A stretch of 64,000 nt of DNA from Lutibacter sp. Hel_I_33_5 (GTDB lineage: Bacteria; Bacteroidota; Bacteroidia; Flavobacteriales; Flavobacteriaceae). The notes under the pieces were generated by a model. That model was not told the DNA's origin, did not search any database, and worked only from the letters and a program-made list of their open reading frames with translations. Where the stretch lies: positions 1,837,501 to 1,901,500 of the forward strand of contig NZ_VISM01000001.1 in NCBI RefSeq assembly GCF_007827455.1, given 5' to 3'. This document shows, one piece after another, positions 1 to 64,000 of the stretch; position 1 is the stretch's first letter, and every line of letters starts with the position of its first letter. The position numbers and the translations under genes are program-made.

Positions 1-629
1 TTGTTTATTAAAACATAGGGCTTAAAGAGGTTAAAGAAAAGAAAAATATATAAACCATAGAAAAAAGAAATATAAAAGCGAAAATTTCCCTGCCTATTGT
101 ATCTATACCCAGGTTCAAATAACCATGTGTTTTTTATGTTGTCTATTCTAAGATGTCTGTCTGTTCTCTTGTTTAAATAAATTTTTTGAATGTGGTTATC
201 TAAAATAAAGTATAATGAAGTGCATGATATAAAACAGATAGATAAATCTCTTAAATAAGGTAGAAAATTTTCATTAAAAATTTGGACATAATAATTATAG
301 CCAAAACCTAAAACAAAAATGATAATGAAATTAAAAAGAATAAGTTTTAAAACACTTCCTTTGGTCCAATTTTTCTTTTTGAAAGAATCAAATTCAAAAT
401 AGATACCAATAAAAAAAGTTATAAAAAAAGATAAAAAGGAAATTAGTGCAGTACTCCACGCAACAGTCAAACACACTTTTGAAGTTGGTCCACAATCATA
501 AAGTAATTCACAAAAAAGCATCAAAAACACTCCAGCATAAATTGCTGAAGTAATACAAGCTATAAACAAAAACTTAAATGTGCCTTGATAAAAAGAAGGC
601 TTATTTAACCACTTTATTAATATTTTCAA
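1..629 (-). CDS. Membrane-bound LytTR-type regulator paralogue, 3' part outside the window
   Basis: An open reverse-strand frame runs to the window edge. It encodes repeated hydrophobic segments and aligns along its length with the next gene (763-2058): both share KILIKWLNKPSFY near the N-terminus and FFxLFKPY near residue 200. A C-terminal LytTR domain is therefore expected beyond the window, but it is not seen. No ATG exists at the expected place, because the residues matching the paralogue's M-I-F are encoded AAT-AGT-TTT. TTG at 629-627 is the best start. It is either a TTG-started gene or a copy that has lost its start. Confidence 0.7.
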   Translation of the reverse strand, partial: MKILIKWLNKPSFYQGTFKFLFIACITSAIYAGVFLMLFCELLYDCGPTSKVCLTVAWSTALISFLSFFITFFIGIYFEFDSFKKKNWTKGSVLKLILFNFIIIFVLGFGYNYYVQIFNENFLPYLRDLSICFISCTSLYFILDNHIQKIYLNKRTDRHLRIDNIKNTWLFEPGYRYNRQGNFRFYISFFYGLYIFLFFNLFKPYVLIN

Positions 630-762
630 GGTAAAACTATTAAATAAATTACAGGAGGTGACTGTCTCAAATATACTTAATAAAAACCAAAACAATTATT
701 TTCTTTTGTAAAGTGTCGTTTGTAATTAATACATTTGAATTTATTTCCAATATTAATAACTA

Positions 763-2058
763 TTAATATAATATTTTGTTTTGTAATTTTTTTTTAGAAA
801 AACTTCTTGAAACAGGTATTAGCTGAGGAAATTTCTTTAATATCAATTTATAACCCTTAGAATTTCCTTTATAGTCAAGAATAAAGTCTTTGTTTACTAT
901 ATAAGATCTATGAACACGAATTATATTTTCTTCTCCCTTTAATTCTTTTTCTATTTCAGAAATAGTATTTCTAATTACTTTTTCCTTTAACTCATTGTTT
1001 TTTAAAAGAAAAAAACTAACATAATTTCCTTGAGAATTTATATAAACTAATGAATTTGTTAAAAAAGAAAAACTCTCTTTTTTATTTAAAGAATAAATGG
1101 TTATTTTTTCCTTTTTATGACTTTTTTCATTTTTATCAAGTTTAATTTTAAAGTATTCATCAGAGATAAAAAAAATAAAATTTGGGATGATACTACCTAA
1201 AACTCCAAATTTTAATAAATCGAATAGTGTAATGCTAGGTGTATTAATATTTAAAAAAATTGAGCCGTAAAAAATGATTATTGAAATTATAATTGTTGCA
1301 AAAAGCATATATAATAAAACATCAATTTTTTTTATTTTTAAAATATTTAAAAGCGGGTTTTTTCTTTCAAAAATTTGGGATGTAATAAAAATAACAAAAA
1401 ATACTACTATACTAGAAAAAACTGTCGACTCTAGATAGGTTTCATTATTTTTTGTTAATTCATAAGGTTTAAAAAGGCTAAAAAAAATAAAAACATATAA
1501 AGCATATAGTGTTGCAAACCAATAACGAATTTTTTTTATTGATTTAAAATTATAACTATTTTTTAAAAACCAACTATTTTTTAATGGGTTTAAATTGATT
1601 GGTTTACAATTATTTTTTAAGGATATGGATTTATCAAAAATAAAAAACAGCACTACAACAGAAATAAAACAAAAGGTTAAATTCTTTAGAAAAGGAAGAA
1701 AGTTTTTATCAAACACCCCGATATAATAATTATAAAGGAAACTTGTGTTGAAAATTATAAAGTAGTTAATAAAAATGTATTTTAATACACTTAACCTATT
1801 CCAATATTTTTCTTTAAATGACTCAAAATCAAATAACAAAGAAAATATAAAAGTTGTAAAAAACGATATAACCGTTGTTATAACAATACTTAAAGTTACT
1901 TTAAAGTGAAAATCATCCCAAAGGTTGTTAAATAACAGAAAAAAGCAACCTGTATAAAGACCTATAAATAAACAAAAAAATAATAGGCGATTATAAGACC
2001 CAAGATAAAAAGAAGGCTTATTTAACCATTTTATTAATATTTTTAAGGGGAAAATCAT
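763..2058 (-). CDS. Membrane-anchored LytTR-domain transcriptional regulator
   Basis: The 431-residue protein has two halves. Residues 1 to about 310 hold several hydrophobic, probably membrane-spanning segments. From about residue 325 to the end there is a LytTR DNA-binding domain, with the typical SLVYINSQGNYVSFFL, IRVHRSYIVNKD and IPVSRSF blocks. No receiver or kinase domain is present, so the membrane part probably senses a signal and passes it directly to the DNA-binding tail (inference). It is a tandem paralogue of the gene at 1-629 and very rich in Phe, Ile, Lys and Asn. The ATG at 2058 fits the paralogue alignment. The signal and target genes are unknown. Confidence 0.8.
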   Translation of the reverse strand: MIFPLKILIKWLNKPSFYLGSYNRLLFFCLFIGLYTGCFFLLFNNLWDDFHFKVTLSIVITTVISFFTTFIFSLLFDFESFKEKYWNRLSVLKYIFINYFIIFNTSFLYNYYIGVFDKNFLPFLKNLTFCFISVVVLFFIFDKSISLKNNCKPINLNPLKNSWFLKNSYNFKSIKKIRYWFATLYALYVFIFFSLFKPYELTKNNETYLESTVFSSIVVFFVIFITSQIFERKNPLLNILKIKKIDVLLYMLFATIIISIIIFYGSIFLNINTPSITLFDLLKFGVLGSIIPNFIFFISDEYFKIKLDKNEKSHKKEKITIYSLNKKESFSFLTNSLVYINSQGNYVSFFLLKNNELKEKVIRNTISEIEKELKGEENIIRVHRSYIVNKDFILDYKGNSKGYKLILKKFPQLIPVSRSFSKKKLQNKILY

Positions 2059-2185
2059 TAATTAAAAATGAGGGACATTACAACAAATATAAAAAATTAA
2101 ACTAAATAAGTTTTTTTTTAATAAATAATCATTTTTACATACTTTTTTTTAATTATATAAAAAAAGAAATCTAAAAAAACTATAA

Positions 2186-3106
2186 CTACTCTTTTTTCTT
2201 ATTTTTTGAATTTTTCATTGCTTCCCCTATTTGATTACTTGCTGTAAAACTTGCTACCATATCATTAAGCATTTGGCTTCCAGCTTGAGGTGAATTAGGT
2301 AATAATATTAAGTTACTATTTGTTTCTTGACCTATAGATTGTAATGTATCATAATGCTGTGTAACAACAATTAAAGCTGAAGCTTCTTGAGAATTAATAC
2401 CAACTTTATTTAAAACTTCTACAGATTCTTCTAAACCTCGTGCAATTTCCCTTCTTTGGTCTGCAATACCTTGTCCTTGTAACCTTTTGCTTTCTGCCTC
2501 CGCTTTTGCACGTTCTACAATTAAAATACGTTGTGCATCTCCTTCAAATTGAGCGGCAATTTTTTCACGTTCAGAAGCATTAATTCTATTCATAGCCTCT
2601 TTTACTTGACCATCTGGATCAATATCGGTTACTAAAGTTTTAATAATGTCAAAACCATAACCAGACATTGCTTCGTTTAATTCGGTTTTTACAGCAATAG
2701 CAATATCATCTTTTTTAACAAAAACATCATCTAATTTCATTTTTGGAACCTCAGCTCTTACCACATCAAAAACATATGATGTAATTTGATCGTGTGGATA
2801 ATCTAGTTTATAAAAAGAGTCATATACCTTATCTTTAATTACTTTGTATTGAACAGAAACTTTAAGTTTAACAAAAACATCATCAAGTGTTTTAGTTTCA
2901 ATAATAACATCTAATTGTTGAATTTTTAAGCTTAATTTACCAGCAATTCTATCAATCAACGGAATTTTAAGATGTAATCCAGATTGACGAATACTATGAA
3001 ACTTCCCAAAACGCTCAATAATAGCAGCAGTTTGTTGTTTAACAATAAAAAAAGCAGATAAGATGATTAGTAATCCAATAAAAATAAAAGGAGCTATATA
3101 TAACAT
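2186..3106 (-). CDS. SPFH/Band 7 (stomatin-prohibitin) family membrane protein
   Basis: The 306-residue protein has one N-terminal membrane segment (about residues 3-22) followed by an SPFH/Band 7 domain (EERFGKFHS-type start, KIPLID, TLDDVFVKLKVSVQYKV) and a charged helical region rich in Ala, Glu and Arg (about 175-225). Proteins of this group form large membrane-associated rings in lipid microdomains and often modulate proteases or transporters. The sequence style is closest to the stomatin/HIR-like group. No NfeD partner gene lies beside it, so the client is unknown. It is flanked by AT-rich spacers and probably transcribed alone. Confidence 0.85.
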   Translation of the reverse strand: MLYIAPFIFIGLLIILSAFFIVKQQTAAIIERFGKFHSIRQSGLHLKIPLIDRIAGKLSLKIQQLDVIIETKTLDDVFVKLKVSVQYKVIKDKVYDSFYKLDYPHDQITSYVFDVVRAEVPKMKLDDVFVKKDDIAIAVKTELNEAMSGYGFDIIKTLVTDIDPDGQVKEAMNRINASEREKIAAQFEGDAQRILIVERAKAEAESKRLQGQGIADQRREIARGLEESVEVLNKVGINSQEASALIVVTQHYDTLQSIGQETNSNLILLPNSPQAGSQMLNDMVASFTASNQIGEAMKNSKNKKKE

Positions 3107-3241
3107 AGTTGAAAAATTAAAAAGTTAACAGTTTTTTGTAAAGATATCAAAAGATATATCTAATTACAAGACGTTATTTTTTTAAATTGTTACAAATTTG
3201 GTTCAGTTTTTGTTATTTTTATGTAAAACAATTATCAAAAA

Positions 3242-3934
3242 ATGAAAATAATAACACTTTTAGTAATGGGAATAGCATTTTTTTCTTGCGCAAGTCAAAA
3301 GAACATACATCAAGAAACGATATTAGTTGATAGTAAAAAAACAGACTGTATGGGTATGGTTATGATGAAATGTATGTCTATTAAACACTTAAATAAAAAA
3401 GATGCAAAATGGGAGCCTTTATTCGGTAAAATTGAGGGCTTTACTTATGAAGAAGGATTTACATATAAATTAAAAGTTTCTATAGAAAAATTACCAGATC
3501 ATTTAGTTCCAGCGGATGCAAGTAATTTAAAATACAAATTAATTGATGTATTAAACAAAACAAAAGAGGAGGTTATTACTGAGAAAGAAAGTAAAATAAC
3601 CGACAAAAAATGGAATTTAACTCATTTAGAGTCAGAAAAAATAGCTAAAAAATCAGATAAAAGACCTACACTTTATTTTGAAATTAAAGGAAAAAATAAT
3701 GCAATAAGTGGAGTAGGTGCTTGTAATAATTTTTCTTCTGTGGTTGAAAAGTTAAATAATACTGAATTCATAGTAGCAGATAGAATGATAACTACCAGAA
3801 TGGGATGTATGGATAATAATTTAGAATACCGTTATTTTCAAAAGTTAGTTGCAGCAAAAACTTATACTCTAAAAAATAACCAATTGTATCTATTAGATAA
3901 AGACAACAAAGAGATTTTACGCTTTTCTAATTAA
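3242..3934 (+). CDS. DUF4377 plus META domain lipoprotein
   Basis: The signal peptide ends in a lipobox (AFFSC, Cys16), so this is a predicted lipoprotein. The middle (about residues 25-110) looks like DUF4377, with the KTDCMGMVMMKCM and EGFTYEEGFTYKLKV blocks. The C-terminal half is a META/HslJ-like domain starting at KWNLTHLES, with the GVGACNNF and TTRMGCMDNN blocks. META domains are linked to heat or antibiotic resistance in HslJ, but the biochemical role is unclear. The stop overlaps the end of the convergent gltX gene by 8 bp. Confidence 0.85.
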   Translation: MKIITLLVMGIAFFSCASQKNIHQETILVDSKKTDCMGMVMMKCMSIKHLNKKDAKWEPLFGKIEGFTYEEGFTYKLKVSIEKLPDHLVPADASNLKYKLIDVLNKTKEEVITEKESKITDKKWNLTHLESEKIAKKSDKRPTLYFEIKGKNNAISGVGACNNFSSVVEKLNNTEFIVADRMITTRMGCMDNNLEYRYFQKLVAAKTYTLKNNQLYLLDKDNKEILRFSN

Positions 3935-5462
3935 GCGTATTAATTGCGTTTTCTATTCTAGAAATCGTCTCTTTTTTACCAATTAAAGTCATAATTTCAA
4001 ATAAATCTGGCCCAGCAGGTTTGCCAACTAAGCTTAAACGCAACGGTTGCATTACCTTACCAAAACCGATTTCTTTAGAAGTTATCCACCCTTTAATTTC
4101 TGTTTGAGCGTTTTCTATGGTAAAATCATCTATTGAAGAAATAATTTTGATTAATTCTGCCATTAGAGAACCTGTTTCTGGCTTCCAATTTTTTCTTGAA
4201 GCTTTAGCATCGTATTCTGTTGGAGCGATGAAAAAGAAACTAGATAAGTCCCAAAAATCATTAACAAAAACAGCTCTTTCTTTAATTAAAGAAACTATTT
4301 TTTTAACGTAAGACTTTTCGATTTCGCTCGAAGTGTCATTAAGTTTATTTAATAGTATTGGTAAGTACAAATCAGTTAATTCTTCATCAGATTTGGTTTG
4401 TAAATATTGTTGATTAAACCAATTTGTTTTGTCTGGGCTAAATTTTGCACCAGATTTACTTACACGACTTAAATCAAAAGATTCAATTAACTCGTCTAAT
4501 GAAAATATTTCTTGTTCAGTTCCTGGGTTCCAGCCTAATAAAGCTAACATGTTTATAAATCCATCAGCAAAATATCCATCTTCCTTATATCCACGTGAAA
4601 CATCACCAGTTTTATCATTTTTATATTCTAAAGGAAATACAGGAAAACCTAATTTATCACCATCACGTTTGCTTAATTTTCCTTTTCCTACTGGTTTTAA
4701 AATTAATGGTAAATGTGCAAATTTTGGAGCGTCCCAACCAAAAGCTTTATATAATAAAACGTGTAATGCCATTGAAGGTAACCATTCTTCACCACGAATT
4801 ACATGGCTTATTTCCATTAAATAATCATCAACAATATTTGCTAAATGATAGGTAGGCATTCCGTCTGATTTAAACAAAATTTTATCGTCTAAAACGTTTG
4901 TATCGATTTTAATTTCTCCACGAATTTCATCATTCATGATTAAAATTTCATCTTGCGGAGATTTAAATCGGACTACATATTTTTCTCCGTTTTCAATACG
5001 ATTTTGCACTTCTTCTTCAGTTAAAACTAAAGAGTTTACTAATCGTCCTCTTTCTCTATTATGCCAATTATAAATAAAGGTTTTTCCTTTTTCTTCATGA
5101 CCTTTTCTTTCATTATCTAACTGTTCTGCTGTGTCAAAAGCATAATACGCCTGTCCGCTTTTAATTAAAATATCTGCATATTTTTTATAAATATCTTTCC
5201 TTTCAGATTGACGGTATGGACCAAATTTTTCATTCTTATTTGGACCTTCATCAAAAGGAATATTACACCAATTTAATGCATCTATAATGTATTGTTCTGC
5301 GTTAGCAACATAACGTGTTTGATCTGTATCTTCTATTCTTAAAATAAAAGTTCCACCATTTTTTTTGGCAAATAAATAATTAAACAACGCTGTTCTTACG
5401 CCACCAATATGTAAAGGTCCTGTTGGACTTGGCGCAAAACGAACACGAATAGTAGATTCCAT
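3927..5462 (-). CDS. gltX: Glutamyl-tRNA synthetase
   Basis: A class I aminoacyl-tRNA synthetase that charges tRNA-Glu. The HIGH-type motif is HIGG at residues 18-21, after PSPTGPL. The KMSKS-type motif is KLSKR at about 262-266. The C-terminal anticodon-binding region is present. About 511 residues is normal. The frame stays open upstream to 5486, but the family start MESTIRVRFAPS corresponds to 5462, and a -7 box at 5484-5491 would leave the longer start outside the transcript. The gene is convergent with the META lipoprotein. Confidence 0.97.
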   Translation of the reverse strand: MESTIRVRFAPSPTGPLHIGGVRTALFNYLFAKKNGGTFILRIEDTDQTRYVANAEQYIIDALNWCNIPFDEGPNKNEKFGPYRQSERKDIYKKYADILIKSGQAYYAFDTAEQLDNERKGHEEKGKTFIYNWHNRERGRLVNSLVLTEEEVQNRIENGEKYVVRFKSPQDEILIMNDEIRGEIKIDTNVLDDKILFKSDGMPTYHLANIVDDYLMEISHVIRGEEWLPSMALHVLLYKAFGWDAPKFAHLPLILKPVGKGKLSKRDGDKLGFPVFPLEYKNDKTGDVSRGYKEDGYFADGFINMLALLGWNPGTEQEIFSLDELIESFDLSRVSKSGAKFSPDKTNWFNQQYLQTKSDEELTDLYLPILLNKLNDTSSEIEKSYVKKIVSLIKERAVFVNDFWDLSSFFFIAPTEYDAKASRKNWKPETGSLMAELIKIISSIDDFTIENAQTEIKGWITSKEIGFGKVMQPLRLSLVGKPAGPDLFEIMTLIGKKETISRIENAINTLN

Positions 5463-5483
5463 CTTTTCTAATTTTAGATGGCG

Positions 5484-5491
5484 CAAAGATA
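5484..5491 (-). promoter_or_regulatory. Bacteroidota -7 box (TATCTTTG) of gltX
   Basis: On the reverse strand TATCTTTG matches TAnnTTTG exactly, about 21 nt before the chosen gltX start at 5462. No convincing -33 TTG was fixed. It supports the shorter gltX start. Confidence 0.55.
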
Positions 5492-5618
5492 CTTTTTATT
5501 GAAAAATATAGCGACTAATTCATATAATTATAGTTGTTATTGTGTTTTGGTCTGAACACATAGCTTCAAAGAAATCATAGAGGCACTATTAGCATTTAAA
5601 ATAGTAAAGGTCAATTTT

Positions 5619-6446
5619 TTAAAACTTATGATAAACTCCAAACGTTAATGCTGGACTTTTAGCAACATTATTACCAAAGAAAGCACCACCTAAACCAGCA
5701 TTTATTCCAAAATCATTTTTAAATTCATAAATACCTTTAAAACCGAAAGCACCATAATCTTGATCATTTACATACAAACCAGTAAAAGTATTTATTGCAG
5801 TTAAAACAGCATCTCCGTTTTTTAATGATTTTACAACATCTAGAAAACCTATTAACCACAATTTACTTGAAAGCTTTTTACCATATTCTCCTCCAATTTT
5901 AAAGTTGGAACTATAGTTGTTTGTTCTAATATTTGCCCCGATAAATGTTTGCAAATAACTTTTTCCAAAACTTTTCCCTGCTAAAAAAAGTGGTGTAAAA
6001 GACCATGCATCATATCCAGTTCTTATTCCTGAAGCAGCATCAAAACTACCAGTATTTGCTTCTACAGATAACTGACCTGATAGTACCCAATCTTTTTTGT
6101 AAAAGTTATGTTTTAATCCCAGTTCTATATTACCAAATGTAGATTCTGAAATATCCTTAAAACAAGGTGGCCCTGAACAAATAATGCTTTGTTTAACTTT
6201 AATTAGTTTATAGGGTAGGGTTAAAATTAAAGTGGTTTTGTCAGAAAGTCCAATTTCACCATAGAAATTAATAGTATTATCTGAAATACCATGTAGGTTC
6301 AATTCTGAATTACCAAAAATTTCAGTGTACTCCGGAATTATTGTATAAGATAATTGTGTGTATAATTTCCCCTTTTTTTGTGTCCACGGACTTTGAGCAA
6401 AAGTAATAGAAGTAACTAAAAATAATAGTAGGCTTAAATTTTTCAT
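5619..6446 (-). CDS. Secreted, probable outer-membrane beta-barrel protein
   Basis: About 275 residues beginning with a signal peptide (MKNLSLLLFLVTSITFAQ). The rest alternates polar and aromatic residues in a pattern typical of beta-barrels (LYTQLSYTIIP, GEIGLSDKTTLILTLPYKL, YLQTFIGANIRTNN) and ends in aromatic-rich FGVYHKF, as outer-membrane barrels often do. The start at 6446 is preferred over 6464 because it begins the signal peptide. No enzyme motif is seen. A transport or surface role is only inferred. Confidence 0.65.
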   Translation of the reverse strand: MKNLSLLLFLVTSITFAQSPWTQKKGKLYTQLSYTIIPEYTEIFGNSELNLHGISDNTINFYGEIGLSDKTTLILTLPYKLIKVKQSIICSGPPCFKDISESTFGNIELGLKHNFYKKDWVLSGQLSVEANTGSFDAASGIRTGYDAWSFTPLFLAGKSFGKSYLQTFIGANIRTNNYSSNFKIGGEYGKKLSSKLWLIGFLDVVKSLKNGDAVLTAINTFTGLYVNDQDYGAFGFKGIYEFKNDFGINAGLGGAFFGNNVAKSPALTFGVYHKF

Positions 6447-6553
6447 GATATTGATTTTACACATTAGTTGTTTAAAAAAAGAGTTGCTTACAAAGCTTTA
6501 ACAAATTATTTATTCTTTATCATTTATAAAAAATGTATTTTTATGGGTTAGAG

Positions 6554-9500
6554 ATGAAAAATTACCAACACATAGAATCAAAGTTACGTCAATTTGGACA
6601 AAAGTTTTATACAAACGAATTGATAAAAGGAATTATTCTCTTTTTAACTTTAGGTTTTTTGTATTTTTTCTTTACGTTGTTTATCGAATATTTTTTATGG
6701 CTTAAACCGAATGCTAGAACCTTTCTTTTTTGGCTTTTTATAGGTGTTGAACTTTTTCTTTTTGTTCGATTTATTTGTTTTCCAATATTTAAATTGATTG
6801 GTTTAAAAAAAGGAATTTCTTTAGAAGAATCTTCTAAGATTATTGGAAATCATTTTCCAGAAGTTCAAGATAAGTTGTTAAATATTCTTCAATTAAAAGA
6901 AAACGCGAAATCTTCTGAACTTTTATTAGCTAGCATCGAGCAAAAATCAACAGAATTACAACCCATTCCGTTTTCTAAAGCAATTGATTTTAAAAAGAAT
7001 TCAAAATATTTAAAATACGCGCTTGTTCCGTTACTTATCTGGGTACTTGTTTTTTTTACCGGCTCAAACGGAGCGTTAACAAAAAGTTTACAACGTGTTG
7101 TAGATTATAAAACAAGTTATAATCCGCCAGCACCCTTTTCTTTTTTTATTGATAATGCTAGTTTAACAGTTATACAAGGAAAACCATATACGGTCAAAGT
7201 AAAAGTTAAAGGAAACGTGATTCCATCTGAAGCAAAAATTGCATATGATCATCAAGAATATTACTTACAAAACAATCTTGACGGTTCTTTTTCTTATACT
7301 TTTTCAGATGTTCAGCAGCCTATTAATTTTTATATAAAAGCGAATGAAATAACATCTAATGATTATGTATTAGACGTTATAAAAACACCTACAATTCAGC
7401 AGGTTAGTATGTTTTTAAATTTCCCTAATCATATAAAAAGAAAGAGTAAAAAAATCAACAATACGGGTAATATTACTGTTCCGGAAGGTACTTTTATTAC
7501 CTGGCAAGTTTCTGCAAGTCAAACAGATACAGTTTCTTTTATTCAGCAAACAAGAAAGTCATTTACACAAAAAGAGGAGAATGTTTTTAGGTACGGAAAA
7601 CGAATATTAAAACCAATTAACTATTCGATATCAAGTTCTAACAAGGCTTTAAAGGATTATGAAAAGTTACAGTTTTCAGTTGATGTTGTAAAAGATGAAT
7701 TTCCTGTAATTTCTATGACATCTAATATAGATAGTATTTCACGTGGAACGGCGCAATTCGCAGGTCAGGTTTCTGATGATTATGGATTAAAAAAGTTGGA
7801 GTTGGTTTATTATAATGAAGAGAATCCCCAGCCGCAACAAACGCTAGAATTACCTCTTTCTAAAGAAAATATTCAGACGTTTTATTATCAATTTCCAGAT
7901 CAATTAAATTTAGTTGAAGGGATAGATTACGAATTGTTTTTTAGAGTTTTTGATAATGACGCAGTAAATGGAAATAAGAAAGCGGTTAGTAGAAAATTCA
8001 ACTACAGAAAGAAAACAAAAGAAGAGGTTGATGAAGAGTTAATGGAAGAGCAAAAAAACACGCTTAATTCTTTAGAAAATTCAATTCAACAACAAAAAAA
8101 GCAACAAGAAAAGTTAGAGAAAATTCAACAAGATATTCAGAATAAGAAAAATATTAGTTGGAACGATAAAAAGAAGGTTCAGGACTTCATAAAACTTCAG
8201 AAACAGTATAAAGAAATGATGCAGCGTCAAACAGATAAATTGCAAGAAAATTTTGACGAGAAAAAAGAAGAAACTCCTTCTTTACAAGAAAAGAAAGAAC
8301 AGTTACAAGAACGTATAAATGAGTTAAAAAAATCAGCCTATCAAGAAAAGTTATTGAAAGAACTTCAAAAAATGTCTGAAAAGCTAAATAAAGAAGATTT
8401 ATTAAAAAAGTCTAAAGAGTTAGCACAGCAAAACAAACAGCAGCAACGAAGTTTAGAACGTATGTTAGAAATGACTAAACGTTTTTATGTAGAGCAAAAA
8501 ACAATGCAAATTGCAAGTAAGTTAGAAGAGCTTTCAAAAAAACAGGAAGAACTTTCTAAGTCTGAAGAAAATAATTTAGAGAAACAAAAAGAGATTAAAA
8601 AAGAGTTTTCAAAACTAGAAAAAGAGCTGAAAGAATTAAATAAAGAGAATGAGGAGTTAAAAAAACCGATGGAACTTCCAGAAACAGATTCTGAACAAGA
8701 TGATATAAATAAAGAGTTAGAAAATTCTGAAGAAAAGTTAGAAGAACAGAATAAAAAGGAGGCTAAAGAAAGTCAAAAGAAATCTTCAAAGAAAATGAAA
8801 AAGATGAGTCAGAAAATGCAGCAACAAATGCAACAAAATTCAAGTGACTCAATAGAAGAAGATATGGGTGACTTAAGAAAAATTCTAGAAAATCTAGTTA
8901 CTTTCTCATTTAAGCAAGAAGGCTTAATTAATCGTTTTTCTGAAAGCTCTACCAATCATCCTGATTTTGGAAAAAACCTAAAGAAACAAAATGAAATAAA
9001 AACGTATTTTAATCATATAGATGATAGTTTGTATGTGTTGTCGGTACGTGTTCCTAAAATTTCTGCCAGGATTCAAGAAGATCTTTCTTTAGCGCATTAT
9101 AATTTGAATCAATCATTAGATAATTTTTCAGAAAACAGATTTTCTGCTGGGGTTTCTAATCAGCGTTATGTAATGACTGCAAGTAATAGTTTGGCAGATT
9201 ATTTAAGTAATATTTTAAATAATATGAAAGAATCGATGTCTATGGGGAAAGGAAAAGGAAAGAAAGGACAGTCATTTAGTTTACCAACTATTATAGAAAA
9301 GCAAAAAGGGTTGTCTGAAAAAATGAAGAAAGGCATGGAAAAAGGTCAGAAACCAGGAGAAAAAGCAAGTGAGTCTGGAAAAGACGGAAAAGAAGGTAAG
9401 GAGGGTAAGAAAGGTGAAAAAGGAGGTCAAAAAGAAAATGGAAAAGACGGAGGTAAAGGCGGTAAAGGAAAGCAGGGCAAAAATGGTAAAGGTGGAGAAA

Positions 9501-9961
9501 AAGAAGGTGAAGGAGAAGGTGAAAGTGATGATTTAGATGGTGAGTTGTATAAAATATACAAAGAACAAAGTCAGTTGAGACAACAACTTGAAGATGCAAT
9601 AAATAAAGGAAAATTTGGAAGTGGTGGTACCAAACAAGCTGCTAAAGTTGCTAAAGAAATGGAGCAATTAGAAAATCAAATTTTAGAAAAAGGAATTAAT
9701 GCTCGCACATTCCAAAGAATGCAGCAATTAAATTATCAATTGTTAAAGCTTAAAAGTGCTGAACTAAAGCAAGGAAAAGATTCTAAACGTAAGGCAGCAA
9801 CAAATTTAAAAGAGTATCAAAGAAAGAAACGTAAAGAGCTAGAATTCAAAAAATTGTTTTATAATCAAACAGAAATATTAAATAGACAATCCTTACCTTT
9901 GCGCCCGAATTATAAAAAGAAAGTACAAGAGTATTTTTCTTTACCTAAGAGCAAAAATTAA
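6554..9961 (+). CDS. DUF4175 family large membrane protein with coiled coils
   Basis: About 1135 residues. Two N-terminal membrane segments lie within the first 80 residues and a third at about 160-180. An extracytoplasmic part with beta-sandwich-like stretches follows to about 490. A very long Lys/Glu/Gln coiled-coil region spans about 490-780, then a low-complexity Gly/Lys/Glu segment at about 935-995, and a helical tail. The architecture matches the Bacteroidota DUF4175 family, whose function is unknown. The start at 6554 (MKNYQHIES) is preferred over 6533 by family style. Its TAA overlaps the ATG of ybeY by 1 bp, so the two are translationally coupled. Confidence 0.8.
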   Translation: MKNYQHIESKLRQFGQKFYTNELIKGIILFLTLGFLYFFFTLFIEYFLWLKPNARTFLFWLFIGVELFLFVRFICFPIFKLIGLKKGISLEESSKIIGNHFPEVQDKLLNILQLKENAKSSELLLASIEQKSTELQPIPFSKAIDFKKNSKYLKYALVPLLIWVLVFFTGSNGALTKSLQRVVDYKTSYNPPAPFSFFIDNASLTVIQGKPYTVKVKVKGNVIPSEAKIAYDHQEYYLQNNLDGSFSYTFSDVQQPINFYIKANEITSNDYVLDVIKTPTIQQVSMFLNFPNHIKRKSKKINNTGNITVPEGTFITWQVSASQTDTVSFIQQTRKSFTQKEENVFRYGKRILKPINYSISSSNKALKDYEKLQFSVDVVKDEFPVISMTSNIDSISRGTAQFAGQVSDDYGLKKLELVYYNEENPQPQQTLELPLSKENIQTFYYQFPDQLNLVEGIDYELFFRVFDNDAVNGNKKAVSRKFNYRKKTKEEVDEELMEEQKNTLNSLENSIQQQKKQQEKLEKIQQDIQNKKNISWNDKKKVQDFIKLQKQYKEMMQRQTDKLQENFDEKKEETPSLQEKKEQLQERINELKKSAYQEKLLKELQKMSEKLNKEDLLKKSKELAQQNKQQQRSLERMLEMTKRFYVEQKTMQIASKLEELSKKQEELSKSEENNLEKQKEIKKEFSKLEKELKELNKENEELKKPMELPETDSEQDDINKELENSEEKLEEQNKKEAKESQKKSSKKMKKMSQKMQQQMQQNSSDSIEEDMGDLRKILENLVTFSFKQEGLINRFSESSTNHPDFGKNLKKQNEIKTYFNHIDDSLYVLSVRVPKISARIQEDLSLAHYNLNQSLDNFSENRFSAGVSNQRYVMTASNSLADYLSNILNNMKESMSMGKGKGKKGQSFSLPTIIEKQKGLSEKMKKGMEKGQKPGEKASESGKDGKEGKEGKKGEKGGQKENGKDGGKGGKGKQGKNGKGGEKEGEGEGESDDLDGELYKIYKEQSQLRQQLEDAINKGKFGSGGTKQAAKVAKEMEQLENQILEKGINARTFQRMQQLNYQLLKLKSAELKQGKDSKRKAATNLKEYQRKKRKELEFKKLFYNQTEILNRQSLPLRPNYKKKVQEYFSLPKSKN

Positions 9962-10374
9962 TGATTCAATTTAATTACGAAACCAATTTCTCTATTGATA
10001 ATGAAGAAGTATTTTCTAATTGGATACAAGGATGTATTTCTGAAGAGAAATTTGAGTTAGGAGAAATCAATTATATTTTTTGTGATGATGAATATTTACA
10101 TAAGATTAATCTTGAGTTTTTAAAACATGATACCCTAACAGATATTATTAGTTTTGATTATAGTTTAGGGAAACAAGTTTCTGGAGACATCTATATTTCT
10201 ATAGAAAGGGTAAAAGAGAACGCAAAGGATTTTAACGTGTCTTTTGAAGAAGAGTTGAATCGAGTTTTAATTCATGGGGTATTGCACTTTATGAATTATA
10301 AAGATAAGACAGACGAGGAAAAAACAATAATGAGAACTAAAGAAAACAATGCAATAAATACATTAAACAATTGA
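9961..10374 (+). CDS. ybeY: Endoribonuclease YbeY (rRNA maturation factor)
   Basis: The 137-residue protein belongs to UPF0054/YbeY, a single-strand endoribonuclease in 16S rRNA 3' maturation and ribosome quality control. The body signature DTLTDIISFDY and the metal site HGVLHFMNYKDKT are visible. In the classical HGxLHxxGYDH motif the third metal-binding His would fall on the Asp of NYKD here, so the third ligand differs from the E. coli enzyme. I believe this is common in Bacteroidota. It starts inside the stop codon of the DUF4175 gene and is followed 42 bp later by mnmG. Confidence 0.9.
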   Translation: MIQFNYETNFSIDNEEVFSNWIQGCISEEKFELGEINYIFCDDEYLHKINLEFLKHDTLTDIISFDYSLGKQVSGDIYISIERVKENAKDFNVSFEEELNRVLIHGVLHFMNYKDKTDEEKTIMRTKENNAINTLNN

Positions 10375-10395
10375 TAGCCAGTTGATTAATGTGTT

Positions 10396-10411
10396 TGTTT
10401 CACGTGGAACG
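10396..10411. promoter_or_regulatory. parS-like palindrome upstream of mnmG
   Basis: TGTTTCACGTGGAACG matches 14 of 16 positions of the bacterial parS consensus TGTTTCACGTGAAACA, the ParB/Spo0J binding site. It lies between ybeY and mnmG, 5 bp before the mnmG start. A second site is at 12303-12318. No parAB genes are in the window. Confidence 0.6.
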
Positions 10412-10416
10412 ATACA

Positions 10417-12294
10417 ATGAGTTTATTTTCAACAACATATGATGTTATAGTAGTTGGTGGTGGTCACGCAGGTAGTGAGGCGGCTGCAGCAAGTGCCAAT
10501 ATGGGTGCTCATACGTTACTTATAACTATGAATCTACAGAACATTGCACAGATGAGCTGTAATCCAGCTATGGGCGGAATTGCTAAAGGGCAAATAGTTC
10601 GTGAAATAGATGCTTTAGGAGGGTATAGTGGAATTGTTACTGACAAAACAGCTATACAGTTTAAAATGCTAAATAAATCCAAAGGACCGGCAATGTGGAG
10701 TCCAAGAGCTCAGTCAGACAGAATGCAGTTTGCAGAGACTTGGAGAAACATGTTAGAGAAAACCGATAATTTAGATTTTTATCAAGATTCCGTAAACGGT
10801 TTGTTGTTTGATGAAGATACAATTGTTGGGGTAAAAACTGCATTGGGTTTAGAGATAAAAGCTAAGACAGTAATTGTTACTGCTGGAACTTTTTTAAACG
10901 GGTTAATTCATATTGGAGAAAAGACTTTTGGTGGAGGTAGAGCAGGTGAAAAAGCTTCTACAGGAATCACTGAAGATTTATCTAAAAAAGGATTTGATCA
11001 TGGTAGAATGAAAACTGGAACACCGCCAAGAGTTGATGGAAGATCTTTAGATTATTCTAAAATGACCGAGCAACCTGGTGATGAAAACCCTGAGAAATTT
11101 TCTTATATACAAGACATTAAACCGCTTACAAAACAACGTTCTTGCTACTTAACATATACGAGTCAAGAGGTGCATGATTTATTACGAGAAGGGTTTGATA
11201 GATCACCAATGTTTAATGGTAGAATTCAATCTACAGGGCCACGTTATTGCCCTTCGATTGAAGATAAAATTGATCGTTTTGCAGAGAAAGATAGGCATCA
11301 AATATTTGTAGAACCAGAAGGATGGAATACCGTTGAAATTTATGTAAACGGATTTTCTACTTCGTTACCCGAAGATATTCAAGACAAGGCAATTCGTTCA
11401 ATTGCTGGATTTGAAAATGTTAAGTTTTTTAGATATGGATATGCGATTGAATATGATTATTTTCCACCGACTCAATTAACTCACTCTTTAGAAACAAAGC
11501 TAATTAAGAATTTATTTTTTGCTGGTCAAATTAATGGAACTACAGGTTATGAAGAGGCGGCGGCGCAAGGTTTAATGTCGGGTGTAAATGCGGCTTTAAA
11601 ATCGCAAAATAAAGAGCCTTTTATATTAAAAAGAAGTGAAGCTTATATTGGTGTTTTAATAGATGATTTAATTACAAAAGGGACAGAGGAGCCTTATAGA
11701 ATGTTTACTTCTAGAGCAGAATATAGAACATTATTAAGACAGGATAATGCAGATTTACGTCTTACTGAAAAGTCGTATGAACTCGGTTTGGCTTCAAAAG
11801 AACGATTTGACAATGTCCTTTTAAAGAAAGAAAATACAGCAAAATTAATTCAGTTTATAGAAAAGTTAAGTGTAAAAAAAGAAGAGGTAAATCCAATTTT
11901 AAAAGCAAAAGGATTAGCGGAAGTTAATCAAACAATGAAGCTTTTTAAAATTGCTGCTAGACCTCAATTACAGTTTTCAGACTTTTTTATTATTGATAAA
12001 GTAAGCGACTTTATTACCGAAAATAATATCAATAAAGATGTTATAGAGCAGGTAGAAATTCATTTAAAATATTCTGGATATATAGAGAAAGAGAAGAACA
12101 ATGCAGATAAGTTAAATCGACTAGAAAACATTTCTATTCCCTCTAATTTTAAGTACGAAAAAGTAAAATCGTTATCTTATGAGGCTAGGGAAAAACTAAC
12201 TAAAATTCAACCTACAACTATTTCTCAAGCTAGTAGAATTAGTGGAGTTTCACCAAGTGATGTTTCTGTATTATTAGTTTATATGGGAAGATAA
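10417..12294 (+). CDS. mnmG: tRNA uridine-5-carboxymethylaminomethyl modification enzyme MnmG (GidA)
   Basis: The 625-residue FAD protein works with MnmE to modify wobble U34 of several tRNAs. The N-terminal FAD-binding GGGHAGSEAA motif is at about residues 14-23. The family signatures MSCNPAMGGIAKGQ and, further on, GMKTGTPPR-like and GYEEAAAQGLMSG are present. Length is normal. parS-like palindromes lie on both sides of the gene. It is the last clearly housekeeping member of the forward run that begins at 6554. Confidence 0.97.
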   Translation: MSLFSTTYDVIVVGGGHAGSEAAAASANMGAHTLLITMNLQNIAQMSCNPAMGGIAKGQIVREIDALGGYSGIVTDKTAIQFKMLNKSKGPAMWSPRAQSDRMQFAETWRNMLEKTDNLDFYQDSVNGLLFDEDTIVGVKTALGLEIKAKTVIVTAGTFLNGLIHIGEKTFGGGRAGEKASTGITEDLSKKGFDHGRMKTGTPPRVDGRSLDYSKMTEQPGDENPEKFSYIQDIKPLTKQRSCYLTYTSQEVHDLLREGFDRSPMFNGRIQSTGPRYCPSIEDKIDRFAEKDRHQIFVEPEGWNTVEIYVNGFSTSLPEDIQDKAIRSIAGFENVKFFRYGYAIEYDYFPPTQLTHSLETKLIKNLFFAGQINGTTGYEEAAAQGLMSGVNAALKSQNKEPFILKRSEAYIGVLIDDLITKGTEEPYRMFTSRAEYRTLLRQDNADLRLTEKSYELGLASKERFDNVLLKKENTAKLIQFIEKLSVKKEEVNPILKAKGLAEVNQTMKLFKIAARPQLQFSDFFIIDKVSDFITENNINKDVIEQVEIHLKYSGYIEKEKNNADKLNRLENISIPSNFKYEKVKSLSYEAREKLTKIQPTTISQASRISGVSPSDVSVLLVYMGR

Positions 12295-12302
12295 TTTTTA
12301 AA

Positions 12303-12318
12303 TGTTCCTCGTGGAACA
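12303..12318. promoter_or_regulatory. Second parS-like palindrome, downstream of mnmG
   Basis: TGTTCCTCGTGGAACA has perfect 6-bp arms (TGTTCC/GGAACA) and matches 13 of 16 positions of the parS consensus. It begins 9 bp after the mnmG stop. It could alternatively be a short hairpin, but it lacks a T-tract. Confidence 0.55.
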
Positions 12319-12337
12319 TTTAATTAATTTGTAATTA

Positions 12338-13195
12338 ATGTCAATAGAAAATAAGCTTAATATTAATCTCGATTCATACTTGACTTGTAAAGATTATACA
12401 GTTTCTAACACGTCTTTTCAAGTTCAAAAAAACAAAGAATACGAGTTGTTAGTTACACAACCTATTCCTAAAAATTTAGAAGATTATTATAAAAGTGAAG
12501 ATTATATTTCTCACACAGATAGCAAAAAATCACTTACCGATATTTTATATCAAACAGTAAAAAATTATACTCTTAAGAAAAAGATTTCTCTTTTAAATTC
12601 ATTTAAAACAGACAATAAAAAAGTCTTAGATTTTGGAGCTGGAACTGGTGACTTTTTAGGAGCATGTAAAAATAACAATTGGGAAGTTTTTGGTGTCGAA
12701 CCAAATCTAAAAGCTAGAGAAATTGCTGCTAAAAAAGGCATCACTATTTTATCAGATATATCAGAATTAAAGAACATACAATTTGATGTAATTACACTTT
12801 GGCATGTGCTAGAACATGTAGAGAAATTAGAAGAAACAATTTTGCGCTTAAAGGAACTTTTAACTCAAAATGGCGTTTTAATTATTGCGGTTCCAAATTA
12901 TAAAAGTTATGATGCAAATCATTATAAAGAATTTTGGGCAGCATATGATGTTCCAAGACATCTTTGGCATTTTTCTCAAACTTCGATTTCAAAAATATTT
13001 TCTGAGTTTTCTATGAATGTAGAAAAAACACTTCCAATGAAATTTGATTCGTATTATGTTTCTTTATTAAGTGAAAAATATAAAACAGGTAAGACAAATT
13101 TTTTCAAAGCATTTAAAGTAGGTTTTCTTTCAAATAAGAAAGCAAAGAAAACAACAGAGTATTCATCGCTTATATATTGCCTAAAAAAGAGTTAA
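12338..13195 (+). CDS. Class I SAM-dependent methyltransferase
   Basis: About 285 residues with a Methyltransf_23-type Rossmann core. Motif I is VLDFGAGTGDFL at about 91-102, the acidic motif is FGVEPN at about 113-118, and ITLWHVLEHV follows at about 150-159. The N-terminal part (PIPKNLEDYYKSEDYISH) resembles methyltransferases acting near cell-surface sugar or lipid pathways, but the substrate cannot be read. It is separated from mnmG by 43 bp containing the second parS-like site and is followed by a terminator hairpin. Confidence 0.85.
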   Translation: MSIENKLNINLDSYLTCKDYTVSNTSFQVQKNKEYELLVTQPIPKNLEDYYKSEDYISHTDSKKSLTDILYQTVKNYTLKKKISLLNSFKTDNKKVLDFGAGTGDFLGACKNNNWEVFGVEPNLKAREIAAKKGITILSDISELKNIQFDVITLWHVLEHVEKLEETILRLKELLTQNGVLIIAVPNYKSYDANHYKEFWAAYDVPRHLWHFSQTSISKIFSEFSMNVEKTLPMKFDSYYVSLLSEKYKTGKTNFFKAFKVGFLSNKKAKKTTEYSSLIYCLKKS

Positions 13196-13260
13196 AATCG
13201 ATTTTAAAAACACTTGTTTAAGTTTTCTGAAAGAAAAGACAGAATCTATTTACTAAAAAA

Positions 13261-13298
13261 ATAAAACCTCTTAAAACGCAAGTTTAAAGAGGTTTTAT
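13261..13298. terminator. Bidirectional Rho-independent terminator
   Basis: A 12-bp stem (ATAAAACCTCTT / AAGAGGTTTTAT) with a 14-nt loop lies between the convergent methyltransferase and DoxX genes. A/T-rich flanks suit termination in both directions. Confidence 0.7.
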
Positions 13299-13338
13299 AA
13301 TAAGTATTATTTATAATTATGTTTTCTTTGAATAGGTT

Positions 13339-13737
13339 TTAGTTATTTAGAAGAAAAACACCAAAAATTGTAATTATAAAATATACAGCTAAAGACATTG
13401 CTCCAGCATAATCTTTTGCCAATCGCTGACCGATTAATAAAAAAATTAACGTTAAAGCAGATAATTCTGCTCCAAGTAAAGCAAGATTTTTTATTCCTGA
13501 TGTTGCTAATTGAAAAATTCCAACAACCATTAAAATTCCGGCAATTAATTCTATCACTAAAATAATTCCTAATAAAAGAGGAACACTATTTTTAAATGGT
13601 GAGTTTTTAAAATGATCTTTTATAAAAGAGACATTTCCGTTCCAATCTAGAATTTTATCAAAACCAGATTGTAAAAAAGTTATAACTAAAAAAAGTAAAA
13701 TTAATATTTCTGTGATGTGTTCTTGTAAATATGCCAT
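13339..13737 (-). CDS. DoxX-like small integral membrane protein
   Basis: About 132 residues, almost entirely four hydrophobic segments (EILILLFLVITFLQ, SVPLLLGIILVIELIAGILMVVG, LALLGAELSALTLIFLLIG, LAVYFIITIFGVFLL), with FLQSGFDKILDW after the first, as in the DoxX/SURF4-like family. Specific function is unknown. The ATG at 13737 is chosen over an upstream TTG at 13749, which would overlap the preceding gene. It is the last gene of a three-gene reverse operon with the TM2 and LEA-like genes. Confidence 0.75.
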   Translation of the reverse strand: MAYLQEHITEILILLFLVITFLQSGFDKILDWNGNVSFIKDHFKNSPFKNSVPLLLGIILVIELIAGILMVVGIFQLATSGIKNLALLGAELSALTLIFLLIGQRLAKDYAGAMSLAVYFIITIFGVFLLNN

Positions 13738-13739
13738 CT

Positions 13740-14033
13740 TTAAAACCAAGGTTTTTTATTATTTTGATAAGTTTCTATAAATTCATCATCAGATTTTGTT
13801 AGGTAAATAATTCCTTCTATCAAACCAATTAATCCAACAGCTCCAGATAATACCCCTAAAGAAATACACCCTAAGACAAAAGTTCCAGCTAACATTATTA
13901 AGCCTTCGTTTGTATAGCCTAAGACAAATTTATGTACACCTGCCCAGCCTAATAATATTCCTAAAACCCCAGTAATTATTCGTTTGCTTTCTTGATTTGG
14001 AATTACTTTTCCGTTTTCGTCTATTACATTCAT
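13740..14033 (-). CDS. TM2-domain membrane protein
   Basis: The 97-residue protein contains a TM2 domain: RIITGVLGILLGWAGVHKFVLGYTNEG followed by a second Gly-rich membrane segment (VLGCISLGVLSGAVGLIGLIEGIIYL). TM2 proteins are small and poorly understood. It ends 2 bp before the preferred DoxX start and follows the LEA-like gene by 35 bp, so the three are probably co-transcribed. Confidence 0.85.
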   Translation of the reverse strand: MNVIDENGKVIPNQESKRIITGVLGILLGWAGVHKFVLGYTNEGLIMLAGTFVLGCISLGVLSGAVGLIGLIEGIIYLTKSDDEFIETYQNNKKPWF

Positions 14034-14068
14034 TAGTTTAGTTTTTATAGTTAATTTTTAAAGTTTAG

Positions 14069-14521
14069 TTATTTACCAAATAATCGTTGAAAAAAGTTTT
14101 TCGTTTTTTTAGTTGCCTCTTCGATTTCTTCCTTAGCATCTTCAGCAAAATCGACAATATGCTCTCCTGCCTCACCAGCTATTTCAGCAGCTTTTTCCCC
14201 TACATCCTCTAAAACTTCTTTAGCTTCGCTTGCAAATTCTGTTGCTTTCTCTTTGGCAACTTCTGTGTATTCACCAACTTTTTCTTTTACTTTTTCAATA
14301 TTTTCATCTGATAATACTTCGTTAATTTTTTCTTTCGCACCTTCTAAAGCTTCTTTAGCATCACCAACAAATTCGGCAGTTTTCTCTTTTGCTACATCAG
14401 CAAATTCAGCGGCTTTTTCCTTAGCATTTTCTAGCGCCTCTTTTGCATCATCTTTAATAGATTCTTTGTTGTTTTCTACAATGTTGTTGGCTTCTTCTAA
14501 ATTGTTGTTTTCTTCTGACAT
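14069..14521 (-). CDS. LEA-like/apolipoprotein-like amphipathic repeat protein
   Basis: The 150-residue acidic protein is built mostly of AKEKAAEFADV-type 11-residue repeats (AKEKTAEFVGD, AKEALEGAKEK, AKEKATEFASE, GEKAAEIAGEA) and ends FFQRLFGK. The pattern resembles group 3 LEA proteins, which form amphipathic helices on drying or at membranes and protect against desiccation, freezing or osmotic stress. There is no signal peptide or membrane segment. The role is inferred from composition only. It is the first gene of the LEA - TM2 - DoxX operon. Confidence 0.75.
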   Translation of the reverse strand: MSEENNNLEEANNIVENNKESIKDDAKEALENAKEKAAEFADVAKEKTAEFVGDAKEALEGAKEKINEVLSDENIEKVKEKVGEYTEVAKEKATEFASEAKEVLEDVGEKAAEIAGEAGEHIVDFAEDAKEEIEEATKKTKNFFQRLFGK

Positions 14522-14565
14522 TATCTTTTGATTTTTTTGTTAGTATGTAAAGCTAATCAATTATT

Positions 14566-14955
14566 TTATAAAAATGCTGCATCATTAGGTTCCCAAAGTT
14601 CAATTTTATTACCATCTAAATCTACTATCCAACCAAATTTACCATAATCAAACTCTTCAACTTTATCCATTACAGTAACCCCATTTTCTTTTAATTCAGC
14701 TAATAATTCGGTTAAATTTTCAACCCTATAGTTAAACATAAAGTCTTTTTTAGAAGGTTTAAAATAATCGGTGTCTTTTGTAAACGGACTCCATTGTGTA
14801 GAACATTTATTACCGTTTTCGTCTTTCCACCAAAACGTACAACCCCAATCATCTGTATTAAAACCAAGATTATTTTTATACCAATCTTTTGTTGCTTTAG
14901 GATCTTCAGTTTTAAAAAATAAACCACCAATACCTGTTACTTTACCTTTTTTCAT
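14566..14955 (-). CDS. VOC-family (glyoxalase/bleomycin-resistance fold) protein
   Basis: About 129 residues with a single vicinal-oxygen-chelate module: KVTGIGGLFFKTEDPKATKDWYKNNLG at the N-terminus and WIVDLDGNKIELWEP near the end, where the Glu of IELWEP is the usual metal ligand. The substrate cannot be told. It lies 1 bp after the DUF1801 gene, so the two are co-transcribed. Confidence 0.85.
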   Translation of the reverse strand: MKKGKVTGIGGLFFKTEDPKATKDWYKNNLGFNTDDWGCTFWWKDENGNKCSTQWSPFTKDTDYFKPSKKDFMFNYRVENLTELLAELKENGVTVMDKVEEFDYGKFGWIVDLDGNKIELWEPNDAAFL

Positions 14956-14956
14956 C

Positions 14957-15415
14957 TTACCTGTTTTTTACATTAGACTCATATGTATCAACCCATTCAT
15001 TTACAGATATTTTACGAACTAATTCTGCAATAAGTTCATAAGGTATTTCATCTAGTTTTTTAAAACGAACACAACTTTTGCCCATATCTAATTTACGTTT
15101 ACAGTATTTTGGATACTCTGCAACAAACCAATCGTGAATTTTTTTATTCGCATAAATCCCTGAATGATAAAAGTTTACAGAGTTTTTTTGTGATGCAAAA
15201 CTCATAAAAGGCAAAGGTTCTTTAGGATTACAATGATAGCCATCTGGATAAATAGAATGTGGTACATAATAGCTAATAAAGCTATATTGCATTCCTTCTT
15301 CAAAACCTTCTGGTAAATTATCTTTTATGGTCTTACGTAACTTTTTTAAAGTCTCTTTACGTTCCTCAGGAACTTGATTGATGTAATCTTCTGGCGAATT
15401 GGCTTTGTATTGCAT
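14957..15415 (-). CDS. DUF1801 domain protein
   Basis: About 152 residues in the DUF1801/YdhG-like style: SPEDYINQVPEERKETLKKLR, then EEGMQYSFISYYVP, and MGKSCVRFKKLDEIPYELI near the C-terminus. The family is widespread, small and cytoplasmic, without a settled biochemical function. It is transcribed together with the VOC gene, only 1 bp apart. Confidence 0.85.
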   Translation of the reverse strand: MQYKANSPEDYINQVPEERKETLKKLRKTIKDNLPEGFEEGMQYSFISYYVPHSIYPDGYHCNPKEPLPFMSFASQKNSVNFYHSGIYANKKIHDWFVAEYPKYCKRKLDMGKSCVRFKKLDEIPYELIAELVRKISVNEWVDTYESNVKNR

Positions 15416-15438
15416 AACATTAATTTAATGCTTACAAG

Positions 15439-16377
15439 TTAGCAAAATTTTCTTTTTATTTTATCCACAATAGTTTGTGCTAACTTTTCTTTACTTTCAA
15501 TAGTCCATCCAGCAACATGTGGAGAAAGAAGTACGTTCTCAGAATTGATTAAATAGTTGAATGCTTCTGGCAATTTATTGTCAGAAAATAAATTCTCAAA
15601 AGACGATTTTTCATATTCTAAAACATCTAAACCAGCTCCGAGAATTTTACCCGATTTTAATGCGGTAACTAAATTTATTGTATTTACTGATGTTCCACGT
15701 GCAGTATTTATCAACCAAAAAGAGTTCTTAAAACCATTGATAAAGTCATGATTTACCATGTTTTTTGTTAGTTCGGTTTGTGGTGTATGTAAACTTAAAA
15801 CGTCTGCTTTTTTTTGTAGTTCTGCTAAAGAAACCTGTTTGCAATTTTCATCACCTACATTCGGTTTTATATCATAACAAAGAACTTCAACATCAAAACC
15901 ACGTAGTTTTTTTGCAAAGGATTTTCCCATGTTTCCGTAACCAATTAACCCAACAGTTTTTCCGTCTAATTCAATTCCGCGATTTTCTTCGCGCAACCAT
16001 TTTCCGCTTCTAACTTCTTTATCAGCCTTGTTAAGTTTATTAAAAAGAGACAATAACATTCCTAACGAATGTTCGCCAACGGCATTTCTATTTCCTTCTG
16101 GAGCAGCAATTAATTTTATCTCTTTTTTTACTGCGTATTCACAATCAATATTTTCTAAACCAGCACCAACTCTACCAATAAATTTTAAGTTTTTTGCTTT
16201 GTCTAAAAAAGCTTTATCAATAGAAAAACGACTTCTAATAATAAAACCATCATACAAATGAATTTTAGCCTCAATAGCAGTTTTAGAAGACGTATAATCT
16301 TCATCATTTGTGTACCCTAAATCATTGAGTTGATTTATTATTAAGGGATGATTTGTATCTAAATGAAGGATTTTCAT
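15439..16377 (-). CDS. D-isomer-specific 2-hydroxyacid dehydrogenase (3-phosphoglycerate dehydrogenase-like)
   Basis: The 312-residue NAD-dependent dehydrogenase has the Rossmann motif GLIGYGNMG at about 144-152, the Arg-containing LINTARG block, a Glu in the LDVLEYE block, and the catalytic His of LLSPHVAGWT near the C-terminus. It may be a SerA-like enzyme of serine synthesis, but there is no ACT regulatory domain and no serC beside it, so another 2-hydroxyacid substrate is possible. It is followed on the other side by a long palindromic repeat. Confidence 0.85.
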   Translation of the reverse strand: MKILHLDTNHPLIINQLNDLGYTNDEDYTSSKTAIEAKIHLYDGFIIRSRFSIDKAFLDKAKNLKFIGRVGAGLENIDCEYAVKKEIKLIAAPEGNRNAVGEHSLGMLLSLFNKLNKADKEVRSGKWLREENRGIELDGKTVGLIGYGNMGKSFAKKLRGFDVEVLCYDIKPNVGDENCKQVSLAELQKKADVLSLHTPQTELTKNMVNHDFINGFKNSFWLINTARGTSVNTINLVTALKSGKILGAGLDVLEYEKSSFENLFSDNKLPEAFNYLINSENVLLSPHVAGWTIESKEKLAQTIVDKIKRKFC

Positions 16378-16396
16378 AAATCTGATTATTAGATTG

Positions 16397-16465
16397 TTGT
16401 CATTCCTGCGAAGGCAAGAATCTAAACTTACTTTTTATGGATTCCTGCCTTCGCAGGAATGACAA
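16397..16465. repeat. Long palindromic dispersed-type repeat (ATTCCTGCGAAGGC)
   Basis: Two arms of about 26 bp (16397-16422 and 16440-16465) are nearly perfect inverted copies of TCATTCCTGCGAAGGCAGGA around a 17-bp loop. Only one internal mismatch (A for G) is seen in the left arm. It lies between panB and the 2-hydroxyacid dehydrogenase and is much more G/C-rich than its surroundings. It could act as a terminator or mRNA-end stabiliser. Such CCTGCGAAGGCAGG elements recur in many bacterial genomes. Confidence 0.85.
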
Positions 16466-16472
16466 GTAGAAC

Positions 16473-17291
16473 TTAATACTGCTCTTTATCACTAGGAAAA
16501 TCACCACTTTTTACATCGGTAATATAGCCTTTAAAAGCCCCCGTCATATCAGCATATAAATCTAAATAACGTCTTAAAAAACGAGGATTAAATTCATGTG
16601 TCATTCCTAACATATCGTGAGTTACTAAAACCTGTCCGTCAACACCATTTCCAGCTCCAATTCCAATAACAGGAATGGTTAATGCTTCTGCTACTTTTTT
16701 TGCAAGTTTTGCTGGAACTTTTTCTAGAACAATTCCGAAACAGCCAATTCTTTCTAACATTAATGCATCTTCCATTAACTTTTCTGCCTCTTCTTCTTCT
16801 TTTGCTCTAACGGTATAGGTACCAAATTTATAAATGGATTGTGGAGTTAATCCTAAGTGACCCATTACTGGAATCCCAGCATTTAAAATTCTTTTAATAG
16901 ATTCTTTAACTTCTTTTCCGCCTTCTAATTTTATAGAATGTCCGCCAGACTCTTTCATAATCCTAATCGCAGAACGTAGCGCTTCTTTTGGATCAGATTG
17001 ATAACTCCCAAAAGGTAAATCTACTACTACCAAACAACGATCTATTCCTCTAACCACAGAACTAGCATGATAAATCATTTGGTCTAGTGTAATAGGTAAT
17101 GTAGTTTCGTGTCCCGCCATTACATTAGAGGCAGAATCACCAACCAGTATAATATCAATTCCTGCGCCATCAACAATTTTTGCCATGGTGTAATCATATG
17201 CGGTTAGCATAGAAATTTTTTCACCATTGGCTTTCATTTCTGTTAGAGACTTAACCGTAATTCTTTTGTATTCTTTTTTTGCTGCAGACAT
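16473..17291 (-). CDS. panB: 3-methyl-2-oxobutanoate hydroxymethyltransferase (ketopantoate hydroxymethyltransferase)
   Basis: The 272-residue enzyme of pantothenate and CoA synthesis transfers a hydroxymethyl group from methylene-tetrahydrofolate to 2-oxoisovalerate. Signatures: [58 protein letters not shown] and [21 protein letters not shown]. Length is normal and the start at 17291 suits the family. No panC is adjacent. Confidence 0.97.
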
Positions 17292-17443
17292 TTTCTACTT
17301 TTTTTAATCTTTGTAAAAATACACATTTATTCTATGTGAAGAACGTACTTTTTACAGCGTTAATCTTCTGTTAATCTTTTTTAGAAATACTTTTTAAGTG
17401 ATTGGTTTTAAATAGTTTTACAAAAGAAAATAAAAGAATAAAC

Positions 17444-17923
17444 ATGCATAGAATAATTACGGCACTGCTAGTTTTAGTAATAACTACCACAATTAAGGCG
17501 CAAGAAACATCTGAAGAAAAAGCAATAAAACTTACTATAGAAACATTCTTTAAAGGTCTTCAACAAGGAGATAGTGCTATTGTTAGTTCTACGTTAAATA
17601 AAACGATTAAATTACAAACTACATATACCAATAAAAAAGGCAAAAGAAAGTTAGTTACCGAAACAAAAGAGCAGCTTTTAAAGGGGATTGCAAATAAAAA
17701 ACCAGAACATACATATTTAGAAAAATTAATGTCTTGGGAGATTAAAATTGATGGAAATTTAGCTTCTGTCTGGACGCCCTATGAGTTTTATTTAAACGGA
17801 AAATTTAGTCATTGCGGTGCAAACTCTTTTCAATTATTTAATAACGATGGAGGCTGGGAAATTATTTACTTAGTTGATATGCGAAGAAGAAGTAGTTGTG
17901 AAGCTTATAGTGACGAAAAATAA
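17444..17923 (+). CDS. Secreted NTF2-like (DUF4440/lumazine-binding-like) protein
   Basis: About 159 residues. A signal peptide (MHRIITALLVLVITTTIKAQ) precedes an NTF2-like fold: an AIKLTIETFFKGLQQGDSAIV helix, then sheet-forming EIKIDGNLASVWTPYEFYL and SFQLFNNDGGWEIIYLVDMRR. Such proteins form cone-shaped pockets, and the ligand is unknown. The start at 17444 is preferred because it begins the signal peptide, while 17402 is a TTG. It lies 49 bp before the sigma factor. Confidence 0.7.
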   Translation: MHRIITALLVLVITTTIKAQETSEEKAIKLTIETFFKGLQQGDSAIVSSTLNKTIKLQTTYTNKKGKRKLVTETKEQLLKGIANKKPEHTYLEKLMSWEIKIDGNLASVWTPYEFYLNGKFSHCGANSFQLFNNDGGWEIIYLVDMRRRSSCEAYSDEK

Positions 17924-17972
17924 AACCTGTTAGTTGAATAATTTATAATATCTTTGATTTTCATTTTCCTCA

Positions 17973-18545
17973 ATGTCAGAAACAACTAAAATCAACCTTT
18001 TAAATCCAGATAAATGGATTGATAATTACGCAGATTACCTGTTTAATTATGCTGTTTCTAGAGTTAACGATAGTGATTTAGCAAAAGATTTGGTGCAAGA
18101 AACTTTTTTTGCAGGCTTAAAATCTGCTAAAAACTTCCAAGGGAAATCAACAGAACGTACTTGGTTAGTGTCTATTTTAAAAAGAAAAGTGATTGATCAT
18201 TATAGAAAAATCAATTCTAAAAAAGGACAAGCAGAGGTAAAAATGAATTTCTATTCCGATGGTGAAAATGAAGGGAATTGGTTAGAAGAACGTGTTCCAC
18301 AGTCTTGGGATAATCAATCAGAAAAAAACTTAGAAAATCAAGAATTAAAAGATCAATTAGAAGATTGTATTAATAATCTTCCAGAAAAATATGGAATGGT
18401 TTTTAGGTTAAAAACTATTCAAGGTTTTGAAACAGAAGAAATCTGTAAGGAACTAGATATCACGGCGTCAAATCTATGGGTTATTATTCACAGAGCAAGA
18501 ACTCAGTTAAGAAAATGCATGGAAGATAACTGGTTTAATAATTAA
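17973..18545 (+). CDS. ECF-type sigma-70 family RNA polymerase sigma factor
   Basis: About 190 residues. Region 2 is at DYLFNYAVSRVNDSDLAKDLVQETFFAGLKS with RTWLVSILKRKVIDHYRK. Region 4 is at LPEKYGMVFRLKTIQGFETEEICKELDITASNLWVIIHRARTQL. The linker is longer than usual (about residues 75-120). It is followed after 4 bp by a small zinc-finger gene, the usual sigma/anti-sigma arrangement. Confidence 0.93.
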   Translation: MSETTKINLLNPDKWIDNYADYLFNYAVSRVNDSDLAKDLVQETFFAGLKSAKNFQGKSTERTWLVSILKRKVIDHYRKINSKKGQAEVKMNFYSDGENEGNWLEERVPQSWDNQSEKNLENQELKDQLEDCINNLPEKYGMVFRLKTIQGFETEEICKELDITASNLWVIIHRARTQLRKCMEDNWFNN

Positions 18546-18549
18546 GATT

Positions 18550-18813
18550 ATGTTTAAAAGTTTACTAATTTCTTGTGATGAAGCTACCATGATTTGTGAT
18601 AAAAATCAATATGGTGAAACCAATTTTTTTGACAAGATTAAACTACAACTTCATTTTATTCGTTGTAAAATATGTAGATTGTATACCAAACAGAATATGT
18701 TTTTAACCAAAGCATATAAAGATCATGCACATAGTTGTAGTAAACAGAAGCAATGTATGAGCGAGGAAGACAAAGATAAATTGAAGAAAGAGCTTGAAAA
18801 GCAAACGATATAA
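18550..18813 (+). CDS. Small zinc-finger protein, probable anti-sigma factor
   Basis: The 87-residue protein carries H-x3-C-x2-C (HFIRCKIC, residues about 36-43) as in the ZAS domain of zinc-binding anti-sigma factors, preceded by ISCDEATMICDK, which fits the ZAS N-terminal helix. There is no membrane segment, so it would be a soluble anti-sigma protein. Its position 4 bp behind the ECF sigma gene supports regulation of that sigma factor. The signal is unknown. Confidence 0.7.
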   Translation: MFKSLLISCDEATMICDKNQYGETNFFDKIKLQLHFIRCKICRLYTKQNMFLTKAYKDHAHSCSKQKQCMSEEDKDKLKKELEKQTI

Positions 18814-18865
18814 ACAATATTTTTTCGGTTTTTAGAAAACCGTATTTTGATTTTTTGTTAGATTG

Positions 18866-18900
18866 AACGGAGTTTATTGTAATGATAAACTCCGTTTTTT
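18866..18900 (+). terminator. Rho-independent terminator of the sigma/ZAS operon
   Basis: A perfect 12-bp stem (AACGGAGTTTAT / ATAAACTCCGTT) is followed by TTTT. Confidence 0.9.
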
Positions 18901-18916
18901 GTTACTTTTGAATTGT

Positions 18917-18982
18917 CTTCTCGAGCGCAGTCGAGAGGTTTTATTCTTATAACTAAATTAGGTCTCGACTGCGCTCGACCAG
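18917..18982. repeat. Inverted dispersed-type repeat (TCGAGCGCAGTCGA)
   Basis: Two inverted arms contain TCGAGCGCAGTCGAGA and its complement, separated by about 25 AT-rich bases. Each arm is itself partly palindromic (TCGA at both ends). It ends 6 bp before the ATG of the O-methyltransferase and would form a strong hairpin in its mRNA leader. A related fragment is at 58286-58305. Confidence 0.8.
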
Positions 18983-18988
18983 ACAGAA

Positions 18989-19630
18989 ATGCATTTTTTA
19001 CCAGAAAAAATAGATAGGTACGCTGTAGAACACAGTCAAGAAGAGCCAAAAATTTTACAGGAACTAAGTAAAGAGACTTGGCAAAAAGTGTTAAATCCAA
19101 GAATGCTTAGTGGCGCTTTTCAAGGAAGAGTATTATCGATGATTTCTAAATTAGTTCAGCCTAAAAAAGTGTTAGAAATTGGTACATATACTGGATATTC
19201 CGCCCTATGTTTAGCTGAAGGGATCCCAAAAAACGGAACGATTTACACCATTGATAAAAACGAAGAGTTAGAAACGTTACAACAAAAATATTTCGAAAAG
19301 TCAAAATACACCAGTCAAATAAAACAGTATGTTGGTAATGCCTTGGATATAATTCCAGAATTAGAAACCACCTTCGATTTAGTTTTTATCGATGCCGATA
19401 AAGTAAATTATATCAACTATTTTAACTTAATTATTGATAAAATGAATTCGGGAGGAATTATACTTTCTGACAATGTTTTATGGAGTGGAAAAGTTGTAGA
19501 AGCGTTAGATCCAAAAGATAAAGACACCGCTGTTTTATTGGAATATAATAAACTATTGTCAGAAGATAAAAGACTAGAAACTATTTTGTTACCAATAAGA
19601 GATGGATTAACAATAAGTCGTGTAAAATAA
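18989..19630 (+). CDS. Class I SAM-dependent O-methyltransferase (methyltransferase family 3)
   Basis: The 213-residue protein has the O-methyltransferase family 3 (catechol/caffeoyl-CoA type) signatures: VLEIGTYTGYSALCLAEG at about 62-79, IYTIDKNEE, DLVFIDADKVNYINYF at about 131-146 (metal-binding Asp residues), and GGIILSDNVLWSGKV. The substrate is unknown. The start lies directly behind the inverted repeat at 18917-18982. It ends adjacent to the convergent tatA stop. Confidence 0.93.
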   Translation: MHFLPEKIDRYAVEHSQEEPKILQELSKETWQKVLNPRMLSGAFQGRVLSMISKLVQPKKVLEIGTYTGYSALCLAEGIPKNGTIYTIDKNEELETLQQKYFEKSKYTSQIKQYVGNALDIIPELETTFDLVFIDADKVNYINYFNLIIDKMNSGGIILSDNVLWSGKVVEALDPKDKDTAVLLEYNKLLSEDKRLETILLPIRDGLTISRVK

Positions 19631-19912
19631 CTATAAACTACGTTTTATTGGCCCAGTAAAATCGTCGATATTGTCTTTTACATCTTCAACACTTTTTTTA
19701 ATGTCTTTTGCAAATTCGGTATCGATTCCTTGGTTTTTTGCCGTTTCGTTTATTTCGTTTTTAATATCGTTGGTAGCATCTTTAATTTGACGCATTCCTT
19801 TACCCAGGCCTCTAGCAATTTCTGGAATTCTTTTAGCACCAAATAACATAACCACAATTAATATGATCACAAATATTTCTGGTCCGCTAATAAATAAAAG
19901 GTGCGTTTTCAT
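19631..19912 (-). CDS. tatA: Sec-independent protein translocase subunit TatA/TatE
   Basis: About 93 residues. Short N-terminus, one membrane helix (EIFVIILIVVMLFGAKRIPEIARGLGKGM, about 12-40) with the FGAKRIPE amphipathic turn, then a charged helical tail, as in TatA, which builds the pore for folded twin-arginine substrates. No tatC is in the window. A TATCTTTG -7 box at 19918-19925 lies only 5 bp before the ATG, suggesting a very short or absent leader. Confidence 0.93.
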   Translation of the reverse strand: MKTHLLFISGPEIFVIILIVVMLFGAKRIPEIARGLGKGMRQIKDATNDIKNEINETAKNQGIDTEFAKDIKKSVEDVKDNIDDFTGPIKRSL

Positions 19913-19950
19913 GAGTACAAAGATACATATTGTTGTTATAAATGAGAAGT

Positions 19951-20511
19951 TTATCTGTAATATTCAGTAGAAAGAAAAAACCTTTTATATCCAATAAAAA
20001 ATCTATAAAGTTGAAATAAGATAACTCCAATTAATAAAATTATTAAACTTTGGCTTTCTTTATAATTTATATTTCCGAAAAATAAAATAATAAATGAAAG
20101 AAAAATCCAAAAAAATAAACTCCCTCTATCTAAAATTAATCTTTTAAGTCTATATTTAAAAAGCTCTTTTTTTTTATTTTTTTTGACTAAAACTTCAACA
20201 AATCTTTTAGAAAAACAATAGTCTATAATTCCTAAATTTTCAGGATAAAGATAAACACATGGTACTTTATTTATTGAATAAATATTTTTCTTTTCTCTAT
20301 ACCTTTCTCTTTCTGCCTTACTGTGATTCCATCTGCCATAAAACTCAATATATACGTCATAATCACTTAAATAAAAATCAGCAGATCTAAATGATTTAGT
20401 ATCTTCAGAAAGGTTAACAATTTTCTTTTCAATTTCAAAACGAATATTTTCAGATCTAAGATAGTCAGCTATAAATAATTCTCCTTCAGATTGTTTTTTA
20501 TTGTCTTTCAT
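19951..20511 (-). CDS. Membrane-anchored PD-(D/E)XK/VSR-like nuclease-fold protein
   Basis: 186 residues. The N-terminal half resembles VSR/DUF559-like PD-(D/E)XK folds: a helix with Glu9/Glu11, then RSADFYLSDYDVYIEFYGRW (Asp45 and Glu56 as the likely acidic pair), then KVPCVYLYPENL. The Lys normally two residues after the second acid is Tyr58, so activity is uncertain. The C-terminal half has two hydrophobic segments (about 131-149 and 154-170), an unusual membrane anchor. It lies 6 bp downstream of mutS on the same strand. Confidence 0.55.
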   Translation of the reverse strand: MKDNKKQSEGELFIADYLRSENIRFEIEKKIVNLSEDTKSFRSADFYLSDYDVYIEFYGRWNHSKAERERYREKKNIYSINKVPCVYLYPENLGIIDYCFSKRFVEVLVKKNKKKELFKYRLKRLILDRGSLFFWIFLSFIILFFGNINYKESQSLIILLIGVILFQLYRFFIGYKRFFLSTEYYR

Positions 20512-20517
20512 TAAAGC

Positions 20518-23127
20518 TTATTTCTTAATCAACATTCTTTTAATCTCATTCAATTTCATGAGTGCCTCAATAGGCGTAAGAGTATCAATATTTGTGGCTA
20601 AAATTTCTTCTCTAATATTTTCTAACAAAGGATCATCTAATTGAAAAAAGCTTAATTGCATTTCTTCATGCTGTGCTTGATTTAAAACTTCTTTAACCTC
20701 AGCGTTTTTGTTGTTTTTTTCAAGTTGTTTTAAGATTTTATTAGCTCTATGAATCACCATATTTGGCATTCCAGCTAGTTTTGCTACATGAATTCCGAAA
20801 CTATGATTAGAACCACCAGAAACCAATTTACGTAAGAAAATAATGTTGTCTTTTAGTTCTTTTACAGAAACATTAAAGTTTTTAATGCGTTCAAAAGTTG
20901 CGGTCATTTCATTTAATTCATGATAATGTGTAGCAAATAATGTTTTTGCTTTAGAAGGATGTTCGTGTAAAAACTCTGCAATTGCCCAGGCAATTGAAAT
21001 TCCGTCATACGTTGATGTTCCACGACCAATTTCATCTAACAACACCAAACTTCTGTCAGAAATATTATTTAAAATAGACGCAGTTTCGTTCATTTCTACC
21101 ATAAAGGTAGATTCGCCCATAGAAATATTATCGCTTGCACCAACTCTCGTAAAAATTTTATCTACAATTCCGATTTTTGCATTTTGAGCAGGAACATAAG
21201 AACCCATTTGGGCTAATAAAACAATGAGTGCAGTCTGACGTAAAATAGCAGATTTACCAGACATATTGGGTCCAGTAATCATGATTATTTGTTGCTGATT
21301 TCTATTTAAAACAACATCATTTGCAATATAATCTTCGCCAATTGGTAATTGTTTTTCAATAACTGGATGACGCCCATTTTTAATTTCTAAATCGGTGCTT
21401 TCATCCATCAATGGACGAACATAATTATTGTCAACTGCTAAAACTGAAAAAGACAATAAACAGTCAATTTTTGCAATAATTTGTGCATTTTCTTGTACTT
21501 TTTGTACAAATTGGATGATATATTGCAATAATTTAGAAAAAACTTCTTGTTCTATTTTGCTGATTTTTTCTTCTGCGCCAAGAATTTTTGTTTCGTATTC
21601 TTTTAGTTCTTCAGTAATATAACGTTCCGCATTTACAAGTGTTTGTTTTCTAATCCACTCTTCTGGAACTTTGTCTTTATGTGTATTTCTAACTTCAATA
21701 TAATAGCCAAAGACGTTGTTAAAAGCAATTTTTAAACTGCTAATTCCTGTGCGTTCCGTTTCTCGCGCCAACATTTCATCTAAATACTGTTTTCCGGAAG
21801 AAGAAATTGCACGTAAATCGTCTAATTCTTGATGAACATTATTCGCAATTGCATTTCCTTTATTGATGTTTACTGGCGCATCATCAAATAAAGTTTCAGA
21901 AATTTTAGTGATTAAATCAGCACAATCATGTAATTGATTCCCTAATTCTTTTACCGTTTTGTTTTTACTTTTTACCGCGGATGCTTTTATCGGTAAAATT
22001 GCTTTTAACGAATTTTTTAAGTAAACAATTTCTCTTGGTGAAGCTTTACCTGTAGCCACTTTAGAAATCAATCGCTCAATATCTGAGATCTGTTTTAATT
22101 GATAAGTAACCGTTTCAGAAAATTCATCAGAATCAATAAAAAACTTTACTAGTTCATGACGATTTTTAATGGCTTCAATATTTTTTAACGGAAGCGCCAA
22201 CCATCGTTTTAACAATCTTCCGCCCATAGGCGAAATGGTTTTATCAATTACATTTAAAAGTGTAACTGCATTTACAGAATTAGGATTGTATAACTCTAAG
22301 TTTCTAACCGTAAAACGATCCATCCAAACATAATTATCTTCAGCAATTCTGCTGATCGCTTGAATGTGTTTTAGTTGATTATGTTGTGTTTCAGATAAAT
22401 AATACAACACTGCACCAGCAGAAATAATTCCGTTTTTAAGATCTTGAACTCCAAAACCTTTTAAGTTTTTTACTTCAAAATGATTTTGTAGTGTTTCGTT
22501 TGCGTATTCAGTTTGAAAAACCCAATCTTCTAAATAAAAAGAATAATACCTGTTTTCAAAAATTTCTAAAAACTGTTGTTTATGTTGTTTTTGAACCAAA
22601 ACTTCACTCGGGTTAAAGTTTTGCATCAATTTATCAATGTATTCTGCATTTCCTTGCGCCACTAAAAACTCACCTGTAGAAACATCAAGAAAAGAAATTC
22701 CGAGCTGTTTTTTATCAAAATGAATGGCTGCTAAAAAGTTGTTTGTTTTGCTTTGTAAAACTTCGTCATTTAACGAAACTCCAGGCGTAACCAATTCCGT
22801 AACACCACGTTTTACGATGGTTTTGGTCATTTTCGGATCTTCTAACTGATCGCAAATTGCAACACGCATTCCTGCTTTTACCAACTTTGGTAAATAGGTA
22901 TTTAAAGAATGATGCGGAAAACCAGCCAAGGCAGTTTCTGTTTCACTTCCAGCACCACGTTTTGTTAAGGTAATTCCTAATACACCAGCTGCTTTTTTAG
23001 CATCATCTCCAAAAGTTTCGTAGAAATCTCCTACACGAAAAAGCAACATAGCATCAGGATATTTATTCTTGATTGCATTGTATTGTTTCATTAAAGGAGT
23101 TACCTTTTTTACTTTGGATTTTGCCAA
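20518..23127 (-). CDS. mutS: DNA mismatch repair protein MutS
   Basis: 869 residues. The mismatch-contacting F-x-E motif lies in [13 protein letters not shown] near the N-terminus. The clamp and lever regions follow. The ATPase has Walker A GPNMSGKS, then [15 protein letters not shown] and [10 protein letters not shown]. The length and complete motifs indicate an active MutS1. The PD-(D/E)XK-like gene follows 6 bp downstream in the same direction. Confidence 0.98.
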
Positions 23128-23213
23128 GTTTTAGAAATTTAGATTAGTTTTGCGAAGTTACAAAAAGTGTTTAGTTATTGGTTTTTAGTTGTTAGTGAAT
23201 TTATCCACAAAGT

Positions 23214-23744
23214 ATGAGAAAATTAAAGAATAATGAACTTGGTAGAATTAATGTTGAAGAATTTAAATCAGCAAAAAAAACACCATTAATTGTTGTTTTA
23301 GACAATATTAGAAGCTTAAATAATATTGGTTCTGTTTTTAGAACTAGTGATGCTTTTTTGATCGAAAAAATATATTTATGTGGTATTACGGCGACTCCGC
23401 CAAATAAGGACATTCATAAAACTGCTTTAGGCGCAACAGAATCTGTTGATTGGGAATATGTTGAGGATACACTTACTTTAATTCAAAAATTAAAAGATTC
23501 AAAAATTAAAGTTTTGGCTATTGAACAGGCAGAAAATAGTACTAAATTGAATGATTTTACTCCTGTTAAAGATCAAAAATATGCAATTGTAATGGGTAAT
23601 GAAGTAAAAGGTGTTTTGCAAGAAGTTGTAAATAATTCCGACAGATGTATTGAGATTCCACAATTAGGTACAAAACACTCGTTAAACATATCTGTTACTA
23701 CTGGTGTTGTACTTTGGGATTTGTTTCAGAAAATGTTAAAATAG
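23214..23744 (+). CDS. TrmH/SpoU-family RNA 2'-O-methyltransferase
   Basis: The 176-residue protein has the three SPOUT motifs: DNIRSLNNIGSVFRTSDAF (motif 1), KYAIVMGNEVKGV (motif 2) and IPQLGTKHSLNISVTTGVVLWD (motif 3), which form the knotted SAM site. There is no additional RNA-binding domain, so this is the short form, acting on tRNA or rRNA. It is divergent from mutS. Confidence 0.93.
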   Translation: MRKLKNNELGRINVEEFKSAKKTPLIVVLDNIRSLNNIGSVFRTSDAFLIEKIYLCGITATPPNKDIHKTALGATESVDWEYVEDTLTLIQKLKDSKIKVLAIEQAENSTKLNDFTPVKDQKYAIVMGNEVKGVLQEVVNNSDRCIEIPQLGTKHSLNISVTTGVVLWDLFQKMLK

Positions 23745-23815
23745 CACTTGATTTTTCTGTTATTATAAGTTTTATTACTTTTACAATAAATAAAAGAGCT
23801 TCCCCCCACAAATAA

Positions 23816-25798
23816 ATGATAAGAAAAAACACATTACTCCTAATGTTTTGTTGTTTTATTTTGACAGGATATAGTCAACAAAAACTAACAAAACATCAAG
23901 CAAAAGATTCTATTCTTAAGCTATTTGATTATTCTTTAATAGGCGAAGATAGCGTTAGTGTAGAAATCTTAAAGAACGCAAAAAATTTAGCATTAAAGTA
24001 TTCGCTAGATTCTTTAGCTGTAGTAAGCTATTGTTTTCTATCTGATGGTTTGCTTTACAATAAAGATACTATAAGCTTTTTCAATAATTTAAATAATCTT
24101 TTAGCCTATTCTAAAGCAAAAAAGAATAAGTCTGCATTAGCACAATATTATAAAAATAAGGGAGTTTTTTTTAGTCAACTTCATGAACAAGATAGTGCCT
24201 ACTATTACCACCATAAAGCTAAAGAAACTTTTGTAGATGCAAATGATTTTGAAAGAGCATCTATTATGTATATTCCTCTTATTAACATTCAATCTGAGGC
24301 TGGTGATGTTTTAGGCGTAGAAGAAACTGCAGTTGAAGCATTATCTTTTTTGGAAAAAACAAAACATAATGACGCAATTGCTAATGTTTATATGACCCTA
24401 GGTTTGAATACTCAAAAAAACAACTTAGAAAAAGCGTTAAATTATTTTGATAAAGCGCTACTACATAATGAAAAAGTAAGGGATCCGAATTGGAAAACAA
24501 TTAATTTAATACAAACATATATTTATATAAGTTACTCGTATACCTATCATGAAAAATTTAATAAATCTTTAGAATATTCTAAAAAAGGGATAAAAATTGT
24601 AAATGATTCTACTCTTTTAAATGATAAAAATAAATTTTTAGTAACCTTATACCAAAATTTGGGCGTAAGTCAAATAGGTTTAAAAAAGAAGAAAGAAGGT
24701 TTAAAGCATTTAAAATTTGCACTTTCATTATGTACAGAGCGAGAACTACACCAAAAAGCAGAAATATATTATGACTTAGCGTACTATTATTTTAGTGAAG
24801 AGAATAGTTTATTGATGGGATTTGATTATGCAAATAAAGCATTAATAAAATCAAAAAAAATAAAGTTTACCCAAAAAGAATTAGAGATTTATTCTTTGTT
24901 ATCTGAATATTCTACTGGTAAAACTAAAATTAACTATTTAAATCAGGTTGTAAAACTAAAAGACAGTTTATATAAAATTGAGGCTAGTGAAAAGGATAAA
25001 TTTGCACTTGTTAGATTTGAAACTAAAAGAAAAGAGGAAGAAAACAAATTGTTAAAACAGCAAAATTTATCTAACAATATTCAAATACAAAACACACAGC
25101 AAAAAAATAAAATAATATTATTAATTTCTGCCGTAGTTTTATTGTCTGTATTGTTTTTTATAATTTCCTATACGCTAAGACAACGATCACTAACATACAA
25201 AAGAAACTTAGAAAAAGCAGAAGTTAGAGAAGAAGAACGTAAAGAAATATCTAAAATTTTACATGATAAAATTGCAGGAGATCTTAGAGTTATTTATCAA
25301 AAAACATTAAATAATTACATTCCAGAAGTATCAGATTCGCTTTTTAAGGTAAATCAAGAAATTAGAAATATATCACATAAATTAAGTACTATTAATTTTT
25401 ATGATGTCAGCTTTAAAGATCAAATTATTAATTTAGTAAGCGATTATTTTTCACCTGATTTTAAAATTAAAGTTTCTGGTTTAAACGATATCGACTGGTC
25501 TTTAATAAATACTCCAATAAAAAGAACCTTGTATTTAGTAGCTAGAGAATCAATACAGAATAGTAAGAAACATGCGATAGCGTCTGAATTAAATATCGAG
25601 TTTCATACAGACAAGAAAAAGTTAAGCTTAAAAATAAATGATAACGGTAAAGGGTTTGATGTAGATTCACCTAAATACGGTTTAGGCTTAAAAAGTCAAA
25701 AAGAAAGAGTAGAAGAGTTAGATGGTTTGTTTACTTTACGGAGTATTTTAAATAATGGAACGACTACTATTGTTAATTTACCTTTAACTAATATCTAA
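23816..25798 (+). CDS. TPR-containing sensor histidine kinase (HisKA_3/NarL-partner type)
   Basis: 660 residues. A signal peptide (MIRKNTLLLMFCCFILTGYSQ) precedes periplasmic TPR-type helical repeats (about 25-400), a coiled coil, a membrane segment (ILLISAVVLLSVLFFIISYTL, about 435-460), a HisKA_3-type box with ERKEISKILHDKIAGDL (His at about 483), and HATPase (RESIQNSKKH, NDNGKGFDVD, YGLGLKSQKERV). It is the usual Bacteroidota sensor kinase architecture. The response regulator gene follows after 4 bp. Confidence 0.93.
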   Translation: MIRKNTLLLMFCCFILTGYSQQKLTKHQAKDSILKLFDYSLIGEDSVSVEILKNAKNLALKYSLDSLAVVSYCFLSDGLLYNKDTISFFNNLNNLLAYSKAKKNKSALAQYYKNKGVFFSQLHEQDSAYYYHHKAKETFVDANDFERASIMYIPLINIQSEAGDVLGVEETAVEALSFLEKTKHNDAIANVYMTLGLNTQKNNLEKALNYFDKALLHNEKVRDPNWKTINLIQTYIYISYSYTYHEKFNKSLEYSKKGIKIVNDSTLLNDKNKFLVTLYQNLGVSQIGLKKKKEGLKHLKFALSLCTERELHQKAEIYYDLAYYYFSEENSLLMGFDYANKALIKSKKIKFTQKELEIYSLLSEYSTGKTKINYLNQVVKLKDSLYKIEASEKDKFALVRFETKRKEEENKLLKQQNLSNNIQIQNTQQKNKIILLISAVVLLSVLFFIISYTLRQRSLTYKRNLEKAEVREEERKEISKILHDKIAGDLRVIYQKTLNNYIPEVSDSLFKVNQEIRNISHKLSTINFYDVSFKDQIINLVSDYFSPDFKIKVSGLNDIDWSLINTPIKRTLYLVARESIQNSKKHAIASELNIEFHTDKKKLSLKINDNGKGFDVDSPKYGLGLKSQKERVEELDGLFTLRSILNNGTTTIVNLPLTNI

Positions 25799-25802
25799 TA
25801 TT

Positions 25803-26480
25803 TTGAAAAAAAAAATACGTGTTTTATTTTCTGACGATCATGCCGTAATTTTAAAAGGGCTTATAGCCATGGCAGAAGAAATAACTTCTTTTGATTTAGA
25901 AATTATTTCGAAAACCACTTGTGATGGAGCCTATGAAACAATTCTTTTTTCAGAAAAAAAGAATCCTTATGATGTATTTTTTACTGATCTAAGCTATAAT
26001 AATCAACATGGTAGACTCAAGTCTGGAGAAGATTTGATTACAGCAGTAAGAAAAATTGCTCCTAATCTTAAAATAGGAGTTATTACTGGTCATTCAGAAA
26101 CCAATAGAGTGTATAATGTTATAAAAAATCAAAATCCAGATGCTTATATATTAAAAGACGACTGTAATTCAGAAGAGTTGAATTTTGCTATTCAACAAAT
26201 GCTTAACGGTCAGAATTACTATACGCATTTAGTGCATCAAAAAATATTAAAAAGAAGTATTGTTCAAATTTCTATGGATGATATAGCTTTGCAAATACTA
26301 AAAGAATTACCGAAGCACCATAAATTAAGTAATATGGTAGGTCATATTTTAAAAAGTGATGGTAATCCTTTAAAAATTAGATCTATTGAGAATAAATTAT
26401 CTGACTTAAGATTAGATTTAAATGCTCAAAATAATACTGATTTGGTGTTAAAAGCTAAAGAATTAGGGATAATTGATTAG
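25803..26480 (+). CDS. Response regulator with atypical output region
   Basis: 225 residues with a TTG start 4 bp after the kinase stop. The receiver has the acidic pair FSDDHA, the phospho-acceptor Asp in VFFTDLSYN (about 62) and Lys in YILKDD. HisKA_3 kinases usually pair with LuxR-HTH regulators. Here the C-terminal 70 residues (ISMDDIALQILKELPKHHKLSN, then NPLKIRSIENKLSDLRLDL) keep only a weak HTH-like helical pattern. DNA binding is therefore plausible, not proven. The tandem repeat array begins 11 bp downstream. Confidence 0.85.
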   Translation: MKKKIRVLFSDDHAVILKGLIAMAEEITSFDLEIISKTTCDGAYETILFSEKKNPYDVFFTDLSYNNQHGRLKSGEDLITAVRKIAPNLKIGVITGHSETNRVYNVIKNQNPDAYILKDDCNSEELNFAIQQMLNGQNYYTHLVHQKILKRSIVQISMDDIALQILKELPKHHKLSNMVGHILKSDGNPLKIRSIENKLSDLRLDLNAQNNTDLVLKAKELGIID

Positions 26481-26555
26481 AGTTTTGCTGTAAACCACAT
26501 TTATTATTGCGTAATTCTCCAAAACAAAAAAATCATTCGATTTATTTTTGTGCTC

Positions 26556-26644
26556 ATATATTTAATTATATAGTTTTTTGCTATTATTGGAGGATAACTA
26601 GCAAAATTTTTTCTCAAGACTTTTAAAGGTCTTGGGTTTTTTTT
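26556..26644 (+). ncRNA. Putative small RNA, copy 1 of the tandem array
   Basis: The -7 box TATTTTTG (26543-26550) keeps TAnnTTTG although neighbouring bases differ from the other copies. It is followed by a hairpin with stem TTTTGCTA / TAGCAAAA (26576-26583 with 26599-26606) and a terminator built on CAAGAC / GTCTTG with a T-run. The loop contains GGAGG where the others have GGGGG. Transcript ends are estimated, about 89 nt. Confidence 0.55.
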
Positions 26645-26746
26645 GGTCTTTACTTATTTAAAGTAATGATTAAGTTGCAGAAAACCACATTTATTATTGC
26701 GCAAAACCTCAAAACAAAAAAGCCATTCGATTGTATCTTTGTACCA

Positions 26747-26837
26747 GTATATTTAATTATATAGTTTTTTGCTATTATTGGGGGATAGCTAGCAAAATTT
26801 TTTCCCAGGACTTTTAAAGGTCTTGGGGTTTTTTTTT
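26747..26837 (+). ncRNA. Putative small RNA, copy 2 of the tandem array
   Basis: The -7 box is TATCTTTG at 26734-26741. The same 8-bp stem TTTTGCTA / TAGCAAAA carries loop TTATTGGGGGATAGC, and the terminator stem is CCCAGGAC / GTCTTGGG with G-U pairs and a long T-run. Estimated at about 91 nt. Confidence 0.6.
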
Positions 26838-26939
26838 GGTCTTTACTTTTTTAAAGCAACTATTAAGTTGCAGAAAACCACATTTATTATTGCGTAAAAC
26901 CTCAAAACAAACAAGCCATTCGATTGTATCTTTGTACTA

Positions 26940-27031
26940 GTATATTTAATTATATAGTTTTTTGCTATTATTGGGGGATAGCTAGCAAAATTTTTTCCCG
27001 GGGCTTTTTTAAAAGTCTTGGGATTTTTTTT
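26940..27031 (+). ncRNA. Putative small RNA, copy 3 of the tandem array
   Basis: The -7 box is TATCTTTG at 26927-26934. Stem and loop match copy 2. The terminator stem CCCGGGGCTTTT / AAAAGTCTTGGG stays paired through G-U substitutions. Estimated at about 92 nt. Confidence 0.6.
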
Positions 27032-27133
27032 GGTCTTTACTTTTTTAAAGCAATGATTAAGTTGCAGAAAACCACATTTATTATTGCGCAAAACCTCAAA
27101 ACAAACAAGCCATTCGATTGTATCTTTGTACCA

Positions 27134-27224
27134 GTATATTTAATTATATAGTTTTTTGCTATTATTGGGGGATAGCTAGCAAAATTTTTTCCCAAGGCTT
27201 TTTATAAAAGTCTTGGGATTTTTT
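27134..27224 (+). ncRNA. Putative small RNA, copy 4 of the tandem array
   Basis: The -7 box is TATCTTTG at 27121-27128. Stem and loop match copy 2. The terminator stem CCCAAGGCTTTT / AAAAGTCTTGGG is a 12-bp stem with a single G-U. It ends about 5 bp before the end of the convergent mgtE gene. Confidence 0.6.
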
Positions 27225-27229
27225 ATGGA

Positions 27230-28582
27230 CTAAATTCCCAAAATAGATTTTGCAATCATAAAGTAAATAAGTATTCCTAAAATATCATTACTTGTAGTAA
27301 TAAATGGACCAGTTGCTATAGCAGGGTCTATGCCTCTTTTATCTAAAAAAAGTGGAACAAAAGTACCAATAAGTCCCGCAACAATAATAACTGCAATTAA
27401 CGAAACAGAAATTGCTAAAGAAATTGTAATTTCTTGCTTATATGCCCAAACAAATAGAAATAAAAACAAGGCTAATATGACCCCATTTAAGGTTGCTAAG
27501 AGCATTTCTTTTAGTAAACGACTATTGATACTCCCTTTTACATCATCATTGGCTAAACCTTGTACAATAATTGCAGAAGATTGAACTCCAACATTTCCAG
27601 CCATTGCGGCAATTAGTGGAGTGAATAAAAATAAGATGGAATACCCTTTATCAAACAACTTTTCAAAACCTTCCATTATTAAAAATGCACCAACGCCGCC
27701 AATTAAACCCAGTATTAACCAAGGTAATCGCGCTCTGGTAAGTTGAATAATACTATCATCAGAATCTACATCTTCTACTAAACCAGCTGCTAATTGATAA
27801 TCTTTATCAGCTTCTTCTTTTATTACATCTACAATATCATCAATGGTAATTCTACCTAAAAGAACTTTGTTGTCATCTACAACAGGAATGGCTTCTAGAT
27901 CGTATTTACGCATAATATTTGCTACATCTTCTGCTTCATCATTTATATGAACGGAATCTACTTTTGGAATATAAATTTTTGAGATTGCTGTTTTAGTAGA
28001 AGCTACTAATAAGTCTTTAAGTGATAATCGTCCTTTTAATTTTCCTTCATCATCTACAACGTAAATGGAGTGAACTCGTGTAACTTCTTCAGCTTGTTTG
28101 CGCATTTCTCTCACGCATTTTAAGACTGTCCAATTTTCATTGACTTGAACTAACTCTTTTGCCATTAAACCACCTGCAGAATCTTCATCATAGGTTAACA
28201 GTTCTTCAATCTCCTTTACATGTTCTTCATCTTCAATTTTAGACATTACTGCCTCTTGTCTTTCTTCAGACAATTCGGCAATTACATCGGCAGCATCATC
28301 AGAATCTAATTCCTCAACCTCTTCTGCAATCTCTTTGGCGGTAAGTTGTTTTAAGATTTTTTCACGAACATCATCATCAACATCCATTAAAACTTCCGAA
28401 GTCGTTTCTGAGTCTAATAAACGAATGATATAAACAGCTTCATCAAAAGATAATTCATCTAAAATTTCTGCAATATCTGCATGGTGCATTTCGCTAAAAA
28501 TTGCAGAAAGCGCTTTATTATTTTGCGCAGTAACTTGTAGCGTTACATTTTCTAGAAGTTCTTTTGTAATCTCAAATGCCAT
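27230..28582 (-). CDS. mgtE: Magnesium transporter MgtE
   Basis: 450 residues. The acidic N-terminal MgtE_N helical domain comes first (about 20-125; [17 protein letters not shown]), then two CBS domains (about 130-255) that gate by Mg2+, then five membrane helices ([67 protein letters not shown] and [19 protein letters not shown] among them). The GNVGVQSS and TTSNDILG motifs are the ion path. Its start overlaps the end of rsmA by 11 bp. It converges on the small-RNA array. Confidence 0.97.
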
Positions 28583-29375
28583 TGTTTGCGATTTTAGACG
28601 TCAGTTCTATAAATTGATTTACAGACAATTGTTCTGGACGTTTCGCAAATATAGGTTCTTCTTTTAAAGAATCCGAAAGTTTGAATGATTTTAAACTACT
28701 TCGTAACATTTTTCTACGTTGATTAAATGCAGTTTTTACAACGGAAAAGAATAACTTTTCATCTACTGGAAGTGTATAATTTTCTTTTCTAATAAATCTA
28801 ATAACACCAGAATCTACCTTTGGTGGTGGATTAAAAACTGATGGAGGCACTGTAAATAAATACTCAACATCAAAAAAAGCTTGGGTTAAGACAGAAATAA
28901 TTCCGTAGACTTTGCTCCCCTCTTTTTCTGCGATTCTCATAGCTACTTCTTTTTGAAACATACCTGAAAATTCTGGAACAAATTCTCTGTTTTCAATCGC
29001 TTTAAAAACAATTTGAGAAGATATATTATAAGGGAAATTACCAATAATAGCTACTTGTTTTTTATTAAAAATTTCTGAGATTTGTTTCTTTAAAAAATCA
29101 CCTTCTAGAATGGTAAATTTTTCTGATGAGGTATCTAAACTTATATGTTCTAAAGGAAAAGTTTCTTTTAGGTAAGCAACAGAATCTCTGTCAATTTCCA
29201 TTACCGTAACTTTTGACTTTTTCTGTAATAAATATTTGGTTAAAACACCCATTCCTGGGCCAATTTCTAAGACATCATCATAGCCGTTTTCTGTTAACGA
29301 GTCTGCTATCTTTTTAGCAATATTCTCATCAGTTAAAAAATGCTGACCTAGGTGTTTTTTTGCTCTTACAGACAT
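28572..29375 (-). CDS. rsmA: 16S rRNA (adenine(1518)-N(6)/adenine(1519)-N(6))-dimethyltransferase
   Basis: 267 residues (KsgA). The N-terminus [18 protein letters not shown], motif [14 protein letters not shown], motif [15 protein letters not shown] and the C-terminal helical domain are all present. It dimethylates two adjacent adenines near the 16S 3' end. It is co-transcribed with DUF4286 (2-bp gap upstream) and mgtE (11-bp overlap downstream). Confidence 0.97.
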
Positions 29376-29377
29376 CT

Positions 29378-29707
29378 TTAATTATTAACAGAAGTTGGAT
29401 AAAACTCTTTAATCACTTTTAATTCGGTTCTAAATGTTAGCATTTTATCAGCAAATTTTTTCATCCCTTCAGAACGTAATTTTGGAGCATCTTCTTTATA
29501 ATACTCATCTAAATCTTCTCTAGAATTTGCTGTATATTGAATAGAATAGGTTATACCGCCCATGTCTTCTTCTACCAAAACCTGGGTTAATTTTGCGCTA
29601 ATAAATTTACCAGTATTTAATACTTCAGATATATGATCTTGCATCCATGCCAACCATTCTTCATGAACACTTTCTTCAATATTTACGGTTACGTTGTATA
29701 TGTACAT
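29378..29707 (-). CDS. DUF4286 family protein
   Basis: The 109-residue protein starts [26 protein letters not shown] and contains [11 protein letters not shown] at the end. This small alpha/beta (dimeric ferredoxin-like) family is found in Bacteroidota and has no known reaction. It is followed 2 bp later by rsmA. A short direct repeat lies just upstream of its start. Confidence 0.85.
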
Positions 29708-29711
29708 TTTA

Positions 29712-29739
29712 GTGTTTAGTTGTTAGTGTTTAGTTGTTA
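29712..29739. repeat. Two tandem 14-bp copies of GTGTTTAGTTGTTA
   Basis: Exact duplicate 14-mers at 29712-29725 and 29726-29739, between DUF4286 and the TPR gene. Related TTTAGTTGTTAGTG text occurs near 23180, upstream of the TrmH-type gene. Origin and function are unknown. Confidence 0.7.
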
Positions 29740-29804
29740 GAGTCTGGATTAGTGTTTTATTTACATGGTAAATTTACCAGCAACTAATCCCTTATAACCA
29801 GTAA

Positions 29805-31574
29805 CTATATTGTGTCTCCCCGAAGTTTTCTAAATTTCTTTCTGGCATCTACCAGATAAATACTTGAAGGATGTTCAAAAATAATCTTTTGATAGTATTC
29901 TTTTGCTTTTTCTGGGTTATTTAAATGATAATTATAAAGTTCTGCCATTTGATAATAGACATCATCTTTAAAAATCTCTGTTTGATCTGCAAGAATTGTT
30001 TTTTCAAACGATGAAATAGCCAAATCATATTGTTTAGATTTAACAAAGAGTTTCCCTTTATTAAAATGAGATTTACTCTCAATTGGCATTCCTTTGTATT
30101 TTGATAAAACCGTATCTAACAAAACCATCGCTTCTTGATTTTTATTTTGATAGCTAAACAAATCTGCTTGCGCAAATTCTTTTAAGCCAGACGGAATAGA
30201 ATCTATAGGTTCGTTATCTGTAATCGTTAAGAAGAGATCTGCAGCATCATTTGCGATGAGTTGTGTAGTTGAACCTTTTAAGATTTTTAGTTGCGTTTTA
30301 GCCCATTTAAAGTCGCCTTTAAAATAACTGGTTTGAGCTACTTTAAAACGCGCTTCTTGTGCTAAAGGATGATTTTTTAATTGTGTTTGAATTTGAGAAA
30401 AGTAAATAAGTGCTTTATTAAATTTTCCTGTAAAGACTAAAACATCACCAAGTTTTAATTTAATTTTTGCTTTTTGAAACTTGTTTTTTGTCAGTTTTAA
30501 AGCCTTGTTAAGTACTTTTTTTGCCTGTAAAGGTTCGTTCTTTTCAAACGTTAAATAATCGGCATATTCGCTTTGTAAATTGATGGTATTTGTATTTTCT
30601 CCAAACTGTTTAAATACCGTTTTAAACTTATTCTCAACCTCATCATCTTTTTTGGCTATAGCAACTTTTAGTAAGTATAAATGTGCCTCTACCTTTTCTT
30701 CTATAAAGGTTGTGTTCTCTATGATATACGAAAAACATTTTGTGGTTGCGTCATAATCTAAATTGTCAAAGGCGACCAATCCTAATTCTGAAATTTTTGA
30801 TAAATCTCCTTTATCTCTTTGATAAATTGCCTTTTCTTGATTAAAGGCTTTTCCATAGTCTTTTTGTTGTGCAAATAACCAGCTTAAAAGTTCGTTCCAA
30901 ACATTTTTTGGTTTGCTAACCGCTTTTCTAAGCAGTGCTTTTTTTAATAAAGTATTGGTTTCATTTTGCGCATCTTCAGTAATATATTTACTCGCAAAAC
31001 GCTTCATAAAGGTTACATTTTTTGGGTTTTTATCCACCAAATCTACATACGAATTAAACATCTCTTCAAATTTTCCTTGCTCTCCATAAATTTGAGCTAT
31101 TTGAAAATTATAATCAGCATTTGGATTTAAAACCATTGTTTTTTTAAAGACAGAAACAGCCTGGTCTAGTAAATTATAATCTTTAAACATTCTACCTACA
31201 ATTCCTCCATAACTAGGGTTTTTGCTAATAGAATTTATTGCGTTATTATAATATTGATTTGCGAGTTCTTTTTTCTGTTGACGTTCAAAATTATAGCCTA
31301 GTAAAACGTTTAAATACGTTAAAGTAGGTTGTCTTTTAAGTCTCTTTTGTAATAACTTTTCAGCTAATAAAAAATCATCAGTTTCTTGATAACATGAAAT
31401 CAGTCTTTTTAAATACGTTGTGTTGTATGGACTTTTGTCATACAATGTTTTATAAATCTGAGTAGCTTTTTCATATTCTCCTTGTCGGTAATAGTTTTCA
31501 CCAAGCATAAAGTTATTCTGTCCAAAGCTGGCACTACAAAAAACTACAAAAAAGAGGATTAAAAAACGCTTCAT
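29805..31574 (-). CDS. Secreted tetratricopeptide-repeat protein
   Basis: About 589 residues. A signal peptide (MKRFLILFFVVFCSASFGQ) precedes a string of TPR-like helical repeats to the C-terminus (e.g. GENYYRQGEYEKATQIYKTLYDKSP and KGKLFVKSKQYDLAISSFEKTILADQ). It probably acts as an envelope scaffold or assembly factor, and no catalytic motif is seen. The ATG at 31574 is preferred over a TTG at 31580. It follows the serS-side gap containing the small sigma-54-type gene on the other strand. Confidence 0.8.
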   Translation of the reverse strand: MKRFLILFFVVFCSASFGQNNFMLGENYYRQGEYEKATQIYKTLYDKSPYNTTYLKRLISCYQETDDFLLAEKLLQKRLKRQPTLTYLNVLLGYNFERQQKKELANQYYNNAINSISKNPSYGGIVGRMFKDYNLLDQAVSVFKKTMVLNPNADYNFQIAQIYGEQGKFEEMFNSYVDLVDKNPKNVTFMKRFASKYITEDAQNETNTLLKKALLRKAVSKPKNVWNELLSWLFAQQKDYGKAFNQEKAIYQRDKGDLSKISELGLVAFDNLDYDATTKCFSYIIENTTFIEEKVEAHLYLLKVAIAKKDDEVENKFKTVFKQFGENTNTINLQSEYADYLTFEKNEPLQAKKVLNKALKLTKNKFQKAKIKLKLGDVLVFTGKFNKALIYFSQIQTQLKNHPLAQEARFKVAQTSYFKGDFKWAKTQLKILKGSTTQLIANDAADLFLTITDNEPIDSIPSGLKEFAQADLFSYQNKNQEAMVLLDTVLSKYKGMPIESKSHFNKGKLFVKSKQYDLAISSFEKTILADQTEIFKDDVYYQMAELYNYHLNNPEKAKEYYQKIIFEHPSSIYLVDARKKFRKLRGDTI

Positions 31575-31650
31575 TATCAATCAAAGATAGGTAAGAAAAT
31601 TGTTAAATTTTTATTAAACTCGACTCTTTTTAGGAATCATTTGTAACATT

Positions 31651-31668
31651 TTGGCACGGATATTGTCT
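31651..31668 (+). promoter_or_regulatory. Putative sigma-54 (-24/-12) promoter
   Basis: TTGGCACGGATATTGTCT fits YTGGCACGR-N3-TTGCW, with TTG exactly placed. The only departures are the bases after TTG. It lies 30 bp upstream of the small ORF at 31698. No RpoN gene or enhancer-binding gene is seen in the window. Confidence 0.55.
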
Positions 31669-31697
31669 ATATAATAAATAACCAATCAATTTATATT

Positions 31698-31841
31698 ATG
31701 AAAGACTTAACCAAAAAATACGAAACATCAAAAAAGAACTCAATCGAGTTTATGAAAATGGGTTTAATCTCAGATTATATTAATTCTCTTGTTGAGATGA
31801 ATAGATATAAGAGATTAATGACGGCTATTGTTGCAAACTAA
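31698..31841 (+). CDS. Conserved-style 47-residue small protein
   Basis: The small forward frame encodes 47 residues starting MKDLTKKYETSKKNSIEF and ending LMTAIVAN. It is Lys-rich with a helical middle (MGLISDYINSLVEMNRYKRL) and has no signal peptide. It has its own sigma-54-type promoter and a 4-bp convergent overlap with serS. No family is recognised. It may be a real microprotein rather than chance, because promoter and frame fit well. Confidence 0.55.
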   Translation: MKDLTKKYETSKKNSIEFMKMGLISDYINSLVEMNRYKRLMTAIVAN

Positions 31842-33112
31842 TTTATACTAGTAAAACCAGTATAGGGAATCAAGACTTCCGGAACTTGAATTCCGTCTTC
31901 GGTTTGGTAATTTTCTAAAATTCCAGCTAAAACACGTGGTAGCGCCAAAGAACTACCGTTTAATGTGTGCGCCAATTCGCTTTTTCCTTCTTTATTTTTA
32001 AACCTCAATTTCAATCTATTTGCTTGAAATGTTTCAAAGTTTGATGCAGAACTTATTTCTAGCCATCTATCTTGCGCGGTAGAAAAGACTTCAAAATCAA
32101 ACGTTAATGCTGCAGTAAAACCAGTATCGCCACCACATAATCGTAAAATTCTATACGGTAATTTTAATTCACGTAAAATATCTTTTATGTGTTCTACCAT
32201 GCCATTTAAAGCATTATAAGAATTCTCTGGATGTTCTACACGAACAATTTCTACTTTATCAAATTGATGTAGTCTATTCAATCCTCTTACATGCGCACCA
32301 TAACTCCCAGCTTCTCGTCTAAAACAAGGTGTATAACCTGTGTAGGTAATTGGAAAGTCTGACTCTTGTACTAAATTTCCTCTAAATATATTAGTGATTG
32401 GCACTTCCGCTGTCGGAATTAAATATAAATCGTCTATGGTAGCATGATACATTTGTCCGTCTTTATCTGGCAATTGCCCAGTTGCGGTTGCAGATTCTGT
32501 ATTTACCAAATGAGGAACTTGTACTTCTGTATACCCTGCTTTAATGTTTTTATCTAAAAAATAGTTGATTAATGCGCGTTGTAATCGTGCGCCTTTTCCT
32601 TTATAAACAGGAAAACCAGCACCCGTAATTTTTGCACCTAAATCGAAATCTATGATATCGTATTTTTTTGCTAATTCCCAATGAGGTAATGCATTTTTAC
32701 CTAAATTAGGAATCGTTCCTTCGTTAAATATTTCCTCATTATCTTCTTCACTTTTTCCTGCTTTAACAGAAGCATGAGGAACATTCGGAATTTGATACAA
32801 AAGATTTTCTAAGGTAGTTGATGCAGCATTTAATTGCTCATTTAATTCTTTAGATTTTTCTTTTAATTGACCAGTTTTTTCTTTTAAAATGTTTGCTTTT
32901 TGTACTTCTCCAGATTTAAAAAGGTTTCCAATTTCTTTGGATAGTTTATTAGATTCTGCCAGCGTGTCATCTAAAGAAACTTGTGTTTTTCTTCTGTTTT
33001 CATCCGCAGTTAAAACGTCTTCGATTACTGTTTCTGCATTCGCAAAACTACGTTTTGCTAATCCGTCTAAAACAGTTTGCTTGTTGTCTCTAATAAACTG
33101 TACTTGTAACAT
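31838..33112 (-). CDS. serS: Seryl-tRNA synthetase
   Basis: 424 residues, class II synthetase. An N-terminal coiled-coil tRNA-binding arm (about 30-100) precedes class II motif 2 with TGYTPCFRREAGSYG (about 265-280) and motif 3 NGSSLALPRVLAGILENYQ near the end. A full promoter (TTG-N20-TATCTTTG) lies at 33133-33163. Normal length. Confidence 0.97.
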   Translation of the reverse strand: MLQVQFIRDNKQTVLDGLAKRSFANAETVIEDVLTADENRRKTQVSLDDTLAESNKLSKEIGNLFKSGEVQKANILKEKTGQLKEKSKELNEQLNAASTTLENLLYQIPNVPHASVKAGKSEEDNEEIFNEGTIPNLGKNALPHWELAKKYDIIDFDLGAKITGAGFPVYKGKGARLQRALINYFLDKNIKAGYTEVQVPHLVNTESATATGQLPDKDGQMYHATIDDLYLIPTAEVPITNIFRGNLVQESDFPITYTGYTPCFRREAGSYGAHVRGLNRLHQFDKVEIVRVEHPENSYNALNGMVEHIKDILRELKLPYRILRLCGGDTGFTAALTFDFEVFSTAQDRWLEISSASNFETFQANRLKLRFKNKEGKSELAHTLNGSSLALPRVLAGILENYQTEDGIQVPEVLIPYTGFTSIN

Positions 33113-33132
33113 CTTTTAGATTTTAAGAACCG

Positions 33133-33163
33133 CAAAGATACAGGAAGTATAAGACTTAAACAA
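33133..33163 (-). promoter_or_regulatory. Bacteroidota promoter of serS (TTG-N20-TATCTTTG)
   Basis: Reverse-strand TTG at 33163-33161 and TATCTTTG at 33140-33133 are separated by 20 bp, matching the -33 and -7 elements. The box lies 20 bp before the serS ATG. Confidence 0.75.
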
Positions 33164-33170
33164 TGGAAGC

Positions 33171-34103
33171 TTACAGCTTATTTTTAATGAAATCTAAGGA
33201 AGATTCTTGGTCTTTTTTTAACTGTTGAACTAAGGTGTCTATAGAATCAAATTTTTGCTCATCACGCAGAAAATAGAGGAGTTCAATTGTTAATTTTGTA
33301 TCGTATAAATCGTTATTGAAATTGAAAAAATGAACTTCAATAGTTTGGTGTTTTCCGTTAACTGTAGGTCTATTTCCAATATTCATCATTCCATAAACTT
33401 CTTTCTTATTTATAGATGATTTTACCACATAAACACCAGTTTTAGGAATTAACTTATAGGTTTCTGTAATATCAATATTTGCTGTTGGAAAACCAATGGT
33501 TCCACCTAATTGTTTCCCGTTAACAACCGTTCCGTTTAACACAAATTGGTAGCCTAAATAGCGATTAGCAGTATTTAATTTACCTGTTGCTAAAGCTTTT
33601 CTAATTTTTGTAGAACTTACAGATACTGAATCTATATCTTGAACTGGAATCTCGTTTACTTCAAAATCGTACAACTTACTATATTCTGTAAGTTGTTCAA
33701 TATTACCTTCTCTGTTTTTTCCGAAATGATGATCGTATCCTATTACTAGCCTCGAAATATTTAGTTGATTCACTAAAATATTACGCACAAAATCTAAGGC
33801 TGTTAATCTAGAAAATTCCTTAGTAAATGGATGAATAATTAAATAATCTAGTCCTGTTTTTTCTAAGAGTTTTGCTCGTTCATCAATGGTGTTAATCAAT
33901 TCCAATTTCATGTCTTTTTGTAAGACCATTCTTGGGTGCGGAAAAAAGGTAAGTAAAACAGATTCTTTATGTTCTTTCTTGGCAACGGCTACTAATTTTT
34001 CAATTATTTTCTGATGACCAATATGTACGCCATCAAAAGTACCAATGGTAACAATGGTTTTTTTTGTTGAAGAAAAGTCTGAAATGGAATGAATTATTTT
34101 CAA
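33171..34103 (-). CDS. ribF: Bifunctional riboflavin kinase / FAD synthetase
   Basis: Makes FMN and FAD from riboflavin. The N-terminal nucleotidyltransferase has GTFDGVHIGHQK and LVIGYDHHFGKNREG. The C-terminal kinase has KQLGGTIGFPTANI and NIGNRPTVNG. The frame is open further upstream, but the family start (L/M-KIIHSI) corresponds to TTG at 34103. The longer start at 34166 falls inside a terminator hairpin (34151-34179), so 310 residues from TTG is preferred. Confidence 0.93.
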   Translation of the reverse strand: MKIIHSISDFSSTKKTIVTIGTFDGVHIGHQKIIEKLVAVAKKEHKESVLLTFFPHPRMVLQKDMKLELINTIDERAKLLEKTGLDYLIIHPFTKEFSRLTALDFVRNILVNQLNISRLVIGYDHHFGKNREGNIEQLTEYSKLYDFEVNEIPVQDIDSVSVSSTKIRKALATGKLNTANRYLGYQFVLNGTVVNGKQLGGTIGFPTANIDITETYKLIPKTGVYVVKSSINKKEVYGMMNIGNRPTVNGKHQTIEVHFFNFNNDLYDTKLTIELLYFLRDEQKFDSIDTLVQQLKKDQESSLDFIKNKL

Positions 34104-34150
34104 GCGAAAATCTATATAAGATAAAGTACAAAGATACGATATGTTATTGT

Positions 34151-34179
34151 AAAAAAAAGACCTCAAATAGAGGTCTTTT
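34151..34179 (-). terminator. Rho-independent terminator of the 34200-34619 lipoprotein gene
   Basis: On the reverse strand AAAAGACCTC / GAGGTCTTTT forms a 10-bp stem with a 5-nt loop and a T-tract of eight, 21 bp after the lipoprotein stop. It also shows that ribF translation starts downstream. Confidence 0.85.
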
Positions 34180-34199
34180 ATATTTTATATGGTGTTTTA

Positions 34200-34619
34200 T
34201 TATTCTTTAAATGACAGCAATAAATCTACCAAAGCTTTTAATTCAGCTGGTGGATTCCCATGATCAAAGTTTGATGAGGTGTATGTTTTATCACCAGATT
34301 TTATACTTACCGTTGCATGTAGTGCTGCATCAAAGGTTCTTTTTTTACTTGGCGCTATTAAATCTCTTATTCCTTCAAGATTGATTTTAGTAATTTCAGC
34401 AACCATATTATTGCGTTGATCTTTATTAATAGATTTTGTTATAGAATCTTTTCTTGTTTTGTAAAAAACATTATTATTTACAATAGTAACACTCATAGAA
34501 CTTCCTCTTGTGTGTGCTTTATAGATAACTTCTTTAATGTTATCGTCGTTTTTTTGAGCTGCACAATTTGCAAGTAAAATTAAAAAAACAATACTAAGTT
34601 TTGGAAGGAATTTTTTCAT
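34200..34619 (-). CDS. Small lipoprotein of unknown function
   Basis: 139 residues with an N-terminal signal ending in a lipobox (LLANC, Cys19), then a short beta-rich domain (EVIYKAHTRGSSMSVTIVNNNVFYKTR, and ATVSIKSGDKTYTSSNFDHG). No family is recognised. It has its own terminator and lies downstream of sufS in the same direction with a 58-bp gap. Confidence 0.75.
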   Translation of the reverse strand: MKKFLPKLSIVFLILLANCAAQKNDDNIKEVIYKAHTRGSSMSVTIVNNNVFYKTRKDSITKSINKDQRNNMVAEITKINLEGIRDLIAPSKKRTFDAALHATVSIKSGDKTYTSSNFDHGNPPAELKALVDLLLSFKE

Positions 34620-34677
34620 ATCAGTAGATTTTATAGATGTAAATATATAAAAATAAGATGAGAATAATTTGCTGTTA

Positions 34678-35889
34678 TTAAGACAGCATCATTTTAGCTT
34701 TTGTAACCGCGTTCACTAAGACGTCTATTTCTTCTTTAGTGTTGTAAAAAGAGAAGGAAGCTCTTACGGTTCCTGGAATGTTGTAGAAATCCATAATGGG
34801 TTGTGCACAATGATGACCTGTTCTAACTGCTACACCTAATTTGTCTAAAATAGCACCAATATCATACGGATGAATTCCTTCAATATTAAAAGAAATAACA
34901 GCTGTTTTAGAAACTGTACCATAGATTTTTAACCCGTCTATTTTAGAAAGTTCTTGAGTACCGTATTGTAAAAGTTCGTTTTCATAATCAGCAATAGTAT
35001 CAAAACCAATGGCATTCATATAATCTAACGCAACTCCAAATGCAATGCCGCCACAAATATTAGGTGTTCCAGCTTCAAATTTATGAGGCAAGCCTGCATA
35101 GGTTGTTTTTTCGAATGTTACAGTATCAATCATTTCTCCACCACCTTGGTAAGGAGGTAGTTGTTCTAACAGTTTTTGTTTTCCGTATAAAAGGCCAACA
35201 CCCGTTGGGCCACAAATTTTATGGGCAGAAGCCACATAAAAATCTACATCTAATTCTTGAACATCTGGTTTTATATGTGGTGTTGCTTGTGCACCATCAA
35301 CTAAAACAACTGCACCAAATTTATGTGCTGCATGTATAATTTCTTCTATTGGATTTATAGTTCCTAATGCATTTGAAACATGATTACAGAAAACTATTTT
35401 AGTTTTAGAATTCAATAATTCGTGATAGATATCGATGCGTAAAGAACCATCTTCATCCATAGGAATCACTTTTAAAACAGCGCCAGTTTTTTCACAAAGC
35501 ATTTGCCAAGGAACTATATTTGAATGGTGCTCTAAAGCAGAAACAATAACTTCATCTCCTTTATTTAAAAGTGCTGAAAAACCAGAAGCAATCATATTTA
35601 TTCCATGCGTTGTCCCCGAAGTAAAAATTATTTCGTGTGATTTTTTTGCATTAAAATGTTTTTGAATTTTAATACGCGCTTCTTCATATTTATCTGTAGC
35701 TTCCTGACTTAGTGTATGAACTCCTCTATGAATATTGGCATTATAGTTAGAATAATAATCTACTATAGCGTCAATTACGATTTGTGGTGTTTGAGACGTG
35801 GCTGCATTATCAAAATACACCAATGGTTTTCCGTTTACAGAACGTTGTAAAATTGGAAAATCGGCACGAATTTTATCTACAGGAAACAT
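34678..35889 (-). CDS. sufS: Cysteine desulfurase SufS
   Basis: 403 residues, PLP-dependent enzyme releasing sulfur from cysteine for Fe-S assembly. The PLP-binding Lys is in SAHKICGPTGVG (about 225), and the active-site Cys is in RTGHHCAQP (about 360). FDNAATSQTP and LEHHSNIVPWQ mark the group II desulfurases (SufS type). It is located about 17 kb from the sufBCD operon, and a full promoter precedes it. Confidence 0.95.
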   Translation of the reverse strand: MFPVDKIRADFPILQRSVNGKPLVYFDNAATSQTPQIVIDAIVDYYSNYNANIHRGVHTLSQEATDKYEEARIKIQKHFNAKKSHEIIFTSGTTHGINMIASGFSALLNKGDEVIVSALEHHSNIVPWQMLCEKTGAVLKVIPMDEDGSLRIDIYHELLNSKTKIVFCNHVSNALGTINPIEEIIHAAHKFGAVVLVDGAQATPHIKPDVQELDVDFYVASAHKICGPTGVGLLYGKQKLLEQLPPYQGGGEMIDTVTFEKTTYAGLPHKFEAGTPNICGGIAFGVALDYMNAIGFDTIADYENELLQYGTQELSKIDGLKIYGTVSKTAVISFNIEGIHPYDIGAILDKLGVAVRTGHHCAQPIMDFYNIPGTVRASFSFYNTKEEIDVLVNAVTKAKMMLS

Positions 35890-35908
35890 AATAGGATGAT
35901 TTATAGTA

Positions 35909-35940
35909 CAAAGGTAGCAGTTGCAATTTAAAACTTACAA
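35909..35940 (-). promoter_or_regulatory. Bacteroidota promoter of sufS (TTG-N21-TACCTTTG)
   Basis: Reverse-strand TTG at 35940-35938 and TACCTTTG at 35916-35909, separated by 21 bp and 19 bp before the ATG. Confidence 0.7.
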
Positions 35941-35985
35941 GAAACCTAGAATTAAATTCTTATTTTTACAAGTGAATAGCAGAAT

Positions 35986-37308
35986 ATGAAAACAATAAAA
36001 AGATTTTTTTTACTAGTGTTAACCATTTTTTTGGCTGTAATACTTTACAATTACCCAAAACTGAATATTATTGCTGGATATTCAGCAAAAAACACCGCTT
36101 CATCAGTTTTTGTAGCAGATAGAAGTTTAACATTTACAGATGTAAATGATAATGCATTTTCACCCATTAATTTAGCAAAAGATGAAGTAAATTCGAATGA
36201 AAAATCCGCTATTTCTTCAGTATTTGGATTACTAACAAGAACAGCTTTTAACAGAGAAGGTTTAGGGAGTGTATTAGCTTTAGATAAGGATGATATTAAC
36301 AAAACGTATTTAAAACCTAAGAGAACACAACCAAATACGACAACACCTTTTCCTTACGGAAATTTAGAACCAAAAGATTCAGTTTTTACAACAATTGGTT
36401 ATAAAACACTCGATTCAACATTTGATGTATTATTTGATTCGATTAATAAAACAAGAGCAGCTTTGGTAATTTATAAAGACCATATTGTAGCAGAACGTTA
36501 TGCTGAAGGATTTACTAAAAAATCTAAGATTTTAGGTTGGTCGATGACTAAAAGTATTACAAGTACTTTATTTGGAATTCTACAAACCCAAGGAAAAATA
36601 AACGTGCAAGATAAAGCACCAATTGAAGAATGGAAAAATGATGAACGAAGCAATATTACCATCCATAATTTATTACAAATGAATTCTGGTTTAGCGTGGG
36701 TAGAAGATTATAATACTATTTCGGATGTTTCTAAAATGTTGTTTTTAGAGCGTGATATGACGCAACAACAAATTGATAAGTCTTTTGCAGGAAAACCAAA
36801 CGAAACATGGAATTATTCTTCTGGTACCACCAATTTATTAAGCGGAATTTTACGACAACAATTTAAAACGCATCAAGAATATTTAGATTTTTGGTACACC
36901 GCTTTAATTGATAAAATTGGGATGAACTCTATGCTAATAGAAACAGATTTAGCTGGTAATTATGTGGGTTCATCTTATGGTTGGGCAACACCAAGAGACT
37001 GGGCAAAATTAGGGTTACTTTATTTAAAAAATGGAACTTGGAAAGGTGAACAGCTCTTTACAAAAGAATGGGTAGATTACGCAACCACACCTACACCGAA
37101 TTCTGATGGTTGGTATGGTGCACAAATATGGTTAAATGCAGGAAACAGATATCCAGATGTGCCAAAAAACATGTACTTTTTTAGTGGTTATCAAGGGCAA
37201 AATGTGTATATTTTACCTGATGAAGAATTGGTAATTGTAAGAATGGGTTTAACTAAAAATGCAGATGTTAATGAGTTTATAAAAGGAGTTCTTTCTTCAA
37301 TAAAATAA
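35986..37308 (+). CDS. Serine hydrolase, class C beta-lactamase family
   Basis: 440 residues. The N-terminal signal or membrane anchor (FFLLVLTIFLAVILYNYP) suggests export. The catalytic SxxK tetrad is SMTK (about 186-189), with the YxN-like NYSSGTTN block near 275. The C-terminal KTG-like position appears as FSGYQGQ, so the third motif is divergent. Such proteins are esterases, D-aminopeptidases or peptidases. It is not evidence for drug resistance on its own. Confidence 0.85.
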   Translation: MKTIKRFFLLVLTIFLAVILYNYPKLNIIAGYSAKNTASSVFVADRSLTFTDVNDNAFSPINLAKDEVNSNEKSAISSVFGLLTRTAFNREGLGSVLALDKDDINKTYLKPKRTQPNTTTPFPYGNLEPKDSVFTTIGYKTLDSTFDVLFDSINKTRAALVIYKDHIVAERYAEGFTKKSKILGWSMTKSITSTLFGILQTQGKINVQDKAPIEEWKNDERSNITIHNLLQMNSGLAWVEDYNTISDVSKMLFLERDMTQQQIDKSFAGKPNETWNYSSGTTNLLSGILRQQFKTHQEYLDFWYTALIDKIGMNSMLIETDLAGNYVGSSYGWATPRDWAKLGLLYLKNGTWKGEQLFTKEWVDYATTPTPNSDGWYGAQIWLNAGNRYPDVPKNMYFFSGYQGQNVYILPDEELVIVRMGLTKNADVNEFIKGVLSSIK

Positions 37309-37314
37309 AACCTT

Positions 37315-39408
37315 TTATTTAACTATTATTTTTTTCATGAAACTCCCGTTTTCACCAGTTTTTAAAGTACAAAAATAAATTCCAGACACAATATTTAAAG
37401 TTGATTTAGATAAATTTATGTGTTGTAATCCTGAACTGTAATCCTTTGATTTAGATTTGTAAACAGTTTTACCTTGTATATTTCTTATTACAATTTGAAG
37501 TTTACTAAGATGCTTTAAGTCAACTTCTATATGAAGTTCATCTTTAATTGGATTTGGAAAAATTCGAAGTAAATCATTTAAACTTGGTGTTGATTCAACA
37601 TTTAATGAACTTGTTAAATACGTTCTTAAAACATCTTTTTTGTAAAAAAGAAGATCATTTGTTTTCCATTTTTTAGAAAGAAAATTAATACTATTTCCAT
37701 CTTCATCAGCTATAAATACATCTTCTAATTCTTGACCATCATTTATAATAAAACTTACGTTATTATTTATTGCTTTATTTTCATCAGATACAGTTACAAA
37801 AGCCATATTATTTGATATTTCTGTAGTGATATCTATGGTTTCCCTAGCTTTCCAATAATCACCAAAAACATTTAATTCTTCTACAAACATCCCTTCAGGT
37901 AATTTTGAAAGCAATAATTTTTGCGCTTCAAGTTTATAGTTTCTATTTGGGTGAATTAATAAAACAGCTGGTGCTTCATTTGCATCTGTTTTTTTAAGGA
38001 CATCTAACCAAACGGCTACTTTATTAATATAATTATTCTCAGTAATCGGAGTCTCTTTAAAAATATCAGAAATTGTAACAGGTATTTCATAAACTTTAGA
38101 TGTTTTACCACTAAAACTTCTGTTCATTTTATTTTGATAAGGAAAATGTGTTAAAACATCGTTTGCATTATTGCTAGAATTGTAAGAATACCCTAATGAA
38201 TCTAACACATTTATTAGATAATTATTATAAGCAAGATGTCCAGACCTAAATGATTTAATTTCTAGTGAATAATCTTTTTCTAACATGTTTTTTGATACTT
38301 CGCATTCTCCAAAAACACTTCCGTTTTCTGTACTTTTTCCATCATTATAAGGAGTATAATTTTCTTTTGTATTGCCAGTTTTGCCTTCAGGAAATATACT
38401 ACTGCTTGCAAAATCTGGAAAATGACCAACAGAATGTGATCCTATTGAATGACCCTTATTTATGATATTATTAATTTCAGTTTCTCTATTATTATAAAAA
38501 TCTGAATTAAGTGCATCAGAAAAATAACGGACTGTTATATTAAAATTTGAATTAATATTCATTTCTCTTTCAGTGTCAGCAAATAAAGACATCATATCCA
38601 TTCCAGAAGAACTATCTACATCATGTGTAATCATTAATGTTGATGTAGAATTACCAGGACTGGTATGTTTCCATGTTAAAAATTGAATGTGTTCTTTGGC
38701 TATAGATCTTATAAATAAGATAAAAACATCTTGAGTTGGTTCAAAACCATTCCCATTTGTTCTTTGAGCTTCATAATCTCGATTAAATTGATTTCGAAGA
38801 ATTACATCTTTCCAAGAAACCCCAAAGCTATATGTAAAACCTTTACCACTTGGGCTTTTAAAAGCTGCAGTAGTTCCATTATTATAAGTTCCTAAAGAGG
38901 TAGCAGTATCAACAATATAACTATAGGTTTTAATTACTTTTTCTAAATCTTTATCTCCTAAAGAAATTTGTTTTTCATAATCATCATCCATCCAATTATA
39001 GTTTTTTGTAGAAAGATTTTTCGACCAATTTATAGTATGATTTGTTTTTGTACTCGAAAAACTAGAGATGTTAAACAAAGAAAATAAATCAGCATCTAAC
39101 ATTCTTGGAGTAATTAAAACACCTCCTTTAGCAACATAATCTATAAGTGATAATTTTTCATCATCACTAAAACTTTTAGAATTAATTTCTGATGAACAAA
39201 AAATAATAGCATGATCTAAAGATTCTATTAAGCTTTCTTTAATAATATACTGAATACCAGTAACTTTAAGAATGTGTTCTGCAGAAAACAAATTACTATC
39301 ATTTGTTTCTGAGTTTCGCAAACTCATATCTAAAATAGCAATGTTTCTATTTTGATTAGTTGCGCTAATTGTTGTTATGGTAAACAGTATTATTATTAAA
39401 AGTTTCAT
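37315..39408 (-). CDS. T9SS-secreted polysaccharide deacetylase-like protein
   Basis: 697 residues. Signal peptide, then a region resembling a glutamine-amidotransferase-like (GATase1/DUF2194-style) domain at about 20-115 (DHAIIFCSSEI, YVAKGGVLITPRM). A NodB-type deacetylase-like domain follows at about 255-510: TLMITHDVD (catalytic acids), HSIGSHSVGHF (His ligands), SFRSGHLAYN and PAVLLIHP. The C-terminal 75 residues are a Por/T9SS sorting domain (RIFPNPIKDELHIEV, GIYFCTLKTGENG). In this cluster it probably trims or deacetylates an exported polysaccharide. Confidence 0.75.
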   Translation of the reverse strand: MKLLIIILFTITTISATNQNRNIAILDMSLRNSETNDSNLFSAEHILKVTGIQYIIKESLIESLDHAIIFCSSEINSKSFSDDEKLSLIDYVAKGGVLITPRMLDADLFSLFNISSFSSTKTNHTINWSKNLSTKNYNWMDDDYEKQISLGDKDLEKVIKTYSYIVDTATSLGTYNNGTTAAFKSPSGKGFTYSFGVSWKDVILRNQFNRDYEAQRTNGNGFEPTQDVFILFIRSIAKEHIQFLTWKHTSPGNSTSTLMITHDVDSSSGMDMMSLFADTEREMNINSNFNITVRYFSDALNSDFYNNRETEINNIINKGHSIGSHSVGHFPDFASSSIFPEGKTGNTKENYTPYNDGKSTENGSVFGECEVSKNMLEKDYSLEIKSFRSGHLAYNNYLINVLDSLGYSYNSSNNANDVLTHFPYQNKMNRSFSGKTSKVYEIPVTISDIFKETPITENNYINKVAVWLDVLKKTDANEAPAVLLIHPNRNYKLEAQKLLLSKLPEGMFVEELNVFGDYWKARETIDITTEISNNMAFVTVSDENKAINNNVSFIINDGQELEDVFIADEDGNSINFLSKKWKTNDLLFYKKDVLRTYLTSSLNVESTPSLNDLLRIFPNPIKDELHIEVDLKHLSKLQIVIRNIQGKTVYKSKSKDYSSGLQHINLSKSTLNIVSGIYFCTLKTGENGSFMKKIIVK

Positions 39409-39419
39409 GTTTTTATTTA

Positions 39420-41363
39420 TTAGTTTCCTATTTGATTAAAACTTGCTGTGTTTAATGCATTAGGATTTGATGCCGAGATTTCAAATATCGCATCGTTAAA
39501 ATCATTATCACCGTTTGGTACCGTAATGTCTTCAAAAGCAATCACAGTAGAATTACATGTTGCATCATAAAAAATAATACTTTGCTGTCTTCCACTTCTA
39601 TTAAATTCAATATCTGTATGTTGAGAATAATAACCATCCGTTATTTTTCCATCCCTCCAGCCATTTGCTATTAAGAAAAAACTAATAACGGTTCCTGGTT
39701 CAAAATTGCCTAATAAACGCATTGTATTTCCTCTAATTAATTCTCCTCCAGAACGATCTGCTGATGCATTTGGAAATATGACTATTTTGTCTAATTGCTC
39801 TTCAGCAGTTGGTTTATTTCCTTCTTGGTAAGTATAATATCCTAAGACATTTTTATAACCAGCACCTTCATCAATAAACGTTAATGATAATTCTGTTTCT
39901 TCAGTTACTACTATGTTTTTAACTGGATTAGAAAAATACTCTGGATGATCTCTCATAGCGTTTCTTCTCTCGGGTAAAACATTAGCGTAAATGTTAGGTA
40001 ATAATGTGCTACATACAATTTTATCTTCTTCTAAACCATCTGGTTTTCCGTTATTATTATAAGTAGTTATTGTTTTGTACTCGTCTTTTTTCCTTTTTCT
40101 TAAAATTTTAAAACCACCATTTCCTTTGGCTACAAAAACCCATTCACCATCAGCAATTATATAATTTGCAGATGCATCTTCTTCTGCTAAATCCCAATAA
40201 AAAACTGGATTAATTTTTTCTCCTGTAGTGGTTGGATGCGGAGAAATTGAAATACCATCAGAACCATTGGCAGCATAGACATAATCGATATCTGTAGAAA
40301 CACCGTTGGTGTTTCCTGCAACTAACATAGTACCTTTAGATTCGTTTTTTATAGTTCCGTTTGTAACATCTACTAAAGCCAATCCATCTTTTCCTTTAGC
40401 TATATAAAGTTGATTATCATTAATTGGAGAAAATTCCATCGTAGATTTCCCTCTGTAGGTTTCAACAACATTTTGATGAAAAATTTCGCCAATAGTAAAT
40501 GTTTCAGTAGTTAGATTATCGTCCACATTATCAACTTTAATTTTAGCATTATCACCTGTAACCAAACTCACTACTTTTTTACCATTTGATGTTCCGTTTA
40601 CAGCGACATATTTTGCATTGCTATATTTTTCTGAAGATATTGGTGACAAATCGCTTTTACGTAATTGAATAGTACCACCAAAGGTTTTACCGGAAGTAAC
40701 ATATAGATAATCATCTGTTACAGCAATGCCATTTGCAGAAGCAGAAACACCATCTTTAAATATGTTTGATAAGTTTACTCTTTTATAATTTTCAGTAAAT
40801 AAACCATTGCTTGTTTCTAATTCAATTAATTGCCCTCCATGAGTTGCATCAGACATTGCTAGCCATACTTTTCTTGCAGATGAATTTCCAGAAAAACCTG
40901 AAGTGATTGCATTAATATCAGATTTTAAGAAGGTTGCTTGAGTGCTGATTTCTGGAAAATTTGCATTGGTTAAATCTATAATTTCTACTGCTCCTAAATG
41001 TTCATCTCCTTGTTTATGATAACTTACATAAGCTTTATCATCATTTAATGTAATATGCGTTGCACTTAATGTTTTGCCTTGTAAAACTAGTGGTGCAACT
41101 TCTGCAACATGTTCCCAGTAATATAATTCTTGCGCTCCATTAACATTGGAAGCACTTTGTAATCTCCCGTTTGATAAACCACTTATAATTGGTTTAATGG
41201 TAGCTGTTCTATTGATATAATTAATTCTTGATGATAAAAGCGCAGTAGAATTGTTAATTTTATAAGGTACTTCCTCAATTTCTGCTTCAATTAAGGCATC
41301 CTCTTCTATAGTTGTTTGACAACTCGAAAAAATAATTAATATGATGAAACTATATAGTTTCAT
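39420..41363 (-). CDS. Large lipoprotein with propeller-like repeats and C-terminal DUF4114-like domain
   Basis: About 647 residues. The lipobox (FSSC, Cys15) sets the start at 41363 rather than 41405. The middle has LVIVD-like propeller blades (HLGAVEIIDLTNANFPEI, DGLALVDVTNG, YVYAANGSDGISI). The C-terminus (IAFEDITVPNGDNDFNDAIFEI) is DUF4114-like. It is 11 bp upstream of the deacetylase-like gene and is preceded by operator pair A. Role inferred: an envelope or polysaccharide-binding surface protein. Confidence 0.7.
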   Translation of the reverse strand: MKLYSFIILIIFSSCQTTIEEDALIEAEIEEVPYKINNSTALLSSRINYINRTATIKPIISGLSNGRLQSASNVNGAQELYYWEHVAEVAPLVLQGKTLSATHITLNDDKAYVSYHKQGDEHLGAVEIIDLTNANFPEISTQATFLKSDINAITSGFSGNSSARKVWLAMSDATHGGQLIELETSNGLFTENYKRVNLSNIFKDGVSASANGIAVTDDYLYVTSGKTFGGTIQLRKSDLSPISSEKYSNAKYVAVNGTSNGKKVVSLVTGDNAKIKVDNVDDNLTTETFTIGEIFHQNVVETYRGKSTMEFSPINDNQLYIAKGKDGLALVDVTNGTIKNESKGTMLVAGNTNGVSTDIDYVYAANGSDGISISPHPTTTGEKINPVFYWDLAEEDASANYIIADGEWVFVAKGNGGFKILRKRKKDEYKTITTYNNNGKPDGLEEDKIVCSTLLPNIYANVLPERRNAMRDHPEYFSNPVKNIVVTEETELSLTFIDEGAGYKNVLGYYTYQEGNKPTAEEQLDKIVIFPNASADRSGGELIRGNTMRLLGNFEPGTVISFFLIANGWRDGKITDGYYSQHTDIEFNRSGRQQSIIFYDATCNSTVIAFEDITVPNGDNDFNDAIFEISASNPNALNTASFNQIGN

Positions 41364-41461
41364 TTTTTTAGTAATTCTGAATAGGTACATAATTTTTGTT
41401 TTCATTTTTATTGATTTTATAAGTGTAAATGTATTTTTAAAGTCAAGTTTTATAGTTTGTT

Positions 41462-41495
41462 TTTAGACTATTGACTTTTTGCTTTTGACGAATGC
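41462..41495 (-). promoter_or_regulatory. Putative LytTR operator A upstream of the lipoprotein/deacetylase operon
   Basis: Plus-strand TTTAGAC (41462) and TTTTGAC (41483) are spaced 21 bp. The second continues GAATGCC, as in the shared 13-mer TGTAGACGAATGG. A further, inverted TGTAGAC-type copy (GTCTACA, 41501-41507) with the short palindrome GACGAATGCCATTCGTC overlaps the GT2 stop. Confidence 0.55.
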
Positions 41496-41502
41496 CATTC
41501 GT

Positions 41503-42825
41503 CTACAGTCCAGCTCTTTTAGCTTGTATAGATGACTTGTATGGATTCCATGGATCTTCAAAAGAGCGTTTAAAAAAGAACTCTTTATAGTAAGCTATGG
41601 TTCTAATGATTCTTAAATATGTACCCGTATATAATGTCATAATTGACACGTAAGGCCACAAGTATTTTTCTTCTTTTCTTCTTTCTGAAAAAATATAAAT
41701 ACTTAACATCTGTATATAAGACATAACTAGATAAAGTGTAAAATTCATTGGAATAATAAATTTTAGCGAGCTACTGTAGTTTACAATAATGTCGATAATA
41801 TAAATCCACCAAAGGATGTCTAAAACTACATTGTAAAACACATTTTCTGTAAGTGAAATAAAGTTTGACCAGTTAAAATTTGCCGTAGGAAAATACACAT
41901 CTTTATGTTTTCTAACTCTAAAGCGAATAATCGATTTGTCCCAACGTAAGCGTTGTTTGGTTAATACTTTAAATTTTGACGGTGCGTTTGTTAGGCAAAT
42001 TGCTTCTGGTTGAAAGTAAACTTTGTAACCAGATTTTCTAATTTTAACAGTTATATCTCCATCTAATCCTGGACCAATATCCCAACCACCAATACTATCG
42101 ATTACATCTTTTCTAAAGGCACCAAAAGCACCAGAAATTATCTTGTAAATTCCTAAATAAGAGGTAATAATTCTACCAACAGAAACAGTTTTTAAATATT
42201 CAATTGCTTGTAGTTTTGCACATAAACTTTCTTTATAATTTCTCACTTTTACATTACCACCAACAGCGGCAATTTTATTATCTAAATAAAAAGGAAGTAA
42301 TACTTTTTCTATAGCATCTGCATCAAAAGAACAATCTGCATCTAAGTGTACAATATATTTTCCTTTGCTATAACGTAAGGCTAAATTTGCTGCGGAAGCT
42401 TTTCCACCACGCATTTCATTTCTAATAAACATATCTATTAAGCCTAAACGTTCTAAGTTTTTTCCGATAATAGGCGTATCGTCATCAGAACCATCATCAA
42501 CAATAATTAATTCAAAATTTTTAAACGTTTGTTCTGCTAATGATTTTGTGAGTTTAAATAAATGTTTTCCTTCGTTTTTACCAGGAATAATTACTGATAC
42601 AAATGGATTTTCTTGAAAGAGTTTTCTTTTGGCTTCCTCAAATTTTTGACTTCTTTTTTTTCCTGTTAGATAAAAGATAAATGCAATGATATAGTCTATC
42701 ACAATGTATCTGGTAAACTCGAAAATGATGAAATACCAAAACACTCTAATAAATTTTGGCAGACCAACTACAAACCAATAATTTAAATATTCTGGAACTA
42801 AATTATGTACACTTAAAAATATCAT
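41503..42825 (-). CDS. Processive family 2 glycosyltransferase (exopolysaccharide synthase)
   Basis: 440 residues, membrane-embedded. N-terminal hydrophobic segments (to about 60) precede a GT-A core with DDGSDDDT (about 107-114), DADCSF (DxD, about 158-163), GPGLDGDITVKI (catalytic acid region) and KQRLRWDKS (QxxRW). C-terminal membrane helices follow. All four processive-synthase motifs are intact, as in BcsA, Alg8 and PgaC. It has no PilZ domain. Its start overlaps the preceding zinc-protein stop by 1 bp. Confidence 0.93.
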   Translation of the reverse strand: MIFLSVHNLVPEYLNYWFVVGLPKFIRVFWYFIIFEFTRYIVIDYIIAFIFYLTGKKRSQKFEEAKRKLFQENPFVSVIIPGKNEGKHLFKLTKSLAEQTFKNFELIIVDDGSDDDTPIIGKNLERLGLIDMFIRNEMRGGKASAANLALRYSKGKYIVHLDADCSFDADAIEKVLLPFYLDNKIAAVGGNVKVRNYKESLCAKLQAIEYLKTVSVGRIITSYLGIYKIISGAFGAFRKDVIDSIGGWDIGPGLDGDITVKIRKSGYKVYFQPEAICLTNAPSKFKVLTKQRLRWDKSIIRFRVRKHKDVYFPTANFNWSNFISLTENVFYNVVLDILWWIYIIDIIVNYSSSLKFIIPMNFTLYLVMSYIQMLSIYIFSERRKEEKYLWPYVSIMTLYTGTYLRIIRTIAYYKEFFFKRSFEDPWNPYKSSIQAKRAGL

Positions 42826-44195
42826 TAGAAAAAAGTGGTTAAGCTATCGGTTCCTAAAATTTTATGTGTATGGATTTCAATTTGTTGTTGTGTTCCTTCC
42901 AAATTATCTGTTAATAATTTGGTAAGGTTATATTGTATATTTTCTAAACGTTTAAGTTCAGTTTCATTTGTTTCTGGTAACAGTAAAAAGTAGTTATTAT
43001 AAGAGTTTGCAGATAAAACATCCGAAGGATTTAAATAGGACTTGATGATAGTACTAATTTCTTTTGTTAGATCTTGTTTTAGATCTTTATTTAATAATGC
43101 TAATTGTTCATATTGAAAATGAATTTTTACAAACAAACTGTTTCCGTTTGTAACTTTAATTCTATTAATTTCTTGATTTAATAGTAGCTTAAATAAATTG
43201 GTGTTTAAAGAACCAATTGGAACAACATCATTTTGTTTTGTTGCATTTTCTTTGGTTTTGAAGAGGTATTGTTCGCCAATTTCTGTGATCTTATAATTAC
43301 CAATAGTTTTTTCTAGCAATTCGTTTAACGTATTTTCTGTAGAACAGTCTAAACAAAGAGCTTTCATTTCTGCATTCTGAAATTCATGACTACAAGAATT
43401 ACAAGAATAAATAGAAGATGGTTTGTCATAATCTATTCCGATATGACGCAAATGTTTGTCACATTTTGGGCATTCTAAACCATCATCAATTTTAAAATCT
43501 TTTTCTGGAGCAACGTGGGCACACACAAAATGATGCACCATATCGTTGGAAATAATATCTATAGAACTACATTTAGGACAACATTCTCTAAAGTTTAAAT
43601 AATTACTTGTACAGCTTTTACACAAATGCACATAATCTTCTAATTTAAACGATACATAGTTGTTTTTTTGAGCTAATTCTAAGTTTTTTAATAATGATAT
43701 TGCTTCATTATTTTTATAAAAAAGAGATATAAATGGATACTCATATCCTATTAAACTTTTTCTATTAGAAACTGGTGTTAAGAGTAAGTTTCTCGAATAT
43801 AAAAACGCCAATGTTTTAAACTGAATTAAATTTTCATGTGTAAAATTTCTAGGTGATTTTAGAGTTGAAATTCTTTTATTAATTGTAATAATTCTTTGAA
43901 TATATGAGGACAACATAACGGCATCTAATGTACCATCCGTATTGATCATAATTTCGTTGGATAATGAATACATGTTATTAATAAAAAGAGGTAATAAACT
44001 AACTTGAATATTTTGATGTGTTCTTACTTCTTTTACAATTGAATAAGCCTCTTTTTCTGAAGCTGTGTCTATTACAAAACCATCTAAACGCTCTAAATCC
44101 ACTCCTTTAAGTTCGTTAACATGAGAGAGTAATAACAATTCATATCCCTCATGGATTAACGTTCTTTTATCGGATTTTTTTAAAATATTTAACAT
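42825..44195 (-). CDS. TackOD1-like zinc protein with GGDEF-like C-terminal domain
   Basis: About 456 residues. An N-terminal receiver-like alpha/beta region (about 1-130) is followed by a Cys-rich region with CKSCTSNY, CCPKCSS, CPKCDKHL, CNSCSH and CLDCS (about 190-290), reminiscent of the TackOD1 zinc-binding output domain. The C-terminal 130 residues look like a GGDEF fold, with SYNNYFLLLPETN where GGDEF-xLLPET would be. The catalytic GGDEF residues are absent, so it may be a non-catalytic regulator or nucleotide sensor. The ATG at 44195 is preferred over TTG at 44213. Confidence 0.6.
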   Translation of the reverse strand: MLNILKKSDKRTLIHEGYELLLLSHVNELKGVDLERLDGFVIDTASEKEAYSIVKEVRTHQNIQVSLLPLFINNMYSLSNEIMINTDGTLDAVMLSSYIQRIITINKRISTLKSPRNFTHENLIQFKTLAFLYSRNLLLTPVSNRKSLIGYEYPFISLFYKNNEAISLLKNLELAQKNNYVSFKLEDYVHLCKSCTSNYLNFRECCPKCSSIDIISNDMVHHFVCAHVAPEKDFKIDDGLECPKCDKHLRHIGIDYDKPSSIYSCNSCSHEFQNAEMKALCLDCSTENTLNELLEKTIGNYKITEIGEQYLFKTKENATKQNDVVPIGSLNTNLFKLLLNQEINRIKVTNGNSLFVKIHFQYEQLALLNKDLKQDLTKEISTIIKSYLNPSDVLSANSYNNYFLLLPETNETELKRLENIQYNLTKLLTDNLEGTQQQIEIHTHKILGTDSLTTFF

Positions 44196-44221
44196 GATTT
44201 TTAATTTTATCAATTGGTAGT

Positions 44222-45586
44222 TTATAGAGACATATAAATCTCTTCTGGAAAACGATCTTTTTTATCACCTTTTACATCAAAAATGATAGTTTCTGAAGTG
44301 CCGTTTTTTAAATAATCGTAGTATGCTAAGTGCTTGTAGTTTTCATGATCTACCGCCAAAATAATAGCATCATATTCTTTTTTCGGGGTTTTTACAATAT
44401 CGATTCCATATCTAGATTTTACCTCATCAGCTTCTACTAAATAATCATGAACATCAACATTAAAACCTCTACTAATTAGGTGTAAGCATAATTCTGCGGT
44501 TTTAGAATTCCTGATGTCATTTACATCCTCTTTAAAAGCAATTCCTTTTACTAAAATGCTAACTTGTTGTTTTCTAAATCTTTTAGAAAATAACCTTCTT
44601 TCTAGTTGCACGCCAATATGTTGAATCATACTTTCATTAACCTCTCTTACTTGTTCTAATAATTTAGGCGTGTACTTCATTTCTTTTGCTTTGCTGATTA
44701 AATAATATGGATCTACGCCAATACAATGTCCACCAACTAAGCCTGGAAAATAATTATGAAAATTCCATTTGGTACCTGCCGCTTCTAAAACATCTTTTGT
44801 ATTAATGTTTAAATGACTAAAGATTTTTGATAACTCATTCATTAAACCAATGTTTACATCTCTTTGTGTATTTTCAACCACTTTTGCAGCTTCAGCAACT
44901 TTAATTGTTGGTGCTTTATGAACACCGGCAATCACAACTTCTTCGTACACTTTTGATACAGTTTCTAAAGATTCTTTAGTACTTGCAGCAACAACTTTTT
45001 TAATTTTAGTAAACGTATGTTTCTTGTCTCCGGGATTAATTCTTTCAGGTGAATAACCAACCGTAAAATCTTCATTAAATTTTAATCTAGAAATTCTTTC
45101 TAAAATAGGGACACAAATTTCCTCTGTACAACCTGGATAAACCGTAGATTCAAAAACAACACAGTCGCCTTTTTTTAAGTATTTAGCAATGGTTGCTGTG
45201 GCAGATTTTATAGGTGTTAAGTTTGGTTTCTTTTGATCGTCTATTGGAGTTGGAACTGCAACAATATAAAATTTAGCGTTTTTTAGTATTTCATCATTGG
45301 CTGTAAAGTTGATGTCTTTTCCTAAAAATTCATCTTCAGATAATTCGTTGCAAGGATCTTTATGTTGTAAAAGCTGTAATACTTTTCCTTCATTTAAATC
45401 AAAACCAATAACCTTAAATTTTGACGCCATATGAACTGCTAAAGGCAATCCAACATATCCTAAACCAACAACAGCCATTGAATTTTTCTTGTTGATTAAA
45501 TTGTTAAATAATTGATCTTTTTTGTACGCTAATTTTGGAAAATTTTCCCCTTTACTTTCTTTGTTAATTTTAATTGCTGTATTCAT
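44222..45586 (-). CDS. UDP-sugar 6-dehydrogenase (UDP-N-acetyl-hexosamine dehydrogenase type)
   Basis: 454 residues. The N-terminal NAD domain has AVVGLGYVGLPLAVHMASKFKVIGFD (about 38-63). YIVAVPTPID and VVFESTVYPGCTEE follow, with the active-site Cys in FPGLVGGHCIGVDPYYL (about 280). The FPGLVGGHCIGVDPYYL block fits WbpA/TviB/CapL-type dehydrogenases that make UDP-HexNAcA. It supplies an acidic sugar nucleotide, implying a uronate-containing polysaccharide. First gene of the operon with the zinc protein and GT2 synthase, preceded by operator pair C. Confidence 0.9.
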   Translation of the reverse strand: MNTAIKINKESKGENFPKLAYKKDQLFNNLINKKNSMAVVGLGYVGLPLAVHMASKFKVIGFDLNEGKVLQLLQHKDPCNELSEDEFLGKDINFTANDEILKNAKFYIVAVPTPIDDQKKPNLTPIKSATATIAKYLKKGDCVVFESTVYPGCTEEICVPILERISRLKFNEDFTVGYSPERINPGDKKHTFTKIKKVVAASTKESLETVSKVYEEVVIAGVHKAPTIKVAEAAKVVENTQRDVNIGLMNELSKIFSHLNINTKDVLEAAGTKWNFHNYFPGLVGGHCIGVDPYYLISKAKEMKYTPKLLEQVREVNESMIQHIGVQLERRLFSKRFRKQQVSILVKGIAFKEDVNDIRNSKTAELCLHLISRGFNVDVHDYLVEADEVKSRYGIDIVKTPKKEYDAIILAVDHENYKHLAYYDYLKNGTSETIIFDVKGDKKDRFPEEIYMSL

Positions 45587-45679
45587 ATCTATTAGATTTT
45601 ATAATGTTTTTATTTATACATCAAATTTACTTCAACATCAAGTATTTTGTTTGTATTATTGGCTTATCAAATAGTTCTC

Positions 45680-45713
45680 TGTGGATAAAATTGCAGTGAG
45701 TGTAGACGAATGG
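45680..45713 (-). promoter_or_regulatory. Putative LytTR operator C upstream of the dehydrogenase-GT2 operon
   Basis: Plus-strand TGTGGAT (45680-45686) and TGTAGAC (45701-45707) are spaced exactly 21 bp; the second extends to TGTAGACGAATGG. It lies about 95-125 bp before the dehydrogenase start. Confidence 0.65.
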
Positions 45714-45742
45714 CTTTTATCGATTTTTAATCATTTAGCAAT

Positions 45743-45773
45743 AAAAAAACCTCAACATAGTATGTTGAGGTTT
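45743..45773 (-). terminator. Rho-independent terminator of the TolC/HlyD operon
   Basis: The 13-bp stem AAACCTCAACATA / TATGTTGAGGTTT with a 1-nt centre and a T-rich tail on the reverse strand, about 25 bp after the HlyD-like stop. Confidence 0.85.
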
Positions 45774-45797
45774 AGAAGCTTGAATGATAAATTATTT

Positions 45798-46817
45798 TTA
45801 AAATTTCCCAATTTTTATTTTTAGGTTTAGCTTATAAAATTTAGCCCATTCTTTTGTTTGAGTTGTGTCTAGTGGCACAATTTCTGTAAGTATATTTCTT
45901 TCTGTAGGCTCATATTTTTTTTGAAATTCAGTCGGAGCTTTATAGGTAGAAATGTAGAGTTTATTTATAATTCCTTCGGATGTTGTTTTATCTGGAAATT
46001 CAACTTGAACGAGATCTCCTTTTTTAATATTTGCCAAATCTTTTAAATCAAAATACGCTTTAATAAATACTTTTTCTACATTATGTATGGTCATAACATT
46101 TTCTGCTTTATAACAAGATTCTTCGCTATTTTTCAAAATCTGACCCACAACACCTTTAATTGGAGAGATATACGTATTTTGATAGTTGTTTGAATTGTTT
46201 AATAAAAGGTTAGAACTTGGCTGTAACATCTTTTTTTGCAAAGACAGAAAGTACAATTCGTTTTTTAGGACATTAATATCATTTTCTACTTGTAGTTTTA
46301 AGGAAATTACACCGTCTAATTTTGTTTTTGTATATACGTCTAACAAGACTAATTTTGTTACTTTTTTTTCTTGAATTTTTAGATATGCTAACTTTTTTTG
46401 TAAACCTTTTAAGCGGATACTATTTAGATGTATCTGTTTTAAAATAGTTGCTAAATTATTAGATGTTTGTTCTTTTTTATCTAAATTTTTTAATACTAAT
46501 GAAGCATCACTATCAAAATTATTTTGAAAATAATTAAACAGTTTTGTTCCAACTGTAACAGTATCTCCTTCATTTATAAAAAGTTGTTTTAAACGAATAT
46601 CGTTTGTAAAATTTACATCTACTTTATCCATTAACATTTGTCCATTACCTTCTAACCAGACAGTTTTTTTATAAATAAAACTAGAGAGCCAAATAAACAA
46701 TCCAAGAATAATTAATAAGTATAAAACTCTATCAAAATTAAATTTCTTCTTTTTTATTTTTGGTTCTTTTAAGGTTCTTATAATTGCTTTTCCTTTTTTA
46801 TAATTAAATGCTTTCAT
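45798..46817 (-). CDS. HlyD-family membrane fusion/periplasmic adaptor protein
   Basis: About 339 residues. A single N-terminal membrane segment (VLYLLIILGLFIWLSSFIY) precedes a biotinyl-lipoyl-like half (VDVNFTNDIRLKQLFINEGDTVTVGTKLFNYF), a coiled coil (about 75-165), the second lipoyl half (YISPIKGVVGQILKNSEE) and a beta-barrel domain. The arrangement fits HlyD/Alg44-like adaptors. No ABC transporter is adjacent. The ATG at 46817 is preferred over TTG at 46844. It overlaps the TolC-like gene by 14 bp. Confidence 0.85.
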   Translation of the reverse strand: MKAFNYKKGKAIIRTLKEPKIKKKKFNFDRVLYLLIILGLFIWLSSFIYKKTVWLEGNGQMLMDKVDVNFTNDIRLKQLFINEGDTVTVGTKLFNYFQNNFDSDASLVLKNLDKKEQTSNNLATILKQIHLNSIRLKGLQKKLAYLKIQEKKVTKLVLLDVYTKTKLDGVISLKLQVENDINVLKNELYFLSLQKKMLQPSSNLLLNNSNNYQNTYISPIKGVVGQILKNSEESCYKAENVMTIHNVEKVFIKAYFDLKDLANIKKGDLVQVEFPDKTTSEGIINKLYISTYKAPTEFQKKYEPTERNILTEIVPLDTTQTKEWAKFYKLNLKIKIGKF

Positions 46818-48336
46818 GTTGTATTCTTTTAAGTTCTTCTTCAATAAAATTTTCTACTGTTTTTATTGTTTTTTGTTCTTTTTCAAGGATTATGATTGAT
46901 GATTTTTTTAGTTTATTTCTTAGCTGATTATCCTCTAAAACAACTTCCCTAATTTTTTTAGCTTCAAGAAATTCTAATTGAAATTTGAGAGAATATTTTT
47001 TACTTTCTTTTAATAATAATGGTTGTTTTTTGTTCTTTTCATCAAAATAAAAATGTTTAAAAAGTGTGTTTAGATTATTGGTGTCATTTAATTCAAAAAA
47101 ACGTGTAATAACTTTATACAACTGTCTTTTTAATTGCAGCATATTTTCTAGAACTTTAAATTGCTCTTCCATCATTTCTAAAATTAGCAAGCCAGAATTT
47201 TCTGTTTCAACTTCTTGTTTTAGAAGTTTTAAAACTCTAATCCGCTCATCTATTACTTGCCAACTTTTATATTGATTTCTTAAGTCTTTTAACTTTTCAT
47301 TATATTCATTTACATAAGTAATTGTTAGATTATACCTACCTAAAGATTTGTCTGTTTCTTGAGCTTGTAAAATTTTAATTTTTGTTTTAATTATTTTTTT
47401 GCGATTATTAAATCTAATAGGAGCTTTAAAACGGAAACCAACAGCAGGAAAATAACGCTGTAAAGTTGGTGTTTGTAGATAATTCTGATTGACATAAAAC
47501 GATAAGTTTATATCATTTAATGCATGATTTTGAAGTCGAATATTTTCTTCTGCGAATTGTTTTTTTTGAGGCGAATTTGTTACAGAAAAACTGTCTAAAT
47601 TAACGACTAATAGAGGTAGTTTTTTAGTAGTTAAATATTTTTCAGAAACACTGTCTTGTAGTAGTATATTTTCCTTTTCTACCGTTTTAAGTTGATTTTT
47701 TAAAACCTGAATTTGATTGCTTACTTTTAGTAAACGTTCTCTTTTAATTAGTTTTTGGTAGTACAGTTTATTTAAAAAATCGAAAAAGCTATTTTCAAAG
47801 GCTAAGAAGTTTGTGTGAAGATTAATTACCTCTTTATTTAAAATAAAATTATAATCAATTCTAAACTGTCTTCTCCATAATTGTTTTTCAACTTTTTCTG
47901 AATCAAGTTTTAAAATTTCAATGATATTTTTTATTCTTTTGGCTTTAACCTTATTATAAACAAAACCCATTTTTAAAACATTCCACTCCAATTCTGCTCT
48001 AAAACTTGTTTTGATATAACTGTTGGTTTCTTCGTCTATTATATTTCTAAAATTATGATTTCCACTAGCTTTAAAAACTAATCCGATATCTTTTTTATAT
48101 TGATTCGATTCTAATTCTTTTAAATCTATTTCTAATAAATTAAGGTTTTTATTTTTTTTGACTCCGGGTTTAATAAATGATAAAGAAGTGTTTTTTTCTT
48201 GATGAGGAAACGTCAAAAAAGGAGCTGTTTTATTGATTAAATTTTCAGATTCTTTAACTAACTCTAGTAAAGATTGACTGGAAATTTTACAGGTAAAGAA
48301 CAATAATAGTACGATATATAAATTCCTCGGTTTCAT
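46804..48336 (-). CDS. TolC-like outer-membrane efflux protein
   Basis: 510 residues. A signal peptide (LYIVLLLFFTCKISSQS) is followed by long alpha-helical coiled-coil stretches and short beta segments, the OEP/TolC pattern (e.g. FRAELEWNVLKMGFVYNKVKAKRIKN, and GLLILEMMEEQFKVLENMLQLKRQLYK). The repeat is weak, so it is a divergent member. It is first in a two-gene operon with the HlyD-like gene and is preceded by operator pair B. Confidence 0.75.
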   Translation of the reverse strand: MKPRNLYIVLLLFFTCKISSQSLLELVKESENLINKTAPFLTFPHQEKNTSLSFIKPGVKKNKNLNLLEIDLKELESNQYKKDIGLVFKASGNHNFRNIIDEETNSYIKTSFRAELEWNVLKMGFVYNKVKAKRIKNIIEILKLDSEKVEKQLWRRQFRIDYNFILNKEVINLHTNFLAFENSFFDFLNKLYYQKLIKRERLLKVSNQIQVLKNQLKTVEKENILLQDSVSEKYLTTKKLPLLVVNLDSFSVTNSPQKKQFAEENIRLQNHALNDINLSFYVNQNYLQTPTLQRYFPAVGFRFKAPIRFNNRKKIIKTKIKILQAQETDKSLGRYNLTITYVNEYNEKLKDLRNQYKSWQVIDERIRVLKLLKQEVETENSGLLILEMMEEQFKVLENMLQLKRQLYKVITRFFELNDTNNLNTLFKHFYFDEKNKKQPLLLKESKKYSLKFQLEFLEAKKIREVVLEDNQLRNKLKKSSIIILEKEQKTIKTVENFIEEELKRIQHESI

Positions 48337-48375
48337 TACTCAAAGCTATGAATAACAAGGGTTTTAGGTGTTTTT

Positions 48376-48410
48376 TATCGACTAATGATTCATTTACTGT
48401 GGATAAATGG
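48376..48410 (-). promoter_or_regulatory. Putative LytTR operator B upstream of the TolC/HlyD operon
   Basis: Plus-strand TGTGGATAAATGG (48398-48410) is close to the shared 13-mer TGTAGACGAATGG. A weaker partner TATCGACTAATGA begins at 48376, spacing 22 bp. It lies 40-74 bp before the TolC-like start. Confidence 0.5.
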
Positions 48411-48431
48411 TTTGTGAGTATTGCTAAAAGG

Positions 48432-49142
48432 TTACAATAAATTTAAACGTCTTTTAAGTTCATTCCTATTAGATCTACTTACCGGAATAATATCTTGTTT
48501 TATAAGCACACTACTATCTTCTATATCAACAATTTTATTGATATTTATTACATAAGATCTGTGTACTTTTAAGAAACTTTCCACAGGTAATTTTTCTTCA
48601 ATCTTTTTTAAAGGACAATGTACAATGTGGTTTTTTTCTTCGGTTTTTATTTTAATATAATCTCCTCTAGCTTCAATTACATAAATACTTGGAATATCAA
48701 TTTTAACCAATCGTCTGTCAATATTTACATAAAGTGTATCGGTACTATTTTGACTTTCCACTTTTTTTGTTGGCGTAGAAGTATTAACTAAACTAATGGC
48801 TTTTACTTTTGCAACAGCTTTCTTTAAACGTTCTAATTCTATAGGTTTTACGATATAATCTACCACAAAAGTATACTCAAAAGCTTCTATTGCAAAGTTT
48901 CTATCGGAAGTAGTTAATATAATTTTAGGTGGATTCTTTAAACTTTGAATAAAGTCAAAACCATCAAAATCTGGCATGTGGATGTCAAGAAAAATAACAT
49001 CTACGGTGTTTTTATTTAAAAACTTCATAGCCTCTAAAGCATTAGAAAATTGCCCTACTATATTTAACTCAGGAATATCTTCTGCAACCTGACTTAAAAT
49101 TGTTCTTGCCACTAATTCATCATCTACTATTATACATTCCAT
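48432..49142 (-). CDS. LytTR-family response regulator
   Basis: 236 residues. The receiver (about 1-120) has the acidic pair VDDE, phospho-acceptor Asp in IFLDIHMPD (about 54) and Lys in DYIVKPIE. The LytTR DNA-binding domain follows (about 135-236; LYVNIDRRLVKIDIPSIYVIEARGDYIKI, LKVHRSYVININKI, IPVSRSNRNELKRRL). It is the probable output of the H-NOX phosphorelay, since its gene overlaps the Hpt gene by 23 bp, and it probably binds the direct repeats found upstream of its own operon and the polysaccharide operons. Confidence 0.95.
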   Translation of the reverse strand: MECIIVDDELVARTILSQVAEDIPELNIVGQFSNALEAMKFLNKNTVDVIFLDIHMPDFDGFDFIQSLKNPPKIILTTSDRNFAIEAFEYTFVVDYIVKPIELERLKKAVAKVKAISLVNTSTPTKKVESQNSTDTLYVNIDRRLVKIDIPSIYVIEARGDYIKIKTEEKNHIVHCPLKKIEEKLPVESFLKVHRSYVININKIVDIEDSSVLIKQDIIPVSRSNRNELKRRLNLL

Positions 49143-49461
49143 CTTGTAATTTATTTATATAATTTTTCATTAGGGGTAGCATTGATTCAAAATATTTTTG
49201 ATTTATTATTTTTTCTTCTCGTAAGCTATTTTCAAAATCGTTGGTTAATTCATAACTTTTTTCAAGTCCCAAAATCACCATTTTATGTTTAATTCTATGT
49301 ACTATTTCTTTAGTTTTCTTTAAATCAGATTCTTTAAAAAAACGATAGTAGTCGTCTATTTCTGTAAATAATTCTTCTTTAATTATGGTAATTATCTTTT
49401 TTTCAAAGTCGAAATCACCTTTAGAAATTGTTTTAATATATGATAAATTGGGTTCTTCCAT
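49120..49461 (-). CDS. Histidine phosphotransfer (Hpt) protein
   Basis: About 113 residues forming a single Hpt domain. The likely phospho-His is in EIVHRIKHKMVILGL (about 53), in place of the usual HxLKG motif, since Gly is replaced by His. It would relay phosphate from the kinase or its receiver to the LytTR regulator. The gene lies 2 bp downstream of the kinase and overlaps the regulator start. Confidence 0.8.
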   Translation of the reverse strand: MEEPNLSYIKTISKGDFDFEKKIITIIKEELFTEIDDYYRFFKESDLKKTKEIVHRIKHKMVILGLEKSYELTNDFENSLREEKIINQKYFESMLPLMKNYINKLQDGMYNSR

Positions 49462-49463
49462 CG

Positions 49464-51182
49464 TTACTTTTTTATGGTGAAATAAAAGGTAGTTCCTTTA
49501 TTTACTTGAGATTCTACCCAAATTTCGCCTTTATAGATATCAACTATTTTTTTTACAACAGAAAGACCAATACCTGTAGAGTCTTTTGCTTTTTTAAGTG
49601 ATTGAAAGATTTTAAAGATTTTAGTAAAATGCTTTTTCTCTATTCCAATACCATTGTCTTTTACAGAAAACTTATAAAAAGATTTATGTTCTTTAACATC
49701 AATTTCTATGGTTCCTTGCGGCTTATCATTAAACTTTATTGCGTTTTCAATTAAGTTCTGAAATAATCTTTGATATAAGGTTTTATCACCATACAATATA
49801 GGTAATTTCTTAGTAGTTTTTATTGTAATATTTTCTGGAACATATAAAAGTTGGATAATATCCTTTATTAAAACGTCTAATGCTACTGGGTCTTTTATTT
49901 GTTGATTTGCTTCTAAACTAGAATAACTTAAAACATCAGAAATTAATGATTCCATTTTTTCTAAGGTCAATTCTATATCATTAAAATACTGCAAGCTTGT
50001 TTGATTATAACTATCAATATTATCGGTTTTAAGCCAAGATGTTAATGCATATAAACTTCTTAATGGAGATTTTAAATCGTGCGTAACAATGTGCGCATAT
50101 TCTTGTAATTCTTCATTATTTTTTTCAAGCGTAAGTAGCAATTCTTTGTTTTGGGTTTCTGCTTTTTTTCGTTCTCTTAAATTAATAGCGCTTTTAAGTT
50201 GTAGCGCCACCAAATTTGCAATGTTTTGTATGGTAATTAAATGCTCGGGTGTAAAATGGTTTTTATTTTTATGTTCTGCATCAATAATACCAATCACATT
50301 TCCTTCACTTATAATTGGTACAGTTATTTCTGACAAACGATTTTCATCATCCAAAACATACCGATTATCAATACTTGTATCATTAATTATTTCTGGATTT
50401 CCAGACTTTGCTACGCTGCCTACAATTCCTTTACCAATTGGTAAAATTATTTTATTTGCTATTTCTTTTTTAGGGTTTAGTTTGTTATCAAAAGCTGCTA
50501 TTTGTTCTAAGGTATTTGTTGAATGATCTACTAAATATATAACACAATCATTTGTGCCAAGATAATTAGCTATCGAGCTCGATATTTCCCATGCTATTTC
50601 ATAAATATTTTCTTTTCCTAGAATAGATTTTACGGTATTATTAATCATATCTAGGATAATTCTTTTTTCTCGTTGATGAGTAACATCTCTAATAATACCT
50701 TGAACAGCAATAGCATTTTTTTGATTATCGTACACTACACTAGCATTAATATTTACCCATTTTATTTGATTTTCTTTAGTGAGTATTCTAGCATTATAAT
50801 TAGTGAAATTCCCAGTAATTAATAATTGTTTAAATGAGTTAATTGCATATGTATAATCCTCTTTATAGACTAAGCTGTTAATATTTAAATGATTGTTATT
50901 TAGAGTATAACCGAGAAGTTCCTCAGCATTTTCATTCATTTTTAAAACATTTCCTTCAATATCAACAACTATATAAGCATCGTTTATATTTTCAAAAATT
51001 CCTTTTAATTGCGAAGTTTTTTCGTCTAATAATGATTCTAATTTGGTATTTGCAACTTTTAATTTTTCTGAAGTATTATATAATTCCAAAGACTTTTCTT
51101 CAAGAATTTTTTCTGCTTGTTTTCTAGCTTTTATTTGCCTTTCTAGGGCTCTTTCTAATATTTCAATTTTTGAATTTTTCAC
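49464..51182 (-). CDS. PAS-GAF sensor histidine kinase (H-NOX partner)
   Basis: 572 residues, cytoplasmic with no membrane segment. N-terminal coiled coil (about 1-55), PAS with PAC (about 57-170; GIFENINDAYIVVDIEGNVLKMN), GAF (about 180-340), HisKA with YAHIVTHDLKSPLRSL (His about 366), HATPase with NLIENAIKFND, DNGIGIEK and STGIGLSVVKKIV. It starts with GTG overlapping the H-NOX stop (TAGTG), so it is translationally coupled to the heme sensor. It has no own receiver, so phosphate probably goes to the stand-alone receiver and/or via Hpt. Confidence 0.95.
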   Translation of the reverse strand: MKNSKIEILERALERQIKARKQAEKILEEKSLELYNTSEKLKVANTKLESLLDEKTSQLKGIFENINDAYIVVDIEGNVLKMNENAEELLGYTLNNNHLNINSLVYKEDYTYAINSFKQLLITGNFTNYNARILTKENQIKWVNINASVVYDNQKNAIAVQGIIRDVTHQREKRIILDMINNTVKSILGKENIYEIAWEISSSIANYLGTNDCVIYLVDHSTNTLEQIAAFDNKLNPKKEIANKIILPIGKGIVGSVAKSGNPEIINDTSIDNRYVLDDENRLSEITVPIISEGNVIGIIDAEHKNKNHFTPEHLITIQNIANLVALQLKSAINLRERKKAETQNKELLLTLEKNNEELQEYAHIVTHDLKSPLRSLYALTSWLKTDNIDSYNQTSLQYFNDIELTLEKMESLISDVLSYSSLEANQQIKDPVALDVLIKDIIQLLYVPENITIKTTKKLPILYGDKTLYQRLFQNLIENAIKFNDKPQGTIEIDVKEHKSFYKFSVKDNGIGIEKKHFTKIFKIFQSLKKAKDSTGIGLSVVKKIVDIYKGEIWVESQVNKGTTFYFTIKK

Positions 51183-51721
51183 TAATTTTTTTTGATAAAA
51201 AATCGGACTTCAGTACCATCTTCTTTAATTTTTTCTAATAAAATAGTTGCTGTTGAATTAAAATGTTCAAAAGTCTTATTCATTAAACCCAATCCAAAAT
51301 GATGCATGGCTCTACTAGATTTATAGACCATTGTTAATGAGTTTTCGGTTTTTTCTTCTACAATAAAAGTAGGTAATTCTGCATCAGGATATATTTTTCT
51401 TACTTCTATATGAATATGATTTTCTATAGAAGACAACATTTCTATAGGGTCTTTATACGTATTTAAAAGACCAGGATAACTCTTCTCTAAAACACTAAAA
51501 AAGTGTTCTGCATAGACCAATAATAAATTGTCTATAGAAAGCCCTGTATTATTACTTAAATTACTTAAAAGACTTAACATTTCTGCAAACTTGTACGTGC
51601 CGATAGAGGTATAACTTCCGCCAGATTCTAATTTAGATTGTTCAATAATAGTATCCACCATTTCTAAACCAAATTTATCTTCAACTAAATCTAGAAACTC
51701 AGTAAAAACAATTCCTTTCAT
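51182..51721 (-). CDS. H-NOX (heme nitric-oxide/oxygen binding) domain protein
   Basis: 179 residues, a complete single H-NOX domain. MKGIVFTEFLDLVEDKFG opens the fold. The proximal heme His is His104 in HIHIEVRKIYPDAELP. The heme-propionate motif Y-x-S-x-R is intact (YKSSR, Tyr133-Ser135-Arg137). Stand-alone H-NOX proteins encoded beside histidine kinases sense NO and inhibit or tune the kinase. Its stop overlaps the kinase GTG by 1 bp. Partner genes strongly support an NO-sensing role. Confidence 0.93.
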   Translation of the reverse strand: MKGIVFTEFLDLVEDKFGLEMVDTIIEQSKLESGGSYTSIGTYKFAEMLSLLSNLSNNTGLSIDNLLLVYAEHFFSVLEKSYPGLLNTYKDPIEMLSSIENHIHIEVRKIYPDAELPTFIVEEKTENSLTMVYKSSRAMHHFGLGLMNKTFEHFNSTATILLEKIKEDGTEVRFFIKKN

Positions 51722-51727
51722 ATTGTA

Positions 51728-52132
51728 TTATGTTTTAAATTCATTAAGATTCCAGTATTTAATAACTGTAAGAATCTTTTCTTCGTACTCTTCATATTTT
51801 AAAGGTTTAATAATATATCCAGCTATACCAATTTCGTAACATTCTTTTATATCTTTTTTGTTGTTTGATGTAGTTAATACGATGGTAGGTATATGTTTTA
51901 GTGTACGATTATTTTTTAAAATTGTTAGAAATTCGATACCATTAGTATCTGGCATGTTTAAATCTAGTAAAATAATATTAGGTGTTTCATTTTTAAGTGA
52001 AATCAACGCTTCTTTGCCATTTATAACGTGCGATATATTGAAGTTATTTGCATTATTAGAAGTAGCTCTAGTAAATTTTAGCACTTCTAATCTATCGTCT
52101 TCTATCAATAAAATATTTAGTTTTTTTTCCAA
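51728..52132 (-). CDS. Stand-alone CheY-like receiver protein
   Basis: 134 residues, only a receiver domain: acidic pair LIEDDR, phospho-acceptor Asp in IILLDLNMPDTNG (about 59), Thr in IVLTTSNN and Lys in YIIKPLKYEE. There is no output domain, so it may be an intermediate of the phosphorelay. It starts with TTG (52132). First gene of the receiver - H-NOX - kinase - Hpt - LytTR operon. Confidence 0.93.
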   Translation of the reverse strand: MEKKLNILLIEDDRLEVLKFTRATSNNANNFNISHVINGKEALISLKNETPNIILLDLNMPDTNGIEFLTILKNNRTLKHIPTIVLTTSNNKKDIKECYEIGIAGYIIKPLKYEEYEEKILTVIKYWNLNEFKT

Positions 52133-52209
52133 GGATAAAAAGTAATTTTATATAAAAGTAATTTTTTTATCCTTAGAAATAGATTTGCTTAGTTAATTAT
52201 CTGTTTTAC

Positions 52210-52243
52210 TGTAGACCAATGGAATTTAAGTGTAGACGAGTTG
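52210..52243 (-). promoter_or_regulatory. Putative LytTR operator D upstream of the sensory operon
   Basis: Plus-strand TGTAGAC occurs twice, at 52210-52216 and 52231-52237, exactly 21 bp apart, the spacing of LytTR direct-repeat sites. The first continues CAATGG, as in the shared 13-mer. It lies about 78-111 bp before the receiver start, suggesting autoregulation. Confidence 0.65.
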
Positions 52244-52261
52244 TAGTTTTTGATTTAAAAT

Positions 52262-52286
52262 AAAAAACCACGCAAAAAGCGTGGTT
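52262..52286 (-). terminator. Rho-independent terminator of the suf operon
   Basis: Reverse-strand AACCACGC / GCGTGGTT with a 5-nt loop and a T-tail, about 30 bp after the sufD stop. Confidence 0.85.
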
Positions 52287-52315
52287 ATATTTTATATAAA
52301 AAGTATTTTAAATGC

Positions 52316-53629
52316 TTACAAATCAAACCCAATATTAACACCTAATTTAGTTGCAATTAGCTTATTGATACGTTGTTTTACTTCTGGTATTTTTACACTT
52401 TCTAAAACCGTATTTGCAAAAGCATACATTAATAATGCTTTACCTTCTTTTGCAGGAATTCCTCTTTGTTGCATGTAAAATAAGGCATCATCATCTAATT
52501 GACCAATAGTACAACCGTGAGAACATTTTACATCATCAGCAAAAATTTCTAACTGAGGTTTTGCATTAATTGTAGCTTTATCACTTATTAAAACATTATT
52601 GTTTTGTTGATAAGCGTTTGTTTTCTGCGCCTCTTTTTCTACAATCACTTTTCCATTAAAAACTCCCGTAGAACGCTCGTCAAAAATACCTTTATAATCT
52701 TGATGAGATTCACAATTTGGCTCAATATGATGTACCAATGTGTGATGATCTACATGTTGTTTTCCTTCAATAATTGTAATCCCTTTTAAGATAGAGTCCA
52801 TATGCTCACCTCTTTGATAAAAGTTTAAATTATTTCTAGTAATATTTCCTCCAAAAGAAAATGTATGAACAGAAACAACAGAGTTTGTTTTTTGCTCTAT
52901 GTACGTATTATCAACCAATGAAGCGTTGATGTTATCATTCTGAATTTTATAAAAATCTACTGTCGAATTTCTAGCAGCAAAAACTTCGGTTACGACATTT
53001 GATAAAACTGCATTTGATGTTAAAGATTGATGACGCTCTATAATTTGAACATGTGCATTTTCTTCAACAACAATTAAATTACGTGGCTGAACCATTGTTG
53101 CAGCTTCAGAACCTGTAGTAAAATTGATGATTTGTATTGGCTTTTCTACCTCAACATTTCTAGGAATATAAATGTAAGCTCCTTCGTTTGCAAAAGCAGT
53201 ATTTAACGATGTTAAATTATCCTGTTTTGCTATTTTATTGAAATAATTTTCAATAACTGGGCTATATTTTGATTTTGATAATGCTGAAGATAATAAACAA
53301 ATATCTTTTTCATCATGCGTTACATCAGATAAAAAAGAGCTGTATTTTCCATCGATAAAAACAATTTTATAGGTGTCTATATCATGAATAAAGTACTTTT
53401 TTACATCAGCAAATTCAATCGTGTTTTCTTTGTTTGGAAAAATACTGTAATCATTCTTTAAAACTGAGTTTAAAGACGTGTATTTCCAAGCTTCTAACTT
53501 CTTGGTAGGAAACCCTAGTTTCTCAAAATTTTGTAGTGCTTCTGTTCTAATTTCATGAATATCAGAATTAATATCCAATCCATTTTCAAACGCTACATAA
53601 GATGATACTATTTTATCTTTTAATTCCAT
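52316..53629 (-). CDS. sufD: Fe-S cluster assembly protein SufD
   Basis: About 437 residues in the SufB/SufD beta-helix family: N-terminal AEAW-type FPTKKLEAWKYTSLNSVL, EAATMVQPRNLIVVEENAHVQIIERHQS in the helix core, DHHTLVHHIEPNCESHQDYKGIFD and DDVKCSHGCTIGQLDDDALFYMQQRGI near the C-terminus. It forms the SufBCD scaffold with SufB and SufC. Last gene of the suf operon, followed by a terminator. Confidence 0.97.
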   Translation of the reverse strand: MELKDKIVSSYVAFENGLDINSDIHEIRTEALQNFEKLGFPTKKLEAWKYTSLNSVLKNDYSIFPNKENTIEFADVKKYFIHDIDTYKIVFIDGKYSSFLSDVTHDEKDICLLSSALSKSKYSPVIENYFNKIAKQDNLTSLNTAFANEGAYIYIPRNVEVEKPIQIINFTTGSEAATMVQPRNLIVVEENAHVQIIERHQSLTSNAVLSNVVTEVFAARNSTVDFYKIQNDNINASLVDNTYIEQKTNSVVSVHTFSFGGNITRNNLNFYQRGEHMDSILKGITIIEGKQHVDHHTLVHHIEPNCESHQDYKGIFDERSTGVFNGKVIVEKEAQKTNAYQQNNNVLISDKATINAKPQLEIFADDVKCSHGCTIGQLDDDALFYMQQRGIPAKEGKALLMYAFANTVLESVKIPEVKQRINKLIATKLGVNIGFDL

Positions 53630-53704
53630 TATTTATGAGTCTTAAAGTCTAAAGTTAGAAAGTTAAAAAGGAAACCTTCTTTTAGACTTTTGGCTTTTCA
53701 ACTT

Positions 53705-54457
53705 TTAACTATTTACTTCTTCTTTAATCCAATCGTATCCTTTTGCTTCTAATTCTAAAGCAAGTGAAGCATCACCAGATTTTACAATTTTACCATCGTG
53801 TAAAACATGTACATAATCTGGAACGATATATTCTAATAAACGTTGGTAATGTGTAATAACAATTACAGCATTGTCTTTAGATTTTAACTTGTTTACACCA
53901 TTTGCAACAATTCTTAACGCATCGATATCTAAACCAGAATCTGTTTCATCTAAAATTGCTAATTTTGGTTCTAACATGGCCATTTGAAAAATCTCGTTAC
54001 GTTTCTTTTCACCTCCAGAAAAACCTTCGTTTAAAGAACGTGATAAAAATTTACGGTCTATTTCTAATAATTCTGATTTCTCACGAATCATTTTTAACAT
54101 GTCCTTTGCAGGCATGTCTTCTAACCCTTTTGCTTTTCTTGTTTCGTTAATCGCAGTTTTTATAAAATTTGTTACCGAAACTCCAGGAATTTCTACTGGA
54201 TATTGAAACGATAAAAACACACCGTTATGCGCTCTTTCTTCCGGTGCTAATTCACCAATATCTTCTCCATTTAATTCAATAGATCCACCAGTAACTTCAT
54301 ATTCTTCTTTACCAGCAATAATATTTGCTAACGTACTTTTTCCAGCTCCATTTGGACCCATGATTGCGTGTACTTCACCTGCTTTTACTTCTAAATTCAA
54401 TCCTTTTAAAATTGATTTTTCTTCTATTTCTGCCTGTAGGTTTTCTATTTTTAACAT
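53705..54457 (-). CDS. sufC: Fe-S cluster assembly ATPase SufC
   Basis: 250 residues, ABC-type ATPase. Walker A GPNGAGKST, signature FSGGEKKRNEI, Walker B AILDETDSGLD and the switch His in VITHYQRLL are all present. It drives conformational change of SufBD. It lies 8 bp downstream of the metallo-hydrolase gene and 75 bp upstream of sufD. Confidence 0.98.
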   Translation of the reverse strand: MLKIENLQAEIEEKSILKGLNLEVKAGEVHAIMGPNGAGKSTLANIIAGKEEYEVTGGSIELNGEDIGELAPEERAHNGVFLSFQYPVEIPGVSVTNFIKTAINETRKAKGLEDMPAKDMLKMIREKSELLEIDRKFLSRSLNEGFSGGEKKRNEIFQMAMLEPKLAILDETDSGLDIDALRIVANGVNKLKSKDNAVIVITHYQRLLEYIVPDYVHVLHDGKIVKSGDASLALELEAKGYDWIKEEVNS

Positions 54458-54465
54458 TGCTTACG

Positions 54466-55308
54466 CTATTTGTTTTTTAATATTTCTTCTAATTTTTTAA
54501 AGGCGATTGGAGAATGTTGAATAATAACTTCTGCGTTTTTTTCTTTCGCAAAAGCCTCAAATTTATCCATACTTTCCAATGTTTGTTTTACATCATAATT
54601 AAATGATGGAATCCCTTTTGTTGCTCTATTTTCTTCAAAATGATATAAATCTCCAGTCAATAAAATTGGTTTTTCTACACCAGAAACTTCAATATATAAA
54701 GCTTGGTGACCAATGGTATGACCCGGCATGTATTTAATGACCACTGTTCCGTCACCAAAAACATCATGATCTCCGTTTAATTTCTGAATTTTTTCCAACT
54801 TTTTTACTGCTGGGTTTTTCACTTTTGCAGAATCACCAGCAACAGCATTATATTCGTTTTCTTGAACGAGCCAAGTTGCATTTTTCATGTAGTTTGCATG
54901 CCCAGTATGATCGAAATGAGAATGTGATAATGCAAAATGACTAAAATCTTTAATTTTAAAACCAATTGTTTTTAATTGATTTACTAAGGAATCTGGTCTT
55001 TGTACTGCAAAAACTCCATTTTGAGTATGAAATGGTTCTGGAACAACTAATTGTTCTGGCAGACCTGCGTCCCACATTAAGTTTCCTTTTGGATGAGAGA
55101 TTACATAATATGAGTCTGTAAATTGTTTTGTTTGACCTGTATATGTTGTGTCTTGAGAAAAAGCTTCTAGTTTTTTTACTAAAATAGAACCACCAACTAA
55201 TTGATATAATTTTACAGTAGCTTTTTCAACTAATTTAGCTTCTTTTTTTTCTGTGTTTTTACAGCTAACAATCGCTAAACTTAAAAATAATAAGATAATT
55301 TTTTTCAT
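54466..55308 (-). CDS. Lipoprotein metallo-beta-lactamase-fold hydrolase
   Basis: 280 residues. The lipobox (AIVSC, Cys16) marks an envelope lipoprotein. MBL-fold metal motif SHSHFDHTGH (about 130-139), later His in MPGHTIGHQ, Asp in LTGDLYH and the final His in IIQHSP agree with lactonase-like MBL hydrolases (AttM/AiiA group). The substrate is unknown. It sits inside the suf operon between sufB and sufC, an unusual place, and all gaps are short (11 and 8 bp). Confidence 0.85.
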   Translation of the reverse strand: MKKIILLFLSLAIVSCKNTEKKEAKLVEKATVKLYQLVGGSILVKKLEAFSQDTTYTGQTKQFTDSYYVISHPKGNLMWDAGLPEQLVVPEPFHTQNGVFAVQRPDSLVNQLKTIGFKIKDFSHFALSHSHFDHTGHANYMKNATWLVQENEYNAVAGDSAKVKNPAVKKLEKIQKLNGDHDVFGDGTVVIKYMPGHTIGHQALYIEVSGVEKPILLTGDLYHFEENRATKGIPSFNYDVKQTLESMDKFEAFAKEKNAEVIIQHSPIAFKKLEEILKNK

Positions 55309-55319
55309 ACGAATTGATT

Positions 55320-56768
55320 TTATCCTACAGAACCTTCTAAGCTAATTTCTAATAATTTTTGAGCTTCTACAGCAAACTCCATTGGCAACTTATTTAATAC
55401 TTCTTTACTAAATCCGTTTACAATTAAAGCAATCGCTTTCTCTGTATCTATACCACGTTGGTTACAGTAAAATAATTGTTCTTCACCAATTTTACTTGTT
55501 GTTGCTTCGTGTTCTATCTGTGCCGATTTATTTTTTGCCTCTATATAAGGAAATGTGTGAGCTCCACATGCATTACCCATTAATAAAGAATCACACTGAG
55601 AAAAATTACGTGCGTTTTCTGCTCTAGAATTTATTTGCACCAATCCTCTATATGAGTTTTGAGATTTTCCAGCAGATATTCCTTTAGAAATAATGGTTGA
55701 TTTTGTGTTTTTTCCTAAGTGAATCATTTTAGTTCCAGTATCAGCTTGCTGATAATGGTTAGTTACAGCAATCGAATAAAATTCACCTACAGAATTATTT
55801 CCTTTTAAAATACAACTTGGATATTTCCATGTTACAGCAGATCCTGTTTCTACTTGTGTCCAAGAAATTTTTGCATTTGTTTCGCATAAACCTCTTTTTG
55901 TTACAAAGTTAAAAACACCACCTTTTCCGTTTTCATCTCCTGGAAACCAGTTTTGAACGGTAGAATATTTTATTTCTGCATCATCCATTGCAATTAATTC
56001 TACAACAGCGGCATGTAATTGATTTTCATCTCTTTGCGGAGCTGTACAACCTTCTAAATAAGAAACATAACTTCCTTCGTCTGCAACAACTAATGTTCTT
56101 TCAAACTGACCAGTTCCACCTTCGTTAATTCTAAAATAGGTTGATAATTCCATTGGACAACGAATTCCTTTTGGAATGTAACAGAAAGATCCATCAGAAA
56201 AAACAGCCGAATTTAACGCTGCATAAAAGTTATCTGTTGTTGGTACAACGGTACCTAAATATTTTTTTACCAATTCTGGATGTTCTTGAATTGCTTCTGA
56301 AATTGGCATAAAAATAATACCCTTTTCACCTAATGTTTTCTTAAAAGTAGTTGCAACAGAAACAGAATCCATTACAATATCAACAGCAACATTTGCTAAT
56401 CTTTTTTGCTCATCTAAAGAAATACCTAACTTTTTAAAAGTCTCTAATAAATCTGGATCAACATCATCTAAACTATCTAATTTAGGTTTTTGTTTTGGTG
56501 CAGAATAATAAGCAATTTCTTGAAAATTAGGTTTTGGATAGTTCACGTTTGCCCAATCTGGTTCTTCCATTTGTTTCCAAACTCTAAACGCTTCTAATCT
56601 CCATTCGGTCATCCATTCTGGTTCGTTTTTCTTTTTAGAAATTGCTCGAACTACATCTTCATTTAATCCTTTTGCAAAAGTTTCACTTTCTATATCTGTA
56701 TAAAAACCATATTCGTATTCTTTGGTTTTTAATTCTTCTGCTAAATCGTCTTCAGTATACTTTGACAT
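55320..56768 (-). CDS. sufB: Fe-S cluster assembly protein SufB
   Basis: 482 residues, SufB beta-helix scaffold: the [20 protein letters not shown] and [19 protein letters not shown] blocks, [28 protein letters not shown], the Cys-containing [19 protein letters not shown] and [20 protein letters not shown]. It works with SufC and SufD. It lies between the SufA-like and MBL genes. Normal length. Confidence 0.98.
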
Positions 56769-56778
56769 TCTCTAATTT

Positions 56779-57108
56779 TTAAAGTGAAAATGATTCTCCA
56801 CAACCACATGTGCGATTTGCGTTTGGATTGTTAAACACAAATCCTTTTCCGTTTAATCCACCTGAATATTCTAAAGTAGTTCCTACCAGGTATAAAAAAC
56901 TCTTTTTATCAACGACGAGTTTAACGTTATTTTCTTCGAAAATTTTATCGTTTTCTTGAGTACTTTTATCAAAAGTTAAATCGTAAGATAAACCACTACA
57001 TCCGCCACTTTTAACACCAACACGAACAAAATCTGTGCTTGCATCAAAACCGTCATCAGTCATTAATTCTACGACTTTCTTTTTAGCTGTGTTTGAAACT
57101 TTTATCAT
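56779..57108 (-). CDS. Fe-S cluster carrier of the IscA/SufA (HesB) family
   Basis: About 109 residues with the three conserved Cys: KSGGCSGLSYDL and the C-terminal CGCGESF. A-type carriers hand new clusters to apoproteins. The ATG at 57108 (MIKVSNTAKKKV) is preferred over a TTG further upstream. First gene of the suf operon. Confidence 0.95.
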   Translation of the reverse strand: MIKVSNTAKKKVVELMTDDGFDASTDFVRVGVKSGGCSGLSYDLTFDKSTQENDKIFEENNVKLVVDKKSFLYLVGTTLEYSGGLNGKGFVFNNPNANRTCGCGESFSL

Positions 57109-57214
57109 TTTTAAATAGATTAAATCTAAATTGGAGTGCAAATATACGATATAAGTCTCAATTTACCACCCAACCTTTCATTGTGATTGTTGATACTCTG
57201 ATTGACTTTTTTGA

Positions 57215-58273
57215 TTATTCTTGAAATGCAGGATTATTAATAAAGTCGTAATCTGAAAGAGTAAGTAAAAATGCTTTTAAATCTGACTTATCTTGAGTTG
57301 ATAATTTAACCCCACCATTAGCAACTTTTTTCATTAAAGGATCTATGGTTGTTGAGTTTACTAGACCTTCAGAATAATGATTAATGACCTCTTCTAAAGT
57401 TGTAAATCGACCATCGTGCATATACGGAGAAGTAAATTCTAAGTTTCTTAACGAAGGTGATTTAAATTTTCCATTATCATTTGGATCACCAGTTACAGCT
57501 CCTAAACCTAAATCGGTAAAAGTAGCATCTAATCCGTTATTATGGAATTTGTTATCTGTCCAAAGAGGATTGTTATTACTTCCATGGCAATGAAAACAAT
57601 CTCCTCTAGCTTCATCCATAAAAACGTTAAATCCGTTTTGTTCTTCTGGGGTTAGTGTAGTTTCTCCACGAAGATGTTTATCAAATTTAGATTCTCCAGA
57701 AATTAAGGTTCGTTCAAATTGTGCAATCGCTTTTGTAACCAATAAAGAATCTATTGTTAAGGTTGCAAATGCTTGTAAAAACAATGTTGGATATTCGGAA
57801 TGATTCTGAAGTTTCTGAACAACATTCGTCCACTTACTATGCATTTCTATCGGATTTCGAACAGGTTCTAACGCTTGCCTTTCAAGACCTAATTCTTTAC
57901 CGTCCCAAGCAAAACGTTCGTCAAAATTCCATGCTAAATTAAAAAGCGGCATTGAGTTTCTTTTACCAAACTTTCCATCTACACCATCACTAAATCTAGT
58001 GTCGTCTGTAAATGCTTTTTTAGGATTATGACAACTTGCACACGATTGTGTATTGTTTTTTGATAATATTTTATCAAAAAAAAGTTTCTTTCCTAAAGCA
58101 ATTCCTTCTTGAGTAAGTGGATTATTACTTGGAATTAAAGGCGAAATTAGTTTATCTGAAAATAGTTTTGGAATTTCTAAGGTTGCAGGAATTGGTGTAT
58201 AAACTTCTTCTTCTTTTGATGCGCAATTCATTATAAGAAAAAGAGCAAAAAAAGATATCCAATAGTGTTTCAT
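57215..58273 (-). CDS. MbnH-type di-heme cytochrome c peroxidase family lipoprotein
   Basis: 352 residues. Lipobox (LIMNC, Cys17), then two heme c motifs CASCH (about 78-82) and CFHCH (about 225-229) in the CCP/MauG fold, with SPYMHDGRFTTLEEVINHY near the C-terminus. The gene follows an MbnP-type gene in the same operon, so MbnH, the MauG-like partner of MbnP, is more likely than a stand-alone peroxidase. The oxidised target residue is not shown here. Confidence 0.85.
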   Translation of the reverse strand: MKHYWISFFALFLIMNCASKEEEVYTPIPATLEIPKLFSDKLISPLIPSNNPLTQEGIALGKKLFFDKILSKNNTQSCASCHNPKKAFTDDTRFSDGVDGKFGKRNSMPLFNLAWNFDERFAWDGKELGLERQALEPVRNPIEMHSKWTNVVQKLQNHSEYPTLFLQAFATLTIDSLLVTKAIAQFERTLISGESKFDKHLRGETTLTPEEQNGFNVFMDEARGDCFHCHGSNNNPLWTDNKFHNNGLDATFTDLGLGAVTGDPNDNGKFKSPSLRNLEFTSPYMHDGRFTTLEEVINHYSEGLVNSTTIDPLMKKVANGGVKLSTQDKSDLKAFLLTLSDYDFINNPAFQE

Positions 58274-58285
58274 TATTCAGACTTA

Positions 58286-58305
58286 TCGACTGCACCGAAG
58301 TGACA
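58286..58305. repeat. Fragment of the TCGACTGC dispersed-type repeat
   Basis: TCGACTGCACCGAAGTGACA in the 39-bp gap between the MbnP and MbnH genes shares TCGACTGC and the ending GACA with the right arm of the repeat at 18917-18982. It is G/C-rich compared with its surroundings. Probably a decayed half-copy. Confidence 0.45.
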
Positions 58306-58312
58306 TTTAGAT

Positions 58313-59086
58313 TTAATTTTGTGTTATTTCTCCTAAAGAGAAAACGCCTTCACCATTTTCACTCATCATTTTCTGAGCATCAAAATTTGGCATTAAAACG
58401 GTATTTAATACATTTAAATCCCACGTATTTGGGTTTTTAAACCATTCTGCAATGTTCATTTTAATTTCTATACTTGCATTATTGTCAATAATTACCTCTC
58501 CAAGATCTACAGCAATTGATGTGTCTTGAAACTTAAGATTATTTGGATCTGTTCTATCCACTGCTCTTATAGCGTGATAATTAAAGTTTGAATCTTGAAT
58601 GTTTGTGTCTTTATACTTTCCATCAAATTGCATAAAATGATATCCGCCACCTAACATTGCAGGAACATTAAAATTAGCAGTATTCAAATCTTTATAGGCA
58701 CTATCAACATTATCTGCATCTTTAAAACCAAAAATAAAAGTCAAATCATAAATTCCAGGATGTACAGTTTTTGGCGATTCATAAGATAACCCAGAATTTT
58801 CACCAATATTTATTAAATGATAGTTACTTAAAGTATCGATATTGTTTTTTGCATCAGTTAATAGAACATTAGAAATTACATAACGTAATCTTTCTATACT
58901 TAACTGTTCTCCGTTTTTAGTTGTGAATTTTATACTATTAAAATCTTCATTTGTGACTGGTGTTTCGTCCCAATGATGTGTAAAGTTTAATGTGATTTTA
59001 GCATTAATTATTGGAATATCATTATCTGAACTACAAGCGTTAAAAGTAATAATTAGGATTAAAAAAAGTAATATACTATTTCTCAT
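58313..59086 (-). CDS. MbnP-family lipoprotein
   Basis: 257 residues with a lipobox (TFNAC, Cys18). Typical MbnP features: LNFTHHWDETPVTNEDF near the N-terminus, ISNVLLTD, PGIYDLTFIFGFKDADN, GGGYHFMQFDGKY, and NIAEWFKNP near the C-terminus. In the known pair, MbnH oxidises a Trp of MbnP, which is linked to copper binding. The Trp in HHWDE is a candidate only. It is followed by the MbnH-type gene. Confidence 0.8.
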   Translation of the reverse strand: MRNSILLFLILIITFNACSSDNDIPIINAKITLNFTHHWDETPVTNEDFNSIKFTTKNGEQLSIERLRYVISNVLLTDAKNNIDTLSNYHLINIGENSGLSYESPKTVHPGIYDLTFIFGFKDADNVDSAYKDLNTANFNVPAMLGGGYHFMQFDGKYKDTNIQDSNFNYHAIRAVDRTDPNNLKFQDTSIAVDLGEVIIDNNASIEIKMNIAEWFKNPNTWDLNVLNTVLMPNFDAQKMMSENGEGVFSLGEITQN

Positions 59087-59089
59087 GTA

Positions 59090-60427
59090 TTATTTAATTG
59101 TAATGATTAATGCGTCTGTAAATCCTTTATTTACAGAGATATCTCTGTCTGAACTATTACTTTCTCCAACGGCAATTATGGTTCCATTATTCAATTCTGT
59201 TGCGTCATATGCAAAATCAATTTCAAAACCACCAACGGTTGTACTCCAAACTAAATTTCCGTTTGAATCTATTTTTAAAACCAACGCATCATTTTGTCCA
59301 TTATTGATTAATTTATTGTCTGAACTTCTTGAACTCCCAGAAATTATAAATCCATTATCCTGAGTTTTTCTAACACCTCGACCAACATCAAAACTTGACC
59401 CGCCAAATGATTTTTCCCAGATGATTTTTCCATCAAGATCAATTTTTATGACCCATAAATCTGCTCCTCCTTTATTAGTAGAAACGTCTTGGTCTGAACT
59501 TCTAGTATCTCCAACAATTAGATAATTTCCATCATGTGTTTTTGTAATGGCTCTTGCTTCATCTATTTCTGATCCACCAAATGATTTTTCCCAAATCAAT
59601 GTACCGTCATTAGCAACTTTTATTACCCAAAAATCATAGGTTCCTTTATTTGCTTTTATATCAACATCATTACTGTCTGATGAACCAACCATAATAAATC
59701 CTGCATCATCAGTTTCTACAACTCCGTATGGTGTATCTGTAAAAGATCCGCCATAAAACTTACTCCATTTTTTTTCGCCGTTTGCAGTAAGTTTAATAGC
59801 CCAATAATCTCCACCAGCATGTCTTCTAGCTATTTTTGAGTTTCCCTGTCCGTTTGATGCTGAAACATCTAAAACACCTGTTATTAAAAAACCGTTATCG
59901 GAAGTTTCTATTAAAGAAATACCAGCATCATTTCCTGAAAAGCCAAATGATTTTTGCCATAGAATTGTTCCACTCGAGTTTAATTTTGCAACCCAATAAT
60001 CTTTAAAACCTGCATTTAAAGCAACGTCTTTATCGGCACTTTTAGAATAGCCAAGAATTGCAAAACCGCCATCTTTTGTTTGAATAATATCGCTACCTCT
60101 ATCATCATTAGTTCCACCATAAGTTTTATTCCATTGTGGTTGATTTAATGTAGAAAATTTAAGTAGCCAAAAATCGAAATCTTCGCTAGTTTTATTAGTA
60201 ATATCTCCATCATTACTTTGTGTATAACCTAAAACTGCATAACCGCCATCTACAGTTTTAGTAACTGCATTTGCTAAATCATTTTTAGAGCCTCCGTATG
60301 TTTTTATCTGTTCTATTTTCCCAGAAAAAGCAGGTGCTTTTGTAATATTTATTCCGTCATCAGAAGAACAAGAATAGTAAGTTGAAGTGATAATAATAAG
60401 AGAACAAACAAGTGCTTTTTTAAGCAT
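59090..60427 (-). CDS. Lipoprotein with repeated propeller blades
   Basis: 445 residues with a lipobox (TYYSC, Cys20). About seven or eight blades of roughly 50 residues repeat the pattern WxKSFGGSxxDxAxxIxxTxDGGFIIxGxSxSxDxDV-N-KGxxDxWVIKI, as in bacterial propellers of the Kelch/galactose-oxidase-like or PQQ-like style. Probably a binding or scaffold protein on the cell surface. It lies 3 bp upstream of the MbnP gene and 10 bp downstream of the T9SS gene. Confidence 0.8.
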   Translation of the reverse strand: MLKKALVCSLIIITSTYYSCSSDDGINITKAPAFSGKIEQIKTYGGSKNDLANAVTKTVDGGYAVLGYTQSNDGDITNKTSEDFDFWLLKFSTLNQPQWNKTYGGTNDDRGSDIIQTKDGGFAILGYSKSADKDVALNAGFKDYWVAKLNSSGTILWQKSFGFSGNDAGISLIETSDNGFLITGVLDVSASNGQGNSKIARRHAGGDYWAIKLTANGEKKWSKFYGGSFTDTPYGVVETDDAGFIMVGSSDSNDVDIKANKGTYDFWVIKVANDGTLIWEKSFGGSEIDEARAITKTHDGNYLIVGDTRSSDQDVSTNKGGADLWVIKIDLDGKIIWEKSFGGSSFDVGRGVRKTQDNGFIISGSSRSSDNKLINNGQNDALVLKIDSNGNLVWSTTVGGFEIDFAYDATELNNGTIIAVGESNSSDRDISVNKGFTDALIITIK

Positions 60428-60437
60428 ATTATATCAT

Positions 60438-61856
60438 TTATCGAACAATAAATTTCTTAGAAAAAGCATTATTTATTTTAACTAAATACAATCCTTTAGC
60501 AAAATCACCTATTTCTAATATATACTGTGATTGATTTATATTTTCCTTAGAAAACACTTCTTTACCTAAAAGATTAAACACTTGGATCGATTTTATTGTG
60601 TTTTTGTTGGATGCATTTATTACAGGGTTACCAATTGTAGGGTTAGGGGAAATAGAAAAGGATGATCTTAATTCTTCAGAATTTATCGATAAAGAATTAC
60701 TTTTCTTAATAATAAATAATCCAGAATTAGAATCACTAACAATAATATTTCCACTTGGTAAATAAGGATACACATTCCAAACACCATTAAAACTTGCGTT
60801 GTCATTAGATGGATACGTGTCAAAAAAACCAATTTCAGAAAGATTTTTATTAGCGATATCAGCAATATCAATCATTCTAACTCCAGCCGTGTAACTTGCC
60901 AAATAAAAAGTATTGCCTTTCACATATCCGTTGTGATCAATAGCATTGTTTGTGCCTAAATATTCAGTATGAACAACCGGAACGTCTAGATTTGTTAGAT
61001 CAAAAACAATAGATCTTGTTTTATGACCTAACCGTTGTTCATCTAATTCATCTCCTAAAATAAAATATTTTTTATCTTCTGTAAACCAACCTTGATGTGA
61101 GTATTTTACATTTGGATAGCTTAACCTAGCTATTTGTATAGGATTTGTTTTGTTGGAAACATCAACAATTGTAATAGTATCCTCATTACACGCAATTAAT
61201 ATTTCTTTTCCAGTATAATCTGTGTCTGGGCCATTATAAGTAACAACTTGTGCATCATGAGTATATCCATCTCCAGAAAAACCGCCAGGACTTGTTGGAT
61301 TTTTTGGGTCTTGAATATTTATAAAATAAGGTCCCGCAGCAGATTTAGCAGAACCAACAATATAAGCAAAGCCAGAATCTTCATTAATAACAATATTATG
61401 CGCTTTACCGAATTCTGTATAGTGTTTATCTGCAGTAAAAGTTACTGGCGGATTTGAAACATTTCTTAATTTAGTTAAATCAAAAACTTGCATTCCATGA
61501 TTAGATGCTTCACTTACTATAAATGCATGATCTTTATAAACTTTGACATCTCTCCAAGTACTATTAAACGTTGCAGTTGGTAGCTTTCCTAAAATAACAG
61601 GATTTGTTGGATTAGAAATATCTATAAAATGGACTCCATCATTTGTACACATTAATGCATACTCTTTATTTGTTGTTGAATCTACCCAACCCCAAGAATC
61701 GTTTCCAGAGCTACTTCCAAATTGAGCTAAAGAAACATGAGATTGTAAATCATAATCTTTACAAGGATAATTTCCTGCAAAACCATTTACACAAGGTGTT
61801 TGACTATATGAAAATATAGAAAACAAAAAAGCGAATAAGAGTAGATTTTTGTTCAT
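60438..61856 (-). CDS. Choice-of-anchor B family protein with T9SS sorting domain
   Basis: 472 residues. Signal peptide (LLLFAFLFSIFSYSQ), then PCVNGFAGNYPCKDYDLQSHVSL and LVIVD-type blades (VHFIDISNPTNPVILGKLPT, MQVFDLTKLRNVSNPPV, AHNIVINEDSGFAYIVGS, TITIVDVSNKTNPIQIARLS), the choice-of-anchor B architecture. The C-terminal domain (SISPNPTIGNPVINA, GLYLVKINNAFSKKFIVR) is a Por/T9SS sorting signal, so the protein should be exported to the surface. Confidence 0.85.
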   Translation of the reverse strand: MNKNLLLFAFLFSIFSYSQTPCVNGFAGNYPCKDYDLQSHVSLAQFGSSSGNDSWGWVDSTTNKEYALMCTNDGVHFIDISNPTNPVILGKLPTATFNSTWRDVKVYKDHAFIVSEASNHGMQVFDLTKLRNVSNPPVTFTADKHYTEFGKAHNIVINEDSGFAYIVGSAKSAAGPYFINIQDPKNPTSPGGFSGDGYTHDAQVVTYNGPDTDYTGKEILIACNEDTITIVDVSNKTNPIQIARLSYPNVKYSHQGWFTEDKKYFILGDELDEQRLGHKTRSIVFDLTNLDVPVVHTEYLGTNNAIDHNGYVKGNTFYLASYTAGVRMIDIADIANKNLSEIGFFDTYPSNDNASFNGVWNVYPYLPSGNIIVSDSNSGLFIIKKSNSLSINSEELRSSFSISPNPTIGNPVINASNKNTIKSIQVFNLLGKEVFSKENINQSQYILEIGDFAKGLYLVKINNAFSKKFIVR

Positions 61857-61935
61857 AAAAAAGAGTTAACTCAAACAAATGTACCATTTTATGTATTTCT
61901 TCTTATAGAAAAGGTGTTAAAAATGATGTAAATAG

Positions 61936-61943
61936 TATCTTTG
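61936..61943 (+). promoter_or_regulatory. Bacteroidota -7 box (TATCTTTG) of thiL
   Basis: An exact TAnnTTTG match lies only 4 bp before the thiL ATG. It implies a leaderless or nearly leaderless transcript. No clear -33 TTG was found, so the call is moderate. Confidence 0.5.
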
Positions 61944-61947
61944 CGGC

Positions 61948-62997
61948 ATGTTAGAAGACAAAAATCAAGGTAAAACATCGTTAGCAGAATTAGGTGAATT
62001 TGGATTGATAAACCATATCACTCAATATTTTAAAATTCAGAATTCAACAACTGTAAAAGGAGTTGGGGATGATGCTGCTGTAATTTCAGCAAAAGAAAAA
62101 CAAACGTTAGTTACCACAGATTTATTAATTGAAGGCGTGCATTTTGATTTAAGTTATATGCCTTTAAAACATTTAGGTTATAAAGCTGTAATGGTTAATT
62201 TATCTGATGTGTATGCGATGAACGGAACTGCAGAACAAATAACAGTTTCTATTGCGGTTTCTAATCGTTTTCCTTTAGAAGCAATTGAAGAATTGTATGC
62301 AGGAATTCAATTAGCTTGTGACACGTATAAAGTTGATTTAATTGGTGGGGATACGACCTCTTCTACCAAAGGAATCTTAATTTCTGTTACTGCAATTGGT
62401 TCGGCTAATAAAGAAGATATAGTATATAGAAATGGTGCAAAAGCAACCGATTTAATTGTTGTTTCTGGTGATTTAGGAGGTGCATATTTAGGGTTGCAGG
62501 TTTTAGAACGAGAGAAACAAGTTTTTAATGTTGATCCAAACAATCAACCAGATTTAGATAATTACTCGTATTTGATTGAACGTCAGTTAAAACCAGAAGC
62601 ACGTAAAGATATTTCGGGATTATTAAAAGAATTAGAAGTAAAACCAACTTCTATGATTGATATTTCTGATGGATTGTCTTCTGAGCTTTTTCATATTTGC
62701 ACACAGAGTAAAGTAGGATGTAAAATTTATGAAGATAAATTACCTTTAGATCCGCAAGTAATTTCTACATGTGAAGAGTTTGAGTTAGATTCAACCATGG
62801 TTGCATTAAGTGGTGGTGAAGATTATGAGTTGTTATTTACAGTGCCTATTTCTGATTTTGAAAAGATAAAAGCAAATCCAAATTTTTCTATTATTGGTCA
62901 TATTACAGAAGAAAACCAAGGTTTAAATTTAGTCACCAGAGCTAGCCAAGAAATTGAACTAAAAGCACAAGGTTGGAATGCTTTGAAGGGTAAGTAA
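61948..62997 (+). CDS. thiL: Thiamine-phosphate kinase
   Basis: 349 residues. It makes thiamine diphosphate from thiamine monophosphate. Signatures: SLAELGEFGLINHI, GVGDDAAVI, TTDLLIEGVHFDL, KAVMVNLSDVYAMNG, LIGGDTTSSTKG, MIDISDGLSSEL and LSGGEDYELLFTV. The AIR-synthase-like fold is complete. The family start agrees with 61948. Confidence 0.97.
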   Translation: MLEDKNQGKTSLAELGEFGLINHITQYFKIQNSTTVKGVGDDAAVISAKEKQTLVTTDLLIEGVHFDLSYMPLKHLGYKAVMVNLSDVYAMNGTAEQITVSIAVSNRFPLEAIEELYAGIQLACDTYKVDLIGGDTTSSTKGILISVTAIGSANKEDIVYRNGAKATDLIVVSGDLGGAYLGLQVLEREKQVFNVDPNNQPDLDNYSYLIERQLKPEARKDISGLLKELEVKPTSMIDISDGLSSELFHICTQSKVGCKIYEDKLPLDPQVISTCEEFELDSTMVALSGGEDYELLFTVPISDFEKIKANPNFSIIGHITEENQGLNLVTRASQEIELKAQGWNALKGK

Positions 62998-63007
62998 AAC
63001 TATTTTG

Positions 63008-63041
63008 AAACTTCGTATAATGGAAGTTAGCTGTTTTTTTT
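63008..63041 (+). terminator. Probable Rho-independent terminator of thiL
   Basis: Short stem AACTTC / GAAGTT with an 8-nt loop and a T-run of eight starting a few bases later, about 12 bp after the thiL stop. The stem is short, so the call is moderate. Confidence 0.45.
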
Positions 63042-63054
63042 GAGAAAATCAAGT

Positions 63055-63840
63055 TTAACAACCCTTCACAAAATCAACTAAAGTAGCATTTAATTTTTCT
63101 TTATTCTCAACATGACTCATATGTCCATCTGGGAAAACAACAAATTCTGTGTTGGTCTCTTTTGCTTCTTTTAAAGATGTTTTATAGTCTAAAACTGGGT
63201 CTTTTTCGCCAATAATAAGTAGCTTTTTAAAATCGTTATTTTGTAATACACGATTTCTGTTTTTACGAATTCTCATGCCTTCATTTGCTGCAATATATCC
63301 TTGAAGTGGTGTTTTTAATGCCTCTTTTTTTACGAATGAAATTTCTGACTTAAAACGCTCTAAATTGCTTTGTCCAAATAAATTTGAAACGGATATTTTA
63401 ACCATACTTTCAAAATTAGTCTGAATCATTTTATTAGCACGTGAGCGTAGTTTTTTTCGTTCTTCATCATCATCATTAGAGGTCGAATTCATTAAACACA
63501 ACCCTTTTATTTTTTGTGGATTTTTTTCTGCGAAAGCTAACGCTACATAACCGCCCATAGAATGACCAATTACAATAAAACGCCTTAATCGTAAATGATT
63601 TAAAACGGCTTCTACAGCTTCTGCCATGGTTTCCATAGAATGGATATACCCTAAACATGCAGTTTTTCCATGTCCTAATAAATCGATGGCAATAATTCTA
63701 TTTCTTTTAGAAAGTTCAGGAATTATATCTTTCCACATAGTTGTGTTTTCTAAAAATCCATGGAGTAAAACTACGGCAGTTCCTTTACCAACATCAGAAA
63801 ATGATATTTTGGTGTTCTTAAAAAGAATAGAATTTTGCAT
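63055..63840 (-). CDS. Alpha/beta hydrolase
   Basis: About 261 residues from the ATG at 63840 (MQNSILFKNTKISF). The upstream frame to 63969 lacks family features. Oxyanion-loop VVLLHGFLENTTMW, nucleophile elbow GHSMGGYVAL, catalytic Asp in IGEKDPVLDY and His in GHMSHVENK form the triad. Esterase or lactonase-like; the substrate is unknown. Convergent with thiL. Confidence 0.9.
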   Translation of the reverse strand: MQNSILFKNTKISFSDVGKGTAVVLLHGFLENTTMWKDIIPELSKRNRIIAIDLLGHGKTACLGYIHSMETMAEAVEAVLNHLRLRRFIVIGHSMGGYVALAFAEKNPQKIKGLCLMNSTSNDDDEERKKLRSRANKMIQTNFESMVKISVSNLFGQSNLERFKSEISFVKKEALKTPLQGYIAANEGMRIRKNRNRVLQNNDFKKLLIIGEKDPVLDYKTSLKEAKETNTEFVVFPDGHMSHVENKEKLNATLVDFVKGC

Positions 63841-63884
63841 CAAACAAAAATATGTATATTTCAAGAATAAAAATCTACTAAAAG

Positions 63885-64000
63885 ATGAACAAAACAAAAG
63901 AAATTTGGATTGCTGGTTTTGCGTTATTTTCACTTTTTTTTGGTGCAGGAAACTTATTGTTACCACCACTTTTAGGTTACAACGCAGGTAATAATTGGTT
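63885..64000 (+). CDS. brnQ: Branched-chain amino acid carrier (BrnQ/LivII family), cut by the window edge
   Basis: 38 residues are visible: MNKTKEIWIAGFALFSLFFG followed by AGNLLLPPLLGYNAGNNW. The FALFSLFFGAGNLLLPP block is the start of LIVCS-family branched-chain amino acid carriers, symporters for Leu, Ile and Val. The 3' part is outside the window. It is divergent from the alpha/beta hydrolase. Confidence 0.75.
   Translation, partial: MNKTKEIWIAGFALFSLFFGAGNLLLPPLLGYNAGNNW

Follow-up and report, generated by a model that had tools for sequence, protein, structure and literature searches.

We identified a locus that quite probably constitutes a circuit in which nitric oxide regulates the transcription of surface-polysaccharide genes, at positions 37315..52243 of a 64,000-nt stretch of DNA (hereafter the window) from Lutibacter sp. 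Hel_I_33_5 (assembly GCF_007827455.1, contig NZ_VISM01000001.1, 1,837,501-1,901,500, forward strand). By comparison with other H-NOX systems, binding of NO to the H-NOX heme would make the PAS-GAF kinase encoded beside it more or less active, and the domain content suggests that phosphate would then pass from the kinase histidine to the aspartate of a stand-alone receiver, the histidine of an Hpt protein and the receiver aspartate of a LytTR regulator. The phosphorylated regulator would bind head-to-tail pairs of YMWTTCRTCKAYA boxes with a spacing of 21 or 22 bp. Such pairs precede the regulator's own operon and three units for putative polysaccharide synthesis and export, namely TolC-HlyD, dehydrogenase-TackOD1-GT2 and lipoprotein-T9SS protein.

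Predicted H-NOX relay operon

Every open reading frame named in a preliminary description of this DNA was found at its coordinates, and the sensory operon that it proposed proved to be real, as judged by Pfam domains and, for the Hpt member, by homologues. The operon is read on the minus strand and comprises the stand-alone receiver (51728..52132; PF00072, Response_reg, E 8.1e-22), the H-NOX heme domain protein (51182..51721; PF07700, HNOB, 134.2 bits, cut-off 25.5), a PAS-GAF histidine kinase without a receiver of its own (49464..51182; HisKA, HATPase_c, PAS and GAF), an Hpt-like phosphotransfer protein (49120..49461) and the REC-LytTR transcription regulator (48432..49142; PF00072 72.0 bits and PF04397 70.5 bits, both over cut-off). 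The Hpt-like protein itself matched PF01627 (Hpt) below the cut-off (E 0.0025); the same family was matched by 13/13 of its aligned homologues (E up to 1; best 8.1e-7), which share an invariant histidine within VHxxKHK, as in an Hpt protein with a phospho-accepting histidine. A terminator-like hairpin (52266..52286, minus strand) stands between sufD and the sensory operator.

The hallmark of H-NOX proteins is a proximal histidine together with a YxSxR heme motif. H104 and Y133-K-S-S-R137 were conserved in all four aligned PDB chains shown, and residues 1-179 aligned with PDB 6bdd (E 9.5e-97), which we take to be the Kordia algicida H-NOX. The relay might be wired as proposed and yet respond to a signal other than NO, with H-NOX reporting the redox state of its heme, oxygen or some different ligand; the 'Cc' H-NOX, presumably that of Caulobacter, bears on this point. 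In the available text of one source, oxidation is reported to activate 'Cc' H-NOX (PMC12329717). We consider this alternative unlikely, given that the H-NOX of the window aligns end to end with 6bdd, that the available text of a molecular dynamics study describes the Ka H-NOX active site as favouring NO (PMC7356049), and that a FIST protein of the NosP kind occurs in 28/69 receiver+H-NOX regions. The H-NOX protein in the window is a probable nitric-oxide sensor, feeding a relay that would end in a DNA-binding regulator with probable paired sites.

Putative polysaccharide synthesis and export genes

The block of TolC, HlyD, dehydrogenase, TackOD1, GT2 and lipoprotein genes described beside the sensory operon was likewise found, with all genes on the minus strand. 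The TolC-like outer-membrane channel (46804..48336) had no match in Pfam or NCBIfam, and is predicted to have a TolC fold from its AlphaFold model (pLDDT 83.8), which Foldseek matched to TolC-type channels (E 2.5e-13; TM-score by target 0.56), although the rmsd over the 454 columns was 12.1. The HlyD-like periplasmic adaptor (45798..46844) just exceeded the cut-off of PF13437 (24.0 bits against 22.2), and a terminator-like hairpin (45747..45773, minus strand) separates hlyD from the dehydrogenase operator. The next unit encodes a nucleotide-sugar dehydrogenase (44222..45586; TIGR03026, 375 bits, over cut-off), a protein with a Cys-rich TackOD1 domain and a degenerate GGDEF fold (42825..44213; TackOD1 176 bits, cut-off 32) and a GT2 synthase (41503..42825; PF00535, 91 bits). 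Two narrower assignments were rejected: the dehydrogenase scored 416.4 bits against the TviB model NF011729 (cut-off 592), leaving the general TIGR03026 family, and the GT2 protein reached 170.9 bits against TIGR03937 for the PNAG synthase PgaC/IcaA (cut-off 422.3). The TackOD1 protein had been called zinc/GGDEF-like; a GGDEF-fold domain does lie at its end, but the motif is degenerate, and the signature of an active diguanylate cyclase is absent. The third unit consists of a lipoprotein with DUF4114 (39420..41405; PF13448, 51 bits) and a T9SS-sorted protein (37315..39408; PF18962, 48 bits), possibly polysaccharide deacetylase-like. For the latter, the T9SS tail noted earlier was recovered, whereas the deacetylase likeness corresponds only to a sub-threshold PF01522 match (E 0.0028).

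One scan returned 380 TackOD1 relatives. Among the 80 TackOD1 loci kept, GT2 was present in 79, an HlyD-like gene in 78 and a TolC-like match in 43. These counts speak against the very improbable alternative that the TolC/HlyD pair exports some other cargo and does not belong with GT2 to a single polysaccharide exporter. A literature search found no paper on this GT2/HlyD/TackOD1 synthase class, to which the operators described below also direct attention.

Probable paired operators in the window

The operator matrix was trained on 59 sensory promoters from other genomes, at loci without an adjacent synthase block. All four repeat pairs reported in the preliminary description were present, each on the minus strand. 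The held-out matrix scored 29.8 for the pair of the sensory operon (52210..52243; 21 bp, start codon 78 bp on), 22.3 for that of the TolC operon (48376..48410; 22 bp, start codon 40 bp on) and 23.8 for that of the dehydrogenase operon (45680..45713; 21 bp, start codon 94 bp on). The fourth pair, at the lipoprotein operon (41462..41495; 21 bp, boxes at 41462 and 41483), does exist but scored 7.5, which is weak when taken alone in its own genome; the corresponding position in linked relatives, the gap after gt2, scored 19-22 in 6/6. A consensus box in the opposite orientation (41495..41507, plus strand), an exact 13-mer on the other strand, forms an inverted repeat with 41483-41495.

Over both strands of the 64 kb, four pairs exceeded 13 bits. 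The three best were exactly the receiver, dehydrogenase and TolC operators, and the fourth (14.6) lies on the plus strand at 41495. The single 13-mer matched 15 times in the window (shuffle mean 9.9; 5/100 shuffles reached 15) and 194 times genome-wide, compared with 175 in the reversed control. The signal is therefore the pairing of boxes, and a lone 13-mer means little. Paired direct repeats about two helix turns apart at the candidate target promoters are consistent with LytTR-type operators, and because the sites lie upstream in a fixed orientation, regulation is probably activation.

Conservation of the probable operators

The genus set in the comparisons was Tenacibaculum. The results showed that 65/66 sensory promoters scored above 99% of dinucleotide shuffles, 63 of these at 21 bp (matrix from 59), that 62/66 exceeded the 99.9% shuffle level in ten-fold cross-validation, and that 7/7 held-out linked loci lay above the shuffle maximum. 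At a promoter threshold of 13.9, the highest score among 2260 shuffles, the linked Tenacibaculum loci carried sites at the receiver (7/7), TolC (7/7), the dehydrogenase (6/7; the promoter of L085 scores 12) and the gap after gt2 (6/7), while the controls gave 0/21 for internal gene starts of linked loci and 0/9 for unlinked synthase copies. Ten synthase-locus copies were found in the genus, and the seven that adjoin the H-NOX operon carry operators. The other three lie away from it and have no operators at these promoters, although all three sit in genomes with H-NOX and a LytTR relative; sites at synthase promoters therefore follow the H-NOX neighbourhood, not LytTR presence alone.

In 74 H-NOX regions, 145 pairs scored above 18 bits with a spacing of 21 bp (118) or 22 bp (27). 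Block shuffles gave 0, 3, 1, 1 and 1 such pairs, and no other spacing between 15 and 32 bp had more than 6. Receiver promoters account for 58/145, many others precede further surface genes (flippases, glycosyltransferases, T9SS proteins), and 20/145 lie inside an ORF or without an ORF start within 450 bp. Across the genus, sensor and operators are constant while the neighbouring surface genes vary. Among the 52 synthase-free H-NOX regions, 20 had no further site and 14 had none of the four polysaccharide-type genes sought. In 53/69 regions with receiver and H-NOX, a LytTR gene of the operon's orientation came within the next 7 kb; in 11/69 the operon had none (9 with no LytTR gene in the region, 2 with one elsewhere in it), and five regions were too short.

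Outside the records labelled Tenacibaculum, eight loci (LytTR 62-69% identical) also carried pairs at the receiver (7/7; L221 is cut), TolC (7/8) and the dehydrogenase (8/8). The gene order is altered in L246, yet pairs are present at all three. H-NOX and synthase genes lay within 10-kb flanks in 11 further loci, and the linkage was seen also in other Flavobacteriaceae, Saprospiraceae and Marinilabiliales. Both the conservation of the repeats upstream of orthologues and the linkage of H-NOX to polysaccharide genes in relatives, as anticipated earlier, were thus borne out. Loci without LytTR and H-NOX matches (n = 52) had just 2/71 promoters above 14.6, and no such motif was seen at five loci (L130, L243, L252, L266, L275) whose H-NOX relay is of a second kind. 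AgrA and ComE are LytTR regulators that act on direct repeats with 21-bp phase. The window's own genome has 20 LytTR matches, and the pairs might be bound by some regulator different from the LytTR protein encoded next to them; we judge this distinctly improbable, as repeats in this phase are a LytTR habit and similar LytTR proteins and pairs co-occur across genera and a phylum boundary, even with changed gene order. The adjacent LytTR protein remains our candidate.

The same genome holds a paralogous REC-HK-Hpt-LytTR operon without H-NOX (C1:957186-960835). The motif flanks this operon on both sides (18.8 before it, 20.5 after it), and its LytTR protein is 55% identical to that of the H-NOX operon. 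Because this relay also bears the motif, the motif is not exclusive to the H-NOX relay, and the predicted sites may be shared by the paralogue. Balneolota loci bear pairs together with a PAS-kinase relay (L232 without H-NOX beside it), and operator-model matches exist in genomes without H-NOX (G009, G012, G021). In the window's own genome, a GT4 glycosyltransferase gene is preceded, at a distance of about 145 bp, by the second match of this model (E 0.009); the model is insensitive, its 39 matches to E 10 missing the TolC and dehydrogenase operators. The paralogous relay, the Balneolota pairs, the matches in genomes without H-NOX and the 11 related H-NOX loci with no LytTR gene in the operon speak for the possible, if doubtful, alternative that the operators serve an entire clade of LytTR regulators, bound also by the H-NOX-free relay, with NO as one of several inputs; the three site-free synthase copies speak against it. 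We retain the NO circuit as the preferred reading and lean slightly towards a broader one, a modular, c-di-GMP-free NO-to-surface-polysaccharide switch of Bacteroidota in which a core of this LytTR kind and 21-bp operators is combined with exchangeable sensors (H-NOX alone, H-NOX with NosP-like FIST, other PAS kinases) and pathways (GT2/HlyD/TolC, Wzx/Wzy-type, T9SS proteins). The operators also supply a regulon motif with which the surface-sugar loci of marine Bacteroidota can be interpreted.

Search for a c-di-GMP output

The earlier proposal that an NO sensor controls polysaccharide through a LytTR regulator and not a diguanylate cyclase gained support, with the ligand, the course of the relay and DNA binding predicted from sequence. 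Its negative half is stronger than the preliminary description could tell: PF00990 (GGDEF) and PF07238 (PilZ) each had 0 matches in the own genome, GGDEF over cut-off occurred in 0/110 genus genomes (one partial match just below cut-off, G041), and PilZ in 0/110. The noted likeness to alginate logic 'without PilZ' agrees with these counts. With neither GGDEF above its cut-off nor PilZ matched in any of the 110 genomes, a c-di-GMP output of H-NOX in the genus is unlikely. In the available text of a review, biofilm pathways that start from H-NOX go via c-di-GMP enzymes or quorum sensing (PMC8738867). Since H-NOX is present in 68 of the genus genomes searched, yet neither domain was found as above, its role in Tenacibaculum was a question, and the operators offer a direct answer in the form of a proposed DNA-binding output at polysaccharide promoters.

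Comparison with known systems

Like AgrA, ComE and AlgR, the regulator combines REC with LytTR and is associated with direct repeats at a spacing of about 21 bp, but its predicted input is a four-step H-NOX relay and the box sequence differs. AlgR, too, has an exopolysaccharide promoter among its targets. NosP (FIST) NO sensors are a second point of contact, with a FIST gene in the 28/69 related regions mentioned above and no FIST match in the window or its seven synthase-linked relatives (L130 included). In L111 and L148, FIST and a second kinase sit between kinase and Hpt. In the available text of the review, the H-NOX-HK-HnoB/HnoD network of Shewanella oneidensis and Vibrio cholerae is similar in that H-NOX adjoins a histidine kinase, phosphate is handed on to separate regulators and biofilm is affected (PMC8738867); its output there is c-di-GMP through PDE and DGC enzymes, whereas the pathway proposed here ends at a LytTR regulator whose probable sites lie in pairs at polysaccharide promoters. 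The same text describes an older transcriptional branch, in which a phosphorylated regulator lifts repression of the hno regulon (PMC8738867). Vibrio H-NOX-HqsK-LuxU likewise leads from an H-NOX-controlled kinase to a separate phosphotransfer protein (PMC8738867, PMC12329717, as far as their available text describes it), but that branch joins quorum sensing and has the receiver within the kinase, while here the receiver is a gene of its own and the relay would end at LytTR. On the export side, the available text on the cyanobacterial XcsA-XcsB(HlyD-like)-TolC cellulose model, there termed unvalidated, describes the same combination of GT2-type synthase, HlyD-like adaptor and TolC-like channel (PMC12430437); the Xcs synthase has a PilZ domain, whereas the locus described here encodes a sugar dehydrogenase, a lipoprotein with DUF4114 and the TackOD1 protein with its degenerate GGDEF domain.

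Gene content and transcription units of the window

The own genome is a single contig of 3.1 Mb, and the window contains every gene that the preliminary description had named. Two terminator-like hairpins, one separating sufD from the sensory operon and the other separating hlyD from the dehydrogenase gene, immediately precede the sensory and the dehydrogenase operator pair, respectively. They mark the sensory and dehydrogenase operons as separate transcription units. Terminator-like sites numbered 10, compared to 3.9 in shuffles; a sigma-70 scan was uninformative (104 sites vs. 102 in shuffles). The GT2 gene overlaps at its end with a full consensus box in the opposite orientation; together with the box of the lipoprotein operator, it forms an inverted repeat at 41483-41507. 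The TackOD1 protein (42825-44213) carries a C-terminal GGDEF fold with a degenerate signature, and domain searches of 110 genus genomes returned no match to PilZ or to GGDEF over the cut-off; the TackOD1/degenerate-GGDEF protein may serve as a regulatory subunit in place of PilZ. The solved-structure search gave no match for the T9SS and Hpt proteins.

A paired operator at the sensory promoters

To define the candidate LytTR operator, a pair of 13-bp boxes in direct repeat, we collected the regions upstream of the receiver gene from 66 H-NOX loci, looked them over by eye and built a 13-position matrix from those 59 promoters whose loci have no synthase block next to them, including L114 of G002, a genome with an unlinked synthase copy. 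The consensus in gene orientation was YMWTTCRTCKAYA. All receiver promoters except that of L100 (65/66) exceeded 99% of the dinucleotide shuffles (n = 1320), and 56 outscored every shuffle. In those 65, the boxes were spaced by 21 bp in 63 and by 22 bp in 2, and the pairs started 92-149 bp, mostly 108-123 bp, ahead of the inferred start. Under ten-fold cross-validation, 62 of the 66 promoters exceeded the 99.9% level of 1980 shuffles, and 21 bp was the best spacing in 61. Single boxes showed no enrichment in the window or own genome, and their counts were therefore not used as evidence. A third in-phase box was rejected as a general feature (mean score at offset 42 below -9 throughout); single promoters such as that of L094 seemingly have one.

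Operators at linked and unlinked synthase loci of the genus

A search of 194 relatives yielded strong HlyD relatives as 10 copies in 8 genus genomes, and the H-NOX operon adjoined 7 of these 10 synthase copies. We then scored the seven linked loci (the window and six relatives), which had been held out of training, against a threshold of 13.9, the maximum of 2260 shuffles. Pairs above the threshold were present at the receiver and at TolC in 7/7 loci each, and at the dehydrogenase and in the gap after gt2 in 6/7 each, in agreement with the proposal that the repeats are conserved upstream of orthologues. No such pair occurred in the operon-internal 250 bp that precede each of hlyD, tack and gt2 (0/21). 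The dehydrogenase miss was L085, with a score of 12. Among the four pairs first described in the window, the lipoprotein pair was weak and below the threshold, scoring 8; the same gap was positive in the other linked loci.

The three unlinked copies (L155, L156 and L157, in G002, G088 and G106) represent a second type of synthase locus without an H-NOX neighbour, and serve as a natural control since all three genomes have H-NOX. No pairs were found before their TolC, dehydrogenase and lipoprotein genes (0/9). Outside the tested promoters, L155 has a pair of 16.5 where an adjacent, opposite-strand GT4 ORF begins, and L157 a pair of 13.2 located 422 bp before tolC.

Linkage beyond the genus

A TackOD1 alignment scan of one genome per species (84,980 species) returned 380 relatives. 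The best 80 of these 380 loci contained GT2 in 79, HlyD in 78, TolC in 43, dehydrogenase in 26, LytTR in 28 and H-NOX in 15. Four of the 15 H-NOX-bearing loci, L218 among them, were Tenacibaculum contigs counted before. The other 11 were new, belonging to Flavicella, a Seonamhaeicola MAG, Spongiivirga, Winogradskyella, an Aquimarina MAG, two Flavobacteriaceae MAGs, Sediminicola, two Saprospiraceae MAGs and Puteibacter (Marinilabiliales), so that the linkage of H-NOX and synthase genes put forward in the preliminary description recurs in relatives within and outside the genus. G117, of another family, has one synthase copy adjoining an H-NOX operon, with 25-75% protein identity.

In eight loci (L212, L216, L217, L219, L220, L221, L222 and L246) the LytTR protein was 62-69% identical to that of the window. 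Pairs were found there at the receiver in 7/7 (L221 ends before the receiver), at TolC in 7/8 (L212 scored 12) and at the dehydrogenase in 8/8. The gap after gt2 was positive in 4/6, with L219 and L220 negative; this count leaves out L221, which is cut, and L246, whose receiver promoter occupies that gap. The blocks of L246 stand in another order, and the pairs are kept nonetheless. In the 52 loci that matched neither LytTR nor H-NOX, 2/71 promoters exceeded 14.6. In the Balneolota loci L225, L228 and L232, the dehydrogenase pairs scored 33, 34 and 20, respectively, and the relay was of the PAS-kinase type; no H-NOX precedes the kinase in L232, and L225 and L228 end at that point. An Hpt-domain protein is part of the relay in L228. 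L226 had one pair (21) and L227 none.

A candidate regulon beyond the synthase

Scanning 74 H-NOX regions (1.34 Mb) with a cut-off of 18 bits, we detected 145 pairs at 21 or 22 bp, compared to 0, 3, 1, 1 and 1 in five block shuffles. The spacing was 21 bp in 118 and 22 bp in 27, and every other spacing from 15 to 32 bp gave 0-6 pairs. Receiver promoters accounted for 58 of the 145, and 20 lay inside an ORF or had no ORF start within 450 bp. The other targets, with families verified on representatives, included T9SS proteins (11 entries), STAS (10), GT4 (6), GT2 including REC-GT2 (4) and Wzx-like flippases (3), among others. A receiver fused to a GT2 glycosyltransferase (L094:3-977) has a pair upstream. 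In L105, pairs lie within a cassette of a dehydrogenase, an epimerase, a Wzc-looking protein, a flippase and a Wzy-like protein; the Wzc-looking protein had no Pfam match, and the likeness is our impression. Among 52 synthase-free regions longer than 15 kb, 43 had a sensory site above 18, 32 had a further site and 38 contained one or more of four polysaccharide-type genes.

An operator model matched at E ≤ 0.05 in 77/110 genus genomes. In the own genome, the sensory operator ranked first (E 0.006). The next match (E 0.009) fell within a mechanically called 89-aa ORF, some 145 bp ahead of a GT4 gene. This search is insensitive, because the TolC and dehydrogenase operators were missing from its 39 matches up to E 10. 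One model match fell inside a carboxylase-like ORF (L293).

Relay variants and a paralogous relay

Of the 69 regions that have both a receiver and H-NOX, 53 have LytTR further along the operon at a distance of up to 7 kb and 11 do not; five were too short to judge. Five loci (L130, L243, L252, L266 and L275) have the order H-NOX-HK-REC-LytTR, their LytTR being more distant (37-42%, tblastn), and the matrix scan found no operator motif in them; H-NOX is therefore linked to this synthase with two kinds of relay. A de novo repeat search of second-kind H-NOX loci returned a 21-bp repeat at L266 tolC, the other high scores being low-complexity; this search is also insensitive, because it missed the window's own dehydrogenase pair. 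FIST matches occurred in 28 of the 69 regions, none of the 28 synthase-linked. At L111:5705-7893 and L148:5902-8087, a FIST (NosP-like) protein and a further kinase-type gene stand between the H-NOX kinase and Hpt. In G079 (L151) and G048 (L152), the H-NOX match falls into two pieces, with internal stops in G079, a pattern that suggests decayed H-NOX genes; the sensory pairs are kept.

The own genome also carries a REC-HK-Hpt-LytTR operon without H-NOX (L291:9187-12836, equal to C1:957186-960835). The same pairs flank this operon on its upstream and downstream sides, and its LytTR is 55% identical to that of the window. No same-strand ORF of 80 aa follows closely after the downstream site. Because this second relay has a similar LytTR and the same boxes, exclusive control by the H-NOX-operon LytTR was dropped as unproven, and our main doubt is that the polysaccharide genes may respond to more than one sensor.

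Proposed mechanism and relation to known systems

The observed features are the gene content, the geometry and conservation of the operators and their position at separate transcription units, together with the lack of PilZ matches and of GGDEF matches over the cut-off. In the circuit we propose, H-NOX would bind NO, as its family and PDB 6bdd, which we take to be a Kordia H-NOX protein, suggest. It would control the kinase, phosphate would presumably pass along the relay in the order REC, Hpt, LytTR, and LytTR would bind the operator pairs, probably as an activator. Given the dehydrogenase, the predicted product is a polysaccharide of uronic or aminouronic type.

In the literature searched, with subscription papers mostly outside, we found no H-NOX to LytTR circuit with operators at polysaccharide promoters. 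The parts of PMC8738867 and PMC12329717 consulted describe no H-NOX to LytTR circuit, nor does the portion of PMC6769237 that treats S-nitrosylation of AgrA. TackOD1 occurs in the part of PMC5847659 consulted. Each component by itself is known already: H-NOX, LytTR, four-step relays and export by GT2/HlyD/TolC.
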